Shown: one piece after another, positions 1 through 64,000 of the stretch
Numbering within the stretch: position 1 is the first letter of the stretch
Layout of the letters: each line of letters begins with the position of its first letter
Assembly: GCA_001899775.1 (NCBI GenBank)
Contig: MKWN01000010.1
Location: 62,001 to 126,000, forward strand
Direction of reading: 5' to 3'
Length of the DNA: 64,000 nt
DNA from: Thiobacillus sp. 65-29
Lineage (GTDB): Bacteria; Pseudomonadota; Gammaproteobacteria; Burkholderiales; Thiobacillaceae
Made by a program: the position numbers and the translations under genes
The notes under the pieces: generated by a model
Told to the model about the DNA's origin: nothing
Database searches by the model: none
The model's input: only the letters and a program-made list of their open reading frames with translations

Positions 1-251
1 ACGGAAAGCGCGTGCAGGATCGCGTGGCGCTGGTGCTGACCGACCTGGAAATGCCGGAAATGGACGGTTTCACCCTGACGCGCAACGTCAAGCAGGATCC
101 GCGCTTCAGCTCGATCCCCGTGGTGATCCATTCCTCGCTCACCGGTGCTGCCAACGAGGCTCACGTCAAGAAAGTGGGTGCCGACGGCTACGTCGCCAAG
201 TTCGTTGCGGAAGACCTCGCCCAGGCACTACGCCAGGCGCTCGCGGCGTAA
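1..251 (+). CDS. CheV-like chemotaxis protein, C-terminal receiver domain (5' truncated by window)
   Basis: The reading frame is open from base 3 and ends at a TAA. About 83 residues are visible. They form the second half of a response-regulator receiver domain: LTDLEMPEMDGF carries the phospho-acceptor Asp, HSSLTG carries the conserved Ser/Thr, and KVGADGYVAKF carries the conserved Lys. The EMPEMDGFTLTRNVK and YVAKF wording is typical of CheV proteins, which join a CheW domain to a receiver and couple chemoreceptors to CheA. The CheW half would lie before the window. A stand-alone CheY-like protein is the alternative. The gene suggests that motility genes lie to the left. Confidence 0.7.
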   Translation, partial: GKRVQDRVALVLTDLEMPEMDGFTLTRNVKQDPRFSSIPVVIHSSLTGAANEAHVKKVGADGYVAKFVAEDLAQALRQALAA

Positions 252-351
252 AACAATTCCGCAGGAACCGTGTGTTCCTGCGGAACGCGGGACGCGGGAC
301 ACCTATAAAAGTCGTCTGCCCTGGCACCCAGGGCGACGCTGAATGCGTCGA

Positions 352-440
352 ACGGATTATCCGATAGACCGTAGGTCGGACCTCAACCCGACAGTCGGGT
401 TAAAACCCGACCTACAACCCGTTGATGCCGGATTGTCCAT
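352..440 (-). repeat. REP palindrome with extended flanks, copy 1
   Basis: The core at 371-415 is an imperfect inverted repeat beginning GTAGGTCGGA and ending CCCGACCTAC. The left flank (352-369) is the reverse complement of bases 3854-3871, with one mismatch, and the right flank carries the ATCAACGGG block also found just before 3808. The whole unit, not only the REP core, is therefore repeated, in opposite orientation to the copy at 3770-3872. Confidence 0.75.
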
Positions 441-548
441 CAGGCGGCAGGAGGCCCGCTTGCGGACCGAATCCGGATCTCACTCGATGCAACGGCCCAT
501 TTCGCACCGCAAGGGAGACGCTGATTAATCCAGAAAAAAGCAGTTGAA

Positions 549-682
549 CCACAGAGAACACAGAGAACACAGAATAAAAACATGTGCTTGCATTCTTTCC
601 ATAGCTCACCCGCTGGGTGAGTCGAGATAAGCGCGGCAAATGTATGTTTTTCGGGTTCCTCTGTGTCTCTGTGCCTCTGTGG
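549..682. repeat. Inverted repeat with CCACAGAG-rich arms (MITE-like)
   Basis: The left arm at 549-574 starts CCACAGAGAACACAGAG. The right arm at 659-682 is close to its reverse complement and ends GCCTCTGTGG. About 84 bp lie between the arms. Arms of this type recur between genes in many proteobacteria. No transposase is inside, so a non-autonomous element or a long RNA hairpin are both possible. Confidence 0.55.
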
Positions 683-743
683 TGAGGAATTCAGGATGAA
701 TTGGTAACAGCCACGCACCCGCGCCTTTATGCTCTCCGGGTGC

Positions 744-893
744 TCGCCGCGATTTTCAGACGGTGGAACCTCCACCCCATCGGGCCGAGGGCGGCCCTCC
801 TACAACACCACTCCCCCTGTAGGAGCGGCGCCCTCGCCGCGATTTTCGGACGCCACAACCCTCACCCCATCGGGCCGGGGGCGGCCCTCCTGC
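744..893. repeat. Two direct copies of a 60-bp GC-rich repeat
   Basis: Copies at 744-803 and 834-893 both begin CTCGCCGCGATTTTC and end near GGCGGCCCTCCT, with the CCCCATCGGGCCG block at the same position in each. They are separated by 30 bp containing TGTAGGAGCGGCGCC, the complement-like partner of the GGCGGCCCTCCTACA end, so each unit can fold into a hairpin. This resembles a second REP family unrelated to the GTAGGTCGGG type. Confidence 0.6.
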
Positions 894-1057
894 AACCGCG
901 TCCCCTATACGAGCACCCGCAAGGGGCGGGTGCGTGAGCCCGCGTGCCAGCGGGTGCGTAGCGGACTCGCCCGGCAGGTGAAGGTTGGTAAGGACGCAAA
1001 AGCCTGTATTCATGCGCGTTGGTGAGCGTATGAAACGGTCAACTGCGGTTTTTAGGA

Positions 1058-2614
1058 TTATTCATCGGCTCCCTGGAGCCCTTCTGCGATTCCGATAATC
1101 GCCTGCAATGCCGGCCGGTCGATCTTCCCGTTCGCGTTCTTCGGCAGCGGATCGATGAGCGTCACGCGCCGCGGCACCATGTAGGCCGGCACGATTGCGG
1201 CGACCTGCTTCAGCAGGTCTTCGGGGGCCACGGCCGCATGCGTGGCGGCGAAGGCGAGGATCTGCCCCAGGCCGTCGCCGAGTCGCTGATAGATGACGGC
1301 GCATTCCTTGACCGCCGACAGGCTGTTGAACGCGGCCTCGATCTCCTCCAGCTCGATGCGATAGCCCATGTGCTTGATCTGGTAGTCGGCACGCCCCCTG
1401 AAATGCAGCCAGCCCTTCGCATCGCGCTGCACCAGGTCACCGGTACGGTAGCCGATGTCGGTATAGCGCATGTGCTGCGGGTTCTGCACGAAGGCCCGCG
1501 CGGTGCGCTCGGGATCGTTGTAATAGCCCAGTCCCACCTGCGGGCCGCGCAGAAAGAGCTCACCGAAGTCGGGATTGCTCCCGTCGAGTGGCAGGATCTC
1601 ATAATCGAAATTCTCGGCGAGCAAGCCGAGTGGCGCGAGACCCTGCATGTCGTCGAAATCGGCCGTACGGATGGCATGCGCGGAGCAGATGCAGGTGCAC
1701 TCGGTGGGACCGTAGACATTCTCCAGTTCAGCGCGCTCACCGAACAGCTCGTACAGTTGGCGCAGCTTGCTCTTGGGGAAACCCTCGCCGCCGAAGATGA
1801 TCTTGCGTATTGCGGGGAAGTCCGTCGCCGCAAGCGCACGCGTGGTGAGCAGATAAACGAGCAGCGAGGGCACCGAGAACCAGATCGTGCATCCGGCCTC
1901 GTTGACGAGGCGCACCAGCCGGCGCGTATCGCGCACCTGTTCGGCGCTGACGGGCATCAACGCGGCACCGGAGAACAGCGCCGAGTAGAAGTCGAACACC
2001 GAGTTGTCGAAGTAGATCGGGTTGACGTTGGTCAGCACGTCTTCCGGCGTGATCCCGAAGCGGTGCTGTGCCCAGGCGATGAAACCGAGCAGGTTGGCAT
2101 GCGACATGACCGCGCCCTTGGGCATGCCGGTCGAGCCGGAAGTGAACATGATGTAGGCGGGATGGCTGCCGCTGAAATGCGCGTCGGGGGGTGCTTCTGC
2201 GTCCTCCGGCAGCGCGTGCAGATGCAGCACTTTGTCATAGCCTTCGGCAGCGAATTCGCGCGCGAACGGCAACGCAGCGAAGGCGTTGACGACCAGCCGC
2301 GGGCGGCAGGTGGCGAAAATGCGGTGCAGGCGCTCCCACGGGCTGTCGGGGTCGAGATTGACGTAAACCACGCCGAGCCGCAGGCACGCCAGCATCGCTG
2401 CATAGGCGGCGGGCGACTTGTCATGGAAGAACACGGCGACCTCGCCCGACCGCAGACCCTGTCCATGGATCGCGGCGACGACGCGGTCGGCGAGGCGGTT
2501 CAGTTCAGCGTAGCTGACGCGCTCGCCGGTCTCCGGGTAGAGCAACGCCGGACGCCCGGCGTGGCGCGCGACGATGTCACCGAAAGCGCGGCCGAGTGTG
2601 GTGACGTACGGCAT
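1058..2614 (-). CDS. AMP-forming acyl-activating enzyme (acyl-CoA ligase / adenylation-domain family)
   Basis: This 518-residue protein activates a carboxylate as its adenylate. It has the P-loop-like core FTSGSTGMPKG (about residues 157-167), the YGPTE motif, the GYRTGD hinge region and the C-terminal catalytic lysine in NANGKIDRP (K at about 497). The overall pattern is closer to amino-acid adenylation domains and DltA-like ligases than to long-chain fatty acyl-CoA synthetases. An SDR gene follows after 8 bp and an acyl carrier protein gene precedes that, so it probably loads an acyl or amino-acyl group onto that carrier. The substrate cannot be read from the sequence. Confidence 0.85.
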   Translation of the reverse strand: MPYVTTLGRAFGDIVARHAGRPALLYPETGERVSYAELNRLADRVVAAIHGQGLRSGEVAVFFHDKSPAAYAAMLACLRLGVVYVNLDPDSPWERLHRIFATCRPRLVVNAFAALPFAREFAAEGYDKVLHLHALPEDAEAPPDAHFSGSHPAYIMFTSGSTGMPKGAVMSHANLLGFIAWAQHRFGITPEDVLTNVNPIYFDNSVFDFYSALFSGAALMPVSAEQVRDTRRLVRLVNEAGCTIWFSVPSLLVYLLTTRALAATDFPAIRKIIFGGEGFPKSKLRQLYELFGERAELENVYGPTECTCICSAHAIRTADFDDMQGLAPLGLLAENFDYEILPLDGSNPDFGELFLRGPQVGLGYYNDPERTARAFVQNPQHMRYTDIGYRTGDLVQRDAKGWLHFRGRADYQIKHMGYRIELEEIEAAFNSLSAVKECAVIYQRLGDGLGQILAFAATHAAVAPEDLLKQVAAIVPAYMVPRRVTLIDPLPKNANGKIDRPALQAIIGIAEGLQGADE

Positions 2615-2622
2615 CGGATGCC

Positions 2623-3375
2623 TCAGAGCACCAGCCCACCGTCGACCTCGAGTACAGTGCCGGTAAGGTAGTCGTTCTCGATGGCGTGGCGCACGGCGAG
2701 GTAGAGGGATTCGAGCTCGCCCAGGCGGCGCAGCGGAATCTGCTGCTGCAGGCGCGTGAGGACGGCTTCGCTCAGCGCGGCGCGGGTCGACGGCGTGTCG
2801 AAGAAGCCGGGGGCGATGGCGACAAAGCGCAGGCCCATCGCACCGAGTTCCTTGGCCCAGGTGCAGGTGAGCGCGTTCACCCCGGCCTTGGCGGCGGCGT
2901 AGGCCGATTGCCCCGCGTTGCCGCCGGCGGCGATCGAGCTGATCGAGATCACCACGCCCTTGATGCGTTTCGCGAGCATGCGCTCGACGACGCGGCTGGT
3001 CACAAAAAACACGGAATCGAGATCGGTGGCGATCACGCGCCGCCAGGCTTCCCGCGAATGCACCTTGTCGCCACGCGACAGCAGATTGACCAGCGGCTCG
3101 CTGTGGATGACGCCAGCGTTGTTGACGAGCACATCGGGCTCGAAGCCGGTATCGAAGAGATTTTGCAGCGCGCCATCGACCGCCGCCGCATCACTGACGT
3201 CGCAGGATACGGCGCGGACCTTGCCGCCCGCCGCGTCGGCGAGTTCGGCGCAGCGTGCGGCGTCGAGCTCCAGCACCGCGATCTCGGCGCCGTCCGCGAG
3301 CAGGCGCTCGACCAGGTGGCGACCGATGCCGGAGCCGCCGCCGGTGACCAGTACGCGCGCACCTTCGAGCTTCAT
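2623..3375 (-). CDS. SDR-family oxidoreductase (FabG-like)
   Basis: This 250-residue short-chain dehydrogenase has the cofactor motif TGGGSGIG (residues 11-18), the NNAG motif and a YAAAK catalytic Tyr-Lys pair preceded by the SSIAAGG serine region. It likely reduces a keto group with NAD(P)H. I chose the ATG at 3375, which gives a 4-bp ATGA overlap with the acyl carrier protein stop; the frame stays open upstream but without family similarity. In this context, reduction of a carrier-bound 3-oxoacyl group is plausible, but a sugar dehydrogenase role is not excluded. Confidence 0.85.
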   Translation of the reverse strand: MKLEGARVLVTGGGSGIGRHLVERLLADGAEIAVLELDAARCAELADAAGGKVRAVSCDVSDAAAVDGALQNLFDTGFEPDVLVNNAGVIHSEPLVNLLSRGDKVHSREAWRRVIATDLDSVFFVTSRVVERMLAKRIKGVVISISSIAAGGNAGQSAYAAAKAGVNALTCTWAKELGAMGLRFVAIAPGFFDTPSTRAALSEAVLTRLQQQIPLRRLGELESLYLAVRHAIENDYLTGTVLEVDGGLVL

Positions 3376-3599
3376 GGCTGCACTCCGTGCCGCTGCAGCG
3401 TGGCGCGGATATCGCCGACCGAACGCAGATCGGCAATCTCGTCGCCGCTGAACTGGATCGCGTAATCCTGCTCCAGGCGAACGATCAGCATCATGTGAGA
3501 GAGGGAATCCCAGGTCGGAATGTCGCTCAGGGCGAGGGGGTCGGCGACGGAGGCTTCCGGCAGGGTGAATGTCTCGGCTATGATTTTTTCCAGGCTCAT
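3372..3599 (-). CDS. Acyl carrier protein
   Basis: This 75-residue acidic protein carries the phosphopantetheine site in WDSLSHM (the Ser after Asp) and the usual helix-rich ACP layout, ending in DLRSVGDI. The start MSLEKIIAETF at 3599 was preferred to an upstream in-frame start at 3683 because it gives normal ACP length. It is the first gene of a three-gene minus-strand operon with the SDR and the acyl-activating enzyme. It is a dedicated carrier, not the housekeeping AcpP, judging by its divergent sequence and setting. Confidence 0.85.
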   Translation of the reverse strand: MSLEKIIAETFTLPEASVADPLALSDIPTWDSLSHMMLIVRLEQDYAIQFSGDEIADLRSVGDIRATLQRHGVQP

Positions 3600-3769
3600 G
3601 GCGATTTTTTGTCGTACGCGGGGATTGAAGCAAGGGCCCTTGCAAATGTATGCTGTCAGACGAAGTGTCACCCAAACCCGCAACGGTCATCAAGTTTTTT
3701 GACTTCCCGCCGAAGATCGGGCCATGCGCACTGACGGACGCACCTCTTTGAAACTTATGAAACCAAAAA

Positions 3770-3872
3770 ATCCATTGGAACATCTGTGCGTGGCAAATCA
3801 ACGGGATGTAGGTCGGGCTTCAGCCCGACATGTCGGGCTGAAGCCCGACCTACGGTCTATTGGATAATCCGG
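3770..3872 (+). repeat. REP palindrome with extended flanks, copy 2
   Basis: Bases 3808-3853 form a perfect 46-bp palindrome of two 23-bp arms beginning GTAGGTCGGGCTTCAGCCC. The left flank (3770-3805) resembles 30266-30301 at roughly 31 of 36 positions. The right flank (3854-3871) matches the flank of copy 1 in inverse orientation. The element sits in the promoter region of the acyltransferase gene at 3874, whose start codon follows it immediately. Confidence 0.85.
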
Positions 3873-3873
3873 G

Positions 3874-4554
3874 ATGAAACCACTTATTCTTTTTGGATCG
3901 GGCAAGATCGCAGAAGTAGCTCTGTACTTCTTTACGCATCATAGCGATCGGGAAGTCGTGGCCTGCACCGTGGATCGCGCGTACGCCCCGGGGCCGGAAT
4001 GGCAAGGCCTGCCCGCCGTGCCTTTCGACGAGATCACCCGCCGCTTCCCGCCGCACACGCACGACATGTTCGTGGCGCTCGGCTATCAGGACATGAACGC
4101 CTTGCGCGCGGACAGGTGCGCCCAGGCGCGCGAGCTCGGCTATACGCTGGTTTCCTACGTACATCCCGACTCCGGTTTGCCCGTGGACTGCGTGCATGGC
4201 GACAACTGCTTCATCATGAATCAGGCGCTGATCCATCCCCGCGTCGTCCTGGGCAACAACGTGTTCGTGTGGAGTGGCGCCATGGTGGGGCATCACTCGT
4301 CGATCGGCGACAATTGCTGGCTCACGTCCTGCGCCAACATCTCCGGTGTGGTCCAGACCGGCAGAAACTGCTTCTTTGCCGTCAACGCCACCGTCGGCCA
4401 CGGTATCACACTGGGCAACGAGTGCTTCATCGGCGCCAATGCATTGGTCACGAAGAATGCCCGTGACGGCGAGGTTTTCATCGCCGAAAGCACCAAACCG
4501 TTCCGCCTGGACAGCCGGCAGTTCTTGCGCATGTCCCGATTCGCCGATTTATGA
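3874..4554 (+). CDS. PglD/NeuD-like sugar O- or N-acyltransferase
   Basis: This 226-residue protein has an N-terminal nucleotide-sugar-binding fold (LFGSGKIAEVA, residues 5-15) and a C-terminal left-handed beta-helix of hexapeptide repeats from about residue 105. HHSSIGDN contains the likely catalytic histidine. Family members acetylate amino sugars such as UDP-4-amino-4,6-dideoxy sugars. It begins directly after the REP palindrome and overlaps the next gene by 4 bp (ATGA). The DegT aminotransferase at 9073-10194 could make its amino-sugar substrate. The acyl donor may be acetyl-CoA or the carrier protein product. Confidence 0.8.
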   Translation: MKPLILFGSGKIAEVALYFFTHHSDREVVACTVDRAYAPGPEWQGLPAVPFDEITRRFPPHTHDMFVALGYQDMNALRADRCAQARELGYTLVSYVHPDSGLPVDCVHGDNCFIMNQALIHPRVVLGNNVFVWSGAMVGHHSSIGDNCWLTSCANISGVVQTGRNCFFAVNATVGHGITLGNECFIGANALVTKNARDGEVFIAESTKPFRLDSRQFLRMSRFADL

Positions 4555-5162
4555 GTGAAGCTGTTGACAGCATAGAACTGCCCGTCTATCCGCAAGATTA
4601 TGCATTGCAGACCCAACGCCTGCGGCTGCACGCCTTGTCGGAAAGCGACGAAGCGGGACTATGGCCACTCGTATCCGACAGCCGGCTGACTCCTTTTCTC
4701 GCATGGGAACCGCACCGCTCGATCGAAGAAACGAGAGGCATGGTCGCAGCCCTGGTCGACGCACAGCGCGAGGGTCGAGGGTTCCACTGGGCCGTAAGCT
4801 ACGACCAGCAGATTATCGGGCTCGTTTCGCTGATCGACGTGCGCCGGCGCCACCGTAGTTGGACGCTGAACCGGGCCGAACTCGCCTACTGGATCGGCCT
4901 GCCGTATCAAGGACGCGGTTACGCGACGGAGGCTGCCGTCGCCGTGACCGAATTCGGGTTCGGCGTGCTGCATCTACACAAGATTCGTGTCTACCATGCT
5001 GCGGACAACCCCGCTTCCGGTCGAACCATAGACAAGCTGGGATTTCGTTTTGTTGGGGAAGAACGAGACGCTTTCCAGAAAGACGGCGTCTGGCACCATT
5101 TACGCCATTTCGAACTACTGTCCCGGGAATGGGCAGAAACAAAGGGAATTTCGACGCCGTGA
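4551..5162 (+). CDS. GNAT-family N-acetyltransferase (RimJ/RimL type)
   Basis: This 203-residue protein has the GNAT acetyl-CoA loop GRGYATEA (about residues 122-129), the LRLHALSESD start typical of RimJ/RimL-like enzymes, and a KLGFRFVGEE C-terminal strand-helix. It transfers an acyl group to an amine. Its ATG overlaps the previous stop (ATGA), and its TGA overlaps the GTG proposed for the next gene, so translation is probably coupled. In the island it may acylate an amino sugar or a protein N-terminus. Confidence 0.82.
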   Translation: MSEAVDSIELPVYPQDYALQTQRLRLHALSESDEAGLWPLVSDSRLTPFLAWEPHRSIEETRGMVAALVDAQREGRGFHWAVSYDQQIIGLVSLIDVRRRHRSWTLNRAELAYWIGLPYQGRGYATEAAVAVTEFGFGVLHLHKIRVYHAADNPASGRTIDKLGFRFVGEERDAFQKDGVWHHLRHFELLSREWAETKGISTP

Positions 5163-6169
5163 AAGAAAACGCACTGGAAGTCTATCGATGCCCCATCACC
5201 GGCGAGCGGTTGCATCTGGATGCCGCTGAAAAGCACGGAGATGAAGTTGTCAGGGGTGTTCTGCTCGCAAGGGATCAGCGTTATGTCGTGGAGGGGGACA
5301 TGCCTGTCTTCCTGCGCACCGAACAACTGACTGGGACGGCACATTTTGCCCGCAACTACTATGCCTCCATCGCTGAGACGTACGACGACTATGTCCATGT
5401 CACCTTTGATCTCTACAACGAGAGCGAACGCGAGGTGCGGCTCGGGCTAATCGAGCTGCTCAACCTGAACCGGCGTAGCAAAGTATTGGAGATATCGGCA
5501 GGGACCGGGAAAGATTCGGAGCTCATCCTGGATAACCTTGATGCTGATGGGGAACTCTGGTTGCTGGATTTGTCCTCCGACATGCTGGCGCACGCGAAAG
5601 AGAAGATCGCCAGGTATCCCGCGCGGACCGAAGCCGCGGTCGGCGATGCCTGCCATCTGCCGTATGCCGACAATTACTTCGATGCCTTGTATTGCTTTGC
5701 CGGCATCGGACATTTCACGGACCAGCGGATGGCGCTGAAAGAAATGGCACGAGTGGTGCACCCCGGCGGCAAGGTAGTGTTTGCCGAGAAGAACGTTCCG
5801 CCGTGGCTAAGGGATACCGAATACGGAAAAATTCTCATTAACAACAACCCGATGTTCGCGGACGAAAACCCCCTGGCACTACTCCCGGTCGAGGCGCGAA
5901 ACGCGGGAATTCGATGGATCCTCGGCAATGTTCACTACGTCGTCGACTACACGGTAGGCGAGGGGGAACCCACAGGAAACTTTGATCTGGTGTTACCCGG
6001 CCATCGCGGCGGATCCTTCAATACGCGGTATTTCGGGAAGCTCGAAGGCGTGAGTGCAGAGGCAAAAGCCCTGTACGAAAAAGCGGCCAGAAAGAGAGAG
6101 ATGAGCCTGTATCAATGGCTGGACTCGACCGTCAGGGAGAAAGCTCTGAAGGATCTGAGCGAGGATTGA
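5159..6169 (+). CDS. SAM-dependent methyltransferase with Trm112-like N-terminal segment
   Basis: The protein is about 336 residues from a GTG at 5159. The N-terminus (LEVYRCPITGERL ... VVEGDMPVFL) resembles the small Trm112-like domain often fused to methyltransferases. The central class I fold has SAM motif I (VLEISAGTGKDS) and VGDACHLPYADNYFDAL. I chose the GTG because it overlaps the previous stop as GTGA and follows AGGGA; an ATG at 5129 is the alternative. The likely role is methylation of a sugar or polyketide-like group in the glycan pathway. Confidence 0.78.
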   Translation: MKENALEVYRCPITGERLHLDAAEKHGDEVVRGVLLARDQRYVVEGDMPVFLRTEQLTGTAHFARNYYASIAETYDDYVHVTFDLYNESEREVRLGLIELLNLNRRSKVLEISAGTGKDSELILDNLDADGELWLLDLSSDMLAHAKEKIARYPARTEAAVGDACHLPYADNYFDALYCFAGIGHFTDQRMALKEMARVVHPGGKVVFAEKNVPPWLRDTEYGKILINNNPMFADENPLALLPVEARNAGIRWILGNVHYVVDYTVGEGEPTGNFDLVLPGHRGGSFNTRYFGKLEGVSAEAKALYEKAARKREMSLYQWLDSTVREKALKDLSED

Positions 6170-6174
6170 TTCCG

Positions 6175-7116
6175 ATGCATTGGGAAAAGAAAGGCCACAT
6201 CTTCGCCCCTTCACCCACGAGCTGGATGCACGCCTATGCGCAGGTCCCGACGCCACTTGTATTTGACGACTTTATTCGGATCTATTTTGGCTGCCGCCCG
6301 GAAACCGAAGACGGCCTCCCGGTCTCCCAGATCGGCTTCATTGACGTGGCAAGGAACAAGCCGGCCGAAATCCTGCATTACGCCGAAAAGCCTGTTTTGG
6401 CTCTTGGTTCAAAGGGATGTTTCGACGAGTTCGGCTTGCACCCCATTTCGACGATTCGCGTCGGAGACGAAATCTGGCTTTATTACGTCGGGTGGACACG
6501 GATGCAATCCGTGCCGTTCAATCGCGCGATCGGGCTGGCAATCAGCAGGGACGGCGGCAACAGCTTCGAGCGTTATTCGAGAGGGCCCATATTGGGTGCA
6601 TCGCATCATGAGCCCTACCTCCAGCAGGGGCCGCACGTAAAAATCATCGCGGGGCGATGGCATATGTGGTATCTGACCGGGACCAACTGGATCCCTGATG
6701 CCGATGGCCGCATGGAGGCAATATATCGGATCGCCCACGCCACCTCGGATGACGGGATACACTGGAACCGGGACGGAAGACCTGTCATCGAATCCCGCAT
6801 GGAACACGAGTGCCACGCCGGGCAGGCCGTTATTTTCAGGGACGGCCTGTGGCACATGTGGTTCTCCTATCGGCGCGGGCTACAGTTTAGGAACGCCGAT
6901 GGCGGCTATCGTATCGGCTATGCGAGCTCCGAGGATCTCGAAAACTGGCAACGCGACGATTCCAAATGCGGAATCTCGGTTTCCGAGGACGGCTGGGATG
7001 CGGAAATGATTTGCTACCCTAATGTCGTTGAGGTCGATCAAAGAACCCTCATGTTCTATTGTGGCAATTACTTTGGCAGAGCGGGTTTTGGCTATGCAGA
7101 ACTTAGCGACACTTGA
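6175..7116 (+). CDS. Five-bladed beta-propeller glycosidase-like protein
   Basis: This 313-residue protein has repeated aromatic motifs of the GH43/GH32-like propeller families (WLYYVGWTR, WHMWYLTGTNW, WHMWFSYRRG) and an acidic DDGIHWNRDG segment. No signal peptide is seen, so it appears cytoplasmic. Proteins of this shape are common in bacterial glycan and flagellin-modification loci, where catalysis is seldom proven. The start at 6175 lies 5 bp after the methyltransferase stop and follows GAGG. It ends the plus-strand operon that converges on the gene at 7253. Confidence 0.7.
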   Translation: MHWEKKGHIFAPSPTSWMHAYAQVPTPLVFDDFIRIYFGCRPETEDGLPVSQIGFIDVARNKPAEILHYAEKPVLALGSKGCFDEFGLHPISTIRVGDEIWLYYVGWTRMQSVPFNRAIGLAISRDGGNSFERYSRGPILGASHHEPYLQQGPHVKIIAGRWHMWYLTGTNWIPDADGRMEAIYRIAHATSDDGIHWNRDGRPVIESRMEHECHAGQAVIFRDGLWHMWFSYRRGLQFRNADGGYRIGYASSEDLENWQRDDSKCGISVSEDGWDAEMICYPNVVEVDQRTLMFYCGNYFGRAGFGYAELSDT

Positions 7117-7252
7117 GGTCCGAATATTTGCCACAGCCGGTGCCCTGCCCTGATGCCTCGAGCACTACCCGTGCAGATCAAGCTTCATAAAAACCAGGTC
7201 GGCTCTCACAATAAAGCCTCTGCACATCGCCTCGTTTCCCGGCCACAATGTC

Positions 7253-8362
7253 TCATCCGCGGAATCTTACGAACAGTGCCTTTCCGCAAATGAACGCGCG
7301 CTCGATGTCCGGGGCGCGCGCGTTCAGCAAGGCATCTCCCACCCGGCGTGGCCCGTCTCCGTGTGCCCACAGGTAATCATCCAAGATCAGCCAGCCATCC
7401 TGGGTCAGCAGCGACAGCCATAATTCGCAGTCCTGCTTCACTTGCGCATAGTCGTGATTGCCGTCGATGTGGATGACTGCGATTTTCCCCTGATAGTCCA
7501 CGCGTCCGAACTGCCGACTCACAACCGTTCGGTTTTTTCGGAACATCTCGAACCCCTCGGCGGACTCCAGGCGTAGGTAGTTAAAGCTGCCCAAACCGAT
7601 CGGCAGCGTGTTGACCACGAAATCCAGCGGCAGCGTCTCGTATTCCCGCTGACCAATCATGTGCATCCGAACCGCGTCCGGCGAATCGTGCTGCGTCGCG
7701 GCCCGGGATTCCCAGGGGTCGACGCAGAGAACGTTCCCGATCCGGTAACGCCTCGCCAGAAAAGCCAGTACCGATGCGGACCTGCCCACCAACGAACCGA
7801 TCTCGACGACGTCCCCCTTTGGGGCGCTTGAAAAGATCGCCATCATCGCCGCCATCTTGTGTTCGTTCGATTCACCGTAAATCTTGCCGGCCATGCGGAA
7901 TATCGCCGCGATCTCGAGGTTGTCCAGATCGCTTGTGCCACCAGCACATTGGTCAATGAAGGTCCGGTAGCTCGCCACCTTGTCCATCAGGCGGTTGAAG
8001 CGCCCCATTTCCCGCTTGATGGGGGACTCACCGATCAGGTGTATCGCCAGTTGCTTCTCGGCAATGAATCGGCTCAACCAGGAATGCACCGCCGCAACCG
8101 GCGCGTACACGCGGGTGATGTGGCATCTTCGGACCAGCTCCAGGAAAGTATCGGGAAAGGACGCTTCGTGCACATAGGGCAGCATGGCCAGTTCACCCAG
8201 TTCAGGAGCGCATTCCATACCGCGCTCGGACGACGCGGCAATCACCTTCTCGCCGCGCTCCCGCGCGGCCTCGACGTATTCCTGGCCGTCAGGATGAGTG
8301 GCGGGAAAGACCAGGACCGCCGGCACGGACGGGGCACTTTCGATTGATCGATGCATGTTCAT
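7253..8362 (-). CDS. Class I SAM methyltransferase with extra N-terminal domain
   Basis: This is a 369-residue protein. The C-terminal half matches the Methyltransf_24 type: VVEIGSLVGRSASVLAFL is SAM motif I, followed by CVDPWES, then HIDGNHDYAQVKQDCELWL and GWLILDDY. The first 150 residues (VLVFPATHPDGQEYVEAARERG) look like the nucleotide-binding start of an ATP-grasp protein without the catalytic part. The start at 8362 gives an ATGA overlap with the WbqC gene. It is the last gene of the minus-strand glycan operon. Confidence 0.78.
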   Translation of the reverse strand: MNMHRSIESAPSVPAVLVFPATHPDGQEYVEAARERGEKVIAASSERGMECAPELGELAMLPYVHEASFPDTFLELVRRCHITRVYAPVAAVHSWLSRFIAEKQLAIHLIGESPIKREMGRFNRLMDKVASYRTFIDQCAGGTSDLDNLEIAAIFRMAGKIYGESNEHKMAAMMAIFSSAPKGDVVEIGSLVGRSASVLAFLARRYRIGNVLCVDPWESRAATQHDSPDAVRMHMIGQREYETLPLDFVVNTLPIGLGSFNYLRLESAEGFEMFRKNRTVVSRQFGRVDYQGKIAVIHIDGNHDYAQVKQDCELWLSLLTQDGWLILDDYLWAHGDGPRRVGDALLNARAPDIERAFICGKALFVRFRG

Positions 8363-9072
8363 TGGTCGCTTGAAACCAGCTCGTTTTCGTGGAGGAGTTT
8401 CTTCACTGCGGAGACCTCGTTGAACATCAGCACATCCAGGATCGAGAGCCAAGGCACATGCGTATCGTGTCCCTGAGCGTACATGATCGGGCGCGGGCGC
8501 AGGAAGCGGAGCGACACGAGCCGCTCGGAGAATCTGGAAGAATCATAGAGTTTCATACCGCCAATCGCGTTGACGTAGACACTCGCCCGTTCCCGCCGGC
8601 AAATATCCAGAATGCGGTCCTGTCCTTTGAGTTGCGCATTGTCGTAGATACGCGAGCTATCCACGATTTCCACATCCAACGACAGATAGCGTGCAATCTC
8701 ACGGATGCTATGCAGCAGGAACGCATCGAGCCGCGACGACGGATAATTGATCAGGCGCTCCACGAGTGCGGACACCTCCGCATAGCAAGGTGCTTTTCGG
8801 TAGGCGTGCCGGATGGTGCGCAACAATTTCTCCCGCCAGGCCTGGGCATCATCAAGCTCGATCTCGCAGATCAATCTGTTCTGGCTGGCACCACGTAACG
8901 GGACGGTAAAGGTGTGCACGGTACCGTTCACCAGCAGGTGGTTCCTGTTGATCCACCCGCGATTGATGTAGTTCACATCGTCAAGAACAACGAATTTGTC
9001 CACGGCGGTCATCAGCTGAAAATAGCCGATATAAGGCAGAAAATAAGGCTGCATGATGGCGAGCCTTTTCAT
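8359..9072 (-). CDS. WbqC-family protein
   Basis: The 237-residue sequence starts MKRLAIMQPYFLPYIGYF, the family signature, followed by VDKFVVLDDVNYINRGWINRN. WbqC proteins occur in O-antigen and flagellin-glycosylation clusters next to aminotransferases; their reaction is not established, though a role in acylating an amino sugar has been suggested. The gene abuts the aminotransferase stop with no gap and overlaps the methyltransferase start by 4 bp, so the three are co-translated. Confidence 0.88.
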   Translation of the reverse strand: MKRLAIMQPYFLPYIGYFQLMTAVDKFVVLDDVNYINRGWINRNHLLVNGTVHTFTVPLRGASQNRLICEIELDDAQAWREKLLRTIRHAYRKAPCYAEVSALVERLINYPSSRLDAFLLHSIREIARYLSLDVEIVDSSRIYDNAQLKGQDRILDICRRERASVYVNAIGGMKLYDSSRFSERLVSLRFLRPRPIMYAQGHDTHVPWLSILDVLMFNEVSAVKKLLHENELVSSDQ

Positions 9073-10194
9073 TCAATCGGCCTCCACGACCACCCGAAGA
9101 ACGAGATCCACCTGATCTTCCGACAGGCCGGGATGGATCGGCAGACAGATCACCCGTTCCGCCGCGGCTTTCGCCACCGGCAGGTTCTCCGGTGCCGCCG
9201 ACGGCATGCCGCGATACATCGGAAAATCGCTGATCAGGGGATAGAAATAGCGGCGTGCGTAAATGCCATGCTCGCGCAGCCGCTCGTAGAGGGTGTCGCG
9301 GCTGAGCGGATATTCGGGGCCCACCAGGATCGGGAAATAGGCGTAATTGGCACGTCCTTCGCGCACGGGCAGGCACGTGATCCCCTTTACGTCCGCGAGT
9401 GCCGCACGGTAGCGCGCATCGATCGTCTGGCGCTTGTGCAGCGCGGCGTCGATGCCCTGCAATTGCAACAGGCCGAAAGCCGCCATGATCTCGCTCATCT
9501 TGCCGTTGATGCCGGGTGCGACCACCGTCACTTCGTCGACGAAGCCGAAATTCTTCAGGTGATCGATGCGCTGCTTGGTCTTCGCATCGTGGCAGACGAT
9601 GGCGCCTCCCTCGAAGGTGTTGAACACCTTGGTGGCATGGAAGCTCAGCACCGACAGGTCGCCATGATTGAGAATGTTGCCGTCCTGACCATGCACCCCG
9701 AAGGCATGGGCGGCATCGTAGATGACCTTCAGTCCATAGTTATCGGCGATTTTCTGGATGCGTTCGACCTCGCACGGATGGCCATAGCAATGTACCGGCA
9801 TGATGGCCGTGGTGTGCGGCGTGATCGCGGCCTCGATGCGGTCGGGATCGAGGTTCAGGGTAACGGGATCGATATCGACGAACACCGGGCGGATGCCGTT
9901 CCACAACAGCGAATGCGCGGTGGCTACGAAAGAGTACGGCGTGGTGATGACCTCGCCGGTGATGCGCAGCGCCTGCAGCGCGGTCACCAGCGCCAGGGTG
10001 CCGTTGGTGAACAGCGCAATCTGCGAGACACCGAGATAGTCACGCAGCGCCTGTTCCAGTTGCTGGTGAAACGGCCCGCTGTTGGTGAGCTGCCTGCTCT
10101 CCCAGATTTGTTCCAGGTAGGGAATGAACGCATCGAGCGGCGGCAGCACCGGCTGCGTCACGAGAATTTTCCGGGATTCCGTCGGCGGCATCAT
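9073..10194 (-). CDS. DegT/DnrJ/EryC1/StrS sugar aminotransferase
   Basis: This 373-residue PLP enzyme has the fold-type I layout: TNGTLALVTALQAL near residue 60, the Asp of YDAAHAFGV for the pyridine nitrogen, and the Schiff-base lysine in SFHATKVFNTFEGG. It aminates a keto sugar nucleotide, probably a 4-keto-6-deoxy sugar as in the VioA/DesV group. The ATG at 10194 overlaps the upstream TGA as ATGA; the longer open frame to 10773 is a shadow of the OGT-like gene. It supplies the amino sugar that the acyltransferases and methyltransferases could modify. Confidence 0.9.
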   Translation of the reverse strand: MMPPTESRKILVTQPVLPPLDAFIPYLEQIWESRQLTNSGPFHQQLEQALRDYLGVSQIALFTNGTLALVTALQALRITGEVITTPYSFVATAHSLLWNGIRPVFVDIDPVTLNLDPDRIEAAITPHTTAIMPVHCYGHPCEVERIQKIADNYGLKVIYDAAHAFGVHGQDGNILNHGDLSVLSFHATKVFNTFEGGAIVCHDAKTKQRIDHLKNFGFVDEVTVVAPGINGKMSEIMAAFGLLQLQGIDAALHKRQTIDARYRAALADVKGITCLPVREGRANYAYFPILVGPEYPLSRDTLYERLREHGIYARRYFYPLISDFPMYRGMPSAAPENLPVAKAAAERVICLPIHPGLSEDQVDLVLRVVVEAD

Positions 10195-13034
10195 GCGCCA
10201 CTCCCCGGTGCGATACAGGCAGCGTCGTCGAGCGAGACCTCGAACGACTCGGTGGGCAACCCGGCACAGCAGCGTTGCCACATGATGCGCAGCGCACTCG
10301 CCACCCCCTCGGCGACGACCGCAGGCTGCCCTCGGGCCGACCGCATGAAACGTTCGCGCAAACCGGCGCGGATTTCGGCCAACTCGTCGCGCCGCTCCGA
10401 CCACGACATGCCCTTGGCGAGGAAATCCGCCACATCGTGCGCGACGAAGTCGCCGAGTCCCACGTTGCCGAGAATCGCGGCACCGGACCGACCCGCCACG
10501 GTGTCGCCGGCCAGCGTGAGCGTCGGCACCCCCATCCACAAGGCGTGCAGCGTTGTGGTGCCGTTGTTGTAGGGGAAAGTGTCCAGACAGATGTCCACCT
10601 GCCGGTGCAGATCGAGATAGCTCGACATGTCGCAGCGCCGATGCAGAACGAGGCGTCCGGTTTCCACGCCTTCGGCGCTGAACCAGTCGAGCAGCGAACC
10701 GCAGGCGTCCACGTCGGGCATACCCCCCAGCACCATCCGTGCATCCGGCAGCGCGCGCAACAGCGCCGCCCACAGCGTGACGGACTTGCGGCTGATCTTG
10801 TCAGGCCGCGCGAAACTGGCAAAGCTCATGTAGCCCCTGACACCCGCCGGCAGCTCGCCGACCGGCGGCGCATCCGGATGCGCCAGGAACGGCGCCGCCG
10901 CCGGCAGATGGACGAGCTTTTCGCTGAACTGGCCGTCGAACCGGCCGGGCGGCAGATGGAAGCGGTCGGTAAAGCAATAATCGACCGACCGCAACCCCGT
11001 CGTGCCGGGATAACCCATCCAGGTCGCCTGGATCGGCGCCGGTTTGCGCGCAAACACTGGCAGTCGGTTGGCTGCGGTATGTCCCGACAGGTCGATGAGG
11101 ATGTCGATGCCATCCTTGCGAATGGCATCGACAAGCTCGGCATCCGGCAGCGTGGCCACCACGTTCCATTGCGCGAAATGTCCGCGCAGACGCGCGGTCG
11201 TCTCGTCGTTGACGAGATTGTTGTAGTACGCATGCAGCGTGAAACGCGCATCGCCCGCCAATTGCGCCAGCACCGGCTCGATGAAGTTCGCCACCGGGTG
11301 TCTGTTGAAGTCGGCCGAGACGAATCCCACGTTCAGCTGGCGCATGGGGTCGCGATTTCTTTCCGGCACACCCTGTCCGCTTTCAGGATCGCGCTCGAAG
11401 CGCTGCGCGTAACGCAGGTGTTCGGCAAACAGCGCGGGGGCATCGAGGCAATCGTTGAGGCTGAGAAAATACAGGAGATTGCTGTGCAGGGCCGCATCAT
11501 CCGGCAAGCGTTGCTGCGCACCGCGAAAACACGCCTCCGCCTCGTCGACACGCCCAAGTCCCGCGAGCACGGTGCCCAGGTTTCCGAGGACGCCAGGATT
11601 ATCCGGCATTTTTTCCAGAACCCGCCTGAGGCAGTCCTCCGCTTCTCCAAGCGCTCCCGCGTCCATAAGCGTGAGCCCAAGCTCGTTCAGCGCGCCCATA
11701 TTGTCGTCCGGGCGCAGCGCGAGCGCCCGGCGCAGACTCGCTTCCGCCTCGTCGAAACGTCTCAGCTTGCGCAGCAGCCGGCCCAGATTGAAGTGAATTC
11801 CGGCCTCCTCGGGAACGATCTCCAGGGCGCGGCGGAAACACGTCTCGGCTTCGCGCAGCTGCCCTCGCACGTAATGGATGCTGCCGCGACGCTCGTGCGC
11901 GCGCGCGTCCTCGGAGTCGAGCAGCAGCGCGAACTGGAAATGCGTGTCCGCTTCATCGAGATGGCCCTGTTCCTGCAATGCCACACCCAGACTGGTGTGC
12001 ACGGACGCGCGATCGGGATCGATGCGCAGCGCCTGACGAAAGTGCTGTTCCGCCTCGTCCAGGCGGCCCAGGCGATACAGCGCGATCCCCAGGTTGTCGT
12101 GCGTGCTGGCGTTGTCCGCATCGAGCCGCAGCGCCTGCTCTAAGCATGACACGGCCTCCTCCAGCCTGCCCTGTTCGACATGCACGGCGCCAAGATTGCC
12201 GTGCGCGGCCACGCAGCCCGGATTGCCGAGAAGCACGCTGCGCAGCGCCTCTTCGGCCTCGGCCAGGCGCCCACGGCGCGTCAGCACGGCAGCGAGGTTG
12301 AGGCGCGCGTCGGCGTATGCGGGGTCGATTTCCAGCGCGCGCCGGTAGGCCGCCTCCGCCTCGTCCAGCCGCTCCCGTTGCTGCAGCACCACACCGAGGT
12401 TGTGATGCGATTCGACGTCATCCGGCCGCAGTTCGACGGCTCGAAGCAGGGCGGCGAGCGCCTCTTCGTTCCTGCCGAGCAGCTTGTGGGCCACGCCCAG
12501 AATCTTCCACGCGAAATCATGGTCCGGAAAACGCGCGCTCATCCGCTGCGCGCGCTCCACGACGTCCGCGTAGCGTCCAGCACGGAAGGATTCGATGACG
12601 GCATCCATTGCCGCCTGCTCGGGGCCGGCACCGGGCACGGCGGGACCGTCCCCTTCCCCACCCTCGAAACGCGCCAGCAAGGCATCCACGCCCTCGCCTT
12701 TCAGTCCCTGGCGCCGCGCGTGCGCCAGCATAGCGCGCGCATCATCCTGGTGGCCGGCGCGGAACAGCGCATCGATGTAACTCAGCCAGTACTGGCCATT
12801 CGCCGGGTCGGCGTCCAGCGCAGCCGCCAGATGGCCCAGACCTGCCGCCGCCTCGCCCGCTTCGAGCGCGATGATCCCGAGTTGGTGATTCGCCTGTGCA
12901 TGACCAGGCTCGGTTTCCAGGATGCGCTGGTAAAGGCGCACCGCCTCGAACAGGCGCCCTGCTCGTTCGTGTTCGCGCGCCTGCGACAGCATGGCGCCGG
13001 ATTCGGCTTCCTGCGGAACGGCGACATCGGACAT
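10191..13034 (-). CDS. TPR-repeat O-GlcNAc-transferase-like glycosyltransferase (GT41 type)
   Basis: This is a 947-residue protein. Roughly residues 14-530 are about 13 tetratricopeptide repeats with the pattern NLGxxLxxxGRLDEAExxxRRAL. The C-terminal 390 residues are a GT41/SPINDLY catalytic region: DFNRHPVANFIEPVL, IDLSGHTAANRLPVFA, MGYPGTTGLRSVDY and the donor-site segment YNNGTTTLHALWMGVPTL. Family members add a sugar to Ser/Thr of cytoplasmic proteins, and several bacterial ones glycosylate flagellin. It is the first gene of a four-gene operon whose other members make and decorate an amino sugar. Confidence 0.9.
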   Translation of the reverse strand: MSDVAVPQEAESGAMLSQAREHERAGRLFEAVRLYQRILETEPGHAQANHQLGIIALEAGEAAAGLGHLAAALDADPANGQYWLSYIDALFRAGHQDDARAMLAHARRQGLKGEGVDALLARFEGGEGDGPAVPGAGPEQAAMDAVIESFRAGRYADVVERAQRMSARFPDHDFAWKILGVAHKLLGRNEEALAALLRAVELRPDDVESHHNLGVVLQQRERLDEAEAAYRRALEIDPAYADARLNLAAVLTRRGRLAEAEEALRSVLLGNPGCVAAHGNLGAVHVEQGRLEEAVSCLEQALRLDADNASTHDNLGIALYRLGRLDEAEQHFRQALRIDPDRASVHTSLGVALQEQGHLDEADTHFQFALLLDSEDARAHERRGSIHYVRGQLREAETCFRRALEIVPEEAGIHFNLGRLLRKLRRFDEAEASLRRALALRPDDNMGALNELGLTLMDAGALGEAEDCLRRVLEKMPDNPGVLGNLGTVLAGLGRVDEAEACFRGAQQRLPDDAALHSNLLYFLSLNDCLDAPALFAEHLRYAQRFERDPESGQGVPERNRDPMRQLNVGFVSADFNRHPVANFIEPVLAQLAGDARFTLHAYYNNLVNDETTARLRGHFAQWNVVATLPDAELVDAIRKDGIDILIDLSGHTAANRLPVFARKPAPIQATWMGYPGTTGLRSVDYCFTDRFHLPPGRFDGQFSEKLVHLPAAAPFLAHPDAPPVGELPAGVRGYMSFASFARPDKISRKSVTLWAALLRALPDARMVLGGMPDVDACGSLLDWFSAEGVETGRLVLHRRCDMSSYLDLHRQVDICLDTFPYNNGTTTLHALWMGVPTLTLAGDTVAGRSGAAILGNVGLGDFVAHDVADFLAKGMSWSERRDELAEIRAGLRERFMRSARGQPAVVAEGVASALRIMWQRCCAGLPTESFEVSLDDAACIAPGSGA

Positions 13035-13130
13035 GGTCTGGCCTCATGAGTGGAGTCTCCAGCCCATTATGGCCGCCATCCACTGCCTCGAAGCGCGGAA
13101 AAGCCCGGTTTTAGCTGCCTATTTCCCGTC

Positions 13131-13793
13131 TCAGGCCCTGGATTGCTGCCGCCGCACGCGATCGGCCCACACCGCCGCTTCCACACGCGAGCGCAGGTTC
13201 AGCTTCTTCAGCACGTGCTTCACGTGAACCTTGACGGTGCCTTCCGCGATGCCCATGTCGCGCGCGATGAGCTTGTTGCTCTTGCCGTCGATCAGGTGTT
13301 CGAGAATGCGTGCCTCCTGGTCGGTCAGCCCCGCCTCGGCAGGAGTCGCCGGGCGGCTTTTCTCGCGCAGCGTGTTGACCAGAAGTTGGGTGAGACGCTC
13401 GCTGATCGCGATCTTGCCGTGCGCGGCCTCGACGATCTGCCGCATGAGGTCTTCCGGTTCCATGTCCTTCAGCAGATAACCGTCGGCACCTGCCTGTAGA
13501 GCGGCCATCAGATCGTCCGCCTGATCCGACACGGTGAGCATGACGATGCGCGAATCGATCCCCGCCGCCTTCAGCGCACGCAACACGTCCACTCCGTTCA
13601 TGTCCTTCATGTTGAGGTCGAGCAGGATCATGTCGGGTTGCAGGGTCACCGCCAGCGCGATGCCCTCGCGCCCGCTCGGCGCCTCGCCGACGAAGCGGAA
13701 TTCCGGCGCGGCCTGGATCAGCTGGATCACGCCCTTGCGGAACAGCGGATGGTCGTCGACGATGAGTAGGGTCTGCGGATCGAGCGTGGGCAT
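13131..13793 (-). CDS. narL: Nitrate/nitrite response regulator NarL
   Basis: This 220-residue regulator has a receiver domain (IVDDHPLFRKG with the acidic pair, LLDLNMKDMNG with the phospho-Asp, and a conserved Lys in LLKDMEPEDL) and a LuxR-type HTH from about residue 155 (LTDQEARILEHLIDGKSNKLIARDM then EGTVKVHVKHVLKKL). It acts with the NarX kinase encoded 4 bp upstream. A NarL-like 7-2-7 palindrome precedes narK1 at 55077-55092, consistent with control of the nar genes in this window. Confidence 0.93.
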   Translation of the reverse strand: MPTLDPQTLLIVDDHPLFRKGVIQLIQAAPEFRFVGEAPSGREGIALAVTLQPDMILLDLNMKDMNGVDVLRALKAAGIDSRIVMLTVSDQADDLMAALQAGADGYLLKDMEPEDLMRQIVEAAHGKIAISERLTQLLVNTLREKSRPATPAEAGLTDQEARILEHLIDGKSNKLIARDMGIAEGTVKVHVKHVLKKLNLRSRVEAAVWADRVRRQQSRA

Positions 13794-13797
13794 GGCG

Positions 13798-15690
13798 TCA
13801 GTTTATCGCGGCCGGTTCGGAAAGCGGCGGGTTTGCGCCCTGGCTGACCGGCACGAAATCAAGCATAACGCGCACGCCGCGTTGCGCCAGGTTCTCCACG
13901 CGCACCCGGCCGCCGAGCTGCTTCGCCCGCTCCTCCATGATGGTCAGGCCATAGTGGTGCGCACCGGCGCTGCCGCCGAGCCCGACGCCGTCGTCGCTGA
14001 CACTGGCCGACACGCTGCCGTCGCCGTTGCACACCATCCTCACCTCGGCACGGGTGGCGCACGCGTGGTTGATGACGTTGGACAGCGCCTCGCGCACGAT
14101 TTGCAGTGTATGGATTTCCTCGTTGGGGCTCAGCCGGCAACCCGCCATGGCAAGGTCCAGTTCAACGGGAATGCCGCCGCGCGCGGAAAACTCGGCCACG
14201 GTGTTGGTCAGCGCATCGGCGAGACCCTCGCCCTCGATGCGCAGGCGGAAGGTGGTCAGCAGTTCGCGCAACTGGCGATAAGCGCTGTTCAGGCCCTCGC
14301 GCAGTTCCGCCAGCACCTCGCTCGCATCGTCCCCCGCGCCGGAGCGTTCGACCAGCGGTTTGAGGCGGCTCACCTGTATTTTCATGTAGGCGAGCGATTG
14401 CGCGAGCGAATCATGCAGCTCGCGCGCCAGTGCGGCACGTTCCTCCAGCAGCGACAGGCGGCGGCTCTGTTCCGCCCGGCGCGCGGTGCCGATGGCGGTG
14501 CCGATGTGGCGCGATAGTGCTTCGAGCAACTGGGTCTGCCACGCTTCCAGCTCCCTGCCTTCGGGCATCTCCAGTTGCAGCACGCCATATTGCTGCTCGG
14601 CGTCGGCCAGCGGCAGCGACAGCAGGCGCGTGCCGTTCTTCAGAGGATGCATGGACAGCGCGCGATTCGACAGGCATTCGACACAGTTGCTCAGACCGCA
14701 TACGTAGCGCTCGCCGCGGTGCGGGTCGAAGGTGGAGGCAATCACGTGCGCCTGCGTGCCGCCGGTCTCGATCATGCAGGCCAGACCGTGGCCGATGCCG
14801 AGCACGTTTTCCATGTCGCGCAGCAGGATGGCATAGGTGTCGGGCGACACCGGTCCGTTGTACAGGCGCGCGATCGAGTGATAGAGCAGCTCCAGCGAAC
14901 GGTTGGCGATGGTCAGCTCCGCGGTCTTCTCTTCCACGCGCGCCTCGAGGTTCTGATACATCCTGGACAGATCCTCCGCCATCAGATTGAACGCCTGGCC
15001 CAGGCGTCCCAGTTCGTCGCTGCCGGTGTGTTCGGTGCGCACCCCGAGATTGCCGCGACCGACGCTGGCCGCCACCGCGAGCAGGTCGCGCAGCGGCAGC
15101 AGCAGGTCATTGCGCACGAGATAGAGCATAAGGATACCGACCAGCACGGTCAGTGCGAGCGCCGCGCCGAGAATCATCCGCAACACCAGGATGCGCGCCT
15201 CGGTGTCTCCTTCGATCTGCTTGACCAGCTTGTTGAGCTCGTCGACGAAGGCCGGCACTTCCGTCGAAATCAGCGCGTCGTCGTGCGGTCCGCCCGCGGC
15301 CAGCGCCAGGAAGCCTGGCTTGATGCGCGTCTGCCAGGCGGTATCCACCGCCCGGTAGCGTACGAGCAATTCCGTCTCCGTGCGTTTGGGCAGGACGGCG
15401 GTGATGCGGGGGTCCTTCAGCGTCTTCTCGAAATACTCGACCACGGTGCGGAGGTCTTCCAGAGCGTGCGACTGGCCCGGCAGGCGCGCCCGCAGCGCGA
15501 GACCGACCATCTGGTGCGAGCGCATGCGCAGGCTGCCGGCCAGGTTGGTGGCTTCGCCACTGCCCTGCGCCGACTCCGCGATGATCCCCGAACTGGCCAT
15601 GCCGAGAATCGCGATGCCGACGATGAGTATCAGCGCCCCCCCCATCTTCAGCAACAGGGAGTGCTGCAGGAATCCGCTACGTTCGTTCAT
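13798..15690 (-). CDS. narX: Nitrate/nitrite sensor histidine kinase NarX
   Basis: This 630-residue membrane kinase has TM1 at about residues 15-37, a P-box (EATNLAGSLRMRSHQM) for nitrate sensing just after it, TM2 near 165-190, a HAMP segment and a central region with the cysteine cluster CGLSNCVEC. The HisKA_3 H-box ARELHDSLAQSLAYMK and an ATPase domain with DDGVGLGG follow. I start it at 15690 (MNERSGF), which puts TM1 at the right place; 15777 is a longer possibility. It is divergent from nosZ across a 304-bp regulatory region. Confidence 0.93.
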   Translation of the reverse strand: MNERSGFLQHSLLLKMGGALILIVGIAILGMASSGIIAESAQGSGEATNLAGSLRMRSHQMVGLALRARLPGQSHALEDLRTVVEYFEKTLKDPRITAVLPKRTETELLVRYRAVDTAWQTRIKPGFLALAAGGPHDDALISTEVPAFVDELNKLVKQIEGDTEARILVLRMILGAALALTVLVGILMLYLVRNDLLLPLRDLLAVAASVGRGNLGVRTEHTGSDELGRLGQAFNLMAEDLSRMYQNLEARVEEKTAELTIANRSLELLYHSIARLYNGPVSPDTYAILLRDMENVLGIGHGLACMIETGGTQAHVIASTFDPHRGERYVCGLSNCVECLSNRALSMHPLKNGTRLLSLPLADAEQQYGVLQLEMPEGRELEAWQTQLLEALSRHIGTAIGTARRAEQSRRLSLLEERAALARELHDSLAQSLAYMKIQVSRLKPLVERSGAGDDASEVLAELREGLNSAYRQLRELLTTFRLRIEGEGLADALTNTVAEFSARGGIPVELDLAMAGCRLSPNEEIHTLQIVREALSNVINHACATRAEVRMVCNGDGSVSASVSDDGVGLGGSAGAHHYGLTIMEERAKQLGGRVRVENLAQRGVRVMLDFVPVSQGANPPLSEPAAIN

Positions 15691-15994
15691 GTCACGTTTC
15701 TCGCCGGAAGACGCGCGCCTGGGGATGCGCGCACCCGCATTTTCGCGCATCGCATCCGCGGCGCGTCGCAATGGCACAACATTTCCAGCCGCCGAACTCG
15801 GATAATTTTGTCGGGTTCTTGACCCAAATCAAGATTTCGCCGGGAAATCTTTGCTACAGTACGCGGGTGCGACAAATTGTCGCGGAGACTGGAGGAGGCA
15901 GCCCCTCCACCCATGGCGCGCCGGATCGTCGGGTGCCATGGATCCGGATCAACGACGCTGGGTTTTTTCTGACATCAAAGGGAGGCAATTTACC
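15691..15994. promoter_or_regulatory. Divergent narX-nosZ regulatory region
   Basis: These 304 bp separate narX (minus) from nosZ (plus). They contain one clear FNR-type box and a suitably spaced -10-like element reading towards nosZ, listed separately, and a strong ribosome site GGGAGG at 15980-15985 before nosZ. I see no distinct promoter for narX and no coding sequence. Confidence 0.6.
15819..15832 (+). promoter_or_regulatory. FNR/DNR-type binding site upstream of nosZ
   Basis: TTGACCCAAATCAA matches the FNR/ANR/DNR consensus TTGAT-N4-ATCAA with one mismatch. Its centre (15825.5) lies about 41 bp before the start predicted from the TACAGT -10-like hexamer at 15855-15860, the spacing of class II FNR-activated promoters. 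This fits oxygen- or NO-dependent control of nosZ. The assignment rests on motif and spacing only. Confidence 0.7.
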
Positions 15995-17941
15995 ATGAAC
16001 CAGGACGACATCAAGAACCCCGACGAGCTGCCCGACCTGGGCCGTCGCAAATTCCTCAATACCGCCGCGCTGGTGGGTCTTTCCGGCGCCGGCCTGTCCG
16101 TCGGCCTGTCCGCCTGCAAGAAGAAGGACGAAGCAGGCACGGCCGGTACGGCCGCTGCCCCGGCCGCGCACGGTGAGGTCGCGGAGTTCGGCAAGTACGA
16201 AGTGCCGCCCGGCCAGCTTGACGAGTATTACTCGTTCTCCAGCGGCGGCCATTCCGGCGAGGTCCGCATTTACGGCATCCCGTCGGGCCGCGAGCTGAAG
16301 CGCATCCCCGTTTTCAACATGGACTGCCTGGTCGGCTGGGGCGTCACCAACGAATCCAAGGCCATCCTCGGCACCAAGCCCAACGGCACACCCAAGTACA
16401 CCACCGGTGACACCCACCACGTCCACCAGACCTACAAGGACGGCACGTACGACGGCAAGTACATGTTCGTCAACGACAAGATCCACAGCCGTCTGGCGCG
16501 CGTTCGCATGGATACCATGGAGTGCGACAAGATTCTCGAGCTGCCCAACGTACAGGGCTTCCATGGCACCTTCACCGACAAGCGCGACCCGGTCAATCCC
16601 GACATCAACTACACCACGCGCGTGTTCTGCGGTTCGGAATTCTCGGTGCCGCTGCCCAATGACGGCCGCGACGTAAACGATCCGAGCAAGTACAAGTCCC
16701 TGTTCACCTGCGTCGATTCCGAATCCATGGAACCGCGCTGGCAGGTGTTCATCGACGGCAACTGCGACCTCGTCGCCTCGTCCTACGACGGCAAGCTGGC
16801 GGCGACCAACCAGTACAACACCGAGATGGGCATCCATTACGAAGACATGATGGCGGCGGAAATGGACGCCTGCCTGTTCTTCAACGTGGCCCGCATCGAG
16901 GAAGCGGTCAAGGCTGGCAAGTTCACCACCATCGCCGGCTCCAAGGTGCCCGTGGTGGATGGCACCAAGGCCGCCAATACCGACCCGAAGACGGCACTGA
17001 CCTGCTACGTGCCGATTCCGAAGAACCCCCACGGCGTGAACATCAGCCCGGACGGCAAGTACTACGCCTGTTCGGGAAAGCTGTCGCCCACCGCATCGGT
17101 GATCGAGCATGCACTCGTGCTGAAGTGGTTCGACGGCGAGTTGGCCAATCCGCGCGACGCCGTCGTCGGCGAACCTGAAATCGGCCTCGGCCCGCTCCAC
17201 ACCGGTTTTGACAACAAGGGCAACGCCTACACCACACTGTTCCTCGACAGCCAGATCGTGAAGTGGAACGTCGAAGCCGCGATCAAGGCCTTCAAGGGCG
17301 ACAAGAACGTCAAGGTGGTGCTCGATCGCGTCGACGTGCATTATCAGCCGGGCCACGGTTTCACCTCGATGGGCGAAACCAGGGAATCGGACGGCAAGTA
17401 CTTCATCTCCGACAACAAGTTCTCCAAGGACCGCTTCCTGCCCGTCGGCCCGCTGCACGCCGAAACCGCGCAGCTCATCGACATCAGTGGTGACAAGATG
17501 AAGCTGGTGGCCGACCACTCGGTCTACTCGGAGCCGCACGACTCGATCATCGTCCGCCGCGACATCATCAAGACGCGCCAGATCTACAACCTGGACGACT
17601 TCCCGCACGCGGTGAAGGATCCGAAGGATTCGGGCGTGTTCCGCAATGGCAAGAAGGTGACGGTCAAGCTGATCAGCCAGGCCCCGGCGTTCAGCCTGCG
17701 CGAGTTCACGGTCAAGAAGGGCGACGAGGTCACCGTCATCCTGACCAACCACGACAAGGTGGAGGACCTGACCCACGCGTTTGCCGTGCCGAAGTACGAC
17801 ATCAACTTCATCGTCAACCCGCAGGAGACCAAGTCGGTCACCTTCATTGCGGACAAGCCAGGTGTCTACTGGTGCTATTGCACCAACTTCTGCCACGCGC
17901 TGCACCTCGAAATGCGCTCGCGCATGATCGTCGAGCCGTAA
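15995..17941 (+). CDS. nosZ: Nitrous-oxide reductase NosZ (clade I, Tat-exported)
   Basis: This 648-residue periplasmic copper enzyme reduces N2O to N2. The N-terminus has a twin-arginine signal (GRRKFLNTAALVG, residues 16-28), the mark of clade I. Histidine motifs of the CuZ propeller are visible (GDTHHVHQT, HGVNISPDGKY, PLHTGFD, HYQPGHGF, SEPHD). The C-terminal cupredoxin has the CuA motif CTNFCHALHLEM (ligands C629, C633, H637, M640). The ATG at 15995 follows GGGAGG at good spacing. A terminator follows, then nosR, an order (Z before R) that differs from the common nosRZ arrangement. Confidence 0.97.
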   Translation: MNQDDIKNPDELPDLGRRKFLNTAALVGLSGAGLSVGLSACKKKDEAGTAGTAAAPAAHGEVAEFGKYEVPPGQLDEYYSFSSGGHSGEVRIYGIPSGRELKRIPVFNMDCLVGWGVTNESKAILGTKPNGTPKYTTGDTHHVHQTYKDGTYDGKYMFVNDKIHSRLARVRMDTMECDKILELPNVQGFHGTFTDKRDPVNPDINYTTRVFCGSEFSVPLPNDGRDVNDPSKYKSLFTCVDSESMEPRWQVFIDGNCDLVASSYDGKLAATNQYNTEMGIHYEDMMAAEMDACLFFNVARIEEAVKAGKFTTIAGSKVPVVDGTKAANTDPKTALTCYVPIPKNPHGVNISPDGKYYACSGKLSPTASVIEHALVLKWFDGELANPRDAVVGEPEIGLGPLHTGFDNKGNAYTTLFLDSQIVKWNVEAAIKAFKGDKNVKVVLDRVDVHYQPGHGFTSMGETRESDGKYFISDNKFSKDRFLPVGPLHAETAQLIDISGDKMKLVADHSVYSEPHDSIIVRRDIIKTRQIYNLDDFPHAVKDPKDSGVFRNGKKVTVKLISQAPAFSLREFTVKKGDEVTVILTNHDKVEDLTHAFAVPKYDINFIVNPQETKSVTFIADKPGVYWCYCTNFCHALHLEMRSRMIVEP

Positions 17942-17948
17942 GCATCAA

Positions 17949-17980
17949 ACCCGCCCCCATTCCGGGGGGCGGGTCTTTTT
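17949..17980 (+). terminator. Rho-independent terminator after nosZ
   Basis: A 10-bp perfect stem (ACCCGCCCCC at 17949-17958 paired with 17965-17974) with a 6-nt loop is followed by CTTTTT. It starts 8 bp after the nosZ stop. It would end or attenuate nosZ messages before nosR, so nosR may have its own promoter or depend on read-through. Confidence 0.88.
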
Positions 17981-18210
17981 CGCGGTGTCGTGAAATTGCC
18001 TTACACCAAATCGACACCCGGTTGTTCCGCATCGTTCTCACCCTTGCATCGCCCCCATTCGACACCCCGATTCCCCGCAGGACAGCATGGTTTAAAACAC
18101 ACCCCGGCTTGCCTGAAACGAGGAAAGGAGTATCGTTGGATTCCTTTGTTCGCGCGCCGTCGCGGGATTCCATCATCCCGGCCGACGCTTGAAGCTTGCT
18201 GGTGTCCATC

Positions 18211-20877
18211 ATGAATTTTGCTGCCGGTTTTTTTGCACGTTTCCTGACCGCTCTCTGCCTCCTGTTCTCCTGGGGGATCGCCTTCGGTGCCGCGTACGAG
18301 GCCCCACTGCCAGCCGAACTGTCGACCGACCCCGATCTGTGCAAGTACCTTCCCTGCAAGGACGTGATGCCCGGCGCCGACAGCTTTTCGCCGCGCATCG
18401 GCAAGCCCGCCTACGTCGAGGCCTATCGCAGCAGGCACGGCGAACACGGCAAGACGGAAGACCACGACAGGAAAGACGACGACAAGAAGGATCACGATCG
18501 GGAAAAGGGAGATCGTAAAGACGAGGATCGTACGCTGATCGGCTACGTTTTCCTGTCCACCGACATCGTCGACATTCCCGCCTACTCGGGCAAGCCGGTG
18601 GTGACGCTGATCGGCATGGACACCCATGGCATCGTCACCGGTGTGCGCGTCCTGCGCCACTCCGAACCGATTTTGCTTCTCGGTATCCCGGAATCGGAAC
18701 TCACCCGCTTCGTCAAGCAGTACGTTGGCAAGTTCGTCGGCGACAAGATCGAGGTTGGTGCAGGCCGGCCGGATCAGGGGGTGATCGGCCTGGACGCCAT
18801 CACCGGCGCCACCGTCACCGTCATTGCCGAAAACCAGGTCGTGCTGCGAAGCGGTCTCGAAGTGGCGAAGCAGGTGGGCATCGTCGAACCCACCGTGCGC
18901 GCGCAGGCGAAATACACGGACATGCGGGACAAGCGCGACTGGGACGCTCTCGTCAAGGACGGCAGTATCCAGCGCCTCAAAGTGAATATGGCGGATGTCG
19001 GCCTGCCGCCCTCACCGCAGCCCTACATCGACATTCATTTTGGCTATCTGAACGCTCCGGTGGTCGGACGCAGCATCCTGGGCGACACGGGTTACGAAAA
19101 CCTGATGTCCCGCCTTGGCCCCAACGATCATGCGATCTTCCTCATCGCCAACGGTTTCGAATCCTTCAAGGGCTCCGGCTTCGTGCGCGGCGGCATCTAC
19201 GACCGCGTGCAGGTGGCACAGGACATGGATACCTTCACCTTCCGCGACCTGGACTATCTCAACCTCTATCGCATCGAAGCCGCCGGTGCGCCGGCCTATC
19301 GTGAATCCGCGATTTTCATCGTGCGTGGCTCCGCCTTCAGCGCAGCCTACCCATGGAGTCTGGTGTTTCTCGCCAACAAGATGGACCGCCAGACCGGCGC
19401 CAAGACCTTCGTCAACTTCGACAAGGAATACTGGCTGCCGGCCAACCAGTTGCAGGGCGGACACCCGAAGATCGTCAAGCCCGAACCCACCTGGGTGAAG
19501 GTATGGAAGGGGCGCAAGCTCGAAATCGGCCTGTTCATGCTGTGGCTCGCACTCGCCGGGACGGTGTACGCACTGCGCGACAAACTGGTGCGCCGCTCGA
19601 CGCACAAGGACAAGCGCTGGAAGGACATTCCGAAATATTTCCTGTGGATCACCTCGATCGGTTTCGTCGGCTTCTACCTGCTGGCCGTGCCCTCGATCAC
19701 CCAGGTGCTGACCTGGTTCCACGCCATCCTGTTCGAGTGGAAATGGGAGCTGTTCCTGTCCGATCCGTTCATTTTCCTGTTCTGGATCTTCATCATCGTC
19801 ACGGTGTTCTTCTGGGGCCGCGGCATGTTCTGCGGCTGGATGTGTCCCTACGGCTCGCTCCAGGAACTCGTCTACAAGCTGGCGGGCGCACTCGGTCTGA
19901 AGCGTTTCCAGCGCCACCTGCTGCCGCAACACGTGCATGACCGCCTGAAGTGGCTCAAGTACGTCATCTTTGCCGTGCTGCTCGCGGTGTCGTTCTTCTC
20001 CATGGGTCTTGCGGAGAAGATGGCCGAGGTCGAGCCGTTCAAGACGACCTTCCTCGTCGGCGTATGGAACCGCACCTGGCCCTTCGTCACATTCTGGGTC
20101 GTGCTGTTCGCCGCCGCACTCCTCTTCGAGCGCCCGTTCTGCAAGTACCTGTGTCCACTGGGCGCCGCGCTGGCAGTACCTTCCACCTTCCGCTGGTGGG
20201 GCCTCAAGCGCAAGGCGGAATGCGGCCCATGTGCAGCCTGCGCGGTTGGCTGCGGGTCGCAGGCGATCGACGCCTCCGGCCGCATCGACCAGCGCGAATG
20301 CCTGCTGTGTCTCGACTGCCAGGTCCTCTACTACGACGACCATGCCTGTCCGCCGCTGGCGAAGGAGCGCAAGCGGCGCACCAAGGCCGGCGAACCGCTT
20401 ACGGCGATCGGCGACGATGGCTATTACATCCCCATCGTTCCGGCCGCACCGGTTGCCGTGGCCGCGCGGCCATCGCTACCGGCATTCGTGCAGCAGGAAT
20501 TCTTCGATCACCTGTTCCCGTGGAGCCGCCGCATGGCCGCCCAGCCGTTGCTGCTCAAGGGACTCAGCATCGCACTCGCCCTCCTGGTGACCTGGGTGTG
20601 GGTACTCGGCGCGGCGGGCAAGCTCGGCCCGGGCATCGTCCTCGGCTGGTGGCTGGCGTGGAGCGCCTACGAACTGGTGGTGCGCATGCGCTGCAAACCC
20701 TACGTCAAGGATGGCCCGTGGTGGGGCCGCAACCTGCGTCCGGCCTCGTGGGCCGACATGGCGGCCTACGTCAGCTTCAAGAACCTGCTGATCGCGGCGG
20801 CCCTGTTCCTCCTGATGAAGGGCACGGGCATTCTCGAATTTCTGCAGAGCCAGCCCGCGTTGCAATGGCTTTACTGA
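18211..20877 (+). CDS. nosR: NosR flavoprotein / polyferredoxin (enlarged)
   Basis: NosR passes electrons from quinol towards NosZ and supports nos expression. This copy has 888 residues: a signal segment; a periplasmic FMN-binding domain with the flavinylation-type motif DAITGATVT near residue 195; several membrane helices with FCGWMCP and FCKYLCP; and two ferredoxin clusters (CGPCAACAVGC and CLLCLDCQ...C). Two features are odd. Residues 74-107 form a His/Asp/Lys/Arg-rich low-complexity insert (bases 18430-18531), and about 110 residues beyond the last cluster hold further hydrophobic segments. Well-studied NosR proteins are nearer 720-760 residues. Start 18211 fits the signal peptide, but the ribosome site is weak. 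Confidence 0.95.
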   Translation: MNFAAGFFARFLTALCLLFSWGIAFGAAYEAPLPAELSTDPDLCKYLPCKDVMPGADSFSPRIGKPAYVEAYRSRHGEHGKTEDHDRKDDDKKDHDREKGDRKDEDRTLIGYVFLSTDIVDIPAYSGKPVVTLIGMDTHGIVTGVRVLRHSEPILLLGIPESELTRFVKQYVGKFVGDKIEVGAGRPDQGVIGLDAITGATVTVIAENQVVLRSGLEVAKQVGIVEPTVRAQAKYTDMRDKRDWDALVKDGSIQRLKVNMADVGLPPSPQPYIDIHFGYLNAPVVGRSILGDTGYENLMSRLGPNDHAIFLIANGFESFKGSGFVRGGIYDRVQVAQDMDTFTFRDLDYLNLYRIEAAGAPAYRESAIFIVRGSAFSAAYPWSLVFLANKMDRQTGAKTFVNFDKEYWLPANQLQGGHPKIVKPEPTWVKVWKGRKLEIGLFMLWLALAGTVYALRDKLVRRSTHKDKRWKDIPKYFLWITSIGFVGFYLLAVPSITQVLTWFHAILFEWKWELFLSDPFIFLFWIFIIVTVFFWGRGMFCGWMCPYGSLQELVYKLAGALGLKRFQRHLLPQHVHDRLKWLKYVIFAVLLAVSFFSMGLAEKMAEVEPFKTTFLVGVWNRTWPFVTFWVVLFAAALLFERPFCKYLCPLGAALAVPSTFRWWGLKRKAECGPCAACAVGCGSQAIDASGRIDQRECLLCLDCQVLYYDDHACPPLAKERKRRTKAGEPLTAIGDDGYYIPIVPAAPVAVAARPSLPAFVQQEFFDHLFPWSRRMAAQPLLLKGLSIALALLVTWVWVLGAAGKLGPGIVLGWWLAWSAYELVVRMRCKPYVKDGPWWGRNLRPASWADMAAYVSFKNLLIAAALFLLMKGTGILEFLQSQPALQWLY

Positions 20878-22148
20878 CCGGCCTGCGCGTCCTCATCGGC
20901 GTGCTGGCCGCGATCGGTGCGGCAGGCGCTGCCACGGCGGCCGAATGGACCGTCCGCCCGGGCGGCTCCATCGCCGCAACTCTGGCGCACGCCGCGCCGG
21001 GCGATACGATACGCATCGAGCGCGGACGCTACACGGAACGCCTGCTGATCGACAAACCGATCACCCTCGTGGGAATCGACCGCCCGACGATCAGCGGGGG
21101 GCTCAAGGGTGACACCCTCCGCATCACGGCCGAGGACGTGACCGTGGACGGTCTGCTCGTCACCGATTCCGGAGACAGCCTGATCGATCAGAATGCCGGC
21201 ATCTACATTTACCCGGGCGCGCACCGCGCCGTGGTGCGCAACTGCGAGTTGAGCTACAACCTGTTCGGCCTGTGGATCGAAAAATCCAACGACGTGCGGA
21301 TTGAGAACAACATCATCACCGGCAAGCGCGACTACCGCTCGGCATCGCGCGGCAACGGCATCCAGCTCTACAACACGCAGGGCGCACGCATTCTCGGCAA
21401 CCGCATCGGCTTCGTGCGCGACGCGATCTACGTCGACGTGTCGCACCATGCCATCTTTCGCGGCAACAAGCTGCACCACAGCCGCTACGGCACGCATTAC
21501 ATGAATTCCTACTACAACCTGTGGGAAGACAATGACAGCTGGTTCAACCGCGGCGGACTGGCGCTGATGGAAGTGCGCAACCAGACGGTGCGCAACAATC
21601 GCGCATGGGGCAATTCCGACCACGGCATCATGCTGCGCACGCTCCAGGATTCGGTCGTCGAAAACAACGTGGTGGCCGGAAACTCGCGCGGCTTCTTCAT
21701 CTACGACGTGGAATACATCGCCCTGCGCGGCAACCTGGTGATCGACAACACGGTGGGCATTCATCTGTCCGCGGGTTCGTTCCGCAACGAGGTGGAGCGC
21801 AACGACTTCATTTCCAATCGCGAGCAAATCCGCTACGTCGCCTCGCGCGACGAGACGTGGGGCGCGAAGGAAGGCAACTACTGGAGCAACTATGTCGGCT
21901 GGGACCGCGACGGCGACGGCATCGGTGACGTGCCGTACCAGGCCAACGACGTGGTCGACCGCCTGTCCTGGCGCCACCCGATGATGAAGCTGCTGCTCGC
22001 CAGCCCCGCAGTGCAGACCCTGCGCCTCATCGGCCAGCAGTTCCCGCTGCTGCGTGCGCCGAGCATCGTCGACCCGCATCCGCGCATGAAACCCCTTCAC
22101 GAAAACTGGAGAGACTGGCTTGGCAAGCATTTCCCCGGACGCCGCTAG
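20865..22148 (+). CDS. nosD: NosD periplasmic copper-site assembly protein
   Basis: This 427-residue exported protein has a signal peptide (MALLTGLRVLIGVLAAIGAA) followed by parallel beta-helix (PbH1/CASH) repeats, with many N-N ladders such as VENNVVAGNSRG and LRGNLVIDNTVG. NosD works with the NosFY transporter in assembling the CuZ centre of NosZ. The start overlaps the nosR end by 13 bp, and the end overlaps nosF by 29 bp. Length and order are normal for a nosDFY cassette. Confidence 0.95.
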   Translation: MALLTGLRVLIGVLAAIGAAGAATAAEWTVRPGGSIAATLAHAAPGDTIRIERGRYTERLLIDKPITLVGIDRPTISGGLKGDTLRITAEDVTVDGLLVTDSGDSLIDQNAGIYIYPGAHRAVVRNCELSYNLFGLWIEKSNDVRIENNIITGKRDYRSASRGNGIQLYNTQGARILGNRIGFVRDAIYVDVSHHAIFRGNKLHHSRYGTHYMNSYYNLWEDNDSWFNRGGLALMEVRNQTVRNNRAWGNSDHGIMLRTLQDSVVENNVVAGNSRGFFIYDVEYIALRGNLVIDNTVGIHLSAGSFRNEVERNDFISNREQIRYVASRDETWGAKEGNYWSNYVGWDRDGDGIGDVPYQANDVVDRLSWRHPMMKLLLASPAVQTLRLIGQQFPLLRAPSIVDPHPRMKPLHENWRDWLGKHFPGRR

Positions 22149-23064
22149 AACGGCCCCACCACCCGTCATCACCGCGCGTCAGGTCGTCAAGCATTACGGC
22201 CGCGTCCACGCGGTCGATGGCGTCGATCTCGATATCGCGCAGGGTGAGCTGTTCGGTCTCATCGGCCACAATGGCGCTGGCAAATCGACCCTGTTCAAGA
22301 TGATGCTCGGACTCATCCCGCCAACGTCCGGCGAGATCCGCATCGCCGGGACCGCGGTGACCGGCAAGGGTTTTCGTGCAGTGCGCCGCCGGGTGGGCTA
22401 CCTGCCCGAAAACGTCGTGCTCTACGAGAACCTCACCGGGCTCGAGACCCTGCAGTTCTTCGCTCAATTGAAGGGCGTCACCCACCCGGCTTGCCCCGCC
22501 GTGCTGGAACGCGTCGGCCTCACCCATGCGGCGAAGCGCCGCGTACGCGAATATTCGAAAGGCATGCGCCAGCGCCTGGGCTTCGCCCAGGCGCTGCTCG
22601 GAAAGCCGCAGATACTCTTTCTCGACGAACCCACCAATGGCCTCGACCCCGAAGCGATCCGCGAGTTCTACGCCATCCTGCGCGCCCTGCGCGCCGAGGG
22701 CGTGACCGTGGTGCTGACGTCGCACATCCTGTCGGAAATCCAGGAGCGCGTCGACCGTCTCGCCATCATGGCAACAGGTAAAATCCGTGCGGTCGGCACC
22801 GTCCAGGCGTTGCGCGAACAGATGGACCTTCCCCTGTGGATCGACCTGCGCATCGCACCGTCCGATCTCGAAGCGGTGCGCACGGCGCTCGGACAACTGC
22901 CGGTCAGCGCCATCGAGGCACACGACGATCATGTCTCCGTGCGCTGCGCGCGCGATGCGAAAATGGCGGTCATCGAGGCGCTCGCCGCCCTCGACGGCCG
23001 GGTGCTCGACCTGCACGTGCGTGAACCCTCGCTCGAAGACGTGTTTTTCGGTTTCTCCGATTAG
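22120..23064 (+). CDS. nosF: NosF ABC-transporter ATP-binding protein
   Basis: This 314-residue ATPase has Walker A GHNGAGKST, a signature-like segment YSKGMRQRLGFAQ, Walker B ILFLDEPTNGLDP and the H-loop TSHILSE. It energises NosY and acts with NosD in NosZ maturation. The start used is a TTG at 22120, preceded by GGAGAG at about 8 bp, which makes a 29-bp overlap with nosD. No better ATG lies in frame before the Walker A region. Confidence 0.95.
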   Translation: MASISPDAARTAPPPVITARQVVKHYGRVHAVDGVDLDIAQGELFGLIGHNGAGKSTLFKMMLGLIPPTSGEIRIAGTAVTGKGFRAVRRRVGYLPENVVLYENLTGLETLQFFAQLKGVTHPACPAVLERVGLTHAAKRRVREYSKGMRQRLGFAQALLGKPQILFLDEPTNGLDPEAIREFYAILRALRAEGVTVVLTSHILSEIQERVDRLAIMATGKIRAVGTVQALREQMDLPLWIDLRIAPSDLEAVRTALGQLPVSAIEAHDDHVSVRCARDAKMAVIEALAALDGRVLDLHVREPSLEDVFFGFSD

Positions 23065-23072
23065 GGAATCTC

Positions 23073-23888
23073 ATGGAAATCGCCCAAGTCGCCACCATCG
23101 CCGGCAAGGAATTCTGGGATCGCATCCGCAACCGCTGGGTGCTCGCCGTGGCCGCGGTGTTCACCGTGTTCGCGCTGGCCATCGCCTATTTCGGCGGCGC
23201 GCAGCAGGGTGCGGTCGGCTTTCGCTCGATCGAATTCACCATCGCCAGTCTGGTCAGCCTGGTCATCTATCTCATCCCGCTCATCGCCCTGGTGCTGGGC
23301 TTCGACGCCATCGTCGGCGAGCGCGAACGTGGCTCGCTCGACCTGCTGCTGTCGATGCCGATCACCCGCTTTGAACTGCTGCTCGGCAAGTACCTCGGGC
23401 TCGCCGGCGCACTGGCGTTCTCCACCGTCGCGGGTTTTGGCCTGGTCGCCCTCGTGCTCGCCACCCAGCTCGAACTCGGCGCCCTGCTGCACTATTTCGG
23501 CTTCATGCTCTCCTCGGTGCTGCTCGGCATGGCCTTCCTGAGTCTCGCGGTCATGGTGTCGGTGTTCGCCGCCGATCGCACCCGCGCATCGGGCATGGCG
23601 ATCGCGTTATGGTTCTTCTTCGTGCTGGTGTTCGACCTGCTGCTGCTTGGCGCGCTGGTGGTGACCAGCGGACAGTACGGTGGCGAGATCTTCCCCTATC
23701 TGCTGCTGGCAAACCCGGCCGACGTCTTCCGCATCCTCAACATCTTCTCGCTGGAAGATGTCCGCACCCTGTATGGCCTCGCCACCGTGTTCCCGGCCGC
23801 GCTCGCGGAACCCTGGCTGCTCGGCCTGGTCATGCTGGGCTGGATCGCCGCGCCGCTGGCGATCGCCACCTGGAGATTCCGCAAATGA
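23073..23888 (+). CDS. nosY: NosY ABC-transporter permease
   Basis: This 271-residue integral membrane protein has about six hydrophobic helices and the family start with KEFWDRIRNRWVLA. The segment VGERERGSLDLLLSMPITR is the cytoplasmic coupling region typical of ABC-2 permeases. It is the membrane partner of NosF. The gene starts 8 bp after nosF and its TGA overlaps the nosL ATG as ATGA. Confidence 0.94.
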   Translation: MEIAQVATIAGKEFWDRIRNRWVLAVAAVFTVFALAIAYFGGAQQGAVGFRSIEFTIASLVSLVIYLIPLIALVLGFDAIVGERERGSLDLLLSMPITRFELLLGKYLGLAGALAFSTVAGFGLVALVLATQLELGALLHYFGFMLSSVLLGMAFLSLAVMVSVFAADRTRASGMAIALWFFFVLVFDLLLLGALVVTSGQYGGEIFPYLLLANPADVFRILNIFSLEDVRTLYGLATVFPAALAEPWLLGLVMLGWIAAPLAIATWRFRK

Positions 23889-24406
23889 AATCCACCACCC
23901 GCACCCTCTTCGCCGCCATGCTTGCCGTCGGTCTTTTGGGTGCCTGCGGCGAATCCGCCAAATCGAGTGCGGTCGCACCGCATGAAATCGGCCACGAGAC
24001 GTCGTGCAGCCTCGATGGCATGCTGCTTGCCGATTATCCGGGGCCAAAGGCGCAGATCCATTTCGCCGGCCAGGACGAGCCAGAATTCTTCTGCGACACG
24101 GTCGAGATGTTCAACGTCTTTCTCAACCCCGAGCAGGTGCGCGTGGTCCGCGGTCTGTTCGTACAGGACATGGGCCAGGCCGACTGGGACGATCCGAAAG
24201 GACACTGGATCGACGCCCGTCAGGCCTTCTACGTCCAGGGTAGTTCGCGGCGCGGCTCGATGGGTCCGACCATCGCCAGCTTCGCCAATCGGGCCGACGC
24301 CGAGAAATTTGCCGCACAATACGGTGGCAAGGTATACGCCTTTGCCGAGGTCACCCGCGACATGGCAATTCTCGACGGCGGCGCTCTCCACGACACGACG
24401 ATGTAA
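23885..24406 (+). CDS. nosL: NosL copper-binding lipoprotein
   Basis: This 173-residue lipoprotein has a signal peptide ending in the lipobox LGAC (Cys at about residue 22). CSLDGMLLADYPGPKAQIHF contains the conserved Cys and Met of NosL plus the PGPKAQI signature. NosL delivers Cu(I) for NosZ. The second residue of the more common C-x-x-C-G-M motif is absent here, while the second NosL-like protein at 25040 keeps the CPVCGM form. The ATGA overlap ties it to nosY. Confidence 0.93.
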   Translation: MKSTTRTLFAAMLAVGLLGACGESAKSSAVAPHEIGHETSCSLDGMLLADYPGPKAQIHFAGQDEPEFFCDTVEMFNVFLNPEQVRVVRGLFVQDMGQADWDDPKGHWIDARQAFYVQGSSRRGSMGPTIASFANRADAEKFAAQYGGKVYAFAEVTRDMAILDGGALHDTTM

Positions 24407-24411
24407 GACTC

Positions 24412-24681
24412 ATGGTAGATTTTTTTGAAGGGGTCGCCCCCGAACTGGCTGAGGAAATCCAGAATCTGTCGCGCCTGACCTACCAGCTGCGTGAAAACCG
24501 CAAGGCGATTCTGGACGGTTACGGTGTGGCCGACGAGGCCACCCTGCTCGAATGCATTCGTACCGGTTCGGCGACCGAACACCCTGGCTACGAGCATTAC
24601 CTGGCAGCGCGCATCCTCGACGGCACACGCGAGGCCGTGCGCAGCGCGCTCGCCGAACGACTCGTGGACGCACGCGCATGA
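24412..24681 (+). CDS. Small conserved-looking protein in the nos operon, unknown function
   Basis: This 89-residue acidic, helix-rich protein has no signal peptide, membrane segment or cysteine pair. I do not recognise it. It starts 5 bp after nosL and overlaps the next gene by 4 bp (ATGA), so it is very likely translated with the nos genes. The pair 24412/24678 sits between two NosL-type genes. A toxin-antitoxin partner role is one guess, prompted only by the DUF6516-like appearance of the next protein. Confidence 0.65.
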   Translation: MVDFFEGVAPELAEEIQNLSRLTYQLRENRKAILDGYGVADEATLLECIRTGSATEHPGYEHYLAARILDGTREAVRSALAERLVDARA

Positions 24682-25043
24682 GCCTGCACCTCGAACTTGG
24701 CGCCCACATCCAGTCCGCGTTCAGCGATGCGCTCGCCGGTCCTCCGCAGCAAATGCAGGATGCACTGATCGTGCCTCTGCGCAACGGCATCGTGCTCCAG
24801 ATTCGCTACGCCGCGCCCGACGCCTATTCGCTGCGCTGGACCCGCGACGGACACGAGGCCGGCATCGACACCGCACCGCTGCACCCGGATCTGGCCACCT
24901 TTCCCAATCATCTGCACGACACCAGTGGGCGCGCGTACCCCGACCCGCTCACACGCACCGACGCCACGCCCGAGGACAACGTGTCCGCCCTGATCCGCGC
25001 CCTGCTGGACGATCCCGCACTCGGTGCTCCGCCTGCTGCATGA
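24678..25043 (+). CDS. Unknown 121-residue protein, faintly DUF6516/TumE-like
   Basis: The protein is short and cytoplasmic, with NGIVLQIRYAAPDAYSLRWTRDG followed by HPDLATFPNHLHD. That order (a strand-rich start, then a TFPxHxH segment) recalls the DUF6516 family, which includes TumE-type toxins, but I cannot confirm homology by eye. It overlaps both neighbours by 4 bp (ATGA on each side), so it belongs to the nos transcription unit and its dose is tied to nosL. Confidence 0.6.
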   Translation: MSLHLELGAHIQSAFSDALAGPPQQMQDALIVPLRNGIVLQIRYAAPDAYSLRWTRDGHEAGIDTAPLHPDLATFPNHLHDTSGRAYPDPLTRTDATPEDNVSALIRALLDDPALGAPPAA

Positions 25044-25642
25044 TGCGGCGCACGCGATGGCTGCTGGGATTCGGCGTCGCCGTCGTCGCGGCCGGCACGG
25101 TCGCGTATACCCTTTACCCGGGCAAACGCTCCGACGCGGTTCTCGACGCCATCTCGAACGAAGTGTGCATCGTCGCCCCCGCCACGCCGCCCGATCCGGC
25201 GTCAGACCTGCCGCTCATCGCACCGCGTGCGGTGCCCGCGGAGGCACGCTGTCCGGTGTGTGGCATGTATCCGGCACGCTACCCGCGCTGGGCGGCGCAG
25301 GTCATTTTCCAGGACGGTGCCACGCACTTCTTCGACTCGCCGGTCGACCTGTTCGGCTTCATGAACGGCGTGGGACGGCACAGCAGCCCCTACACCATGA
25401 AGGAAGCCGTGGCACAGTTCGTCACCGATTTCGACAGCGGTGAGTGGGTGGCGGCCGAAACCGCCTTCTACGTGCGCGGTTCCGATGTCCTCGGCCCCAT
25501 GCGCGACGCCGACCTGCCCGCTTTCGGCAGCCGCGAATCCGCTGCGGCCTTCGCGCGCAGCCACGGCGGCAAGGTGCTCGCCCACGCCGAGGTCACGCCC
25601 GAGGTGATACGCCCCCTGAGCCGCAACCTGCACCGCCACTGA
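25040..25642 (+). CDS. Second NosL-like protein, membrane-anchored
   Basis: This 200-residue protein has an N-terminal membrane anchor (WLLGFGVAVVAAGTVAYTLY) instead of a lipobox. The NosL domain from about residue 68 has the full metal motif CPVCGMYPARYPRWAAQVIF and the later AETAFYVRGSD...GPM segment, which parallels QAFYVQGSS...GPT in NosL at 23885. It probably binds or hands over copper for NosZ or another cuproenzyme. The ATGA overlap with the upstream gene makes it the last gene of the nos operon; ccmI converges on it. Confidence 0.85.
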   Translation: MMRRTRWLLGFGVAVVAAGTVAYTLYPGKRSDAVLDAISNEVCIVAPATPPDPASDLPLIAPRAVPAEARCPVCGMYPARYPRWAAQVIFQDGATHFFDSPVDLFGFMNGVGRHSSPYTMKEAVAQFVTDFDSGEWVAAETAFYVRGSDVLGPMRDADLPAFGSRESAAAFARSHGGKVLAHAEVTPEVIRPLSRNLHRH

Positions 25643-25665
25643 GGCTGCGCCCGCGCGGCGCGTTC

Positions 25666-26894
25666 TCAGGGCACGACGCTGTCGATGACGATCGCGACGT
25701 CCTGGCGGCCGAGCCTGACCGCCTCCACCCGTCCCTGCAGTCCCCGCTCTGCGCCATCGCCTGACCCGACTTCGACACGCGTGCGCTGATGACCAGTTCG
25801 GCGTGGTTCGACAGCTTGTCGCCCGCCGCCATTGATCGTGAATCGTCCAGGCTGAAACGGTAGGGCAATCCGGCGACGTCGATCTGCACGATGGCGAGCG
25901 GCATGCGCCCGCCGTTCGCCGCCTGCGCGAAAATGAACACGGTATCGGTCGGCTGCACGCTGGCGCGCAGCGAGGGGTGCAGCGTCACCGTGCCGGACAC
26001 CGACGCATTCGCCTGCCCGACCGCCTGTTTTTCACCTGCTGGCTGCTGCGCCTCGATTTCCCGGATCGTCGCAGCAATTCCCGCGGCGTCCTCGGAGCCG
26101 GGTGGCAATTGCTGCAGCAGGCGTCGCCAGTAAGTCAGCGCCGTAGCAAAATCCTGCCGCTGGTACGCTGCGGATGCCGCGAGGTTCAGGGCCTTCTGGT
26201 TGTCCGGGTCCAGTTCGAGCGCCCGGGTGACGAGTTCCATCGGCTTGCCTTGCAGGTTGCGCCCCTGCGCCATGGCGAGCACATCCGCGTAATCCACCAG
26301 CAGACGGGGATCGGAGGGCACCAGTTCAACCACGCGTTCGAGCGCACCGGCCGACTCCGCGAAGCGCTCCATCGCGGCATACGAACGCGCCAGCATGAAC
26401 CACCCCTCGGCGTCGTCCGGACGGGTCCGCAGCCTGGCTTCCAGGCTCGCGATCATCGCGACGGGATCGTGCTCGCCCGGCACCGTCGCCACAGGCACCC
26501 CGGCAGCAGACTCGACAAGCGCTTGCGGATTGCCCAGCCACATGTAAAGCACGATGGCCGAGACAGGCAGCCCCAGTGCGAGGGCGAACACGGCGCGACG
26601 CCCCGTCCCGGTACTTGCAGCCGGTGCGGCCTGCGGCGGCACGTCCTCGCTCAGGCGTTCGACGAGTTCGCGCCGTGCCGCGTCGTACTGTGCCTCGCCC
26701 AGCGTGCCGCTTTCCAATTCCGCCTTCAGCTCGGCGAGCTGGTCGCGATAAACCGCAACGTTGATCGTTTCCCGGTCCGGCGCCTCCCCCTTCGAGTCGC
26801 GCCGCAACAGGGGCGGCAGAATGAAGAAGAGCGCAAGCGCAAGAAACAGGAGCACCAGCCCCCAGAACATCGAAATCGTCCCGAAATTGCCCAT
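25666..26894 (-). CDS. ccmI: Cytochrome c biogenesis protein CcmI (frameshift near C-terminus)
   Basis: CcmI presents apocytochrome c to the Ccm heme lyase. The sequence has TM1 (residues 9-28), the VYRDQLAELKAELESG region, TM2 near 105-125, TPR repeats (about 150-290) and a C-terminal domain with VFIFAQAANG and RVSKSGQAMAQSGD. Directly after SGD the frame slips. One base missing near 25740 replaces the expected LQGRVEAVRLGRQDVAI...P tail, which is intact in the next frame and stops at 25666. Unshifted, the frame runs on to 25593 and overlaps the gene at 25040. Start 26894 is used; MFWGLVLL at 26870 is equally reasonable. Confidence 0.88.
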
Positions 26895-27129
26895 GGTTCA
26901 GTTCCGTTGCAGGCACGCACAGCGACCGCGCGACGCCTGCCGAGCCGCGCGGAAAAAGACAAATAGAGATAAGCCCTTGCCGGCGTGGCGCGCGTACACT
27001 CATGGCGCCCCCCAACAGTTTCGCGATCATGCCACGAATCGGCGCACAAGGAGCGTCCGGGAATCGCAGCTTGGTGGCAGCCCGACACAACGGGTCTGAC
27101 CACACCCCCTTACGGAACCAATCGGCCCC

Positions 27130-29298
27130 TCAGCCCGCGCTGACCACGCGGTTGCGACCGCTTTCCTTGGCGCGGTAAAGCGCCTCGTCGGCGCGACGCA
27201 CCAGCTCGTCGACGCTATGCACCTTGTCGTCAGGAAGCCCTGATGCGCCGATGCTGATCGTCAGACGCTGCTCGCCCATACCTTCGACGCCCGCTTCGCT
27301 GACCGCCAGGCGGATTTTTTCCGCCACGGCCAGCGCATTGTCGAGACCGGTATGCGGCAGCAGGATGGAGAACTCCTCTCCACCATAGCGCGCCACCAGA
27401 TCGGAGTCACGCACCGATTGCTGCAGCGCCCGCGCGACCGCAACCAGGGCGTTGTCGCCTACCTGATGCCCATACGTGTCGTTCACGCGCTTGAAGAAAT
27501 CGACATCGAGAATGAGGAAGGAAAGCGGCGTCTGGTATCGCAGGGCCTTGGAGTATTCGTCCTTGAGGCGCTCGCTGAGGAAGCGCCGGTTGTAAAGGCC
27601 GGTGAGACCATCGGCGATGGACAGGCGTTCCACTTTCTCGTTGGTCAGCGCGTTGTCCAGCGTGATGGCAATCTGGTTGGCGAGGTAATCGATCAAGGGC
27701 TGTTCCTCGGCCTGATATGTGCCGAAGGTGCCGAGCAGCATGACGCCAAGCACTTTCTCCTTGTATATGAGCGGAAACGCCGCAACCGCGGTGGGCGCAG
27801 CAACGGCAAAACCGAGATCGACGTGCATGTAACTCGTCTCCGTCAGGTGCTCCAGCAGCTTCGACTGGCGCTCCGCGGCGACGCTCCCGGCGAGTCCTTC
27901 GTTCAGGCGCAAGGGCTTCAGCGTGGCCAGATCGACGCCATGCGTGACGAAGGGCAGCAAGGTCTCGCCCTGCTCATCCATGAGGTAAATGATGCCGAGC
28001 TTGGAATCGGTGAGTTCCAGCACCTTGTCGAGTGCGTTCTTCAGCAGTTCCTTCGGATCCAGTGTGGTGATCAGCAGCTTGGCCAGCGAATTGTATTTTT
28101 CCACGCGTGCCTGCTGGGCGCAGATGGCATCGGCCATGCGGTTGAAACCCTTGCCCAGGTCCTCGAATTCGTCCTTCGTCACGATTTCCGTGCGCACCTC
28201 GACCCGTCCGGTCGCGAAATCATCCATCGCCCTGACCAGCGCGCGGATAGGATAGAGCGTGTCCCGGTGCGCGAAAAATGCGATCAGAAACGAGAGCAGG
28301 CTGCCCGCGACGATGAAACCATAGAGCAGCAACATGTTGTTGCGGACGAAGGACTCGACGGCGCTGGTCCTGCTGCTGCCGATGAGCGAGCCGGTGACCT
28401 GTTTTTGCGCGTTGAACAGCGGTTCGGCAAGGATGAAACACGGCTCGTTGCTGATGGTTGTCTGCCCGCTGAACGGTTTGCCCTTCATCAGCGGATCGTT
28501 CACTTCCGCCGGCAGCGACCAGCCTTCCACCCACAGGTTTCCCGGTCGGCGCGAGCTGGCGACCACCCGCGAATCCTGGATCAGCGCGCCGAACAGGCGT
28601 ACATCCTCGCCCGCGCCGTCGTGAATCAGGTTGGGCAGCCAGTCGTAGCCATCCAGCAGGACGATGCCGACCAGTACGCCGATCACCACGCGGTCCTTCA
28701 TCACCGGTACGGCCACCACACTCGCCATCACCGTGCGCTCGAGACGCAGGTAGCGTTCCGGGCTTTCGAGCAGAAACACGTCGCGCGGAAGAATTTCGTT
28801 CGAGGTTACGCTCTGTCCCAGATTCACCACCTGCGGCAATACGGCATTCAGCATCACCTGGTCGCCGGCGTTGTTGTTCCGCCGCGCGATCACATTGCCC
28901 TTGGTGTCGGTTGCCATCCACGCATCCACGTAGGCCAGATTGAACGCATGCCCCTGCAGCAATTCCCGCAGCGGCGCGCTGCGGCGTTCGGCGAGCGCAT
29001 CCTTCGTCATCTGCAACACCGCAGTCTGGCTCAGCAGCGCATTGAGCGTATCCAGCCGGCCGGCGTGGGCGGCCAGGGCGCCCTGCACGCTCATGACGAG
29101 CGTGTCCTGGACGTGGCGCTGCGCGGTGTCGCCCAGTACGCGCTGCACGAGAAGCGTGACGCCGGTGAGTGGCACCGACAGGACGATGAAGAAGGCAATG
29201 AGCGTCTTCCAGCCGATCGACAAGCGGAAGCGTTGCGCGCCCCATACGACGCGGTAGGGATTCTTCCGGCCTGGCACGGCCACGGCTGTTTCACTCAT
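27130..29298 (-). CDS. Membrane-bound diguanylate cyclase with sensor, HAMP, GAF and GGDEF domains
   Basis: This is a 722-residue protein. TM1 lies near residues 30-50, followed by a large periplasmic double-Cache-like sensor (to about 325), TM2 (LLLYGFIVAGSLLSFLIAFF), a HAMP segment, a GAF domain (about 395-540) and a C-terminal GGDEF domain with RYGGEEFSILLPH, the active-site signature. It should make cyclic di-GMP in response to an external signal. The start at 29298 (MSETAVAV) is preferred to 29337. It is divergent from the lipoprotein gene at 29485. Confidence 0.88.
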   Translation of the reverse strand: MSETAVAVPGRKNPYRVVWGAQRFRLSIGWKTLIAFFIVLSVPLTGVTLLVQRVLGDTAQRHVQDTLVMSVQGALAAHAGRLDTLNALLSQTAVLQMTKDALAERRSAPLRELLQGHAFNLAYVDAWMATDTKGNVIARRNNNAGDQVMLNAVLPQVVNLGQSVTSNEILPRDVFLLESPERYLRLERTVMASVVAVPVMKDRVVIGVLVGIVLLDGYDWLPNLIHDGAGEDVRLFGALIQDSRVVASSRRPGNLWVEGWSLPAEVNDPLMKGKPFSGQTTISNEPCFILAEPLFNAQKQVTGSLIGSSRTSAVESFVRNNMLLLYGFIVAGSLLSFLIAFFAHRDTLYPIRALVRAMDDFATGRVEVRTEIVTKDEFEDLGKGFNRMADAICAQQARVEKYNSLAKLLITTLDPKELLKNALDKVLELTDSKLGIIYLMDEQGETLLPFVTHGVDLATLKPLRLNEGLAGSVAAERQSKLLEHLTETSYMHVDLGFAVAAPTAVAAFPLIYKEKVLGVMLLGTFGTYQAEEQPLIDYLANQIAITLDNALTNEKVERLSIADGLTGLYNRRFLSERLKDEYSKALRYQTPLSFLILDVDFFKRVNDTYGHQVGDNALVAVARALQQSVRDSDLVARYGGEEFSILLPHTGLDNALAVAEKIRLAVSEAGVEGMGEQRLTISIGASGLPDDKVHSVDELVRRADEALYRAKESGRNRVVSAG

Positions 29299-29484
29299 GG
29301 GCAATCCGCAGCGGACGGCACGCAAGCACGGTCGCAAACACCGCCAGTGATCTGATACAATTTTCCATAACTTTTATTTATGGTGGCATTCATAAACGAT
29401 TCTGCGCAGGCATCGCCACCTTGTCGGACATGCCTGACATATCGTCCTTTTCCAACCCTTCTTGACCCGTACGAACAGCCCAAC

Positions 29485-30165
29485 ATGCACAACCCGAAGC
29501 ACTGCACCGATCCGAAGCCATTCCGTGTCCACGTCACCGCCGCCGGCGCCCTGCTCGCCGGCATGCTTGCTCTCGGCGGTTGCGAGCGCAACACCGCGCC
29601 GGCCGCCGAACAGACACCCGCCGCCGCACCCCAGGTACCCGTCGATAACCTGCTCTCCAATGTTCCGGTGCAGGGCAACGAGGCGCTTCCGCCGAGCCAT
29701 CCGCCACTGCCCACCGCAATGCCCCCCCACCCCACCGGTGCCGCAGGCAGCCGGCCCGATCTCGACCGGCAAATCGCCGCCGAGCACCCGCAAGGCAGTG
29801 GCAAGAACAAACCCGCCGTGGTCGTGCCGGATGCGGTAAAGGCGCAATGGACCGGCGCCACGCTTGCAGTGAGCGCCGGTGGCCAGGAAAAGCAGGTCAA
29901 GCTTGCCATCGGCAAGGCGATTACCGTTGGCGACAAGCTCGAACTGCATCTGCTGCATTACCTGCCCGCCTACACCAGTAACTTCCAGACGGTGACGAGT
30001 TCCTCCAGCGAGCCGGTGAATCCGGCCGTGCAGGTCAAGCTCGTCTCCAACGGCCAGGTACTTGCGGAGGGCTGGGTCTTCCAGAATCTGCCGGATTTCA
30101 ATTCCTTCAAGAGCGAACAGGTTCAGGTGCGTCTGGTGTCCGGCGAACGCGCTGCGACGAAATGA
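29485..30165 (+). CDS. Lipoprotein with DUF2155-like C-terminal domain
   Basis: This 226-residue protein has a lipobox LGGC at about residues 30-33, then a Pro/Ala-rich linker, and a beta-rich domain from about residue 125 containing AVQVKLVSNGQVLAEGWVFQNLPDFNSF, which resembles DUF2155 proteins. It is probably anchored in the periplasm. The true start is taken as 29485; the longer frame from 29380 would place the lipobox too far in. Function unknown. Confidence 0.65.
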   Translation: MHNPKHCTDPKPFRVHVTAAGALLAGMLALGGCERNTAPAAEQTPAAAPQVPVDNLLSNVPVQGNEALPPSHPPLPTAMPPHPTGAAGSRPDLDRQIAAEHPQGSGKNKPAVVVPDAVKAQWTGATLAVSAGGQEKQVKLAIGKAITVGDKLELHLLHYLPAYTSNFQTVTSSSSEPVNPAVQVKLVSNGQVLAEGWVFQNLPDFNSFKSEQVQVRLVSGERAATK

Positions 30166-30265
30166 CGCGGGCTGCCGGCTGCGAAGCTGCATGACAATCC
30201 ATACTCGATGGCACCGGCGTGCAGCCGGTTGCTTCGGTACGCCGTGCCTTGCATGAACCCGGACA

Positions 30266-30301
30266 ATCCACTGGAACCCCTGTACGTGACAAATCAACGG
30301 A
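30266..30301 (+). repeat. Solo copy of the REP-element left flank
   Basis: This 36-bp stretch starting ATCCACTGGAACCCC and ending AAATCAACGG matches 3770-3805 at about 31 of 36 positions. There the same sequence runs straight into the REP palindrome; here no palindrome follows. It may be a remnant left after loss of the REP part. Confidence 0.5.
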
Positions 30302-30315
30302 CTGAAGGAACCGTG

Positions 30316-31992
30316 ATGAGACGAACGCTGCTGATTCCGCTGCTCGCGCTGCTGGTCTGCCATGCTGCACCACTCCACGCGCAGTCGCCGGGCAAGGAGG
30401 CCAAAGCCGCGCAGGAATTGAGACTTGCTGTCGAACGCCAGGTGCTGGGCATGAACGTCAATCAGGACGTCAAGTACCTCATCGACTATCACTTCTCGAC
30501 GTTTCACGGCATGTACGCCTACCGCGAACTGATGCAATGGGCGCAGGCAGCGCCCCCGCCGCGGCGCGAAGCGCTCATGGCGCTGGTACGTGCCGGTCTG
30601 GAGGCGGTGGTGCGTGACTCGGGCATGGGCCTGCCGCTGGGCAAGGATACCGGACGCGCGGCGGGCCTGTTGTTCGACAAGGGTTTGCCGCGTTATATGA
30701 CACGGCCGGATTTCTCCGCTCCGGCCACCCTTGGCTGGGACCCCGCGAGCTTCGAGCGCACGATCTCGCCCGCGGCACTTGGCCAGTCGCTGGCTGCCAA
30801 GGCGCTTTTCGTGCAGATCGAACGCGGCGCACCGGACGCGACACGTGACCTGATGCTGGCGTCGGCGCTGCAGGAATTCCAGACGCTGCTCGCACTGCTG
30901 GAGCGAGGCGGTAATGCCGGCGCACGCTACATGCCTGCCGTACTCAAGCTGGAAGCCGGCAACTGGGCCGTGAGCGACGCGTCCAGTTCCCTGCACGGCC
31001 AATTGTCGCTGCTGCAGGGTCTGGCGCAGCTTCATGCCACCCTCGCCCGGCCGGAACTGGCGGCCGCCCCGCTCGCGGGCAAGCCCGCCGCAGAGTGGCG
31101 CAAGGGCGTACGGCGCACGCTGGAGCGGATTTTCAACACCATGCTGACGCTGCATCGCGATGCGCGCTCCGGCAGCCTGGTCCGGTCACACGATCCCGGG
31201 CAAGGCGCCGCCGACCGCATCGGTGCCGACGAGGCGGGCTACGCGCTGGAGGTGCTGGCCGACCTTGTCGCCGTTCTGCCGCGTGAGGATGATTTGCGCA
31301 ACAAGGTATTGCGACAACTGACGACCCAGGCCGATTACCTGCTGACACGTCTGGCACGACGCGACACCGCTCCGCAACTGTTTCTGCTCGGGAACGATCG
31401 CCTGTTCGACGGCATGGTCATGCGTCTCGACGACCAGTTGTCCCTCATCTCTGGCCTGCTCGCAACCAGCGAAGCAAGCGGCCAGGAAGGCCCCGCGAAC
31501 AAGGCGCGGGAAATGTACGAGGCCGCGCGTTCCGCTTTCTGGTCCGGGGCCGCCGGCATCTTCCGCTCCGCCGCCGGCCAGGCGGTTTCCGCCTACGACG
31601 GCCATCTGTTCGGTCTGACGCTCGCCACCTGGCGGCGTCTGGAAAATGCGCTGCCCGCCGGTGAAGGCCGCCGCCACGGCGAGCACCACATCGAGGTGGT
31701 GCTCAGACAGGGCGGACTGCAACAGGCCGAAGGTCCGGCCACCGGCGAGCCGCGCCAGCCCGAAGACTTCATTCGCGACGAGCTGCCGGAACTCCTGCGT
31801 CGCATCGCGACACTGAAAAAGGATGAGCAGGTAAAAAAAATCGCCGCGGCGGTCAAAGCACTGAGCGATCAGGACAACGACGGCATCCCGGGCTGTCGCT
31901 TCGCCGGCGGGGCCTTCGGCGCGGCGCCGGTAATCATCACGCAGACCAGCGTGAAAACCCCCTTTGAGAAAACGGAAGAGGCCGCACCATGA
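30316..31992 (+). CDS. Exported protein of unknown function, co-transcribed with a cytochrome c
   Basis: This 558-residue protein has a clean signal peptide (MRRTLLIPLLALLVCHAAPLHAQ) and a mostly helical mature part without cysteine pairs, heme motifs or recognisable enzyme motifs. I do not recognise the family. GAAGGAA precedes the ATG at 30316. Its last bases overlap the monoheme cytochrome start as ATGA, so the two are translated together and probably act together in the periplasm. Confidence 0.6.
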   Translation: MRRTLLIPLLALLVCHAAPLHAQSPGKEAKAAQELRLAVERQVLGMNVNQDVKYLIDYHFSTFHGMYAYRELMQWAQAAPPPRREALMALVRAGLEAVVRDSGMGLPLGKDTGRAAGLLFDKGLPRYMTRPDFSAPATLGWDPASFERTISPAALGQSLAAKALFVQIERGAPDATRDLMLASALQEFQTLLALLERGGNAGARYMPAVLKLEAGNWAVSDASSSLHGQLSLLQGLAQLHATLARPELAAAPLAGKPAAEWRKGVRRTLERIFNTMLTLHRDARSGSLVRSHDPGQGAADRIGADEAGYALEVLADLVAVLPREDDLRNKVLRQLTTQADYLLTRLARRDTAPQLFLLGNDRLFDGMVMRLDDQLSLISGLLATSEASGQEGPANKAREMYEAARSAFWSGAAGIFRSAAGQAVSAYDGHLFGLTLATWRRLENALPAGEGRRHGEHHIEVVLRQGGLQQAEGPATGEPRQPEDFIRDELPELLRRIATLKKDEQVKKIAAAVKALSDQDNDGIPGCRFAGGAFGAAPVIITQTSVKTPFEKTEEAAP

Positions 31993-32486
31993 GCCACAGC
32001 AATCCACCGGAACAGTTGCACGGAATCGGTCGGCAGCATACCGGTCAAGACTCGGCCCGATCCGCCACACCCGCAACCGTCACCCTCAAGCCTGCGTTGT
32101 GCCCGTTTGAACGACCGAGGTGGAAATCAGCCGCGCTACTCGCCACGCTGCTCGCATGCAGCATCCCGATGGCCCACGCATTCAGCGGCATGGGCAATCC
32201 GGAGCGCGGCAGGATGCTCTTCAATCAGCGCTGCGCCGTGTGCCATGGCGAAGACGGTCGGGGGCGTGAAGGCATGGCGGCCGACTTCGTCGGTGAGTGG
32301 CATCGCCTGACCAAACCGGACCAGGAATTGTCCCGCAACATCCGCTCGGGCGCAGTGCGTACGCCAGGCAAGCTCTATAGCGCAGGCCAGTGCCCGCCGC
32401 AAATGCTGGACGACCGCGACATGGACGACCTGCTGTCCCATCTGCGCAACGCCTTTGGTTCACCCAGACTCGATTTCGGTCGTTGA
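31989..32486 (+). CDS. Monoheme cytochrome c
   Basis: This 165-residue protein has a single heme site CAVCH in RGRMLFNQRCAVCHGEDGRG, followed by GREGMAADF and a C-terminal DDLLSHLR helix, as in class I cytochromes. The hydrophobic export segment (SAALLATLLACSIPMAHA) comes only after about 45 polar residues, so either the start is downstream or the n-region is unusually long. The ATGA overlap supports 31989. It lies between the unknown exported protein and signal peptidase I. Confidence 0.82.
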   Translation: MSHSNPPEQLHGIGRQHTGQDSARSATPATVTLKPALCPFERPRWKSAALLATLLACSIPMAHAFSGMGNPERGRMLFNQRCAVCHGEDGRGREGMAADFVGEWHRLTKPDQELSRNIRSGAVRTPGKLYSAGQCPPQMLDDRDMDDLLSHLRNAFGSPRLDFGR

Positions 32487-32492
32487 CACCTC

Positions 32493-33383
32493 ATGCCTCA
32501 CGACGCCACCCCGGCAGCGGTCCGCTCCGACATCCGTCCGCGCAAACCGCTTGTCGCCCTTCTCCTTTCCGTCTGCCCGGGACTGGGGCAGCATTATGCG
32601 GGCCATCTCGGTCGCGGCATCCTCCTCTACATCGCGCTCATCGTGGCGTCCTGGCTCGCGGCCATCGCCTTCATGTCGATCGGCAGCAAGCTCAGCATCA
32701 TCTTCCTGTGCGTACCCTTCGCCGGCGCGGCGCTGATCGCCCTCGACGCATGGCGCTGCGCGCGTCGCCAGTCGCGTGATTACCGCTTGCAGTGGTTCAA
32801 TCGCCTGTGGATCTATGCCGGCGTTTTCCTGACCCTGCTGTTCACCGTCAACCCGCTGATGGATCTCCTGGTCGGCCGCCACGTCGTGCGCGCCTTTTTC
32901 ATGACGTCATCCAGCATGACGCCCACCATTCTCGACCGCGACATCGTGCTGGTGAACAAGCTGGCTTTTCCGAAACGCGGTGAAATCGCGCTGATCCAGT
33001 TCGGCGAAAGCAAGCCCGGTGCCAAGCTCACCCAGCTCATCGACGACCAGTTCATCAAGCGCGTCGTCGCCGTCCCCGGTGACACCCTGGAAATCCGCAA
33101 CGACGCGGTGTGGATCAACGGCCAGAAAATCGAGGAACCCTACGCCAACTTCAGCGGCATGCTGCGCTTCAGCAGCGGCGAGGGCTCCGCCTACGGCCCC
33201 GCGACCCTGCCACCGGACTCGTATTTCGTCATGGGCGACAACCGCAACGAGAGCATCGACAGCCGCCTCCTCGGCTTCATCGGAAAGGAACAGATTGGCG
33301 GCACCGTGACCAAGGTATTCTGGTCGTGGAATTTCGAGCAAGACGGCATCCGCTGGGATCGCACCGCGAAAAGCCTGAAGTAG
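32493..33383 (+). CDS. lepB: Signal peptidase I (LepB type)
   Basis: This is a 296-residue membrane protease. The first 95 residues hold an extra hydrophobic module beginning VCPGLGQHYAGHLGRG, not part of the classic E. coli enzyme. A further TM precedes the catalytic domain with the nucleophile Ser in MTSSSMTPTI, the general-base Lys in IKRVVAVPGD and the closing motif MGDNRNESIDSR. It removes signal peptides at the inner membrane. It starts 6 bp after the cytochrome gene. A second lepB may exist elsewhere, since this operon is not the usual lepA-lepB-rnc setting. Confidence 0.88.
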   Translation: MPHDATPAAVRSDIRPRKPLVALLLSVCPGLGQHYAGHLGRGILLYIALIVASWLAAIAFMSIGSKLSIIFLCVPFAGAALIALDAWRCARRQSRDYRLQWFNRLWIYAGVFLTLLFTVNPLMDLLVGRHVVRAFFMTSSSMTPTILDRDIVLVNKLAFPKRGEIALIQFGESKPGAKLTQLIDDQFIKRVVAVPGDTLEIRNDAVWINGQKIEEPYANFSGMLRFSSGEGSAYGPATLPPDSYFVMGDNRNESIDSRLLGFIGKEQIGGTVTKVFWSWNFEQDGIRWDRTAKSLK

Positions 33384-33540
33384 TGTGTCGGGTTGAAGCC
33401 CGATTTACGAACCGGCGCCCGTGTTTCTCCGTAGGTCGGGCTTCAGCCCGACAGCACAGCGTCAGGCCCATTGTGTCGGGTTGAAACCCGACCTACGACC
33501 GGCGCCCGTGTTTCTCCGTAGGTCGGGCTTCAGCCCGACA
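33384..33540. repeat. REP array upstream of the RAYT transposase
   Basis: Four 23-bp REP units alternate in orientation, at about 33386-33408, 33431-33453, 33474-33496 and 33518-33540. Each is a short hairpin of the form GTAGGTCGGG...CCCGACA or its complement. The spacers (ending GCGCCCGTGTTTCTCC and GTCAGGCCCATTG) are themselves conserved between arrays. The array follows the lepB stop directly and may also act as its terminator. Confidence 0.9.
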
Positions 33541-33575
33541 TGCCGTCAATAACCGAACCCACGGGCAATAAACCC

Positions 33576-34022
33576 ATGCCTTACAACAATCTCCGCAAGG
33601 GGCGATTTTCTCAAACCGGAACCACCTATCACATCACGACCGTCACCCTTGGCCGGATCCCGCATTTTTCCGATCTCGACACCGGCCGCAAGGTAGTTCG
33701 GGAACTCAAAACCCTGCAAACACAAGGCAAGGCGGAAACCCTGTGCTACGTGCTGATGCCGGATCACCTGCACTGGCTCATGAGATTGCACAACGGCTCC
33801 CTTGCCGAGGCCATGCACCAGTTCAAGGGACGCTCCGCCCGCGCCGTCGGGCATGCACTGTGGCAGCCCAATTACCACGACCACGCCGTGCGCGAGGACG
33901 AGGATTTGCGAAGCATGGCGCGCTACATCGTGGCCAATCCATTGCGCGCCGGACTGGTCAAGCGGATCGGCGATCACCCCTTGTGGGATGCGGTCTGGCT
34001 CGACGATACGCTGTCGGGTTGA
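33576..34022 (+). CDS. REP-associated tyrosine transposase (RAYT, Y1/IS200-like)
   Basis: This 148-residue protein starts MPYNNLRKGRF and has the RAYT layout: TYHITTVTL, the HUH metal motif in MPDHLHWLM (residues about 68-76), and the catalytic tyrosine in RYIVANPLRAGLV. RAYTs bind and cleave REP hairpins and are thought to spread them. REP arrays flank the gene on both sides, and the TGA stop lies inside the first downstream REP (34013-34035). I start it at 33576 because the longer frame from 33540 begins inside a REP unit. Confidence 0.92.
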   Translation: MPYNNLRKGRFSQTGTTYHITTVTLGRIPHFSDLDTGRKVVRELKTLQTQGKAETLCYVLMPDHLHWLMRLHNGSLAEAMHQFKGRSARAVGHALWQPNYHDHAVREDEDLRSMARYIVANPLRAGLVKRIGDHPLWDAVWLDDTLSG

Positions 34023-34165
34023 AACCCGACCTGCGCATCCGCACCCATGTTTCCCGCAGGTCGGGCTTCAGCCCGACAGCACAGCGCCGGGCCCGTTGTG
34101 TCGGGTTGAAACCCGACCTACGATGGGCGCCCGTGTTTCTCCGTAGGTCGGGCTTCAGCCCGACA
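34013..34165. repeat. REP array downstream of the RAYT transposase
   Basis: Four units lie at 34013-34035, 34057-34079, 34099-34121 and 34143-34165, alternating in orientation with the same spacers as the upstream array. The first unit overlaps the 3' end of the transposase gene and supplies its stop codon. The units in the first pair carry CCTGC/GCAGG in place of CCTAC/GTAGG, a compensated change in both. Confidence 0.92.
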
Positions 34166-34181
34166 TGCGGCCGGAGGCCGA

Positions 34182-34508
34182 TCAGGGCGTAGCCAGCTTT
34201 GCGCTTGCCAGGCGGTTCAAGCTGACGCCCTGCTCGGCAGCTTGCATGGCCAGCGCGCGATGCACCTCAGGCGGAATACGAACACGGAATTCTCCGCTGT
34301 AATGCTTTTCAGCCAGTGGTGCAGGGATAGACTCCCCGCCAGCACGCATGTCAGCCACCACATCCGTCACCACCTTGCGAATCCCCTTCAGCGCCGCTTC
34401 CGGCGTCCTGGCCAACCACGACAGCGACGGGAACTCGACGCACAGCCCAACGTGCTCACCATCTTCGGGTGACCAGGTCACGCGGTAGGTGTAGTGATCA
34501 ACGCTCAT
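34182..34508 (-). CDS. hicB: HicB-family antitoxin
   Basis: This 108-residue protein has a partial RNase H-like HicB fold at the N-terminus (YRVTWSPEDGEHVGLCVEFPSLSW, then GIRKVVTDVVADM) and a ribbon-helix-helix DNA-binding end (SGEFRVRIPPEVHRALAMQAAEQGVSLNRL). It would neutralise HicA and repress the pair. The start overlaps the hicA stop by 11 bp. The antitoxin follows the toxin, the usual hicAB order. Both genes sit between two REP arrays. Confidence 0.85.
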   Translation of the reverse strand: MSVDHYTYRVTWSPEDGEHVGLCVEFPSLSWLARTPEAALKGIRKVVTDVVADMRAGGESIPAPLAEKHYSGEFRVRIPPEVHRALAMQAAEQGVSLNRLASAKLATP

Positions 34509-34755
34509 GGCGCACTCCTTTCAGTTTCTCAATGGCCAGCAGAACCTGTTTGACCTGATATGCCTTGGCCTTGCCTTTGTCGGACTGAATATTGATCCGA
34601 GGATCGCCGGCCCAAGGCGTCTTGAAGATTGCGTGGCTGGTACCTGACTGGCGCGGTTTGCCAAACAACTGCTCGCAGACATGCTTGAGGTCGCCGAACC
34701 GGACATTCGCCGGCTCCCGCTGCATCTGCGCCAGGGTTTTCAGAATGTCAGCCAT
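34498..34755 (-). CDS. hicA: HicA-family mRNA interferase toxin
   Basis: This 85-residue protein carries the dsRBD-like HicA fold with the catalytic-type histidine in SGTSHAIFKTPW and a KAYQVKQVLLAIEKL C-terminal helix. The family cleaves mRNA during stress. The start at 34755 (MADILKTLAQM) gives normal toxin length; the frame is open to 34785. Overlap with hicB supports coupled expression. Confidence 0.82.
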   Translation of the reverse strand: MADILKTLAQMQREPANVRFGDLKHVCEQLFGKPRQSGTSHAIFKTPWAGDPRINIQSDKGKAKAYQVKQVLLAIEKLKGVRHER

Positions 34756-34804
34756 GCGCAATGGTATCAATAGTGGCACCACCATGCAATAGTCGAGCGT
34801 GGTG

Positions 34805-35044
34805 TGTCGGGTTGAAACCCGACCTACGCATCCGCACCCATGTTTCCCGTAGGTCGGGCTTCAGCCCGACAGCATAGCGTCGGGCCGTTGTGTCGGGTTG
34901 AAACCCGACCTACGATGGGCGCCCGTGTTTCCCCGTAGGTCGGGTTTCAGCCCGACAGCACAGCGCCGGGCCCGTTGTGTCGGGTTGAAACTCGACCTAC
35001 GATCGGCGCCGGTGTTTCCCCGTAGGTCGGGTTTCAACCCGACA
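34805..35044. repeat. Third REP array, between hicA and ccsA
   Basis: Six units lie at 34805-34827, 34849-34871, 34891-34913, 34935-34957, 34978-35000 and 35022-35044, again in alternating orientation and with spacers shared with the arrays at 33384 and 34013. Two units use GTTTCA in place of GCTTCA. It lies just beyond the ccsA stop codon (minus strand) and could end transcription of the cytochrome island. Confidence 0.92.
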
Positions 35045-35059
35045 CAACGGGCTCAAGCC

Positions 35060-35836
35060 CTACTGAAACAGGTACTGCCCGTGGATGCTGCGCCGGACGA
35101 GCAGCAGGCCATAGGTCGTAAACAGCATCATGGCATAGGGGACGAGTGCCACGGCGGCCCAGCGCTTGCCGCGCCAGGCGGGTCGGTGGCGCAGATGAAG
35201 CACGAAGGCGTACGCCATGGCCGTGGCAAACGACCAGCTCTCGATGGGGTCCCAGCCCCAGAAACGGCCCCACGCCAGGCTCGCCCAGTAAGAGCCCGCC
35301 ATCACCATCGCCATCCACAGGAAGAAGGTCCAGCCGGTGAGTCTGCCCGCCAGCACCGGGGTATCCGGCGCGTCGAGGCGTCCCGCGAGCCAGGCTACAT
35401 GAACGCCTGCCGCCAGGGTGGCGGCGCCGATGGCGAAGGAATTGAGCTGCGCATGGATGATCAACCAGTTGGTGCGCAACGACGGATCCATGGGAAACGT
35501 TCCCCGGCTGTGAAACAGCGCCCACGTCACACCCAGCCCCGCCGCCGCCAGGGCCAGCACGCCCGCGGGGCGCAGCTCCGGCAAACGCCACTGCGCCGCC
35601 AGGAAAACCAGCACGATCGCCAGGGCGTCCACCGTCAAATCCTCATAGCGCGTGACGATGGGAATCTGGCCGATGTCCTGCCAGCGCCAGGCCAGCAGCC
35701 CCAGATGGAGAACCAGACCCGTAAAGCCCAGCGCGATGGCCAGACGCTGCCGGCGGTGTTGCCCGAAGCCGAGCAACAGGGCGCCGGTTCCGTACAACGC
35801 TGCGACGCTTCCCTGAAAATACAGGACCGTGCTCAT
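35060..35836 (-). CDS. ccsA: CcsA/ResC-type cytochrome c assembly protein
   Basis: This 258-residue multi-pass membrane protein has the heme-handling WWD-type motif WGRFWGWDPIESWSF and flanking conserved histidines (LIIHAQLNSFAIG and RSIHGQYL). With ResB/CcsB it forms the system II heme ligase that attaches heme to CxxCH sites. The start at 35836 overlaps the resB stop as ATGA. As the last gene of a block with 58 heme motifs, it is probably a dedicated ligase for those cytochromes. Confidence 0.88.
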   Translation of the reverse strand: MSTVLYFQGSVAALYGTGALLLGFGQHRRQRLAIALGFTGLVLHLGLLAWRWQDIGQIPIVTRYEDLTVDALAIVLVFLAAQWRLPELRPAGVLALAAAGLGVTWALFHSRGTFPMDPSLRTNWLIIHAQLNSFAIGAATLAAGVHVAWLAGRLDAPDTPVLAGRLTGWTFFLWMAMVMAGSYWASLAWGRFWGWDPIESWSFATAMAYAFVLHLRHRPAWRGKRWAAVALVPYAMMLFTTYGLLLVRRSIHGQYLFQ

Positions 35837-37080
35837 CGGGCCTTCTCCCACTCGCGCCACCGCCGCGCGAAGCGCCAGTCGTCGCGCAGCGCCCAGGCTT
35901 CCACCCGCCATGTCGCGCCGTCGCGCCGCAGGCGCAGACGGCGCGGATGGAACAGGAGCGACAGCAACGTACCTGCCAGCAGACACGCCATGCCGGCGAA
36001 CACCAACCCGAGAAAGGGATCGGCAGAAAGATACAGCCCCGCCCACGGCACCGTGCCGAGGAAAGTCAAACGATAGACACCCAGATCGGCGGATTCGCCC
36101 GGTGTGAGACGCCCGCTGAAAACGATCTTGCCGCGCTGCCGGGCTTCGAGCTGGAATGCCGGCTGCTCTCGCGGTGTGAGCACCATGCGGTAGAGAATGG
36201 GTTGGCCGTCCAGTTCGACGATTTCATCGCGCTTCAGGGGGACGGCTTCAGTCCAGTCCGCGGGAGCAACGCGGAAATTGACCAGCAGGCGGTCATGGCG
36301 CCCGTCCGGCAACAGCCGGTCGAATACCGCGGTGTGGCCGATGTTCTTGTCCAGGTATACAGCATACGGCCCCACGGCATGAGGACGGTTCACCTCCACC
36401 GTGTCGCGATAAACCCCGCCCTTGTCGCGCAGGGTGACGTCGGCCCGCAATCCGGTCAGGTGCTCGCCGGCTTCCAGCTCCACGTGCAGACGGTCGAGGC
36501 GGAGACGAAAATCGGGAATGCGGGCGGGGTCGCTCCCCGTTTCCAGGAGCAGCTTGTCCGGCTGGCCGGCGTAGATTTCGCCCTCGCTCAGCTCAAGGTG
36601 TGCGCCAAAACGCGCGGGCGTGTTCAAGGCCACGCCGGCGACCAGCATCACGAAGCCCAGATGCAGCAGCGGCACGCCGAACAGCGCGAATTCCTGGTGC
36701 CGGCTTTCGTCATGCACGGCAAAGTGCCGCGCCAGCCCCGGCGGCAGCACACCCGCGCCGACCATGCGATGGCTGGGCGGCACCTTGCCGCGCAACCATG
36801 CCAGCACGCGCACGGCGTGCACCGCCATGGCCGCGAGCAGGTTGGCGCCAAGCGCCAGGCACAACACGGTAAACCCGATCGAGCCGTAGACACGCGACAG
36901 CCCGAGCCCGTCGAATGCCGGCGCAAGCCGCGGCCAGTCGGTCTGCCAGGCGTCCAGCTCCGCTGGCGCCAGCCGATCCAGTTGCGGCAGCGTGCCTCCC
37001 GCCACCGCCGCCAGCACGAGCAGGGCAAGCAGCAGCAGTCCCAGCCGGGGCGAGGCGAAAAGCCGCCACGCTGTTCGCAT
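35833..37080 (-). CDS. resB: ResB/CcsB-type cytochrome c biogenesis protein
   Basis: This 415-residue protein has the ResB pattern: N-terminal TM (LGLLLLALLVLAAVAGGTLPQ), TM2 and TM3 near 65-90 and 135-160 with LFGVPLLHLGFVMLVAG, a large periplasmic beta-rich domain (about 165-350), and a last TM before an arginine-rich tail. It partners CcsA in heme export and ligation. Start 37080 gives an ATGA overlap with the upstream 11-heme cytochrome, showing tight coupling. Confidence 0.88.
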   Translation of the reverse strand: MRTAWRLFASPRLGLLLLALLVLAAVAGGTLPQLDRLAPAELDAWQTDWPRLAPAFDGLGLSRVYGSIGFTVLCLALGANLLAAMAVHAVRVLAWLRGKVPPSHRMVGAGVLPPGLARHFAVHDESRHQEFALFGVPLLHLGFVMLVAGVALNTPARFGAHLELSEGEIYAGQPDKLLLETGSDPARIPDFRLRLDRLHVELEAGEHLTGLRADVTLRDKGGVYRDTVEVNRPHAVGPYAVYLDKNIGHTAVFDRLLPDGRHDRLLVNFRVAPADWTEAVPLKRDEIVELDGQPILYRMVLTPREQPAFQLEARQRGKIVFSGRLTPGESADLGVYRLTFLGTVPWAGLYLSADPFLGLVFAGMACLLAGTLLSLLFHPRRLRLRRDGATWRVEAWALRDDWRFARRWREWEKAR

Positions 37081-39164
37081 CACGGGAAAGTGGATTTCCG
37101 CGAGCAACTGCCGGTGCCCGAGCCGTTATGGCAGTCGGTTCTTTTCCAGGTGCCGCTGGCGATGGCATTGACGTTGGTGATGTCCGAGTTGATGCCGTAG
37201 TCGGTGCAGTCCGTGTAGACGGTCGAAGGGTCGCAGATGGGCATCTGATTATGCGCGTTGTAGGGCTCGGGGTCCTTTTTGGTGCCCCGGCCGTAAACCA
37301 GCAGCGCGCGGTTCGGCATGCCATGCGGCACGGCCGTATGACAGGCGAGACAGGGCATGTCGCGCAGGTTCACATGGCGGGCGTGCATGTTTCGGAGTCC
37401 CGCCCCGGTCGTGGCCCTGAAGCCGGTCTTGAGGGCAGTGCCGTTGTAGTCCGTCGTTCCCGCATAAATCATCCAGTCGTGGCACTTGAAGCACAGGTGG
37501 TTCTGGGTGCCGAGCATGCCGGTGGTGCGATCGTACGGCCCCCACAGGATGGGCCACACATCCGCGCCGTGCGGCCCCTTCAGGCCGGGCAGGTCGGGCT
37601 GGCTGTCGGAATGGCATTCCGAGCAGGTCATGAGCGACGTGGGCGTCATGCCGCCGATCAGCGAGGTGGCATAGTTGTTGGCACCGTCCATGAACGGATT
37701 CTTGCCCTGCGCGACCACCGGATGGTAGGAGGCGTTGTTGGGGTTGAATTCCTTGGCCTGGTCGGTGTTGATTCCACCGGCGATCATGCCGTAGGGATCC
37801 GCCGGCGGCGTCGATCCGAAAGCGTAGTAGGAGTGGCATTTGAGGCACAACTGGTGCTGGTATTGCACGTCGTCGACGACGGTATAGGTGGTCACAGGTT
37901 GCCAGGCGGCCGGCCAGGTCGGCTGCACGCCCCACACGCCCTTGTTCACCGGCGCGGCGAGGTTGTTGGTGGGATTGGGCACGCTGGGCGACACGCCAGG
38001 CGACACGGCGTGGGGGTTGTGGCAGTCCTCGCACTCGGCGTGGCGATTGGTGCCCAACTCGGCGGGTTCCTCGCGCACCTTGCCGTCCGGCATGCGCTTG
38101 GGGTTGTGGCGACCGTCGTAGGCGGGGTTTTTGGTGGGGTGCGCATACATCTTGTTCAGTGCGGCATCGATATTCCAGTACGACACGTTGCCGTTGTGGC
38201 AGACGAGACAGACCTTGGCCTCGCCGTCCTGCTTGAGAATGCGGCTGCCGCTGGTGGCGGCGTTGTGCGGCTGGTGGCAGCTCTCGCAACCGTTGGCCTT
38301 GTTGGTGGAATTGGGGTCGTTGGCAAGATTGTGCCCGGGCACGTGCCAGGGATTGTCGCCCGCGCCGTTCCATTGCCGCGTCTGTTCGCGGTGCGACATG
38401 TTGCTCACCGTGTTCCAGTACATCTTGTCATGACAGGTGCGACACAGCGGCGAACCATAACCGGCGCCATCGGTGTAGCCGACATGGAGGAATTTCGGAT
38501 TGGCCTCGACGTGCGGGTCGTGGCAGCTCGAGCATTGCATCTGGCCGCTGCTGTCCGGCTTGATCTTGCCGGTGAGCGCGGCGGGCGAGACAAGCTCGGG
38601 ATTGGTCGCCGCGAGGGTGGTATCGTAGGTGAAGGAAACCGGGTGATCGTTGCGCAGGTCGGTGCCCAGGCTCGCCGGCCCGGTGAGAAAGGCTTCGAGG
38701 CCGGAAATCGTGCCTGCGGCCTGATGGCCGAACGGCAGGTTCTGCACGCCGCCCAGCGCGACCGTGCCGTCATGGCAGGACAGGCACAGCTTGGAGGTGC
38801 CACTGGGTTGTCCGGGCGCCGCGGCGGCAAGCGTGTTGCTACCGTAGGGTGTGTACACCGCCGCCGAAAGCGCGTGGTTCCACAGCGGCACCGCGGGGTT
38901 GCTGTTGTGGGGCGTGTGGCAAAAGACGCAGATCTGGCTTTCGGCCGTCGCCTTGTGGGTGCCGGGGCCACTGGCGGACAGGTTGTGTTTGGTGTTGGCG
39001 ATGTTGGCCATGCCCGACGCGGTCCAGCCGAGCAGGCCGACGACGAGCAGGATGGCGCCAAACCATCCCCAGGAGTGGTTTTTTGCGCGCGGTCGCTGCC
39101 GGTCGCGGAATTTTACGCGCGCATCGGTCGCGTGCGCGGCGAACAAGGCTGACCTATCTTGCAT
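37080..39164 (-). CDS. 11-heme c-type cytochrome
   Basis: This 694-residue protein has an N-terminal anchor or uncleaved signal (WFGAILLVVGLLGWTASG, residues about 33-50) and eleven CxxCH motifs, from CVFCH to CLACH. The final segment has TDCHN, which looks like a heme site that lost its first cysteine. Its first 200 residues resemble the tetraheme protein at 51897-52604 motif by motif (NTKHNLS, CVFCHTPH, PLWNH, CLSCHDGTVA, NDHPV). It overlaps the NHL gene stop upstream and resB downstream. Periplasmic or extracellular electron carrier; partners inferred from position. Confidence 0.88.
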   Translation of the reverse strand: MQDRSALFAAHATDARVKFRDRQRPRAKNHSWGWFGAILLVVGLLGWTASGMANIANTKHNLSASGPGTHKATAESQICVFCHTPHNSNPAVPLWNHALSAAVYTPYGSNTLAAAAPGQPSGTSKLCLSCHDGTVALGGVQNLPFGHQAAGTISGLEAFLTGPASLGTDLRNDHPVSFTYDTTLAATNPELVSPAALTGKIKPDSSGQMQCSSCHDPHVEANPKFLHVGYTDGAGYGSPLCRTCHDKMYWNTVSNMSHREQTRQWNGAGDNPWHVPGHNLANDPNSTNKANGCESCHQPHNAATSGSRILKQDGEAKVCLVCHNGNVSYWNIDAALNKMYAHPTKNPAYDGRHNPKRMPDGKVREEPAELGTNRHAECEDCHNPHAVSPGVSPSVPNPTNNLAAPVNKGVWGVQPTWPAAWQPVTTYTVVDDVQYQHQLCLKCHSYYAFGSTPPADPYGMIAGGINTDQAKEFNPNNASYHPVVAQGKNPFMDGANNYATSLIGGMTPTSLMTCSECHSDSQPDLPGLKGPHGADVWPILWGPYDRTTGMLGTQNHLCFKCHDWMIYAGTTDYNGTALKTGFRATTGAGLRNMHARHVNLRDMPCLACHTAVPHGMPNRALLVYGRGTKKDPEPYNAHNQMPICDPSTVYTDCTDYGINSDITNVNAIASGTWKRTDCHNGSGTGSCSRKSTFP

Positions 39165-40206
39165 CACGGCCTCCGAGATACTGGAAAATCTGCACGCGGT
39201 TGTTGTACGAGTCGGCGACGTAGATCCGGTTCTGCGCGTCGATCAGCATGCCCGCCGGCAGCCAGAACTTGCCCGGCTCCTGGCCGGAGGTGCCCCAGAA
39301 CAGCAGCAGGCGCCCCGTTTCATCGAACACCTGGACATTGTCGAAGCCCGCATCGCTCACATACACATGGCCTTCGCTGTCCATCGCCACACCTTTGGGC
39401 GCGGAAAAATCGCCGGAGCCGTCACCGTGCTTGCCGAAAGCGGAAATCCGGCGACCCTCGGCGTCGAAAATCTGGATGCGCATGTTCATGCTGTCGGTCA
39501 CCGCGAGGCGGCCGTGACGATCCAGCGCGAGGAAGGTGGGAAAATTGAACTCCCCGGCTTCGCTGCCGCGGCGGCCGATCGTGCCGACAAGCTTGCCGCT
39601 CGTCAGATCGACGATCTTGATGTCGTGCGCCGGCGTATCGGCGACATAGAGACGCTGGCGCGCGCGGTCGATGACCAGTGCCGACGGACGCTTGAGCCAG
39701 CCCGCGGTGTCGAGGAGGCGCTCGAACTTGCCATCCGACCTGAATATGAAAATCTTGTTCAGTTCGCCGTCGGCAACATAAATATTATCTTTGCCGTCCA
39801 CCGCAAGACCGATGGGCAGGCGCAGGGTATCCCACTTGCTGCCGCGCACGAATGCATAGCTGCGCTTGCTGCGGTCGAAGATGTGCACGCGCCCGCGCTT
39901 GGTGTCGGCCACCAGCAGGCGGTCCCGGCCATCGACAGCGACCGCCATCGGACGAACGATGTGCTCGTCGTCCGCCTCGCCGCGGATGAAGTCCCACACC
40001 TTGCGGAAAAATCCCCTTTTGTACCCGATATCTTCTGGGCCGGAAATCGACCCGACGTAGCGGATACGCGGCTGCAACGGCGGCGACGGCCACACCAGTT
40101 CAGGCGTGACAGCCGGCTGGGCATCCCCCGTCGGCGCGGCGTCCTTCGCCCACGTGGCGGGCGCCGCCACGAACAGGGCGAGCGTGAGGCACGGCAGCGT
40201 CTTCAT
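39154..40206 (-). CDS. Exported NHL-repeat beta-propeller protein
   Basis: This 350-residue protein has a signal peptide (MKTLPCLTLALFVAAPATWA), a conserved entry segment LVWPSPPLQPRIRYVG shared with the protein at 52704, and about six NHL blades with the DxxGRLxVxDSxNxRIQIF pattern. It is likely a periplasmic or surface scaffold for the cytochromes; no catalytic residues are evident. I chose 40206 for the signal peptide. In-frame ATGs just after the previous stop (about 40315) would add some 36 residues. Confidence 0.8.
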   Translation of the reverse strand: MKTLPCLTLALFVAAPATWAKDAAPTGDAQPAVTPELVWPSPPLQPRIRYVGSISGPEDIGYKRGFFRKVWDFIRGEADDEHIVRPMAVAVDGRDRLLVADTKRGRVHIFDRSKRSYAFVRGSKWDTLRLPIGLAVDGKDNIYVADGELNKIFIFRSDGKFERLLDTAGWLKRPSALVIDRARQRLYVADTPAHDIKIVDLTSGKLVGTIGRRGSEAGEFNFPTFLALDRHGRLAVTDSMNMRIQIFDAEGRRISAFGKHGDGSGDFSAPKGVAMDSEGHVYVSDAGFDNVQVFDETGRLLLFWGTSGQEPGKFWLPAGMLIDAQNRIYVADSYNNRVQIFQYLGGRDAR

Positions 40207-40318
40207 CGCGTGGCGCAGGCGTACGCGCCAGCGCGCGAGGCGGGAATTCCGGGTGTCCGCAATGACGGATATCGACCAGTTCAGCGTCTGTTTCACGGGT
40301 TCCAATCTCATCATCATC

Positions 40319-43300
40319 TTATCGATAAAGCAAATGCTTACGGCGCGAAGTGTCGCCGTGGAAATACTTGTAGCGGAACAGCGCATCGAGGCCATGGCAA
40401 TCGGCACACAGGGAAAAATCGCTGGTGTTGCGCAGGAAACTGCTGCGCGCGTCGCCCTCGACGTTGCGCCCCTCGCCACCCTGCGGATGCTGCACGCTCC
40501 ACTGGTGGGCATTGTGGCAGGTCGGACAGGAAATGACGCCGGAGCCGCTGCGCACCCCCTCGGGCGTGAACACGGGGAAATGGCCGCCGTTTTCGCGCCG
40601 GTTGCCCGGGTTGGAGATGACGTTGACCTTTGCCGGATGGCTGCCCTGCAGCGGAATCTTCGCCGCGGCCACCTTCTCCGCGGCGTGACAGGAACGGCAC
40701 AGACGTTCCATCGCGTCGTTGCCCTCGCCCAGCGGACGCGCCCACAGGCGCACCTGGGCCGCCGCGTTGTGCACCATGTGGCACTGTCCGCACACGCCGG
40801 AGGCCTGCGTGTCCTGCGCGCGGATGTTGGTGGCCTGCGGTGCGGTGATGGCAAGATCGTGGTCGGTGTCCTTCACCTGCTGCTTGTCGGAGTGACAGTT
40901 CGCGCACAGGGTCGGCGCCGGCCAGGCCGGTGCACGCAGAAAGCTGTCGGCAGCCCCGCCTTCGACGTCGGTCCGTGCGCCGGCCTTGCTGGCGGGGTTC
41001 GCCGGATCCCATTGGTGCAGGTCGTGGCAGGTCGCGCACGCCACCTTGCCCTGTGCGGCGTCCTTCCTGCCCTCGGCGGTGAACAGCGGCAGGGTGGTGC
41101 TGCCGCCGATGTTCTTCAGGTCCACCCGCAAGGGATGGCTGTTGGCGCCGGTCTGTTTTTTCGCGGCGACACCCCCGTCGCGGTGGCATTCGGCGCACAA
41201 CACTTCGATGCCATCCTGTCCCGGCCCGGTGGCGCGCGCCCACATCTTGGCACCATTGCCGTTGTGCGGCAGGTGACAGGCGCCGCACACACCGCTCTCC
41301 GCGGTGGTGCGTCCCTTCGTATTAGACGCGCTGGGCGCGGAAATGGCGAGGTTGTGCTTGGACAGGGCGATCGCGCCCTTGTCCACATGGCAGTTGGCGC
41401 ACAGTGTTCCCTTGCTGTCGTTCGGCAGACGCAGGAAGCTGGATTCAACGGTGCCTTTGGTCGTTTTCGGATCGCCGGCGGGCCTGGTTTTACCGCCCGG
41501 CGCCCAGTTGTGCGGGTCGTGACAGGTGCCGCACGCCACGTTGCCGCCTTCCGCAGCCGGCACACCGTGCGGGTCATAGAGCGGCAGCACGGTACCGGGC
41601 GTGGCGATGCTCCCGGGCGGCACCGTCCATTGTCCGTCTTTTGCCGTAATGCCAATGCGCGCGATGGGCACGCCCACGGGATGGCTGTTGTCACCGACGG
41701 TGCGCTTGCGCGCAAGTCCCGCGGCATTGTGGCAGTTGAGGCAGGCCGACGAAGCGGGATCGGTTCCGGTCAGCACCTCGCGCGCCCACATGCGTGGCCC
41801 GCCGCCATTGTGCGGCAGATGGCAGCTCGCGCACACGCCGGCCTGCGCCGGGGTCTGCCCGCGGATGTTGCGCGCCGTCGGCGCCATCACGGCAAGATCG
41901 TGCTTGGTGTTGACGATCCCGGACTTGTTCGTGTGGCAGGTGAGGCACAGCCCGGCATCCGGACCGTTGGGCTTGCGCAGGAACTTGTCGCTGCCGCTGG
42001 CAGGATCGCCCGGCTTCGATGCCTTCTGCGGATCGCGCGGATCCCACTGGTGTGGATCGTGACAACTGGCGCACGCCACCCGACCCTTGCCGTCACCCAC
42101 CGACTTGACGCCCTCGCGCGTGTACCCCGGCAACGCCACGGCTGCGCCGAGACGCGCCATGTCGCGTCCCACCGGGTGCGTATGCGTGCCGACCTGCCGC
42201 TCGGCAGCCAGGCCGCCGTCGGTGTGACAGGTGAGACACAGGTCGGACACCGGGTCGTCGCCGGGCTTCACCGTGCGCGCCCACATCTTCGGCCCCTGCC
42301 CGCCGTGCGGCACATGGCAGGCGCTGCACACGCCGGCACGGCCCACTTCCTGGCCGCGCACGTTCCTGTCGGCCGGGTTCAGCAGTGCCATGTTGTGCTT
42401 GCTCGTCGCCACGCTGCGCTGACCGACATGGCAGGTCTGGCACAGTTGCGACTGCGGATTGGGGGCGACGAGAATGCGCGCACCCTCTTCGGCGAAATGC
42501 GGCTTGTGGCAGGTCTGGCAGATCACCGTGCCGCCCTCGCCCAGCTTCGCGCCGCGTTCCAGCAGCGCCTGCGGGATCTTCACCTTGTCGGGGCGGACGT
42601 TCACCGGATGCGTCGCCATGCGTCCCGCCTCGGCGAGCGAGCGCGCATAGCGATCGGCGTGGCAGGTGCCGCACAGCTCGGAGTTGGGGTTCTTCACCGC
42701 CAGCAGTTTCTTCTCCGGTGCGCCGTGGACGAGGTGGCAGGACTGGCAGATCACGTTCCTGCCACCACCGAATTTGGAGCCCGCCTCCGTCAGTGCGCCC
42801 GGAATTTCCTTCATTTGCCTGAACACCGGGTGGTTGCCTTCATCGGGACCGGTGCCGCGTTCCAGGTGGCAGCTCATGCACAGGCTGGAATCGACGTTCT
42901 TCATGCGCAGGAACACCGGGGAGAGTTTTTCGCCCCACTCCACGCCGTGCGCGCTGTGGCACGTGCCGCAATACACCTTGCCGTCCTCGTTGAGCGGGAA
43001 CAACTGCTTGCCGTCCGCGGTCGGGATGTTCACCTTGCCCGAGGGCTTGACCCCGATGGGATGGAAATTCTGGCGATTCTTCCACGCGAAACGCGAATCC
43101 AGCACGAAGCCGTCGTGACAGGAAAAGCACATGCGGTCGGTGCTCGCCGCGTCCTGCCTGCCGGTCGCGACCGTCGGTTTCGGATCGTAAGCAATCAATG
43201 GCGTGACGTCCTTGCGGTTGAAATCCACCAGCCACATGACGTGGCAGGTGGAGCATTCACGCTGCGGCGAAATATCCCGCGCCGCCTCCGCCCAACGCGG

Positions 43301-43387
43301 CAGCAGCGCGAGCAGCGCCAGCCCGGCGAGCAGCAGGATCGTGGACCAGCCTGCGGCGATACGCGGCAGCGTCGACATCGCATTCAT
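40319..43387 (-). CDS. 24-heme c-type cytochrome with tandem tetraheme modules
   Basis: This 1022-residue exported protein has a hydrophobic signal segment at residues 14-30 and 24 CxxCH motifs. From about residue 245 a module of some 155 residues with four hemes repeats: CxxCHDPHQWDP, then CLTCH with KHDLAVMAP, then CASCHLPHNGGGPRMWAR, then CLNCH. About four modules are complete and a partial one with two hemes ends the protein. Such arrays act as molecular wires. It overlaps the upstream NHL gene by 4 bp (ATGA). The far end of the frame, to 43789, is non-coding shadow. Confidence 0.92.
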   Translation of the reverse strand: MNAMSTLPRIAAGWSTILLLAGLALLALLPRWAEAARDISPQRECSTCHVMWLVDFNRKDVTPLIAYDPKPTVATGRQDAASTDRMCFSCHDGFVLDSRFAWKNRQNFHPIGVKPSGKVNIPTADGKQLFPLNEDGKVYCGTCHSAHGVEWGEKLSPVFLRMKNVDSSLCMSCHLERGTGPDEGNHPVFRQMKEIPGALTEAGSKFGGGRNVICQSCHLVHGAPEKKLLAVKNPNSELCGTCHADRYARSLAEAGRMATHPVNVRPDKVKIPQALLERGAKLGEGGTVICQTCHKPHFAEEGARILVAPNPQSQLCQTCHVGQRSVATSKHNMALLNPADRNVRGQEVGRAGVCSACHVPHGGQGPKMWARTVKPGDDPVSDLCLTCHTDGGLAAERQVGTHTHPVGRDMARLGAAVALPGYTREGVKSVGDGKGRVACASCHDPHQWDPRDPQKASKPGDPASGSDKFLRKPNGPDAGLCLTCHTNKSGIVNTKHDLAVMAPTARNIRGQTPAQAGVCASCHLPHNGGGPRMWAREVLTGTDPASSACLNCHNAAGLARKRTVGDNSHPVGVPIARIGITAKDGQWTVPPGSIATPGTVLPLYDPHGVPAAEGGNVACGTCHDPHNWAPGGKTRPAGDPKTTKGTVESSFLRLPNDSKGTLCANCHVDKGAIALSKHNLAISAPSASNTKGRTTAESGVCGACHLPHNGNGAKMWARATGPGQDGIEVLCAECHRDGGVAAKKQTGANSHPLRVDLKNIGGSTTLPLFTAEGRKDAAQGKVACATCHDLHQWDPANPASKAGARTDVEGGAADSFLRAPAWPAPTLCANCHSDKQQVKDTDHDLAITAPQATNIRAQDTQASGVCGQCHMVHNAAAQVRLWARPLGEGNDAMERLCRSCHAAEKVAAAKIPLQGSHPAKVNVISNPGNRRENGGHFPVFTPEGVRSGSGVISCPTCHNAHQWSVQHPQGGEGRNVEGDARSSFLRNTSDFSLCADCHGLDALFRYKYFHGDTSRRKHLLYR

Positions 43388-44307
43388 CGCACGCTGTATA
43401 CGGACACCTTGTTCGCCAGCATTTCGGCCACGAACAGGCGATCCGATGCGTCGACGGCGATGCCGCCCGGCGCCGTGAACCGGCGGACCTTGCCGCGGGC
43501 GCCCAGCACGCGCTGGAAGCGGTAGTCGCTGCCGAACATCTCGACCACATCCATGTAGCTGTCCGTCACGTAGATGCGCCCGCCACGGTCGACCGCGACG
43601 CCCTTGGGGCGAAAAAGCTGCCCGGGCAGGACACCCCAACTGCCGACCTGGAATACGAAACGCCCCTGCGGTTCGAAGATCTGCACGCGTGAATTGAGCG
43701 CGTCCACGACGTACACGTTGCCGTCGGGCGCCACGACGACCGAAGCCGGATAACGGAACTCGCCCTGCGCTTCGCCCTCGGCACCCCACTGGCGCAGCAC
43801 CTGGCCGGCGGTGCTGTAGGCGGTAAGGCGGTGTCCGCCGGTTACATAGAGCGTCTGGCCGTCTGCAGTCGGTGCCACGTCGATGGGGCGAGCACTACCG
43901 GTGCGGAACGATCCACCGAAACGGCCATTGCCGTCGAACATCTGGATGCGCCGGTTGCCGCTGTCCGCCACGTAAACGCGACCCTGCGCGTCGGTGCCGA
44001 TTCCCACCGGATCGGCAAACTCCCCGTTGCCCTCGCCCTTGCCGCCAAATGCAAAGAGAAATTTTCCCGCAGACGAGAACACCGCCACCCGGTGGTTGCC
44101 GCCGTCGACCACGTACACCTTCCCGCCTGCGCCAATCGCCACATCGCTCGGCAGCGACAGGCTGCTTCCGCCACCGGCCGTGAGATCGAACAGGTGCCGC
44201 GTCTCGGCCAGCGGAACCTCAGCGACAGCAACCCCGACCCCGGCGAGGCCGATAAGGATCGCGCTGGCGGCGTGCCGCAGGATCCGGCGCAGCCCGTCGC
44301 AGCTCAT
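43384..44307 (-). CDS. NHL-repeat beta-propeller protein
   Basis: This 307-residue protein has a hydrophobic export segment (ASAILIGLAGVGVAVAE) followed by about six NHL blades (GGKVYVVDGGNHRVAVF, GRVYVADSGNRRIQMF, GNVYVVDALNSRVQIF, GRIYVTDSYMDVVEMF). It lacks the LVWPxPP entry segment of the other two NHL proteins here. The start lies 1 bp after the triheme gene, and its stop overlaps the 24-heme gene, so the stoichiometry of the three products is probably coordinated. Confidence 0.82.
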   Translation of the reverse strand: MSCDGLRRILRHAASAILIGLAGVGVAVAEVPLAETRHLFDLTAGGGSSLSLPSDVAIGAGGKVYVVDGGNHRVAVFSSAGKFLFAFGGKGEGNGEFADPVGIGTDAQGRVYVADSGNRRIQMFDGNGRFGGSFRTGSARPIDVAPTADGQTLYVTGGHRLTAYSTAGQVLRQWGAEGEAQGEFRYPASVVVAPDGNVYVVDALNSRVQIFEPQGRFVFQVGSWGVLPGQLFRPKGVAVDRGGRIYVTDSYMDVVEMFGSDYRFQRVLGARGKVRRFTAPGGIAVDASDRLFVAEMLANKVSVYSVR

Positions 44308-44308
44308 A

Positions 44309-45397
44309 CTACGGGGTGGCGCCCTGCGCAGGCGGGGCCGGCGGCGCATCGAAGGTGTTGCGCCACCAACTGCGCGGATCGCGCTTGATGTCTTCTGCGC
44401 TCGGCGCCGGTGCCTTGGCATCGGTGCCGAACAGCACACCCTGACGCGCCTTGTTCGTCTCGTCGAGGAAGATCGAGGGAATGTAGAACTCCCGGTATTT
44501 CTGCACGATGCCGACGATGTTCAGATTGGTGAGGGCCTGAATGCGCCGTTCGGAGAAGCCCAGCGCACGATACGGCACGTAGCTCTGTTTCTCCTCGGTG
44601 TGGCAGCGGGTGCAGAAGCGCCCGATGGGGTTCACCTGGCTGTGGAAGGCCTTCTTGATCGAACCGAGATCCTGGTCGGAAAGCTGGCTGCGCAGCTTGA
44701 TGAACTCCTGCGCTTCCGGCGCATCCTCGGTGATCTCCAGCAGCGCTTCGCGTCCGTTCAGCGTGGTGTACGGCACGACCTTGGAATAATAGTCGTCGGT
44801 TTCGAACAGCGAACCGGTTGCCGCGTCGACGTCAGTGCCGAAGGGTTTGCCCTTGACCTCGATACCCGAATAGTTCAGCCAGCGCAGGTTGACGGTCTGC
44901 TCGGGAACCTTGCGGTCGTCCGCGTGGCAGGTCATGCAGCCGAGGAACTGGGTGTGCATGTTGAGCAACGTGCGGATCATGGGTTTCTTCGCGTGCGGAT
45001 AGTCACTGTGGCAGGTCGAGCACACCGGGCGCTTGCCCTGTTTGAGCGGGTCGACCGCCGGCACGTTGTGAAAATGACGTGCACGCTCCTTCTGCCGCTC
45101 CACATCCAGTTTGGCCAGCAGCGTGGGTGCCTCGGGTTCCTTCTTCCTGCCGCCGACCATGGAATAAACGGACGAGGCCAGCAGGACGCCAATGACGATC
45201 CACAGGAACACGGACACCATCCACGCCCACACCGGATGGTTGCGGCGCAAACCGGAGATGGAGAAGAAATCGCGCCGGAGCTCGCCCGGGATGCGCGCCT
45301 TGTGATCGATGATGATCAGCACGGCGATGGCGAAGAGGATGAACATCACCACGGCCAGCGCCACGAAGATGCCATCGAGTTGAACGGTTTGATGCAT
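44309..45397 (-). CDS. Membrane-anchored triheme cytochrome c
   Basis: This 362-residue protein has two membrane helices at the N-terminus (about residues 9-30 and 55-75), then a periplasmic domain with three heme sites: CSTCH, CMTCH and CTRCH. Several histidines (MHTQFLG, KAFHSQV) could be distal ligands. I chose the ATG at 45397 because GAGGA lies 6 bp before it; an ATG at 45403 is possible. Beside the cytochrome b at 45600 it is a good candidate to take electrons from the quinone pool. Confidence 0.83.
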   Translation of the reverse strand: MHQTVQLDGIFVALAVVMFILFAIAVLIIIDHKARIPGELRRDFFSISGLRRNHPVWAWMVSVFLWIVIGVLLASSVYSMVGGRKKEPEAPTLLAKLDVERQKERARHFHNVPAVDPLKQGKRPVCSTCHSDYPHAKKPMIRTLLNMHTQFLGCMTCHADDRKVPEQTVNLRWLNYSGIEVKGKPFGTDVDAATGSLFETDDYYSKVVPYTTLNGREALLEITEDAPEAQEFIKLRSQLSDQDLGSIKKAFHSQVNPIGRFCTRCHTEEKQSYVPYRALGFSERRIQALTNLNIVGIVQKYREFYIPSIFLDETNKARQGVLFGTDAKAPAPSAEDIKRDPRSWWRNTFDAPPAPPAQGATP

Positions 45398-45419
45398 GGT
45401 CATTCCTCAAGTTTGATCG

Positions 45420-45536
45420 TCAGCCCTGGGTGAACATCAGCCAGATCGCGTACAGGCCGAACACGGTCCATGCCAGCACGAAAGCCAGCGAGCCGTAGGC
45501 GAGCACTTTCTGCCAGGTTTTCAGTTCGGTCTTCAT
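45420..45536 (-). CDS. 38-residue single-span membrane protein
   Basis: An open frame of 39 codons starts at ATG 45536 with MKTELKTWQKVLAYGSLAF and continues through one hydrophobic helix to the end WLMFTQG. The N-terminal charge pattern predicts an N-in topology. It fits exactly between the cytochrome b and the triheme cytochrome genes, on the same strand, leaving only short spacers. The size and position recall small subunits of membrane redox complexes. The other frame across this spot (45400-45603) has no such features. Confidence 0.6.
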   Translation of the reverse strand: MKTELKTWQKVLAYGSLAFVLAWTVFGLYAIWLMFTQG

Positions 45537-45599
45537 CGCGTTCCAGTCCAACCCAGGTTCCAAATCGGTTCCCCACGCGCCGGCGGGGACACTGCATGT

Positions 45600-46517
45600 T
45601 CATTCACGCGGCTGCGTACCCCAGATTTTCTTTTCCGCGATCAACTCCCGGAGGTATTTCCTTTCCTCCGGCATGCTCACGATGCAGCGCAGGTATTCGT
45701 GAAAATGCTCCTCGATCTGGTGCTCGCGGGTGATCTTGCCGGTGAGGAAAGTCCATTGCATCGGGAAGCGACCCGGCGCGAGATGGACGTTGTACCAGTG
45801 CCAGAAGGCGATCACCAGCAGCGCCAGCAGCGCCTCGTGGGGATGGGACAGACGCATCATTTCCTGGAAATGCGAGGCGATGCCGATCGGCAGGATGCTT
45901 GCCCACACATCGGGGAAGAGGAAGGTCGAACCCGAGATCACCATCACGGTGTTGCCGAAGCCCGCCGCAAAATAGTGGATCTTCTGCTTGTACATGAACT
46001 TGTCCATCTCCGGGCGTACCGGGCGCTTGCCGCCGAAGAACAGCATGTCTTCCCTGAAGTCGCTGACGTCCTTCCAGATCGGCAGGATGGTGCGCCGCAG
46101 TTCGAAGGTGCGATTGCGCCATTTGATGAGCGTCCCCATGCCGATGGTGGCGAAGTGGTACACCATCGCGAAGATCATCGTCACCGCGAGTGTGCGGTGG
46201 ATCACGCGTGTCACCTCCAACCCCCCCAGCATGGAGTTGAAAGGCTCCGCCCAGAAGGCGTCGTGGTAATGAATGGGCAAGCCGGTGAACGCCAGTAGCA
46301 GGAAAGTGGAGAAAATCAGCAGATGCTGGATGCGGATGTGAATGCTGTAGCGATAGAAATCGCCGATCGGATTCGAATCCACGTTCTTGTAGAGCAGTGA
46401 ACGGTCATCGGGCAACAGCGCGATCACCTCGTCGATGTCCCGCTCCTCCTCCGGTCCCACCCGGTTGTGGCGCTTTGCGTTGTGCAGCACTTCGCGTGCT
46501 TCGTGTGACAATTCCAT
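45600..46517 (-). CDS. Membrane cytochrome b (formate-dehydrogenase-gamma / b561-like)
   Basis: This 305-residue protein has about four or five TM segments with histidines placed for two b hemes: RIQHLLIFSTFLLLAFTGLPIHYHD, RVIHRTLAVTMIFAMVYHF and LLALLVIAFWHWYNVHLAP. It likely exchanges electrons between quinones and the adjacent triheme cytochrome. The first 50 residues are polar and cytoplasmic. The start at 46517 (MELSHEAREV) has AAGGA about 10 bp upstream. Confidence 0.83.
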   Translation of the reverse strand: MELSHEAREVLHNAKRHNRVGPEEERDIDEVIALLPDDRSLLYKNVDSNPIGDFYRYSIHIRIQHLLIFSTFLLLAFTGLPIHYHDAFWAEPFNSMLGGLEVTRVIHRTLAVTMIFAMVYHFATIGMGTLIKWRNRTFELRRTILPIWKDVSDFREDMLFFGGKRPVRPEMDKFMYKQKIHYFAAGFGNTVMVISGSTFLFPDVWASILPIGIASHFQEMMRLSHPHEALLALLVIAFWHWYNVHLAPGRFPMQWTFLTGKITREHQIEEHFHEYLRCIVSMPEERKYLRELIAEKKIWGTQPRE

Positions 46518-46573
46518 CTTTGGTGTGTCCTTATGCGTCGATTCGTAATAGTGTCCGTGTCGGTTCGGTCCCG

Positions 46574-47686
46574 TCACACGATGCGGTTGCTCTTGCGCCG
46601 CGTGCGCCGCCACCAGGAGCTTCCCTCGCGGAAGCGCCAGCTCACGCCGTCGCGCAGGCGCCCCCAGGTTTCGAATGCCGCCAGCCCCACCAGCGCCACC
46701 AGCACGCTGTTGCCCACGATGCCGTAGATCAGTTCGGCATAGTGCTTGAACGCGTTGTCCTCCTTCTTGCTGGAGGGATGGGGATCGAGCGCCGCGTAGT
46801 TGGCGTCGGCGCGCACGTGACACTGCCTGCAGGTCTCCACCCGCTTCTGCGCGCTCACCGGCGATCTCGGGTCGCGCGACGGCAGCAGTTCGTGCACGCT
46901 GAGGTAATAGTTCACGGCGTCGGCATGGCAGTTCAGGCAGTTGGCCGCGTCGGTATTGCCGTACTTGGTCACCTTGCCGTGGAAGCTTTCCTCGTAGGAC
47001 GACACCGCAATCGGGAACTTGCGCCCGAGTTCGCGCCCTTCCTGTGTCGCAACCTGCTCGCGCCGCTCGATCATGCCCTTGTCGGCGTGGCAGGCGGAAC
47101 ACATGGCGACAATTTCCTGCGGCGAGCGCTTGACCTCGCGGATGCGCCGGCTGGTGTGGTTGTACCACTTCTCGGCGAAGCTGGAGTCCTCATGACACAC
47201 CACGCAGCGGTCGACGATGTGCTTCGGTGGTTTTTCTTCCCTGGCGTTGTAGAGGGGATTGGTGTGGCAGTTCACGCAGTACGGCTTGTCCCCATCGCTG
47301 CCGGTGGCGATCTTCTCGCGCCCGTGCACGCTCTTGCGGAAAGTGTCGACGATCGGCTTGTGGCTGAACGGCTTGCCGGTGGACGGGTTCTGGATCGAAT
47401 GGCATTCCGAGTCGCAGGTCACCCCGGTGGTCAGCGGCTTGTGCGGAAGCTCCCGGATTTCCTTGTGGCAGTCACGACACGGCACGTTGCGGTGCACGGT
47501 CTTCGTGAACACATGCGGCATCACGTAATAGCTCTTCTGCTTGCCGTCCTCGTCGATGCGCCCCATCTTCGGATACTTGTGGCACATCAGGCAGGCCTCG
47601 TCGTCCTCGAACGCGAGGGCCGGCGTGGCAGAACCTACGAGCAGCGCCAACATCCACGCCGCGCTCCATCTGATCAACTTCTGCAT
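46574..47686 (-). CDS. Octaheme c-type cytochrome with C-terminal membrane anchor
   Basis: This 370-residue protein has a signal peptide (MQKLIRWSAAWMLALLVGSA), seven CxxCH sites and one CxxxCH site (CDSECH, encoded at 47399-47416). Near the C-terminus a membrane helix (IVGNSVLVALVGLAAF) is followed by an Arg-rich tail, so the hemes face the periplasm while the tail is cytoplasmic. The start at 47686 has AAAGGA at 7 bp. It precedes the cytochrome b gene, suggesting a membrane quinol-oxidising complex. Confidence 0.87.
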   Translation of the reverse strand: MQKLIRWSAAWMLALLVGSATPALAFEDDEACLMCHKYPKMGRIDEDGKQKSYYVMPHVFTKTVHRNVPCRDCHKEIRELPHKPLTTGVTCDSECHSIQNPSTGKPFSHKPIVDTFRKSVHGREKIATGSDGDKPYCVNCHTNPLYNAREEKPPKHIVDRCVVCHEDSSFAEKWYNHTSRRIREVKRSPQEIVAMCSACHADKGMIERREQVATQEGRELGRKFPIAVSSYEESFHGKVTKYGNTDAANCLNCHADAVNYYLSVHELLPSRDPRSPVSAQKRVETCRQCHVRADANYAALDPHPSSKKEDNAFKHYAELIYGIVGNSVLVALVGLAAFETWGRLRDGVSWRFREGSSWWRRTRRKSNRIV

Positions 47687-47787
47687 CCTCATTTCCTTTT
47701 TGGTGTTTCCATGAATCCGTGTGCCCTGGCCCCGAAGGGGTGGGCGCCGCCGCCACCCGCGGTGGCGATACGGCCCGATCTTTCCTG

Positions 47788-48843
47788 CTACTTGTCGTGA
47801 CAATTACTGCAAACCGGCCCTCCTGGCGGTACCCGCAGGCGCTTGTAGCCGTCTGCGCCCCGGTCTGCCTCGGCATGACGCTGCACGCCCCGCTCGTGCG
47901 GGTTGTGGCAGGTCGCGCAGAAGATGCGCCCGCTCGATCTCTCCAGCGGCAATACGACGCCCCGCGTGGCTGCGGACTGCTGCATGCGTTTGAGGATTTC
48001 CGGCGTTGGCTGCACCAGGTGATTCGGTCCGGCAGCGGTCGAGTTCGGTGCAAAATGCGCCCAGCCGCCGCCCGGATGAGGGCGCCACGGATGGCAGCCC
48101 GTACACAGCTTGGTCAAATCGTCGATGACGTTGAAATTCACGTCGTCGATGCTGCGCACCTCGCGGCGATTGGGAGCGATGCTGTGACACACCAGGCAGC
48201 GCTCGCCGAGCAGTTCGCCCTCGTCGCTGATCTGATCGTGCGGGTTGAGACGCTGGTAATGCCCGGGATCGTGACAGTTGAAGCACAGGTCGGTGCGCGC
48301 ACGGTACGGTCCGCCGCGGAAGAAGCGCGGGTTGAGCCCCTTCTCGGGCAAACGCGCCTTGTTGCACTGCATGGGAAGGTCGTGACAGGCGATGCACGTC
48401 ACCACGCCGCCGCCGCGCTTGATCGCCTGGCGGAAATCCTCCGGCATGCGCGTGCGCTTTGCAGCCGACGGCGCCATGCCGACCGCGTGGATATAGTTGT
48501 GCACCGAGACCGTGTCGTGGCAGTTGTTGCATAGCTGGTTGACGTCCTCCACGAGCAATTTCGCGCCCGTCTTGTCCGGCATACCGGCATGGCAGGCGCT
48601 GCACCCCTGTCCGTCGTCGCGCCAATGCGGATCGGGAATCTGCTCCACGCCGATCTCGCCCTGCCGCACCAGGCGCGGAATCTCCCCGACATTGCTGAGC
48701 AGGCTCTTTTCGTCCCATACCTTCTTCACCTCTCCGCTTGCGGACGATGCAGCCTGCGACAGTCCCCAGACCACCATCAGCAACGCCGCAGGCCACAACA
48801 ACCACGAAGCACGCACGCCGTTTCCCCATACGCTAACGCTCAT
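47788..48843 (-). CDS. Exported octaheme c-type cytochrome
   Basis: This 351-residue protein has a signal segment (ASWLLWPAALLMVVWGLSQA) and eight CxxCH motifs: CSACH, CNNCH, CIACH, CFNCH, CLVCH, CTGCH, CATCH and CSNCH, the last at the very C-terminus. There is no C-terminal anchor, so it is probably soluble in the periplasm or attached to the barrel. Start 48843 (MSVSVWGNG) is chosen for the signal peptide. It does not resemble the hydroxylamine-oxidoreductase or Otr octaheme families by motif order. Confidence 0.87.
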   Translation of the reverse strand: MSVSVWGNGVRASWLLWPAALLMVVWGLSQAASSASGEVKKVWDEKSLLSNVGEIPRLVRQGEIGVEQIPDPHWRDDGQGCSACHAGMPDKTGAKLLVEDVNQLCNNCHDTVSVHNYIHAVGMAPSAAKRTRMPEDFRQAIKRGGGVVTCIACHDLPMQCNKARLPEKGLNPRFFRGGPYRARTDLCFNCHDPGHYQRLNPHDQISDEGELLGERCLVCHSIAPNRREVRSIDDVNFNVIDDLTKLCTGCHPWRPHPGGGWAHFAPNSTAAGPNHLVQPTPEILKRMQQSAATRGVVLPLERSSGRIFCATCHNPHERGVQRHAEADRGADGYKRLRVPPGGPVCSNCHDK

Positions 48844-48892
48844 GGCGATTCGCCAATCCAGAACATGAAACGACGACTCGCCACGAACGTTT

Positions 48893-48955
48893 CCCTCTCC
48901 CCGCCCTCTCCCACGAGCGGGAGAGGGGGACAAAGTCTCGCTGCGCGAATTTCAC
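48893..48955. repeat. Dispersed repeat with CCCTCTCCC...GGGAGAGGG hairpin, copy 1
   Basis: CCCTCTCCC pairs with GGGAGAGGG across a short loop, followed by the segment AAGTCTCGCTGCGCGAATTT. Nearly the same order recurs at 54819-54872. It lies between the octaheme and PQQ-propeller genes. Confidence 0.6.
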
Positions 48956-48956
48956 A

Positions 48957-50069
48957 TTAACGCCACGCACTCACAGAACCTTCCTGGGTCGCCACCAGCA
49001 CGACGCCATCACTGATGGCCGGCCCGCCGAATACGCCTCCGCCCAGCTTCCGTTCCCAGGCAATCCGGCGCCGCGCTAGATCCACGCCCACGAGACGGCC
49101 GTCCAGCGTTGCCACGACACCGATATGGTTGCGCGCGATACTGGGCGAATGCCGCACCTCGCCATCGAGCGACATCTGCCAGACAATCCCGCCGTCCGCC
49201 GCGCGCAGCGCGTAGAACACGCCGTTGCGGCTGCACACATACAGCATGTCTCCCGCGGGAACCGGCGTTCCCTGCGGCCAGTCGTCGAGTTCCGTCTTCC
49301 AGAGGAGGGTCCCCGCCGCGGCGTCGAGTGCATACACGTTGCGGTCGTACGCACCCTGGTAGAGCCGGCCATTCGTCAGCGCAGGGGCACCGTACAGCGC
49401 CGAGCCGAGTTCGGTTTGCCACACCGGCTGGCCGCCCTCGCGCCGGACCGCATGCAGCATGCCGTTCTTGCCGCCCACATAGACGCGCGCACCGTCGGCC
49501 GCCGGGGCGGCAAAATTCCCGCCGTACTTGTAATCCCTCACACGGTAGCGCCAGGCTTCCTTGCCGTTCCCGAGGTCGAGCGCATAGAGGAACTGATCCA
49601 CGCTGCCCACATACACCCGGCCGTCCCGCACCGCAGGCGCCGCCACCACGTCGCCGCCCAGGCGCACCTGCCAGAGCCGCTTGCCGTCGTAAGCCGCGAG
49701 CGCCGTCACGCTGCCATCCTTCGCCGCGACAATGACGACGCCATCGACCAGCGCGGGGGACGCCGAGATCGCGCCACGCGCCTCGTACTGCCACAACACG
49801 TTGCCCTTGCGTGCATCCAGCGCGCTCAGGCGGCCGTCGCTGCCGGCGACGAACACCATGCCCTCGCCCGCGATCGCCCCGGCCTGCACCTTGCCGCCCG
49901 CGTGGCGCTCCCACTGCCGTGCCGGCGCCTTCGCCGAGACGGCATCCGTGCTCTGGTGCAGGCGCTCCGGCCCGCCGCCGAGCATCGGCCAGTCTGCCGC
50001 CCCGGCGGACGTGCCGCCCAGCAGCATGGCTGCCAGCAGCGGACACAGACAATCAGAAACGCAGGTCAT
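48957..50069 (-). CDS. PQQ-type (BamB-like) beta-propeller protein
   Basis: This 370-residue protein has a signal peptide (LLAAMLLGGTSAGA) and about seven or eight PQQ-like blades (DARKGNVLWQYEA, AYDGKRLWQVRLG, GNGKEAWRYRVRD, AAAGTLLWKTELD, AADGGIVWQMSLD). No PQQ-dehydrogenase active-site residues are evident, so a structural or assembly role, as for BamB, is likelier than catalysis. It overlaps the end of the barrel gene by 17 bp. A GTG at 50075 is an alternative start. Confidence 0.82.
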   Translation of the reverse strand: MTCVSDCLCPLLAAMLLGGTSAGAADWPMLGGGPERLHQSTDAVSAKAPARQWERHAGGKVQAGAIAGEGMVFVAGSDGRLSALDARKGNVLWQYEARGAISASPALVDGVVIVAAKDGSVTALAAYDGKRLWQVRLGGDVVAAPAVRDGRVYVGSVDQFLYALDLGNGKEAWRYRVRDYKYGGNFAAPAADGARVYVGGKNGMLHAVRREGGQPVWQTELGSALYGAPALTNGRLYQGAYDRNVYALDAAAGTLLWKTELDDWPQGTPVPAGDMLYVCSRNGVFYALRAADGGIVWQMSLDGEVRHSPSIARNHIGVVATLDGRLVGVDLARRRIAWERKLGGGVFGGPAISDGVVLVATQEGSVSAWR

Positions 50070-51888
50070 AATCACGCTTCAGCACGATCGTCATCGAGCG
50101 TTCCTTGAACGGCGCAAAGTCCTGTTGGGCGTCGCGGTAACGATAGCGCGCGATCGCCTGCCACTTGCCGATGCGGTAGTTCAGGTCCGATTCGGCGGTC
50201 AGCTTGTCGCCCGCGATATATGCCGTGCCGTCGACCTGCTCGGCACGCAGCAGCGCCGTCCAGTGCAGGTTGCCGCGCAGGGTCGCATTGCCGCGTAGCT
50301 GGACATACCGGGTATCCAGGCTCACGCCCTGGCTTGTGCCATCGGTCGCACCCACCGACAGCATGACGCTGCCGCTCTGCGAAAAACGGTGCAGCCAGCC
50401 GAACTCCACGCGCGCACTCTGCGTGTCCGTCATGGCGTAGTGGTAGGTATCGGGGGCCACGACCAGCGCGCTCCATACGGCATATTCCTGCCGGTAACGG
50501 CGATACTCGGCGACGCCCTGCAGCAGATTCTGCTGCGACAGCGTGCTGGTCACGTTGTAACGCAGATTGGCTTCGTCGCCGCTCGGTTCGCCCACGGTCC
50601 GGCTCAGGCGCAATTGCAGCGAGTCGGCATAGCGCGGCGAGCCCGCCCGCGTGTAGCCCAGATCTACGCTGTGGGTGAGGTTCTGCTGGTCGGGAAGACC
50701 GGCGACCGTGGCGGAGGCATCCGATTGCATCGCCGCCAGGCTGTAGCCGCCGTTCACGAGATAATTGCCGAAGGTATCCGAATAGGTCACCGCAGCACTG
50801 CCGGACAGGGCCTTGCTGTCCTGGCTCTGGGTGGCGCCTGACAGGGGATCGGCCCATTCCGAACGGGTCGTGTTCATCCCCAGCATGCCGCTCGCCTGCC
50901 ATGTGCTGCTGAAACGGTAGGTCACGCCCCCCGAGAGATTGTGCGTCATGCTCTGGCTGCTGCCGACATCGTTCATGCTGAAACCCAGCGTGTAATAGTG
51001 GCGCAGCATCTCGGTCTGCTGCACGTTGAGCATGCTGTTGAAGCCGAGAAACTGCGAGTCGAGGCCGTGCGCGCCGGACAGCACGCTGCCCCAGTCGTCG
51101 CTGCGGTCGTAGAAGGTGAGGTTGGCGGTGAGCGTAGCCTTTTCGCCGAACAGCGAGCGGTCGTTGAGATAAAGATAATTCTGCCGCTGGCCGCTGCCAT
51201 AGACCTTATCGTCCCACGCGGTATAGCGATAGCCGTAGGACAGCGCGGACTCGCCCCATTGCTGCGCCCGGACGGTGCGGCTCGCATCCAGCCCGAGGGA
51301 CAGGTTTTCCTCGGAGCGGGGCACGACGGTGCTGCGCGACTCGGATACGACGTGATCGATATAGAAGCTGGTCCGCCCGACCCAGATGCTGTCGAGTCCC
51401 CAGCGCACGCCCTCGCTCCGTGTGGAAAGCTCATACGACGGCGACCAGAAGTCGGCCACCGTACTCTGGCTGCTGTTGGCGTATACCAGCAGCGGATGGG
51501 GACGGTTGCCGAACCAGGTGGTGCTGAGGCGATAGCCGAGCGTGTCCAGACCGGTGTTGCCGTTGACACCCGCGTCCCGGGTCTTCACGGTTTCCTTCTG
51601 CAGCGTCAGGCCGGCATCGAACACGGCGAAGCGCGGATCCCACAGATAGCCCCGCCCGGTGAGGTCGAAGCGCCCGCGCAGGCGCGTGCGCTCGCGCGTA
51701 CTCGCCGCCATGTCGTAGCGGTAGTCCTCTGCCTCCATCCCGAACGAGCCCGAAAGAGAGACGAGTTTGCCCGCACCGCCCAGCTCCGACATCTTCAACG
51801 CCATCACCTGGACGGGAAACAGGGCCAGAAGCGCGGCGAGCGCCCCCCTGGCCCGCCTGGAGCCATGCCGCCCATCCCTTTTGCCCAC
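50053..51888 (-). CDS. Outer-membrane beta-barrel protein (porin of a cytochrome complex, MtrB/PioB-like in role)
   Basis: This 611-residue protein has a signal peptide (ALAALLALFPVQVMA), then alternating aromatic/hydrophobic strands of a large barrel, ending in KRDYDLRF, the C-terminal Phe signature read by the BAM machinery. Size and context, amid six multiheme cytochromes, fit a porin that sheathes a cytochrome wire through the outer membrane. Neither sequence motifs nor an N-terminal CxxC identify it as MtrB itself. The start is a GTG at 51888, 9 bp after the tetraheme stop. Confidence 0.78.
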   Translation of the reverse strand: MGKRDGRHGSRRARGALAALLALFPVQVMALKMSELGGAGKLVSLSGSFGMEAEDYRYDMAASTRERTRLRGRFDLTGRGYLWDPRFAVFDAGLTLQKETVKTRDAGVNGNTGLDTLGYRLSTTWFGNRPHPLLVYANSSQSTVADFWSPSYELSTRSEGVRWGLDSIWVGRTSFYIDHVVSESRSTVVPRSEENLSLGLDASRTVRAQQWGESALSYGYRYTAWDDKVYGSGQRQNYLYLNDRSLFGEKATLTANLTFYDRSDDWGSVLSGAHGLDSQFLGFNSMLNVQQTEMLRHYYTLGFSMNDVGSSQSMTHNLSGGVTYRFSSTWQASGMLGMNTTRSEWADPLSGATQSQDSKALSGSAAVTYSDTFGNYLVNGGYSLAAMQSDASATVAGLPDQQNLTHSVDLGYTRAGSPRYADSLQLRLSRTVGEPSGDEANLRYNVTSTLSQQNLLQGVAEYRRYRQEYAVWSALVVAPDTYHYAMTDTQSARVEFGWLHRFSQSGSVMLSVGATDGTSQGVSLDTRYVQLRGNATLRGNLHWTALLRAEQVDGTAYIAGDKLTAESDLNYRIGKWQAIARYRYRDAQQDFAPFKERSMTIVLKRDYDLRF

Positions 51889-51896
51889 ACTCGCTG

Positions 51897-52604
51897 TTAC
51901 TTATTGTGGCAGGCGAGACACATCGTGCTTCCGGCCATCGACACACGCAGGAAGGCCATACCGGTCGGATCCTGGGACGTGTGCGGATCGTGGCAGGACG
52001 CGCATTGCACCTTGTTGTTGAAGAGTTTCACACCGGTGAGACTCGCGGGGTTCTTGAGACCGCCGTCCGCCGTTACGAGCGCGCCGTCATAGGTGAAGTT
52101 GACCGGATGATCGTTCTTCAAGGCCGTGGCGCCCGTGCCGAGGTTGCTGTTACCAGCCGGAATGAAAGCGCTACCCGCCCCGCTACCGCCCGTCATGGTC
52201 GTGGTGGGGCGCGCATTCGACGGGTTGTTCATCGAGTTCACCGCCACCGTGCCGTCGTGGCAGGACAGGCAGAGGTTGCTCACCGCCGCAGTGCCTTCCG
52301 TCACCCCGCCGATGTCCGCGGCGTCCGTCGCGTTGAACGTGGGACTGGCGTAGGTGCCGTAGGACGCCGTCGACGACAGGGTGTGGTTCCACAGCGGGAT
52401 GTTGTCATTCTTGATCGCATCGTGCGGCGTGTGACAGAACACGCAGATCTCGGTCTGGTCGGTCGACTTGATGGTCCCGGTACCGGTCACCGAGAGGTTG
52501 TGCTTGGTGTCGGCAATGCCGGCGGCGATCGCGGTGGTCGAGGCCGCCGCGAACAGCCCGAGCAGAACCGCTGCCAAGGCGGCGGATTTTGTTGGTGTGT
52601 ACAT
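51897..52604 (-). CDS. Tetraheme c-type cytochrome
   Basis: This 235-residue protein has a signal peptide (AALAAVLLGLFAAASTTAIA) and four heme sites: CVFCH, CLSCH, CASCH and CLACH. Shared blocks (ADTKHNLSVTGTG, CVFCHTPH, PLWNH, CLSCHDGTVAV, KNDHPVNFTYD) show it is a paralogue of the first part of the 11-heme protein at 37080. AGGAGGGAA precedes the ATG at 52604. It lies 8 bp before the outer-membrane barrel gene, as expected for the periplasmic partner of that porin. Confidence 0.88.
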   Translation of the reverse strand: MYTPTKSAALAAVLLGLFAAASTTAIAAGIADTKHNLSVTGTGTIKSTDQTEICVFCHTPHDAIKNDNIPLWNHTLSSTASYGTYASPTFNATDAADIGGVTEGTAAVSNLCLSCHDGTVAVNSMNNPSNARPTTTMTGGSGAGSAFIPAGNSNLGTGATALKNDHPVNFTYDGALVTADGGLKNPASLTGVKLFNNKVQCASCHDPHTSQDPTGMAFLRVSMAGSTMCLACHNK

Positions 52605-52703
52605 TTCGATTTCCCTCCTGATAGTCATGAAAAAATAACCTGCACTGCACGGCGAAGCCCTTGGTCGGCTTCGGCGCATGTGCGCTTTCACCCAAGATGA
52701 CGC

Positions 52704-53780
52704 TTATCTTTCCGCGCCTTTTTTATTTGCAACATACTGAAAAACCTGAACGCGGGCGTTCATCGAATCGGCCACGTAGATGCGGTTCGACGCGTCGATG
52801 AAGATCGCGGTGGGGATCCAGAACGTCCCCGGATCCCGCCCGGCACGACCGACAAACAGCAGGAGCTTTCCGCTCGTGTCGAAAATCTGGAAGTTGTTGA
52901 ATGCCGCGTCGATCACGTAAATATTGTTGTCCGAGTCGACCGCGATACCTTTGGGACGGCTGAAGCTGCCATACGAATCGCCGAGCTTGCCGAAGGTATC
53001 CAGATATTTCCCTTGCGCATCAAATGTCTGCACGCGGAAATTGCCGGTATCGGCCACCATGATCCGGCCGTCACGATCCACCGCCAGATTGACGGGGTAA
53101 TTGAACTGTCCGGGTTCCGCGCCCCGCTCGCCGAAATCGAACAGGAATTTGCCCTCCATGTCGTAGGCGAGCACCCGGTGCTTGACCGTGTCGGCCACGT
53201 AGAGGCGGTTGCGTGCCTCGTCCAGCGCCAGACCCGTGGGGCGCCCGACGCCCTCCTGCTTGCCCAGCGCCTGCAAGGTCTTGCCTTCCGGCGTCAGCAC
53301 CAGCACCTCGTTGCGCTCGGAGTCGCTGACATAGATGCGGCCCCGGCTGTCGAGGCGGATTTCGAGCGGGTTGTAGAGTGCGCCGTGCGCGTCGGTCTGC
53401 AGCGGGCGTGCCTCGCGCTTGTCGAGATCGAACACCACGATCGCGCGCATCCGCGTGTCGGTGACGTAGATTCGCCTGCCGTCGGGGGTGGCGGTGACGC
53501 CATAGGGCTTGTCGAGCGTCAGGCCGGATTTCTTTTCACCGAGCAGCCTGGCCTTGAAATCATCCTTCGCGCCGAGGTCGTCATGGCCGCGATATTCCGC
53601 AAGGTAGCGGATGCGCGGCTGCTCGGGCGGCATCGGCCACACCAGATCTTCTGTCGAAACCTTTTTCGCCGGCTCCGCCGCGCAACCGGCCAGCCCCGCC
53701 AGGGCAAGGCCCATGCAAGTCCGTAAAACCGCGCGCTTCCACCCGCTCCAATCCACCTTTTCCACGTCTCCAGTCCCCAT
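52704..53780 (-). CDS. NHL-repeat lipoprotein
   Basis: This 358-residue protein has a lipobox LAGC at about residues 30-33 and the entry segment LVWPMPPEQPRIRYLAEY, close to that in the NHL protein at 39154. Six NHL blades follow (GRRIYVTDTRMRAIVVF, GRIYVSDSERNEVLVL, NRLYVADTVKHRVLAY, GRIMVADTGNFRVQTF, NNIYVIDAAFNNFQIF, NRIYVADSMNARVQVF). It is the first gene of the island's minus-strand block and probably sits on the outer membrane. Confidence 0.85.
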   Translation of the reverse strand: MGTGDVEKVDWSGWKRAVLRTCMGLALAGLAGCAAEPAKKVSTEDLVWPMPPEQPRIRYLAEYRGHDDLGAKDDFKARLLGEKKSGLTLDKPYGVTATPDGRRIYVTDTRMRAIVVFDLDKREARPLQTDAHGALYNPLEIRLDSRGRIYVSDSERNEVLVLTPEGKTLQALGKQEGVGRPTGLALDEARNRLYVADTVKHRVLAYDMEGKFLFDFGERGAEPGQFNYPVNLAVDRDGRIMVADTGNFRVQTFDAQGKYLDTFGKLGDSYGSFSRPKGIAVDSDNNIYVIDAAFNNFQIFDTSGKLLLFVGRAGRDPGTFWIPTAIFIDASNRIYVADSMNARVQVFQYVANKKGAER

Positions 53781-53975
53781 ACCGGCGCGGCCTCCACGCC
53801 AAGTACATTATTTGCATAAAGCAAGTTTGATTGTTTTATGCCTTGATCAATTTTCCTGATACGATATCAACGGATCGACATATCCGCAACATGCGCGCGA
53901 AAATTTTTTTCCCCGCGCCTGCGGCCTATACGGATTCCTTGTCCATCAGGAGCAACTTCCGCGCCATGGCCACCA

Positions 53976-54005
53976 AGAAAACGGGCGGCCCCGCGGGACC
54001 GCCCG
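53976..54005 (-). terminator. Rho-independent terminator after the c5-like cytochrome gene
   Basis: Read on the minus strand, CGGGCGG pairs with CCGCCCG (outer pairs 53982 and 54005) with one mismatch, followed by TTTTCTT. It ends transcription from 54486 and separates this gene from the island that begins at 53780. Confidence 0.8.
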
Positions 54006-54039
54006 ATCATTCCGTACGCAGCGGCCGAAGCCGCACACC

Positions 54040-54486
54040 TTACTGCGACAGCGACACCATGTGGTTGACCGCCGCCTTGACTTCGTCGTCGCTCAGGGTG
54101 GCGGCACCGCCGCGCGCGGGCATCATGCCCTTGGCGCCGGTGAAACCTTCGAGCGCGTGCTTGTACAGGGTGTCCATGCCCTGCGCGATACGCGGACCCC
54201 AGTCGTCCTTGTTGCCCGGCATCGGTGCGCCGGCGACGCCGGCGGCATGACACAGCGCGCAGGTCTTGTTGAACACGCTCTTGCCCTGTTCGGTGCTCGC
54301 CACCGCACCACCGGCCGGAGCCGCGGCTTCAGCGGCGGGCGCTTCGGCGGCAGGCGCTGCGGGGGCTTCCGCCGCCGGTGCAATCGCCTCGGGCGCGGGT
54401 GCCTGCGCCGCCGGTTCTTCCTTCTGCCCGCAGGCGGTCAGCCAGGCCGCGAAACTCAGGGCCAGAACGAGGGTGGTCTTCTTCAT
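54040..54486 (-). CDS. Lipoprotein cytochrome c5-like
   Basis: This 148-residue protein has a lipobox LTAC (Cys at about 19), then about 45 residues of Ala/Pro/Glu linker (repeated EAPAA), then a class I cytochrome domain with CALCHAAG and the sixth ligand Met in GMMPARGG. The domain is of the c5 (cytochrome_CBB3/c5) type. It has its own terminator and is probably a tethered single-electron carrier in the periplasm. Confidence 0.9.
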   Translation of the reverse strand: MKKTTLVLALSFAAWLTACGQKEEPAAQAPAPEAIAPAAEAPAAPAAEAPAAEAAAPAGGAVASTEQGKSVFNKTCALCHAAGVAGAPMPGNKDDWGPRIAQGMDTLYKHALEGFTGAKGMMPARGGAATLSDDEVKAAVNHMVSLSQ

Positions 54487-54818
54487 CTAACTATCTCCTT
54501 CAAGGTCATTACAAGAAAAAACCGGAAAAACCGGGAGGGTGCAGGCCCGACAGGGCTTAAGAAAACACTGGACACGCCGGGGTTGCGGTACAGACAGTCC
54601 CCGTACGCGGGGCCGGACAGGGGTCCAGCGCTTTCTTAAGGCCGTTGATCAATCCATCAATCCGACAATCCGTCGACAACCCGGTCGCGCTGGTCGCGAG
54701 GGGCACCCGGAGGCACTCCTGTCCGGCTTGACCTCGACGGTTCCCGTTGATGCCGGAGCCGCCGCAGACAGATCATCGGCGCACCGGAGCCAATCAACCT
54801 GCATTGCCTGATCCCGCC

Positions 54819-54872
54819 CCCCTCTCCCGCAAGCGGACGAGCAGGGACGAAGTCTCGCTGCGCGAGTTTCAC
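54819..54872. repeat. Dispersed repeat, copy 2
   Basis: CCTCTCCCGCAAGCGG followed by GAAGTCTCGCTGCGCGAGTT matches the order of elements at 48893-48955. The right stem of the first hairpin is degraded here. Confidence 0.55.
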
Positions 54873-55067
54873 GTCGGGACGACGCCGACCGATCCAGGAT
54901 GAGCAGCCATGGGTTGATCCACCGGCGCCTTGACGACTATAGCACGTCCCCCGAGGCAACTCACCGCGACCTATTGTCGCGAAGGACTACTTCCAAATAG
55001 ATGTCGACGCTCCCGCCGGAGTCACACGGAGGATCTTTTGTTTCAATACATCAGATAGTTAGCCATC

Positions 55068-55093
55068 TACCCCCACTACCTCCAAGGAGGTAG
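55068..55093. promoter_or_regulatory. NarL-type 7-2-7 palindrome upstream of narK1
   Basis: TACCTCC-AA-GGAGGTA at 55077-55092 is an inverted pair of heptamers spaced by 2 bp, the arrangement preferred by NarL dimers, and each half is close to the consensus TACYYMT. A further heptamer-like TACCCCC lies at 55068-55074. The centre is about 73 bp before the start inferred from a TAGAAT -10-like box at 55146-55151. The arms extend to 8 bp with perfect complementarity. Confidence 0.65.
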
Positions 55094-55201
55094 ATCCGCC
55101 ACGTTTCCCGCCGCTTGAGCCCCTTTTCAACCCGGCTTGCGCGCATAGAATCAGCGCCATTATTCGGATAAACGCATCCGCAAACGACAGGAGCCCTGTT
55201 C

Positions 55202-56455
55202 ATGGCGACGCAGACGCACAAGCAGATGTCCGTGCTGACGATGAGCACCCTCGCTTTCACCACGTGCTTTGCGGTATGGGTGATGTTCTCCATCATCGGC
55301 ATTCCGATCAAGGCCAATCTCGGCCTCAATGAGACGCAGTTCGGGCTGCTCGCCGCCACGCCCATCCTCACCGGATCGCTGATCCGCCTGCCGCTTGGCA
55401 TGCTGACCGACAAGTATGGCGGCCGCATCGTCTTCTTCGTGCTGATGCTGTGCGTGATCGCACCCATCTACCTCATCAGCATGGCCACCCAGTACTGGCA
55501 TTTCCTGTTGCTCGGTCTGTTCGTCGGCGCCGCGGGCGGCGGCTTCTCGGTCGGCATCGCCTACGTCGCGCGCTGGTTCCCGCCGCGGCGCCAAGGGCTG
55601 GCAATGGGCATTTTCGGTGCGGGCAACGCCGGGGCCGCGGTCACCAAGTTTCTCGCCCCCTCGCTCGTGATCGCCTACGGCTGGCAGTCGGTGCCGCAGG
55701 TCTACGCGGTGGGCATGCTGGTGATGGCGGTGCTGTTCTGGATCTTCACCTACACCGACACTTCGCACCACGTTCCCTCGCACGTCACGCTCAAGCAGCA
55801 GCTCGCCGCGCTGAAGGACCCCAACGTGTGGAAGCTGTGCCAGTACTACTCCATCGTGTTCGGCGGCTACGTCGCGCTAAGCCTGTGGATGACCAAGTAC
55901 TACATCACCGAGTACGGCTTCGGCATGCAGACCGCGGCGCTGCTCGCCGCGATCTTCGTGCTGCCCTCCGGCGTGATCCGCGCCATGGGTGGCTGGCTGT
56001 CCGACCGCTTCGGCGCCCACAAGATCACCTGGTGGGTGATGTGGGTTTCCTGGCTATGCCTGTTCCTGCTGTCCTATCCACAAACGGAAATGGTGATCCA
56101 GACCACCAAGGGCACCATGTCGCTGCATCTGGGCCTCAACGTCTGGGTGTTCACTGCGCTGCTGTTCGTCCTCGGCATCGCCTGGGGCTTCGGCAAGGCC
56201 AGCGTGTTCAAGTACATCTCCAACCAGTACCCGACCAACATCGGCGTCATCTCCGGCATCGTCGGCCTGATCGGCGGCCTCGGCGGCTTCATCCTGCCGA
56301 TCCTCTTTGGCGCCATCGTCGACCTCACCGGCGTCAACAGCGGCATCTTCATGCTGATGTACGGCGTGACCTGGGTCTCGCTGATCTGGATGTACCTCAC
56401 CGAAGTGCGCGCGACCCCCATGATCAAGACCGCCGCCATCGACACCCTCGAATAA
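55202..56455 (+). CDS. narK1: NarK1-type nitrate transporter (MFS)
   Basis: This 417-residue MFS protein has twelve predicted TM segments and NNP-family motifs such as PLGMLTDKYGG between TM2 and TM3 and FGAGNAGAAVTKF for nitrate signature 1. NarK1-type proteins import nitrate with protons, which serves the start of denitrification. AGGAG lies 8 bp before the ATG. It heads narK1-narK2-narGHJ and follows the NarL-like site. Confidence 0.9.
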   Translation: MATQTHKQMSVLTMSTLAFTTCFAVWVMFSIIGIPIKANLGLNETQFGLLAATPILTGSLIRLPLGMLTDKYGGRIVFFVLMLCVIAPIYLISMATQYWHFLLLGLFVGAAGGGFSVGIAYVARWFPPRRQGLAMGIFGAGNAGAAVTKFLAPSLVIAYGWQSVPQVYAVGMLVMAVLFWIFTYTDTSHHVPSHVTLKQQLAALKDPNVWKLCQYYSIVFGGYVALSLWMTKYYITEYGFGMQTAALLAAIFVLPSGVIRAMGGWLSDRFGAHKITWWVMWVSWLCLFLLSYPQTEMVIQTTKGTMSLHLGLNVWVFTALLFVLGIAWGFGKASVFKYISNQYPTNIGVISGIVGLIGGLGGFILPILFGAIVDLTGVNSGIFMLMYGVTWVSLIWMYLTEVRATPMIKTAAIDTLE

Positions 56456-56489
56456 GCCTTACAACACGACCCGCTCTAGGAGAACCTCA

Positions 56490-58103
56490 ATGTCCGCGAA
56501 TATCAAGGACTGGAACCCGGAAGACAACGCCTTCTGGGAATCGACCGGCAAGAAAATCGCCAACCGCAACCTGTGGATCTCGATTCCCAGTCTGCTGCTG
56601 GGCTTCGCCATCTGGATGATGTGGGGCATCATCACCGTGCAGATGCTGAACCTTGGCTTCCCCTTCACCAAGGAAGACATGTTCAGCCTGACCGCCATCG
56701 CCGGCCTGGCCGGCGCCACGTTGCGCATCCCCTCCTCCTTCTTCATCCGCATCGCCGGTGGTCGCAACTCGATCTTCCTCACCACGGCGCTGTTGATGAT
56801 CCCGGCCTTCGGCACGGGTCTCGCGCTGCAGGACAAGAACACGCCGCTTTGGGTGTTCCAGCTGCTGGCGCTGCTTTCCGGCATCGGCGGCGGAAACTTC
56901 GCCTGCTCGATGTCCAACATCAGCACCTTCTTCCCGAAGCGTCTGCAGGGCACCGCGCTCGGCCTGAATGCCGGTCTCGGCAACTTCGGCGTGACCACCA
57001 TGCAGATCCTCATCCCGCTGGTGATGACCGCGGGTATTTTCGGCGCCTTCGCCGGCGGCTCGATGGAACTGGTGAAGGACTCCGGCTGGATTCTCGGCAA
57101 GATCGTCGCCGGCACGCCGACCTTCGTGCAGAACGCCGGTTTCGTCTGGCTGCTGGCGCTGATCCCGCTTGCCTTCCTCGGCTTTTTCGGCATGAACAAC
57201 CTGCTGCCGATCTCGCCGAATATCGGCGGCACCGTTGCCGCCTTCGTCAAGGTGCTGTGGCTCTATGGCCTCGCCTTCGTTACCGCCGGGGTTGGTCTTT
57301 ATCTCTACCTGCCCAAGGCCGCTGGCGGTCTTGAACTGCTGAGCATGTGGGTGGCGCTGCCGCTGATCATGGTCGGCACCCTTTTCATCATGCGCCTGTT
57401 CGCCTTCGGCGACATGAAGGCCGGCATCCAGAAGCAGTTTTCCATCTTCTCCAACAAGCACACCTGGTCGATGACCGCACTCTATGTCGTGACCTTCGGC
57501 TCGTTCATCGGCTTCGCCGCCGCGGTGCCGCTGTCGATCACCGTGATCTTTGGCGATACCCATGTGTTCGATGCAGCCAGCCAGACCTGGATCCACAGCA
57601 AGAACCCCAACGCCCCCTCCGCGCTCACCTATGCCTGGATCGGTCCGTTCGTCGGCGCGCTGGTGCGACCCATTGGCGGCTGGATCTCCGACAAGGTGGG
57701 GGGCTCGATCGTCACCCAGGTGATTTCCGCGGTCATGGTGGTGGCCTCGATCTACGCCGGCTACGTCATGATGCAGGCCTATCAGTCCGCGACGCCCGAG
57801 GTCTATTTCACGCAGTTTCTCATCACTTTCGTCGTCGTGTTTGCCGCCTCCGGCATCGGCAACGGCTCGACCTTCCGCACCGTGGGTGTGATCTTCGACC
57901 GCGCGCAGGCTGGCCCGGTACTCGGCTGGACCTCGGCGGTGGCCGCCTACGGCTCCTTCATCGCCCCCGAGGTGATCAAGGGCCAGCTGAAGGCCGGTAC
58001 GCCCGAAAACGCCATGTACGGCTTCGCGGTGTTCTACGCCGTGTGCCTGGTGCTGAACTGGTGGTTCTATCTGCGCAAGAACGCCTATGTGAAGAACCCC
58101 TGA
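56490..58103 (+). CDS. narK2: NarK2-type nitrate/nitrite antiporter (MFS)
   Basis: The 537-residue sequence starts MSANIKDWNPEDNAFWESTG, typical of NarK2, and has about twelve to fourteen TM segments with the nitrate signatures GGGNFACSMSNIS and GLNAGLGNFGVT. It exchanges nitrate for nitrite, keeping cytoplasmic nitrite low while NarG works. The gap of 34 bp after narK1 contains AGGAGAACC, the ribosome site. Confidence 0.92.
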   Translation: MSANIKDWNPEDNAFWESTGKKIANRNLWISIPSLLLGFAIWMMWGIITVQMLNLGFPFTKEDMFSLTAIAGLAGATLRIPSSFFIRIAGGRNSIFLTTALLMIPAFGTGLALQDKNTPLWVFQLLALLSGIGGGNFACSMSNISTFFPKRLQGTALGLNAGLGNFGVTTMQILIPLVMTAGIFGAFAGGSMELVKDSGWILGKIVAGTPTFVQNAGFVWLLALIPLAFLGFFGMNNLLPISPNIGGTVAAFVKVLWLYGLAFVTAGVGLYLYLPKAAGGLELLSMWVALPLIMVGTLFIMRLFAFGDMKAGIQKQFSIFSNKHTWSMTALYVVTFGSFIGFAAAVPLSITVIFGDTHVFDAASQTWIHSKNPNAPSALTYAWIGPFVGALVRPIGGWISDKVGGSIVTQVISAVMVVASIYAGYVMMQAYQSATPEVYFTQFLITFVVVFAASGIGNGSTFRTVGVIFDRAQAGPVLGWTSAVAAYGSFIAPEVIKGQLKAGTPENAMYGFAVFYAVCLVLNWWFYLRKNAYVKNP

Positions 58104-58115
58104 TGTGCTGACACC

Positions 58116-58146
58116 GGAAACCGGCACGCCATGCACGGCCGGTTCC
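58116..58146 (+). other. Hairpin between narK2 and narG
   Basis: GGAAACCGGC (58116-58125) pairs with GCCGGTTCC (58138-58146) with one bulge. No T-tract follows, so mRNA stabilisation or processing is likelier than termination; it would separate transporter and reductase messages. Confidence 0.45.
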
Positions 58147-58180
58147 TCCCCCTGAATCCTCGCGACCCAAAGGAGCAACA

Positions 58181-61100
58181 ATGAGTCACTTTCTCGACCG
58201 ACTGAAGTTTTTCCAGAAGAACAAGGAGTTCTTCTCCAACAATCACGGCGTTGTCACCAACGAGGACCGTGACTGGGAAGACGCCTACCGTCATCGCTGG
58301 CAGCACGACAAGATCGTGCGTTCCACGCACGGCGTGAACTGCACCGGCGGCTGCTCCTGGAAGATTTTCGTCAAGAACGGCCTGGTGTCGTTCGAGATGC
58401 AGCAGACCGACTATCCGCGCACGCGCGCCGACCTGCCCGACCACGAGCCGCGTGGCTGCCAGCGCGGCGCCAGCTTTTCCTGGTACCTGTACAGCCCGCA
58501 GCGCATCAAGCATCCGCTGATCCGTGGCCGCCTGCTCGACCTGTATCGCGCCGAGCGCAAGTCCGGCAAGGATCCCGTCGAAGCCTGGGCCGCCATCCAG
58601 GCCGACCCGGTCAAGCGTGCGAAATACGTGCACGTGCGCGGCCTCGGCGGATTCGTGCGCACCAACTGGGAAGAGGCCAAGGAGATCATCGCCGCGGCCA
58701 ACGTCTACACCATCAAGAAATACGGCCCGGACCGCATCTTCGGTTTCTCGCCGATTCCGGCGATGTCGCAGATTTCCTACGCAGCCGGCGCGCGCTACCT
58801 GTCGCTGATCGGCGCGGCCTGCGGTTCCTTCTATGACTGGTACTGCGACCTGCCGGCCGCCTCACCGCAGACCTGGGGCGAGCAAACCGACGTGCCCGAG
58901 TCGGCCGACTGGTACAACTCCACCTACATCATCGTGTGCGGTTCCAGCCTGCCGACCACCCGCACCCCGGACGCCCACTTCGTCTCCGAGGTGCGCTACA
59001 AGGGCGCCAAGGTCATCTCCATGGCCCCCGACTATGCCGAGTTCTGCAAGGCGTCCGACCTGTGGATGCCTGTCGGTCCCGGCACCGACGCCGCGGCCTT
59101 CCTCGCCATGGGTCACGTCGTGCTGAAGGAATTCTTCATCGACAACCAGGACCCCTACTTCACCGAATACGCGCGCAAGTACACCGACCTGCCTGTGCAG
59201 GTCATGCTGCGCAAGCACGGCGAGGGCTACGTCTCCGACCGCTGCCTGCGCGCCTCCGACTTCGCCAACAATCTCGGCGAAACCAACAATGCCGAGTGGA
59301 AGACCATTGTCTACGACGCGAAGAGCAAGTCCTTCGTCGCGCCGAATGGCTCCATCGGCTTCCGCTGGGGCGAGGAAGGCAAATGGAACCTGTTGCCGAA
59401 GAACGCCGCCACCCAGCAGGAGATCGAGGCGGAACTGTCGTGTATCGGCAGCAAGGATGAAGTCGTGTCGGTCGGCTTCCCGCACTTCGTCGAAGGCGAA
59501 GGCGAACTGCTGTACCGCAACGTGCCGGTGCGCCGCCTGAAACTCGCCAGCGGCGAGGAAGTGCTGGTCACCTCGGTGTTCGACATGCAGGTCGCGCAGT
59601 ACGGCGTCGACCGCGGCCTGGGCGGCGGCAACGTGGCGAAGAGCTACGCCGACGCCAACGTCGCGTACACCCCGGCCTGGGGCTCGAAGGTCACCGGCGT
59701 CAAGGCCGCCGACATCGAGCGCACCGCGCGCGAGTTCGCCTACAACGCCTCGAAGACCCAGGGCAAGTCCATGGTCATCATGGGTGCGGCGATCAACCAC
59801 TGGTACCACAACGACCTGGCCTACCGCAGCGTGATGAACCTGCTGCACCTGTGCGGCTGCGTCGGCCAGTCGGGCGGTGGCTGGGCACACTACGTGGGCC
59901 AGGAAAAACTGCGTCCGCAGGCCGGCTGGGCGCCAATCGCCTTCGGTCTGGACTGGCAGCGTCCGCCGCGCCACATGAATTCGACCTCCTACTGGTATTT
60001 CCACACCGACCAGTGGCGCTACGAGACCCTCAAGGGCGACGATCTCATGTCCCCGGCCGGCAAGGGCAAGAACAAGGGTTATTCGCTCGCCGACTACAAC
60101 GTCGCTGCGGTGCGCATGGGCTGGCTGCCGTCCGCCCCGCACTGGAACGCCAACCCGCTCGACCTGGTGAGCGAGGCCGAAAAAGCCGGCGCGACCGACG
60201 AGGCCGGCGTCGCGAAGCACATCATCGGCAAGCTGAAGGACGGTTCGCTCGACGTCGCTTTCGCCGACCCGGACAACCCCGTGAACTGGCCGCGCAACCT
60301 GTTCGTGTGGCGCGCCAACCTGATCGGCACCTCGGCCAAGGGCCACGAGTACTTCCTCAAGCACCTGCTCGGGGCACAGAACGGCGTGCTGAAGGAGTCC
60401 GGCGACGGCCGTGACAACAAGCTCATCAAGTGGGTCGAGGAGGCACCCGTCGGCAAGCTGGATCTGATGGTGGACATCAACTTCCGTCTGAACTCCACCG
60501 GCGCGTATTCCGACATCATCCTGCCGACCGCGACCTGGTACGAGAAGAACGACCTCAACACCACGGACATGCACCCCTTCATCCACCCGCTGTCCGAGGC
60601 GGTGAGCCCCGGCTGGGAATCGAAGTCCGACTGGCAGATCTTCAAGAACATCGCGCAGAGCTTCTCCACGCTCGCCGCGAAGCATCTCGGTACCCGCAAG
60701 GACGTCGTCGCGCTGCCGATGCAGCACGACTCACCGTTCGAACTTGCGCAGCCCTTCGGCGAGGTGAAGGACTGGAAGAAGGGCGAATGCGACCCGATCC
60801 CCGGCAAGACCATGCCGCTCCTGAAGGTGGTCGAGCGCAACTACGCCGATATCTACAAGAAATACATCGCCATCGGTCCGCTCATGGTCAAGCTCGGCAA
60901 CAACGTCAAGGGGCTCGACTGGAACACCGAGGACGAGTACGAGCAGCTGAAGGTGATGAACGGCACGGTCAGGGAGCCGGGTGTGTCGCAGGGCATGCCC
61001 TCGCTGGAGGAAGACATCTTCGTGTGCGACTCGGTGATGCGCATGGCGCCGGAAACCTGCGGCGAAGTCGCGCACAAGTCGTGGACTGCGCTGTCGAAGA

Positions 61101-61936
61101 AAACCGGCATCGATCACCACCACCTGTATGCCGCGCGCCACGAGGACAAGATCACCTTCCGCGACATCCAGGTGCAGCCGCGCAAGATCATCACCGCACC
61201 GACCTGGTCCGGCATCGAGTCGGAAACGGTCTCGTACACCTCGTGCTACACCAACATCCACGAGCACATTCCGTTCCGCACCCTGACCGGCCGCGCCCAC
61301 TTCTATCAGGACCACGAGTGGTTCCTCGACTTCGGCGAGGGTTTCTGCGTGCACAAGCCGCCCCAGGACATGAAGTCGTTCAGCAAGCTCGCGGCAAAAG
61401 CCACGGAAGGCAAGCACGTCAAGCTGCAATGGATCACGCCGCACTCCAAGTGGGGCATCCACTCCAGCTACCAGGACAACCTGCGCATGCTGACCCTGTT
61501 CCGTGGCGGCCCCTACGTGTGGATCTCCGAGATCGACGCCAAGGCGGCCGGCATCGAGGACAACGACTGGGTGGAGGCGATCAACGCCAACGGTGCGACG
61601 ATGGCGCGCGCAGTGGTGTCGCAGCGGGTCTCCAAAGGCATGGCGCTGATGTATCACGCCCAGGAGAAAATCGTGAACGTGCCCGGTTCGAACACCACCG
61701 GCAAGCGTGGTGGCATCCTCAACTCGGTGACCCGCGTGGTGGTCAAGCCGACCAACATGGTGGGAGGCTACGTGCAACTGGCGTACAGCTTCAACTACTA
61801 CGGCACCGTGGGCAGCAACCGCGACACCGAGGTCATCGTGCGCAAGGTCGCCGACAAGGACATCGACTGGCTGGAACGTCCGCTCACCGCAGAACGCGAA
61901 GCGCAGCTCAACCCGCCCGGCATCGGCAAGCGCTGA
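58181..61936 (+). CDS. narG: Respiratory nitrate reductase alpha subunit NarG
   Basis: This 1251-residue molybdoenzyme reduces nitrate to nitrite at the cytoplasmic face. HGVNCTGGCSWKIFVKNG near residue 50 holds the His and Cys ligands of the FS0 [4Fe-4S] cluster. ADWYNSTYII contains the Asp ligand of molybdenum (corresponding to D222 of the E. coli enzyme), and RTPDAHF follows. The length agrees with the family. AAGGAG precedes the ATG. No Tat motif is present, as expected for the N-terminal vestige in this enzyme class. Confidence 0.97.
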   Translation: MSHFLDRLKFFQKNKEFFSNNHGVVTNEDRDWEDAYRHRWQHDKIVRSTHGVNCTGGCSWKIFVKNGLVSFEMQQTDYPRTRADLPDHEPRGCQRGASFSWYLYSPQRIKHPLIRGRLLDLYRAERKSGKDPVEAWAAIQADPVKRAKYVHVRGLGGFVRTNWEEAKEIIAAANVYTIKKYGPDRIFGFSPIPAMSQISYAAGARYLSLIGAACGSFYDWYCDLPAASPQTWGEQTDVPESADWYNSTYIIVCGSSLPTTRTPDAHFVSEVRYKGAKVISMAPDYAEFCKASDLWMPVGPGTDAAAFLAMGHVVLKEFFIDNQDPYFTEYARKYTDLPVQVMLRKHGEGYVSDRCLRASDFANNLGETNNAEWKTIVYDAKSKSFVAPNGSIGFRWGEEGKWNLLPKNAATQQEIEAELSCIGSKDEVVSVGFPHFVEGEGELLYRNVPVRRLKLASGEEVLVTSVFDMQVAQYGVDRGLGGGNVAKSYADANVAYTPAWGSKVTGVKAADIERTAREFAYNASKTQGKSMVIMGAAINHWYHNDLAYRSVMNLLHLCGCVGQSGGGWAHYVGQEKLRPQAGWAPIAFGLDWQRPPRHMNSTSYWYFHTDQWRYETLKGDDLMSPAGKGKNKGYSLADYNVAAVRMGWLPSAPHWNANPLDLVSEAEKAGATDEAGVAKHIIGKLKDGSLDVAFADPDNPVNWPRNLFVWRANLIGTSAKGHEYFLKHLLGAQNGVLKESGDGRDNKLIKWVEEAPVGKLDLMVDINFRLNSTGAYSDIILPTATWYEKNDLNTTDMHPFIHPLSEAVSPGWESKSDWQIFKNIAQSFSTLAAKHLGTRKDVVALPMQHDSPFELAQPFGEVKDWKKGECDPIPGKTMPLLKVVERNYADIYKKYIAIGPLMVKLGNNVKGLDWNTEDEYEQLKVMNGTVREPGVSQGMPSLEEDIFVCDSVMRMAPETCGEVAHKSWTALSKKTGIDHHHLYAARHEDKITFRDIQVQPRKIITAPTWSGIESETVSYTSCYTNIHEHIPFRTLTGRAHFYQDHEWFLDFGEGFCVHKPPQDMKSFSKLAAKATEGKHVKLQWITPHSKWGIHSSYQDNLRMLTLFRGGPYVWISEIDAKAAGIEDNDWVEAINANGATMARAVVSQRVSKGMALMYHAQEKIVNVPGSNTTGKRGGILNSVTRVVVKPTNMVGGYVQLAYSFNYYGTVGSNRDTEVIVRKVADKDIDWLERPLTAEREAQLNPPGIGKR

Positions 61937-61984
61937 TCGGCACGCGCTGTTCGACACGCAGATAGCTTAGATTAGGAGAAACCA

Positions 61985-63529
61985 ATGAAAGTACGTGCAC
62001 AGTTCGCATTTGTCTTCAACATGGACAAATGCATCGGATGCCACACCTGCTCGGTGACGTGCAAGAACACCTGGACCAACCGCAAGGGCGTCGAGTACGT
62101 GTGGTTCAACAACGTCGAATCCAAGCCCGGCATCGGTTACCCCAAGAACTGGGAAGACCAGGAAAGGTGGAAAGGCGGCTGGGAGCTGCGCGACGGCAAG
62201 CTGGAACTGAAATCCGGCGGCCGCGCCTCGAAGCTGCTCAACATCTTCGCCAACCCCGATCTGCCGCAGATCGACGACTACTACGAGCCGTTCACCTACA
62301 ACTACGCACGCCTGCAGAACGCGCCGCTGTCGGAGGCGGCACCGACCGCGCGCCCGCTGTCGATGATCACCGGCGACCCCATGGAGAAGATCACCTGGGG
62401 CCCGAACTGGGAAGACGACCTCGCCGGCGAATTCGCCAAGCGCAGCGTCGACAAGAACCTGGACAACGTGCAGAAGGACATGCTCGGTCAGTTCGAGAAC
62501 ACCTTCAACCTGTACCTGCCGCGCATCTGCAACCACTGCATGAACCCGGCCTGTGTGGCCGCCTGTCCCTCGGGCTCGCTGTACAAGCGCGAGGAAGACG
62601 GCATCGTGCTGGTCGACCAGGACAAGTGCCGCGGCTGGCGTTTCTGCCAGAGCGCCTGCCCGTACAAAAAGGTGTTCTACAACTGGGAATCGGGCAAGGC
62701 GGAGAAGTGCATCGCCTGCTACCCGCGCGTCGAGTCGGGCATGCCGACGGTATGCTCGGAGTCCTGCGTCGGCCGCATCCGCTACAACGGCATCATGCTG
62801 TACGATGCCGACCGCATCGAGGAACTGGCCAGCACTGCCAACGAGCAGGATCTGTACGAAGCGCACTGCAAGATCTTCCTCGACCCGAACGATCCGGCGG
62901 TGATCGCCGCGGCGCGCGCCGAGGGCATCAACGAGGACTGGATCATCGCCGCGCAGAAGTCCCCGATCTGGAAGATGGCCATCGAGTGGAAAATCGCCTT
63001 CCCGCTGCATCCGGAGTTCCGCACCCTGCCGATGGTGTGGTACGTGCCGCCGCTCTCGCCGGTGCAGTCGCAGATCGACCAGGGCAGCCTGCCGGTCGGC
63101 CCCGATGGCGCGATTCCGCTCGCAAGCGCCATGCGCACGCCGACCAAGTATCTGGCCAACCTGATGACCGCAGGCAAGGAAGAGCCGATCCGCAATGCCC
63201 TCAACCGCATGATCGCGATGCGCAGCTACTACCGCTCGCTCAACGTCGAGGGCAAGGCCGACACGCGCGCGCTGGAGACCGTGGGACTCACCGAGGACCA
63301 GGTCAAGGAGATGTACCGCTACCTGGCGCTGGCCGCGTACGAAGACCGCTTCGTCATCCCGACCAGCCACCAGGAAGAGCGCATGGACGACGCCTACGGC
63401 TTCCAGGGCCAGAACGGCTTCACCTTCGGCAACGATTCGTCGCTCGGCATCAGCAAGATCACCCTGTTCCCGCGTCGCCGCAAGGAAACGCCGGAGCCGG
63501 CGGAACTCGCCCCGTCCGCGGACAAGTAA
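61985..63529 (+). CDS. narH: Respiratory nitrate reductase beta subunit NarH
   Basis: This 514-residue iron-sulfur protein has CIGCHTCSVTCKNTW at residues 16-30, CNHCMNPACVAACPSG, the CRGWRFCQSACPYKK group with Trp in place of a cysteine ([3Fe-4S] centre FS4), and CIACYPRVESGMPTVCSESCVG. It carries electrons from NarI to NarG. It starts 48 bp after narG with AGGAGA before the ATG. Confidence 0.97.
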   Translation: MKVRAQFAFVFNMDKCIGCHTCSVTCKNTWTNRKGVEYVWFNNVESKPGIGYPKNWEDQERWKGGWELRDGKLELKSGGRASKLLNIFANPDLPQIDDYYEPFTYNYARLQNAPLSEAAPTARPLSMITGDPMEKITWGPNWEDDLAGEFAKRSVDKNLDNVQKDMLGQFENTFNLYLPRICNHCMNPACVAACPSGSLYKREEDGIVLVDQDKCRGWRFCQSACPYKKVFYNWESGKAEKCIACYPRVESGMPTVCSESCVGRIRYNGIMLYDADRIEELASTANEQDLYEAHCKIFLDPNDPAVIAAARAEGINEDWIIAAQKSPIWKMAIEWKIAFPLHPEFRTLPMVWYVPPLSPVQSQIDQGSLPVGPDGAIPLASAMRTPTKYLANLMTAGKEEPIRNALNRMIAMRSYYRSLNVEGKADTRALETVGLTEDQVKEMYRYLALAAYEDRFVIPTSHQEERMDDAYGFQGQNGFTFGNDSSLGISKITLFPRRRKETPEPAELAPSADK

Positions 63530-63543
63530 GGAAAGGAACCCTC

Positions 63544-64000
63544 ATGGCCCTCTACAAAATCCTCTCGGTCCTGCTCGATTATCCGAGCCAGGACCTGCTC
63601 GACGCGGGTGCGGAACTGCGCGCTGAAATCGCCAGAAACCCGGGCATCGACACCTCGGAAAAGGACGCGCTGCGCAAGTTCGTCGACCATCTGGCGCAGG
63701 CGTCCCTGACCGAGCTACAGGCGAGCTACGTCAAGACCTTCGATCTCACGCCGGAACACAGCCTGCATCTGACCCACCATCTGTTCGGTGACGACAACGA
63801 CAGGAACCGTGGCCCGGCGCTGATCGACCTGGGCGAGCTGTACAAGGATTACGGCATTGAGACGACGACCAACGAGTTGCCGGACTATCTGCCGCTGGTT
63901 CTCGAGTTCGCCGCCATGCTCGAAGACACCGAAGCGACCGCCTTCCTGGCCGATGCCAACAAGGTGCTGACCGTCCTGGCCGACAACCTCGCCAAGGCCG
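63544..64000 (+). CDS. narJ: Nitrate reductase molybdenum cofactor assembly chaperone NarJ (3' truncated by window)
   Basis: At least 152 residues are visible from the ATG at 63544. The sequence begins MALYKILSVLLDYPSQDLLD and includes TELQASYVKTFDLTPEHSLHL and ELPDYLPLVLEFAAML, hallmarks of the NarJ/TorD family. It helps insert the cofactor into NarG before membrane docking. narI should follow outside the window. Confidence 0.95.
   Translation, partial: MALYKILSVLLDYPSQDLLDAGAELRAEIARNPGIDTSEKDALRKFVDHLAQASLTELQASYVKTFDLTPEHSLHLTHHLFGDDNDRNRGPALIDLGELYKDYGIETTTNELPDYLPLVLEFAAMLEDTEATAFLADANKVLTVLADNLAKA

Follow-up and report, generated by a model that had tools for sequence, protein, structure and literature searches.

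A cytochrome operon of Thiobacillus sp. 65-29 with OmcE-related proteins and a probable role in extracellular electron transfer

Analysis of the window, a stretch of 64,000 nucleotides from Thiobacillus sp. 65-29, indicates that the products of a single operon probably make up an entire chain for extracellular electron transfer, based on heme packing of the OmcE type, with electron uptake as its most likely use. By sequence or fold, its tetraheme cytochrome tetraA and the first domain of its undecaheme cytochrome MHC11 are related to OmcE, one further product is a beta-barrel and the gene set is conserved. The preliminary description of this DNA made no mention of OmcE, to which three of the cytochromes can be related; for the third, the 24-heme MHC24, the relation is supported less strongly.

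Gene calling on the window identified 14 genes in 35060-53780. The preliminary description had correctly placed a minus-strand run here but counted fifteen genes, and the next minus-strand gene, for a small cytochrome c (54040-54486), lies outside this region. The six multiheme cytochromes and 58 heme motifs that it reported were confirmed by motif count (4+8+8+3+24+11, one of them CX3CH), as were, using Pfam, its four propellers (NHL three times, PQQ_2/BamB-like once) and its ResB-CcsA pair (ResB, Cytochrom_C_asm). The other Pfam matches over the 14 genes were Ni_hydr_CYTB and doubled-CXXCH/cytochrome c7. As for the several 4-bp overlaps described, two occur on ATG (43387, 35836) and one is possible on GTG (37083), but at the remaining junctions the genes overlap by 1 bp or by a longer stretch, or are separated by a gap, according to which start is taken. 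Scans for promoters and terminators remained near the level of shuffled sequence (promoter-like sites: 1, shuffle mean 3.0; terminator-like sites: 19, shuffles 14.9). The features are as follows.

52704..53780, minus: NHL1, NHL-repeat propeller with lipobox LAGC (Pfam NHL 129 bits)
51897..52604, minus: tetraA, secreted tetraheme cytochrome, OmcE family (7tfs, full length; 9yuq_N E 7.2e-27)
50053..51888, minus: outer-membrane beta-barrel, about 25-26 strands (AF2 model, pTM 0.72; barrel profile)
48957..50069, minus: PQQ/BamB-type propeller (Pfam PQQ_2 207 bits)
47788..48843, minus: MHC8a, octaheme cytochrome with signal/TM helix (8 CXXCH)
46574..47686, minus: MHC8b, octaheme cytochrome with predicted C-terminal membrane anchor (7 CXXCH + 1 CX3CH; hydrophobic helix)
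45600..46517, minus: cytochrome b, four hydrophobic helices, conserved His (Pfam Ni_hydr_CYTB 2.2e-7)
44309..45403, minus: MHC3, triheme cytochrome, two N-terminal hydrophobic helices (heme motif count, hydropathy)
43384..44307, minus: NHL2 propeller (Pfam NHL 111 bits)
40319..43387, minus: MHC24, 24-heme cytochrome, six OmcE-resembling four-heme units (OmcE-like profile sum, unit alignment, conserved His)
42848..43276, minus: MHC24 unit 1, 4 hemes, without two distal His (unit alignment, conserved His)
42419..42847, minus: MHC24 unit 2, 4 hemes (unit alignment)
41918..42418, minus: MHC24 unit 3, 4 hemes (unit alignment)
41375..41917, minus: MHC24 unit 4, 4 hemes (unit alignment)
40880..41374, minus: MHC24 unit 5, 4 hemes (unit alignment)
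40322..40879, minus: MHC24 unit 6, 4 hemes, C-terminal His (unit alignment, conserved His)
39154..40206, minus: NHL3 propeller; start 40206 (with signal peptide) or 40317 (Pfam NHL 124 bits)
37080..39164, minus: MHC11, undecaheme cytochrome, UetJ-like (invariant CXXCH; NHL gene before it in relatives)
38424..39053, minus: OmcE-like tetraheme domain, MHC11 N-terminus (profile, 7tfs, AF2 model)
35833..37080, minus: ResB-like cytochrome c biogenesis protein (Pfam ResB 103 bits)
35060..35836, minus: CcsA/CcsB-like heme-handling membrane protein (Pfam Cytochrom_C_asm; NCBIfam ccsB 104.7 bits, below the cut-off of 187.6)

When searched against PDB sequences, residues 14-235 of the 235 of tetraA aligned to residues 11-232 of the 232 of OmcE (7tfs, E 3.5e-29) with the same four heme motifs, identifying tetraA at the sequence level as a full-length relative of this nanowire subunit. 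The four distal His of tetraA (TKH, TPH, NDH, DPH), one of which lies near the N-terminus, each pair with a His in 7tfs and are kept in 66, 64, 68 and 68 of 68 family members; the count of His suggests that these positions are the ligands in OmcE. Within OmcE and OmcS filaments, a His of the neighbouring subunit ligates one heme per subunit, according to part of the OmcZ paper (PMC9473688). The N-terminal domain of MHC11 matched 7tfs at E 1e-44 and the OmcE-like profile with 190.6 bits, and 7tfs was the only PDB match at E <=0.001 to its template-free AF2 model (TMt 0.59); MHC11 therefore begins with an OmcE domain. All 11 of its CXXCH motifs were invariant in a 9-sequence alignment and 10 of the 11 in 75 sequences. 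The 11-heme alignment (A3) contained 74 of 81 ORFs with 10-12 motifs, leaving out L084 (a second copy), L104, L112, L114, L118, L124 and L132.

MHC24 appears to consist of six OmcE-like four-heme units, although this is less firmly supported than the relation of tetraA and MHC11. Its 24 proximal and 23 distal His are invariant in 11 sequences, and as 23 distal His face 24 hemes, one heme may take a ligand from a partner. The distal His follow the order of those of OmcE in the unit alignment. Relatives of MHC24 have 18, 22 or 24 hemes, so the number of units is not fixed.

The 611-aa protein ends in RF, and its description as a barrel is upheld by an AlphaFold2 model with 25 strands (mean pLDDT 81, low-confidence stretch 394-469), in agreement with the approximately 26 transmembrane strands of an outer-membrane conduit. 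It had no Pfam match at E 0.001 and no NCBIfam match at E 0.01. A second barrel profile, made from 35 barrels of other taxa, scored 81.9 bits on the window barrel against at most 4.4 for 200 shuffles; the barrel alignment (A2) held 44 of 70 ORFs, the 70 including duplicates and partial ones. Searches found no match in plasmids, no relative in viral contigs and nothing among PDB sequences (best E 0.4). PDB matches to the model are mostly TonB-dependent receptors and the fold thus does not prove a conduit; MtrB was seventh by E-value, yet had the highest query TM-score (0.44) among the 50 matches listed. A relationship of MHC8a to barrel-preceding pentahemes was rejected (21.5 bits against up to 36.2 in shuffles). 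Judged by position, MHC8a may be a link that attaches to the barrel or runs through it.

The cytochrome b, membrane triheme and anchored octaheme of the preliminary description agree with the Ni_hydr_CYTB match and with hydropathy, which suggests, less firmly than the relations to OmcE above, one N-terminal and one C-terminal helix in MHC8b, two N-terminal helices in MHC3 and four in the cytochrome b. H65, H107, H121, H225, H240, H245 and H271 of the cytochrome b are invariant in 12 sequences, and all heme motifs of MHC8b in 14. PDB sequence searches gave only weak NrfH/c3/NrfB matches for MHC8b (best E 0.033) and, for NHL1, ordinary NHL propellers with no cytochrome-filament entry among 53 at E <=1e-5.

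The conserved co-occurrence that had been proposed as a check was found: all 14 genes are colinear in the three other Thiobacillus genomes with the barrel (3/3), so that the gene set is not due to chance, and they occur, rearranged, in another family. The possibility of an island found only here, raised earlier, is rejected, as the gene order recurs in other genomes. Its outer half (tetraheme, NHL, barrel, NHL, 11-heme) is widespread: the four kinds of part occur together in 47 of the best 80 named loci, from about ten phyla. A barrel gene is present in 55 of the best 80 loci with an 11-heme gene, and in 75 of the best 80 the tagged gene immediately preceding the 11-heme gene encodes an NHL protein. 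Two Gammaproteobacteria (G562, G535) carry the outer cassette followed by 8a-8b-cytb-3-NHL2-24, and G566 has the same outer-then-inner order, with the tetraheme absent within the slice read. Relatives of the cassette are also found in Desulforhopalus sp. IMCC35007 and Aestuariivivens sediminis S-DT1-15.

In the chain that we propose, tetraA would be secreted and polymerise outside the cell into an OmcE-like filament, whose end would be joined by the first domain of MHC11 acting as an OmcE protomer, with the seven further hemes as MHC11's own. MHC11 would exchange electrons with the barrel, MHC8a being the likely link through it, and MHC24 would bridge the periplasm, its six units, given OmcE packing, covering some 20 nm (6 x 3.4 nm). 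MHC8b, the cytochrome b and MHC3 would form an inner-membrane module trading electrons with quinone, and the NHL/PQQ propellers and ResB/CcsA may aid assembly of the heme-rich proteins. Electrons taken up from a solid or a partner would then serve nitrate respiration and CO2 fixation. More tentatively, OmcE-type packing could occur three times in one machine, as a polymer outside, as the plug, in the N-terminus of MHC11, that ties this polymer to the outer membrane and as a six-unit periplasmic wire in MHC24, with the tetraheme-NHL-barrel-NHL-undecaheme cassette as a pan-bacterial base of cytochrome nanowires; this we consider possible, if short of an even chance.

Three other readings were weighed against this chain. 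MHC24 might be an extended MtrA/DmsE-type wire, the OmcE link being no more than the common doubled-CXXCH motif. Proteins of this kind do have motifs in common, and TIGR03508 (DmsE/MtrA family) matches MHC24 in four stretches at 87.2 bits, short of the 192.2 that its cut-off requires. The OmcE-like profile gave 223 bits in sum, against a mean of 85 and a maximum of 124 in 100 CXXCH+3-preserving shuffles, an excess that lies in the sum and the His order and not in single matches, of which the best (31.4 bits) was hardly better than that in motif-preserving shuffles (30.7); the scores of the two models allow no strict comparison, as each was obtained with its own library and settings. A PDB sequence search with MHC24 yielded weak matches only (7tfs E 0.032). 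Units 3-5 run in the OmcE order (KH / CxxCHxxH / CxxCH / HP / CxxCHxxH / FLR / CxxCH), as does unit 6 except that DH takes the place of KH, and together with the profile sum this makes an MtrA/DmsE-type wire doubtful. Still less probable, in our judgement, is a Uet-type porin-cytochrome cluster with extra cytochromes and no filament, in which tetraA would be a surface or periplasmic monomer meeting a mineral. The parts are certainly of the same kinds, as a UetJ-like 11-heme, a UetA-like tetraheme, a barrel and an NHL protein all occur among those listed for Uet in the relevant part of PMC10734462, and the earlier view that the gene set matches no known system does not hold for this outer half. 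The 11-heme gene (about 30-33%) and the NHL genes of the island recur in Uet-like loci G080, G204, G250 and G288, as does a tetraheme gene except in the G250 slice; CcsA-like genes, in one case also a ResB-like gene, adjoin the 11-heme gene in Uet-like loci as well. G288 (L043) also has PPIase and triheme genes. Against such a cluster, the match of tetraA to OmcE is full-length and includes all four distal His, and the PPIase and triheme set of Uet is missing: Pfam gave no rotamase match (UetB) in the 14 genes, in place of UetDEG there is one membrane-anchored triheme, and the triheme ORFs of the four Uet-like loci match no window protein. The 14 genes gave no TPR match (UetF), but two L043 ORFs at the expected place had no Pfam match either.

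The third reading reverses the flow, so that Fe(III)/Mn oxides, or else a partner, would receive the electrons. OmcE is implicated in Fe(III) oxide reduction in Geobacter, as stated in part of PMC12307469, and two MAGs, one of Geobacteraceae (L119) and one of Desulfuromonadales (L076), also contain the cassette. The host, however, is a sulfur-oxidising, nitrate-respiring type of bacterium, with dsrA (508.6 bits) and two RuBisCO genes; narG (1908 bits) and narJ adjoin the island, in keeping with the denitrification link suggested earlier, and a passage of the review PMC12575090 reports cathodic growth for Thiobacillus denitrificans. An outward chain therefore seems unlikely, and uptake, with nitrate, is probably the direction. 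The flank read in G006 showed neither NarK nor NarG. The idea that an FNR-type site ties the operon to nitrate control was rejected: no such site lies near the operon, and the window's three matches, with one mismatch, all fall in its first 16 kb. Extracellular electron exchange, as first suggested, fits a set of parts, barrel included, that could connect quinone with the exterior and that has nar genes next to it, while its direction and partner we infer only.

The uptake chain proposed here bears on how cytochrome nanowires fasten to the cell and join the respiratory chain. Transfer from filament to cell interior in Geobacter is called not well understood in a passage of PMC10553843, and one figure legend of the OmcZ paper (PMC9473688) leaves possible tip proteins out of consideration. 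MHC11, with an OmcE domain fused to seven hemes and an NHL gene beside it in most relatives, is a concrete candidate for this joint, and a single testable hypothesis comes to cover Thiobacillus and about ten phyla, relatives existing in named strains. In our literature search none of the operon's proteins turned up as an object of study, and no paper joined OmcE with 11-heme or 24-heme proteins; the primary Uet (mSphere 2022), OmcE, ECN and Dechloromonas occultata papers lay outside it, and absence from print is not claimed. The island is neither isolated nor wholly new, and the OmcE relations of tetraA, MHC11 and, less firmly, MHC24 are its new part.

Among known systems, MtrCAB, MtoAB and PioAB resemble the island in combining a large outer-membrane barrel with multiheme cytochromes; the label 'MtoAB-like' was rejected, since no DmsE/MtrA-family decaheme over the curated TIGR03508 cut-off was found in the host genome (0/1). 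Geobacter CbcBA, likened by description, has a TM-anchored multiheme cytochrome beside a cytochrome b, as here. PCC3 has in common a porin, large multiheme cytochromes and an inner-membrane protein likely to bind b-heme, for which part of He et al. 2017 (PMC5566968) gives five helices, two WX3HX13H and SGXXG; the island cytochrome b has four hydrophobic helices, neither motif and one HX13H. In the Oet/OmcKL conduits of ANME partner bacteria, as outlined in part of PMC10553843, genes for filament-forming cytochromes of the OmcS/OmcX type adjoin a porin-cytochrome conduit, a likeness by description. Uet (uetABCDEFGHIJ) of Candidatus Tenderia electrophaga, also found in Gallionella and Leptothrix, is like the island in its 11-heme, extracellular tetraheme, barrel and NHL proteins, a likeness by kind of part with the Tenderia proteins set beside it by description; it has a PPIase and three small trihemes where the island has 8a-8b-cytb-3-24 and a PQQ-type propeller. 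The OmcE nanowire of Geobacter sulfurreducens (PDB 7TFS) aligns with tetraA over its full length and has the fold of the first domain of MHC11. Unlike OmcE, tetraA, a candidate filament subunit, stands in one operon with a barrel, propellers, an 11-heme and a 24-heme cytochrome.

The island consists of 14 genes on the minus strand in the order NHL1, tetraA, barrel, PQQ-type propeller, MHC8a, MHC8b, cytochrome b, MHC3, NHL2, MHC24, NHL3, MHC11, ResB and CcsA. Its six cytochromes, the tetraheme tetraA, the octahemes MHC8a and MHC8b, the triheme MHC3, the 24-heme MHC24 and the 11-heme MHC11, carry 4, 8, 8, 3, 24 and 11 heme motifs, 58 in total, one of which is CX3CH. Pfam assignments were obtained for the propellers, ResB, CcsA and the Ni_hydr_CYTB-type cytochrome b. 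Two gene junctions are 4-bp overlaps on ATG, and the G+C content (0.61-0.67 in 2-kb steps) lies inside the window range of 0.57-0.67.

Other genomes were searched. The barrel was present in 4 of 60 genomes (host counted), all four among the 36 of the host's genus, and G004, G006 and G013 hold all 14 genes in the window order. In G416, a genome of another family, all 14 kinds are present with inserts, including two further copies of an MHC8b-cytochrome b-MHC3 module, and with the NHL2-like gene on the other strand. Relatives of the 24-heme gene were found in 5 of 22 genomes of that family (E <= 1e-60), in 3 of 399 of the order and in 11 of 369 of the class (both at 1e-40, host included), some of the last with 18 hemes. 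Nine contigs with such a relative were read. In G562 and G535 there is a single run of tetraheme, NHL1, barrel, NHL3, 11-heme, 8a, 8b, cytochrome b, 3, NHL2 and 24; G566 has the same run plus an extra, inverted 8b-cytochrome b-3 module, no tetraheme being present in its slice, and the remaining six hold parts of the run, several being cut by contig ends. Compared with the window order, these three runs resolve the island into an outer and an inner module; the two follow one another in Gammaproteobacteria, and Thiobacillus has them interleaved. Two Sulfurimicrobium loci (L055, L056) have MHC8b through CcsA in the window order, without NHL2.

Within the inner module, MHC8b is an octaheme with a C-terminal anchor and MHC3 has two helices and three hemes, the heme motifs of both being kept in 14 sequences; the cytochrome b has four helices, with seven His invariant in 12 sequences. 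The three genes move together, with three copies on one contig. Given the relation of the cytochrome b to Ni_hydr_CYTB/formate dehydrogenase gamma, the module probably exchanges electrons between quinone and cytochrome c. On the joined contig of G416 (L038/L039, G416:C139), the three paralogous modules, 79-85%, 30-35% and 24-32% identical to that of the window, occupy 15223-26952, and one of them is on the opposite strand; their presence on one contig suggests duplication for different redox partners.

As to the outer module, 18 of the 399 genomes in the order had an MHC11 match at E 1e-20, in several cases over the first part only. Scanning named genomes with an alignment of nine MHC11 sequences yielded at least 567 relatives, the closest among the matches listed being from Thiobacillus sp. 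RS343 (90% identity). The best 80 of the at least 567 were taken as loci, so that the counts lean towards close relatives, and genes were tagged from BLAST to the window proteins, from the heme count and with two profiles; ORFs left without a tag were skipped. Among these best 80, an NHL gene was the tagged gene immediately before the 11-heme gene in 75, the order barrel-NHL-11-heme occurred in 40, a barrel was found anywhere in the locus in 55, and 50 had an OmcE-like tetraheme. Loci with all four kinds together numbered 47, including 33 of the 42 that span 20 kb or more; L054-L056, from Thiobacillus and Sulfurimicrobium, are outside the 47, barrel and tetraheme not being seen in their slices. 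By record title, the 47, the majority of which are MAGs, belong to beta-, gamma- and alphaproteobacteria, Deltaproteobacteria, Nitrospirae, Verrucomicrobia, Planctomycetes, Bacteroidetes, Chlorobi/Ignavibacteria, Calditrichota, KSB1, Hydrogenedentes and Zixibacteria.

A number of these loci have features of their own. A pentaheme ORF immediately precedes a barrel-sized ORF in 21 cases across the 80 loci; this small gene occurs in many phyla (L067, L068, L073, L076, L090, L100, L103, L115 and others), may encode the cytochrome filling the barrel, and has no counterpart seen in the window. In a Ca. Polarisedimenticolaceae MAG (L057), the nearest MHC11 relative outside Thiobacillus and Sulfurimicrobium among the matches listed, two neighboring 11-heme genes (52% and 55% identity to that of the window) lie around ResB and CcsA. 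In Desulforhopalus sp. IMCC35007 (L079, 1-2670), a 22-heme MHC24 relative lies upstream of a tetraheme-NHL-4 heme-barrel-NHL-11-heme run.

Iteration of a profile started on the window barrel gathered 70 ORFs from the loci; full-length ones are mostly 610-740 aa and usually end in an aromatic residue. As iteration can drift, a second profile was built from 35 barrels, all from other taxa (12-18% identity to the window barrel). Against it the window barrel scored 81.9 bits, compared with a maximum of 4.4 for 200 shuffles, and the reversed sequence was unlisted; this test is not fully independent, since the 35 barrels came from the iteration. Uet-like barrels scored 27.6 (L046), 16.7 (L112) and 10.5 bits (L043, under the inclusion threshold), and that of L044 was unlisted. 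AlphaFold2 predicts 25 strands (pLDDT 81, pTM 0.72; residues 394-469 of low confidence), and Foldseek returned large outer-membrane barrels, MtrB (6r2q_B) being seventh by E-value with the top query TM-score, 0.44, among the 50 rows listed. The predicted fold favors a barrel and not specifically a conduit.

The relation to OmcE, the Geobacter sulfurreducens nanowire cytochrome (PDB 7TFS), is clearest for tetraA, which matches it over its full length (E 3.5e-29); four of its non-motif His align with those of OmcE and are kept in 66, 64, 68 and 68 of 68 relatives. A second solved relative is 9yuq chain N (E 7.2e-27), a 'Putative multiheme cytochrome c' in an entry of 16 chains, which may be another OmcE-type filament. 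The first four hemes of MHC11 match 7TFS at E 1e-44 (profile of 9 sequences), the four His of this domain being invariant across 75 sequences, and for the template-free model (pLDDT 74, pTM 0.79) 7TFS was the sole PDB match at E <=0.001 (E 2.4e-6, TM 0.59 by target). For the other seven hemes no clear relative was found, OmcS being reached by profile at E 0.006 and OcwA by model at E 0.098.

For MHC24, a profile of 68 OmcE-like tetrahemes gave 13 partial matches summing to 223 bits, compared with a maximum of 124 (mean 85) in 100 shuffles keeping CXXCH and the next three residues, and of 29 in 100 keeping CXXCH alone. The top single match (31.4 bits) is hardly above the shuffle best of 30.7, so that the case for OmcE rests on the sum and the order. 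Counting against OmcE is the DmsE/MtrA model, which matched four stretches (87.2 bits). A single-sequence search reached 7TFS at only E 0.032. As for order, six units of 143-186 aa (boundaries by eye) were recognized, units 3-5 having the series KH, CxxCHxxH, CxxCH, HP, CxxCHxxH, FLR, CxxCH; KH is replaced by DH in unit 6 and by NHP in unit 2, which also has IL for FL, and unit 1 is without the first two His. Invariant in 11 24-heme sequences are all 24 proximal His and exactly 23 others (two in unit 1, four each in units 2-6, one C-terminal). Being one ligand short would fit a chain end borrowing a ligand from a partner, by analogy with OmcE subunits. Relatives with 18 hemes in Gammaproteobacteria and 22 in one Desulforhopalus indicate that the unit number is not fixed. 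On the OmcE rise of 34 A per unit, as stated in passages of PMC12954529, MHC24 would be ~20 nm long.

The island and its flanks contain the following features:

33540-34022 and 34182-34785, past the CcsA end: by eye, one small ORF resembles a REP-type transposase, and two further small ones resemble a HicA/HicB pair
around 33.9-35.0 kb: repeated 'GLKPDLR'-like reading frames
35060-53780, minus strand: the 14-gene island
53982-54005: terminator-like hairpin of 10 pairs, between the small cytochrome c gene and NHL1
54040-54486, minus strand: gene for a small monoheme cytochrome c whose leader is rich in Ala and Pro, lying between narK and the island
55202-56455, strand opposite to the island: NarK-type transporter (NCBIfam NarK family, 212.8 bits, under the cut-off of 311.7)

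The CcsA side (33540-34022, 34182-34785) is possibly a mobile edge. On the strand opposite to the island, narG (1908 bits) and narJ adjoin it. NarK, NarG and the small cytochrome c likewise flank the island in G013 (NarG partial) and G004; in the G006 flank that was read, neither NarK nor NarG was found, and the G416 contig stops at NHL1. The small cytochrome c could be a shuttle to a nitrate or oxygen branch.

The most likely function of the proposed OmcE-type chain from the inner membrane to the cell exterior is electron exchange with a solid or another cell. Electron uptake is favored by the sulfur-oxidation-type and CO2-fixation genes of the host (dsrA above cut-off and two RuBisCO large-subunit genes in a 2.9-Mb genome of 61 contigs), by the adjoining nitrate reductase and by the cathodic growth of Thiobacillus denitrificans reported in part of a review (PMC12575090), discharge of electrons outward being a less favored direction for the same chain.

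The host genome has no MtrA/MtoA-family protein above cut-off, and PCC3, MtoAB and Oet each differ from the island. A further comparison is with Uet, which sections of PMC10734462, PMC13386937 and PMC12575090 describe in Tenderiales and report in Gallionella and Leptothrix; for Tenderia, part of PMC5371394 gives the undecaheme gene as Tel_16545 and the trihemes as Tel_16515, 16520 and 16530. Undecaheme cytochromes are also mentioned in Ca. Dechloromonas occultata in an excerpt of PMC13264449. Uet-like loci in other families of the order (G080, G204, G250 and G288) have the 11-heme and NHL genes in common with the island, and also the tetraheme, except in the slice of G250. Uet's PPIase, present in the G288 locus (L043), and its triheme set are absent from the island, which is therefore regarded as a Uet-like variant and not as Uet itself.
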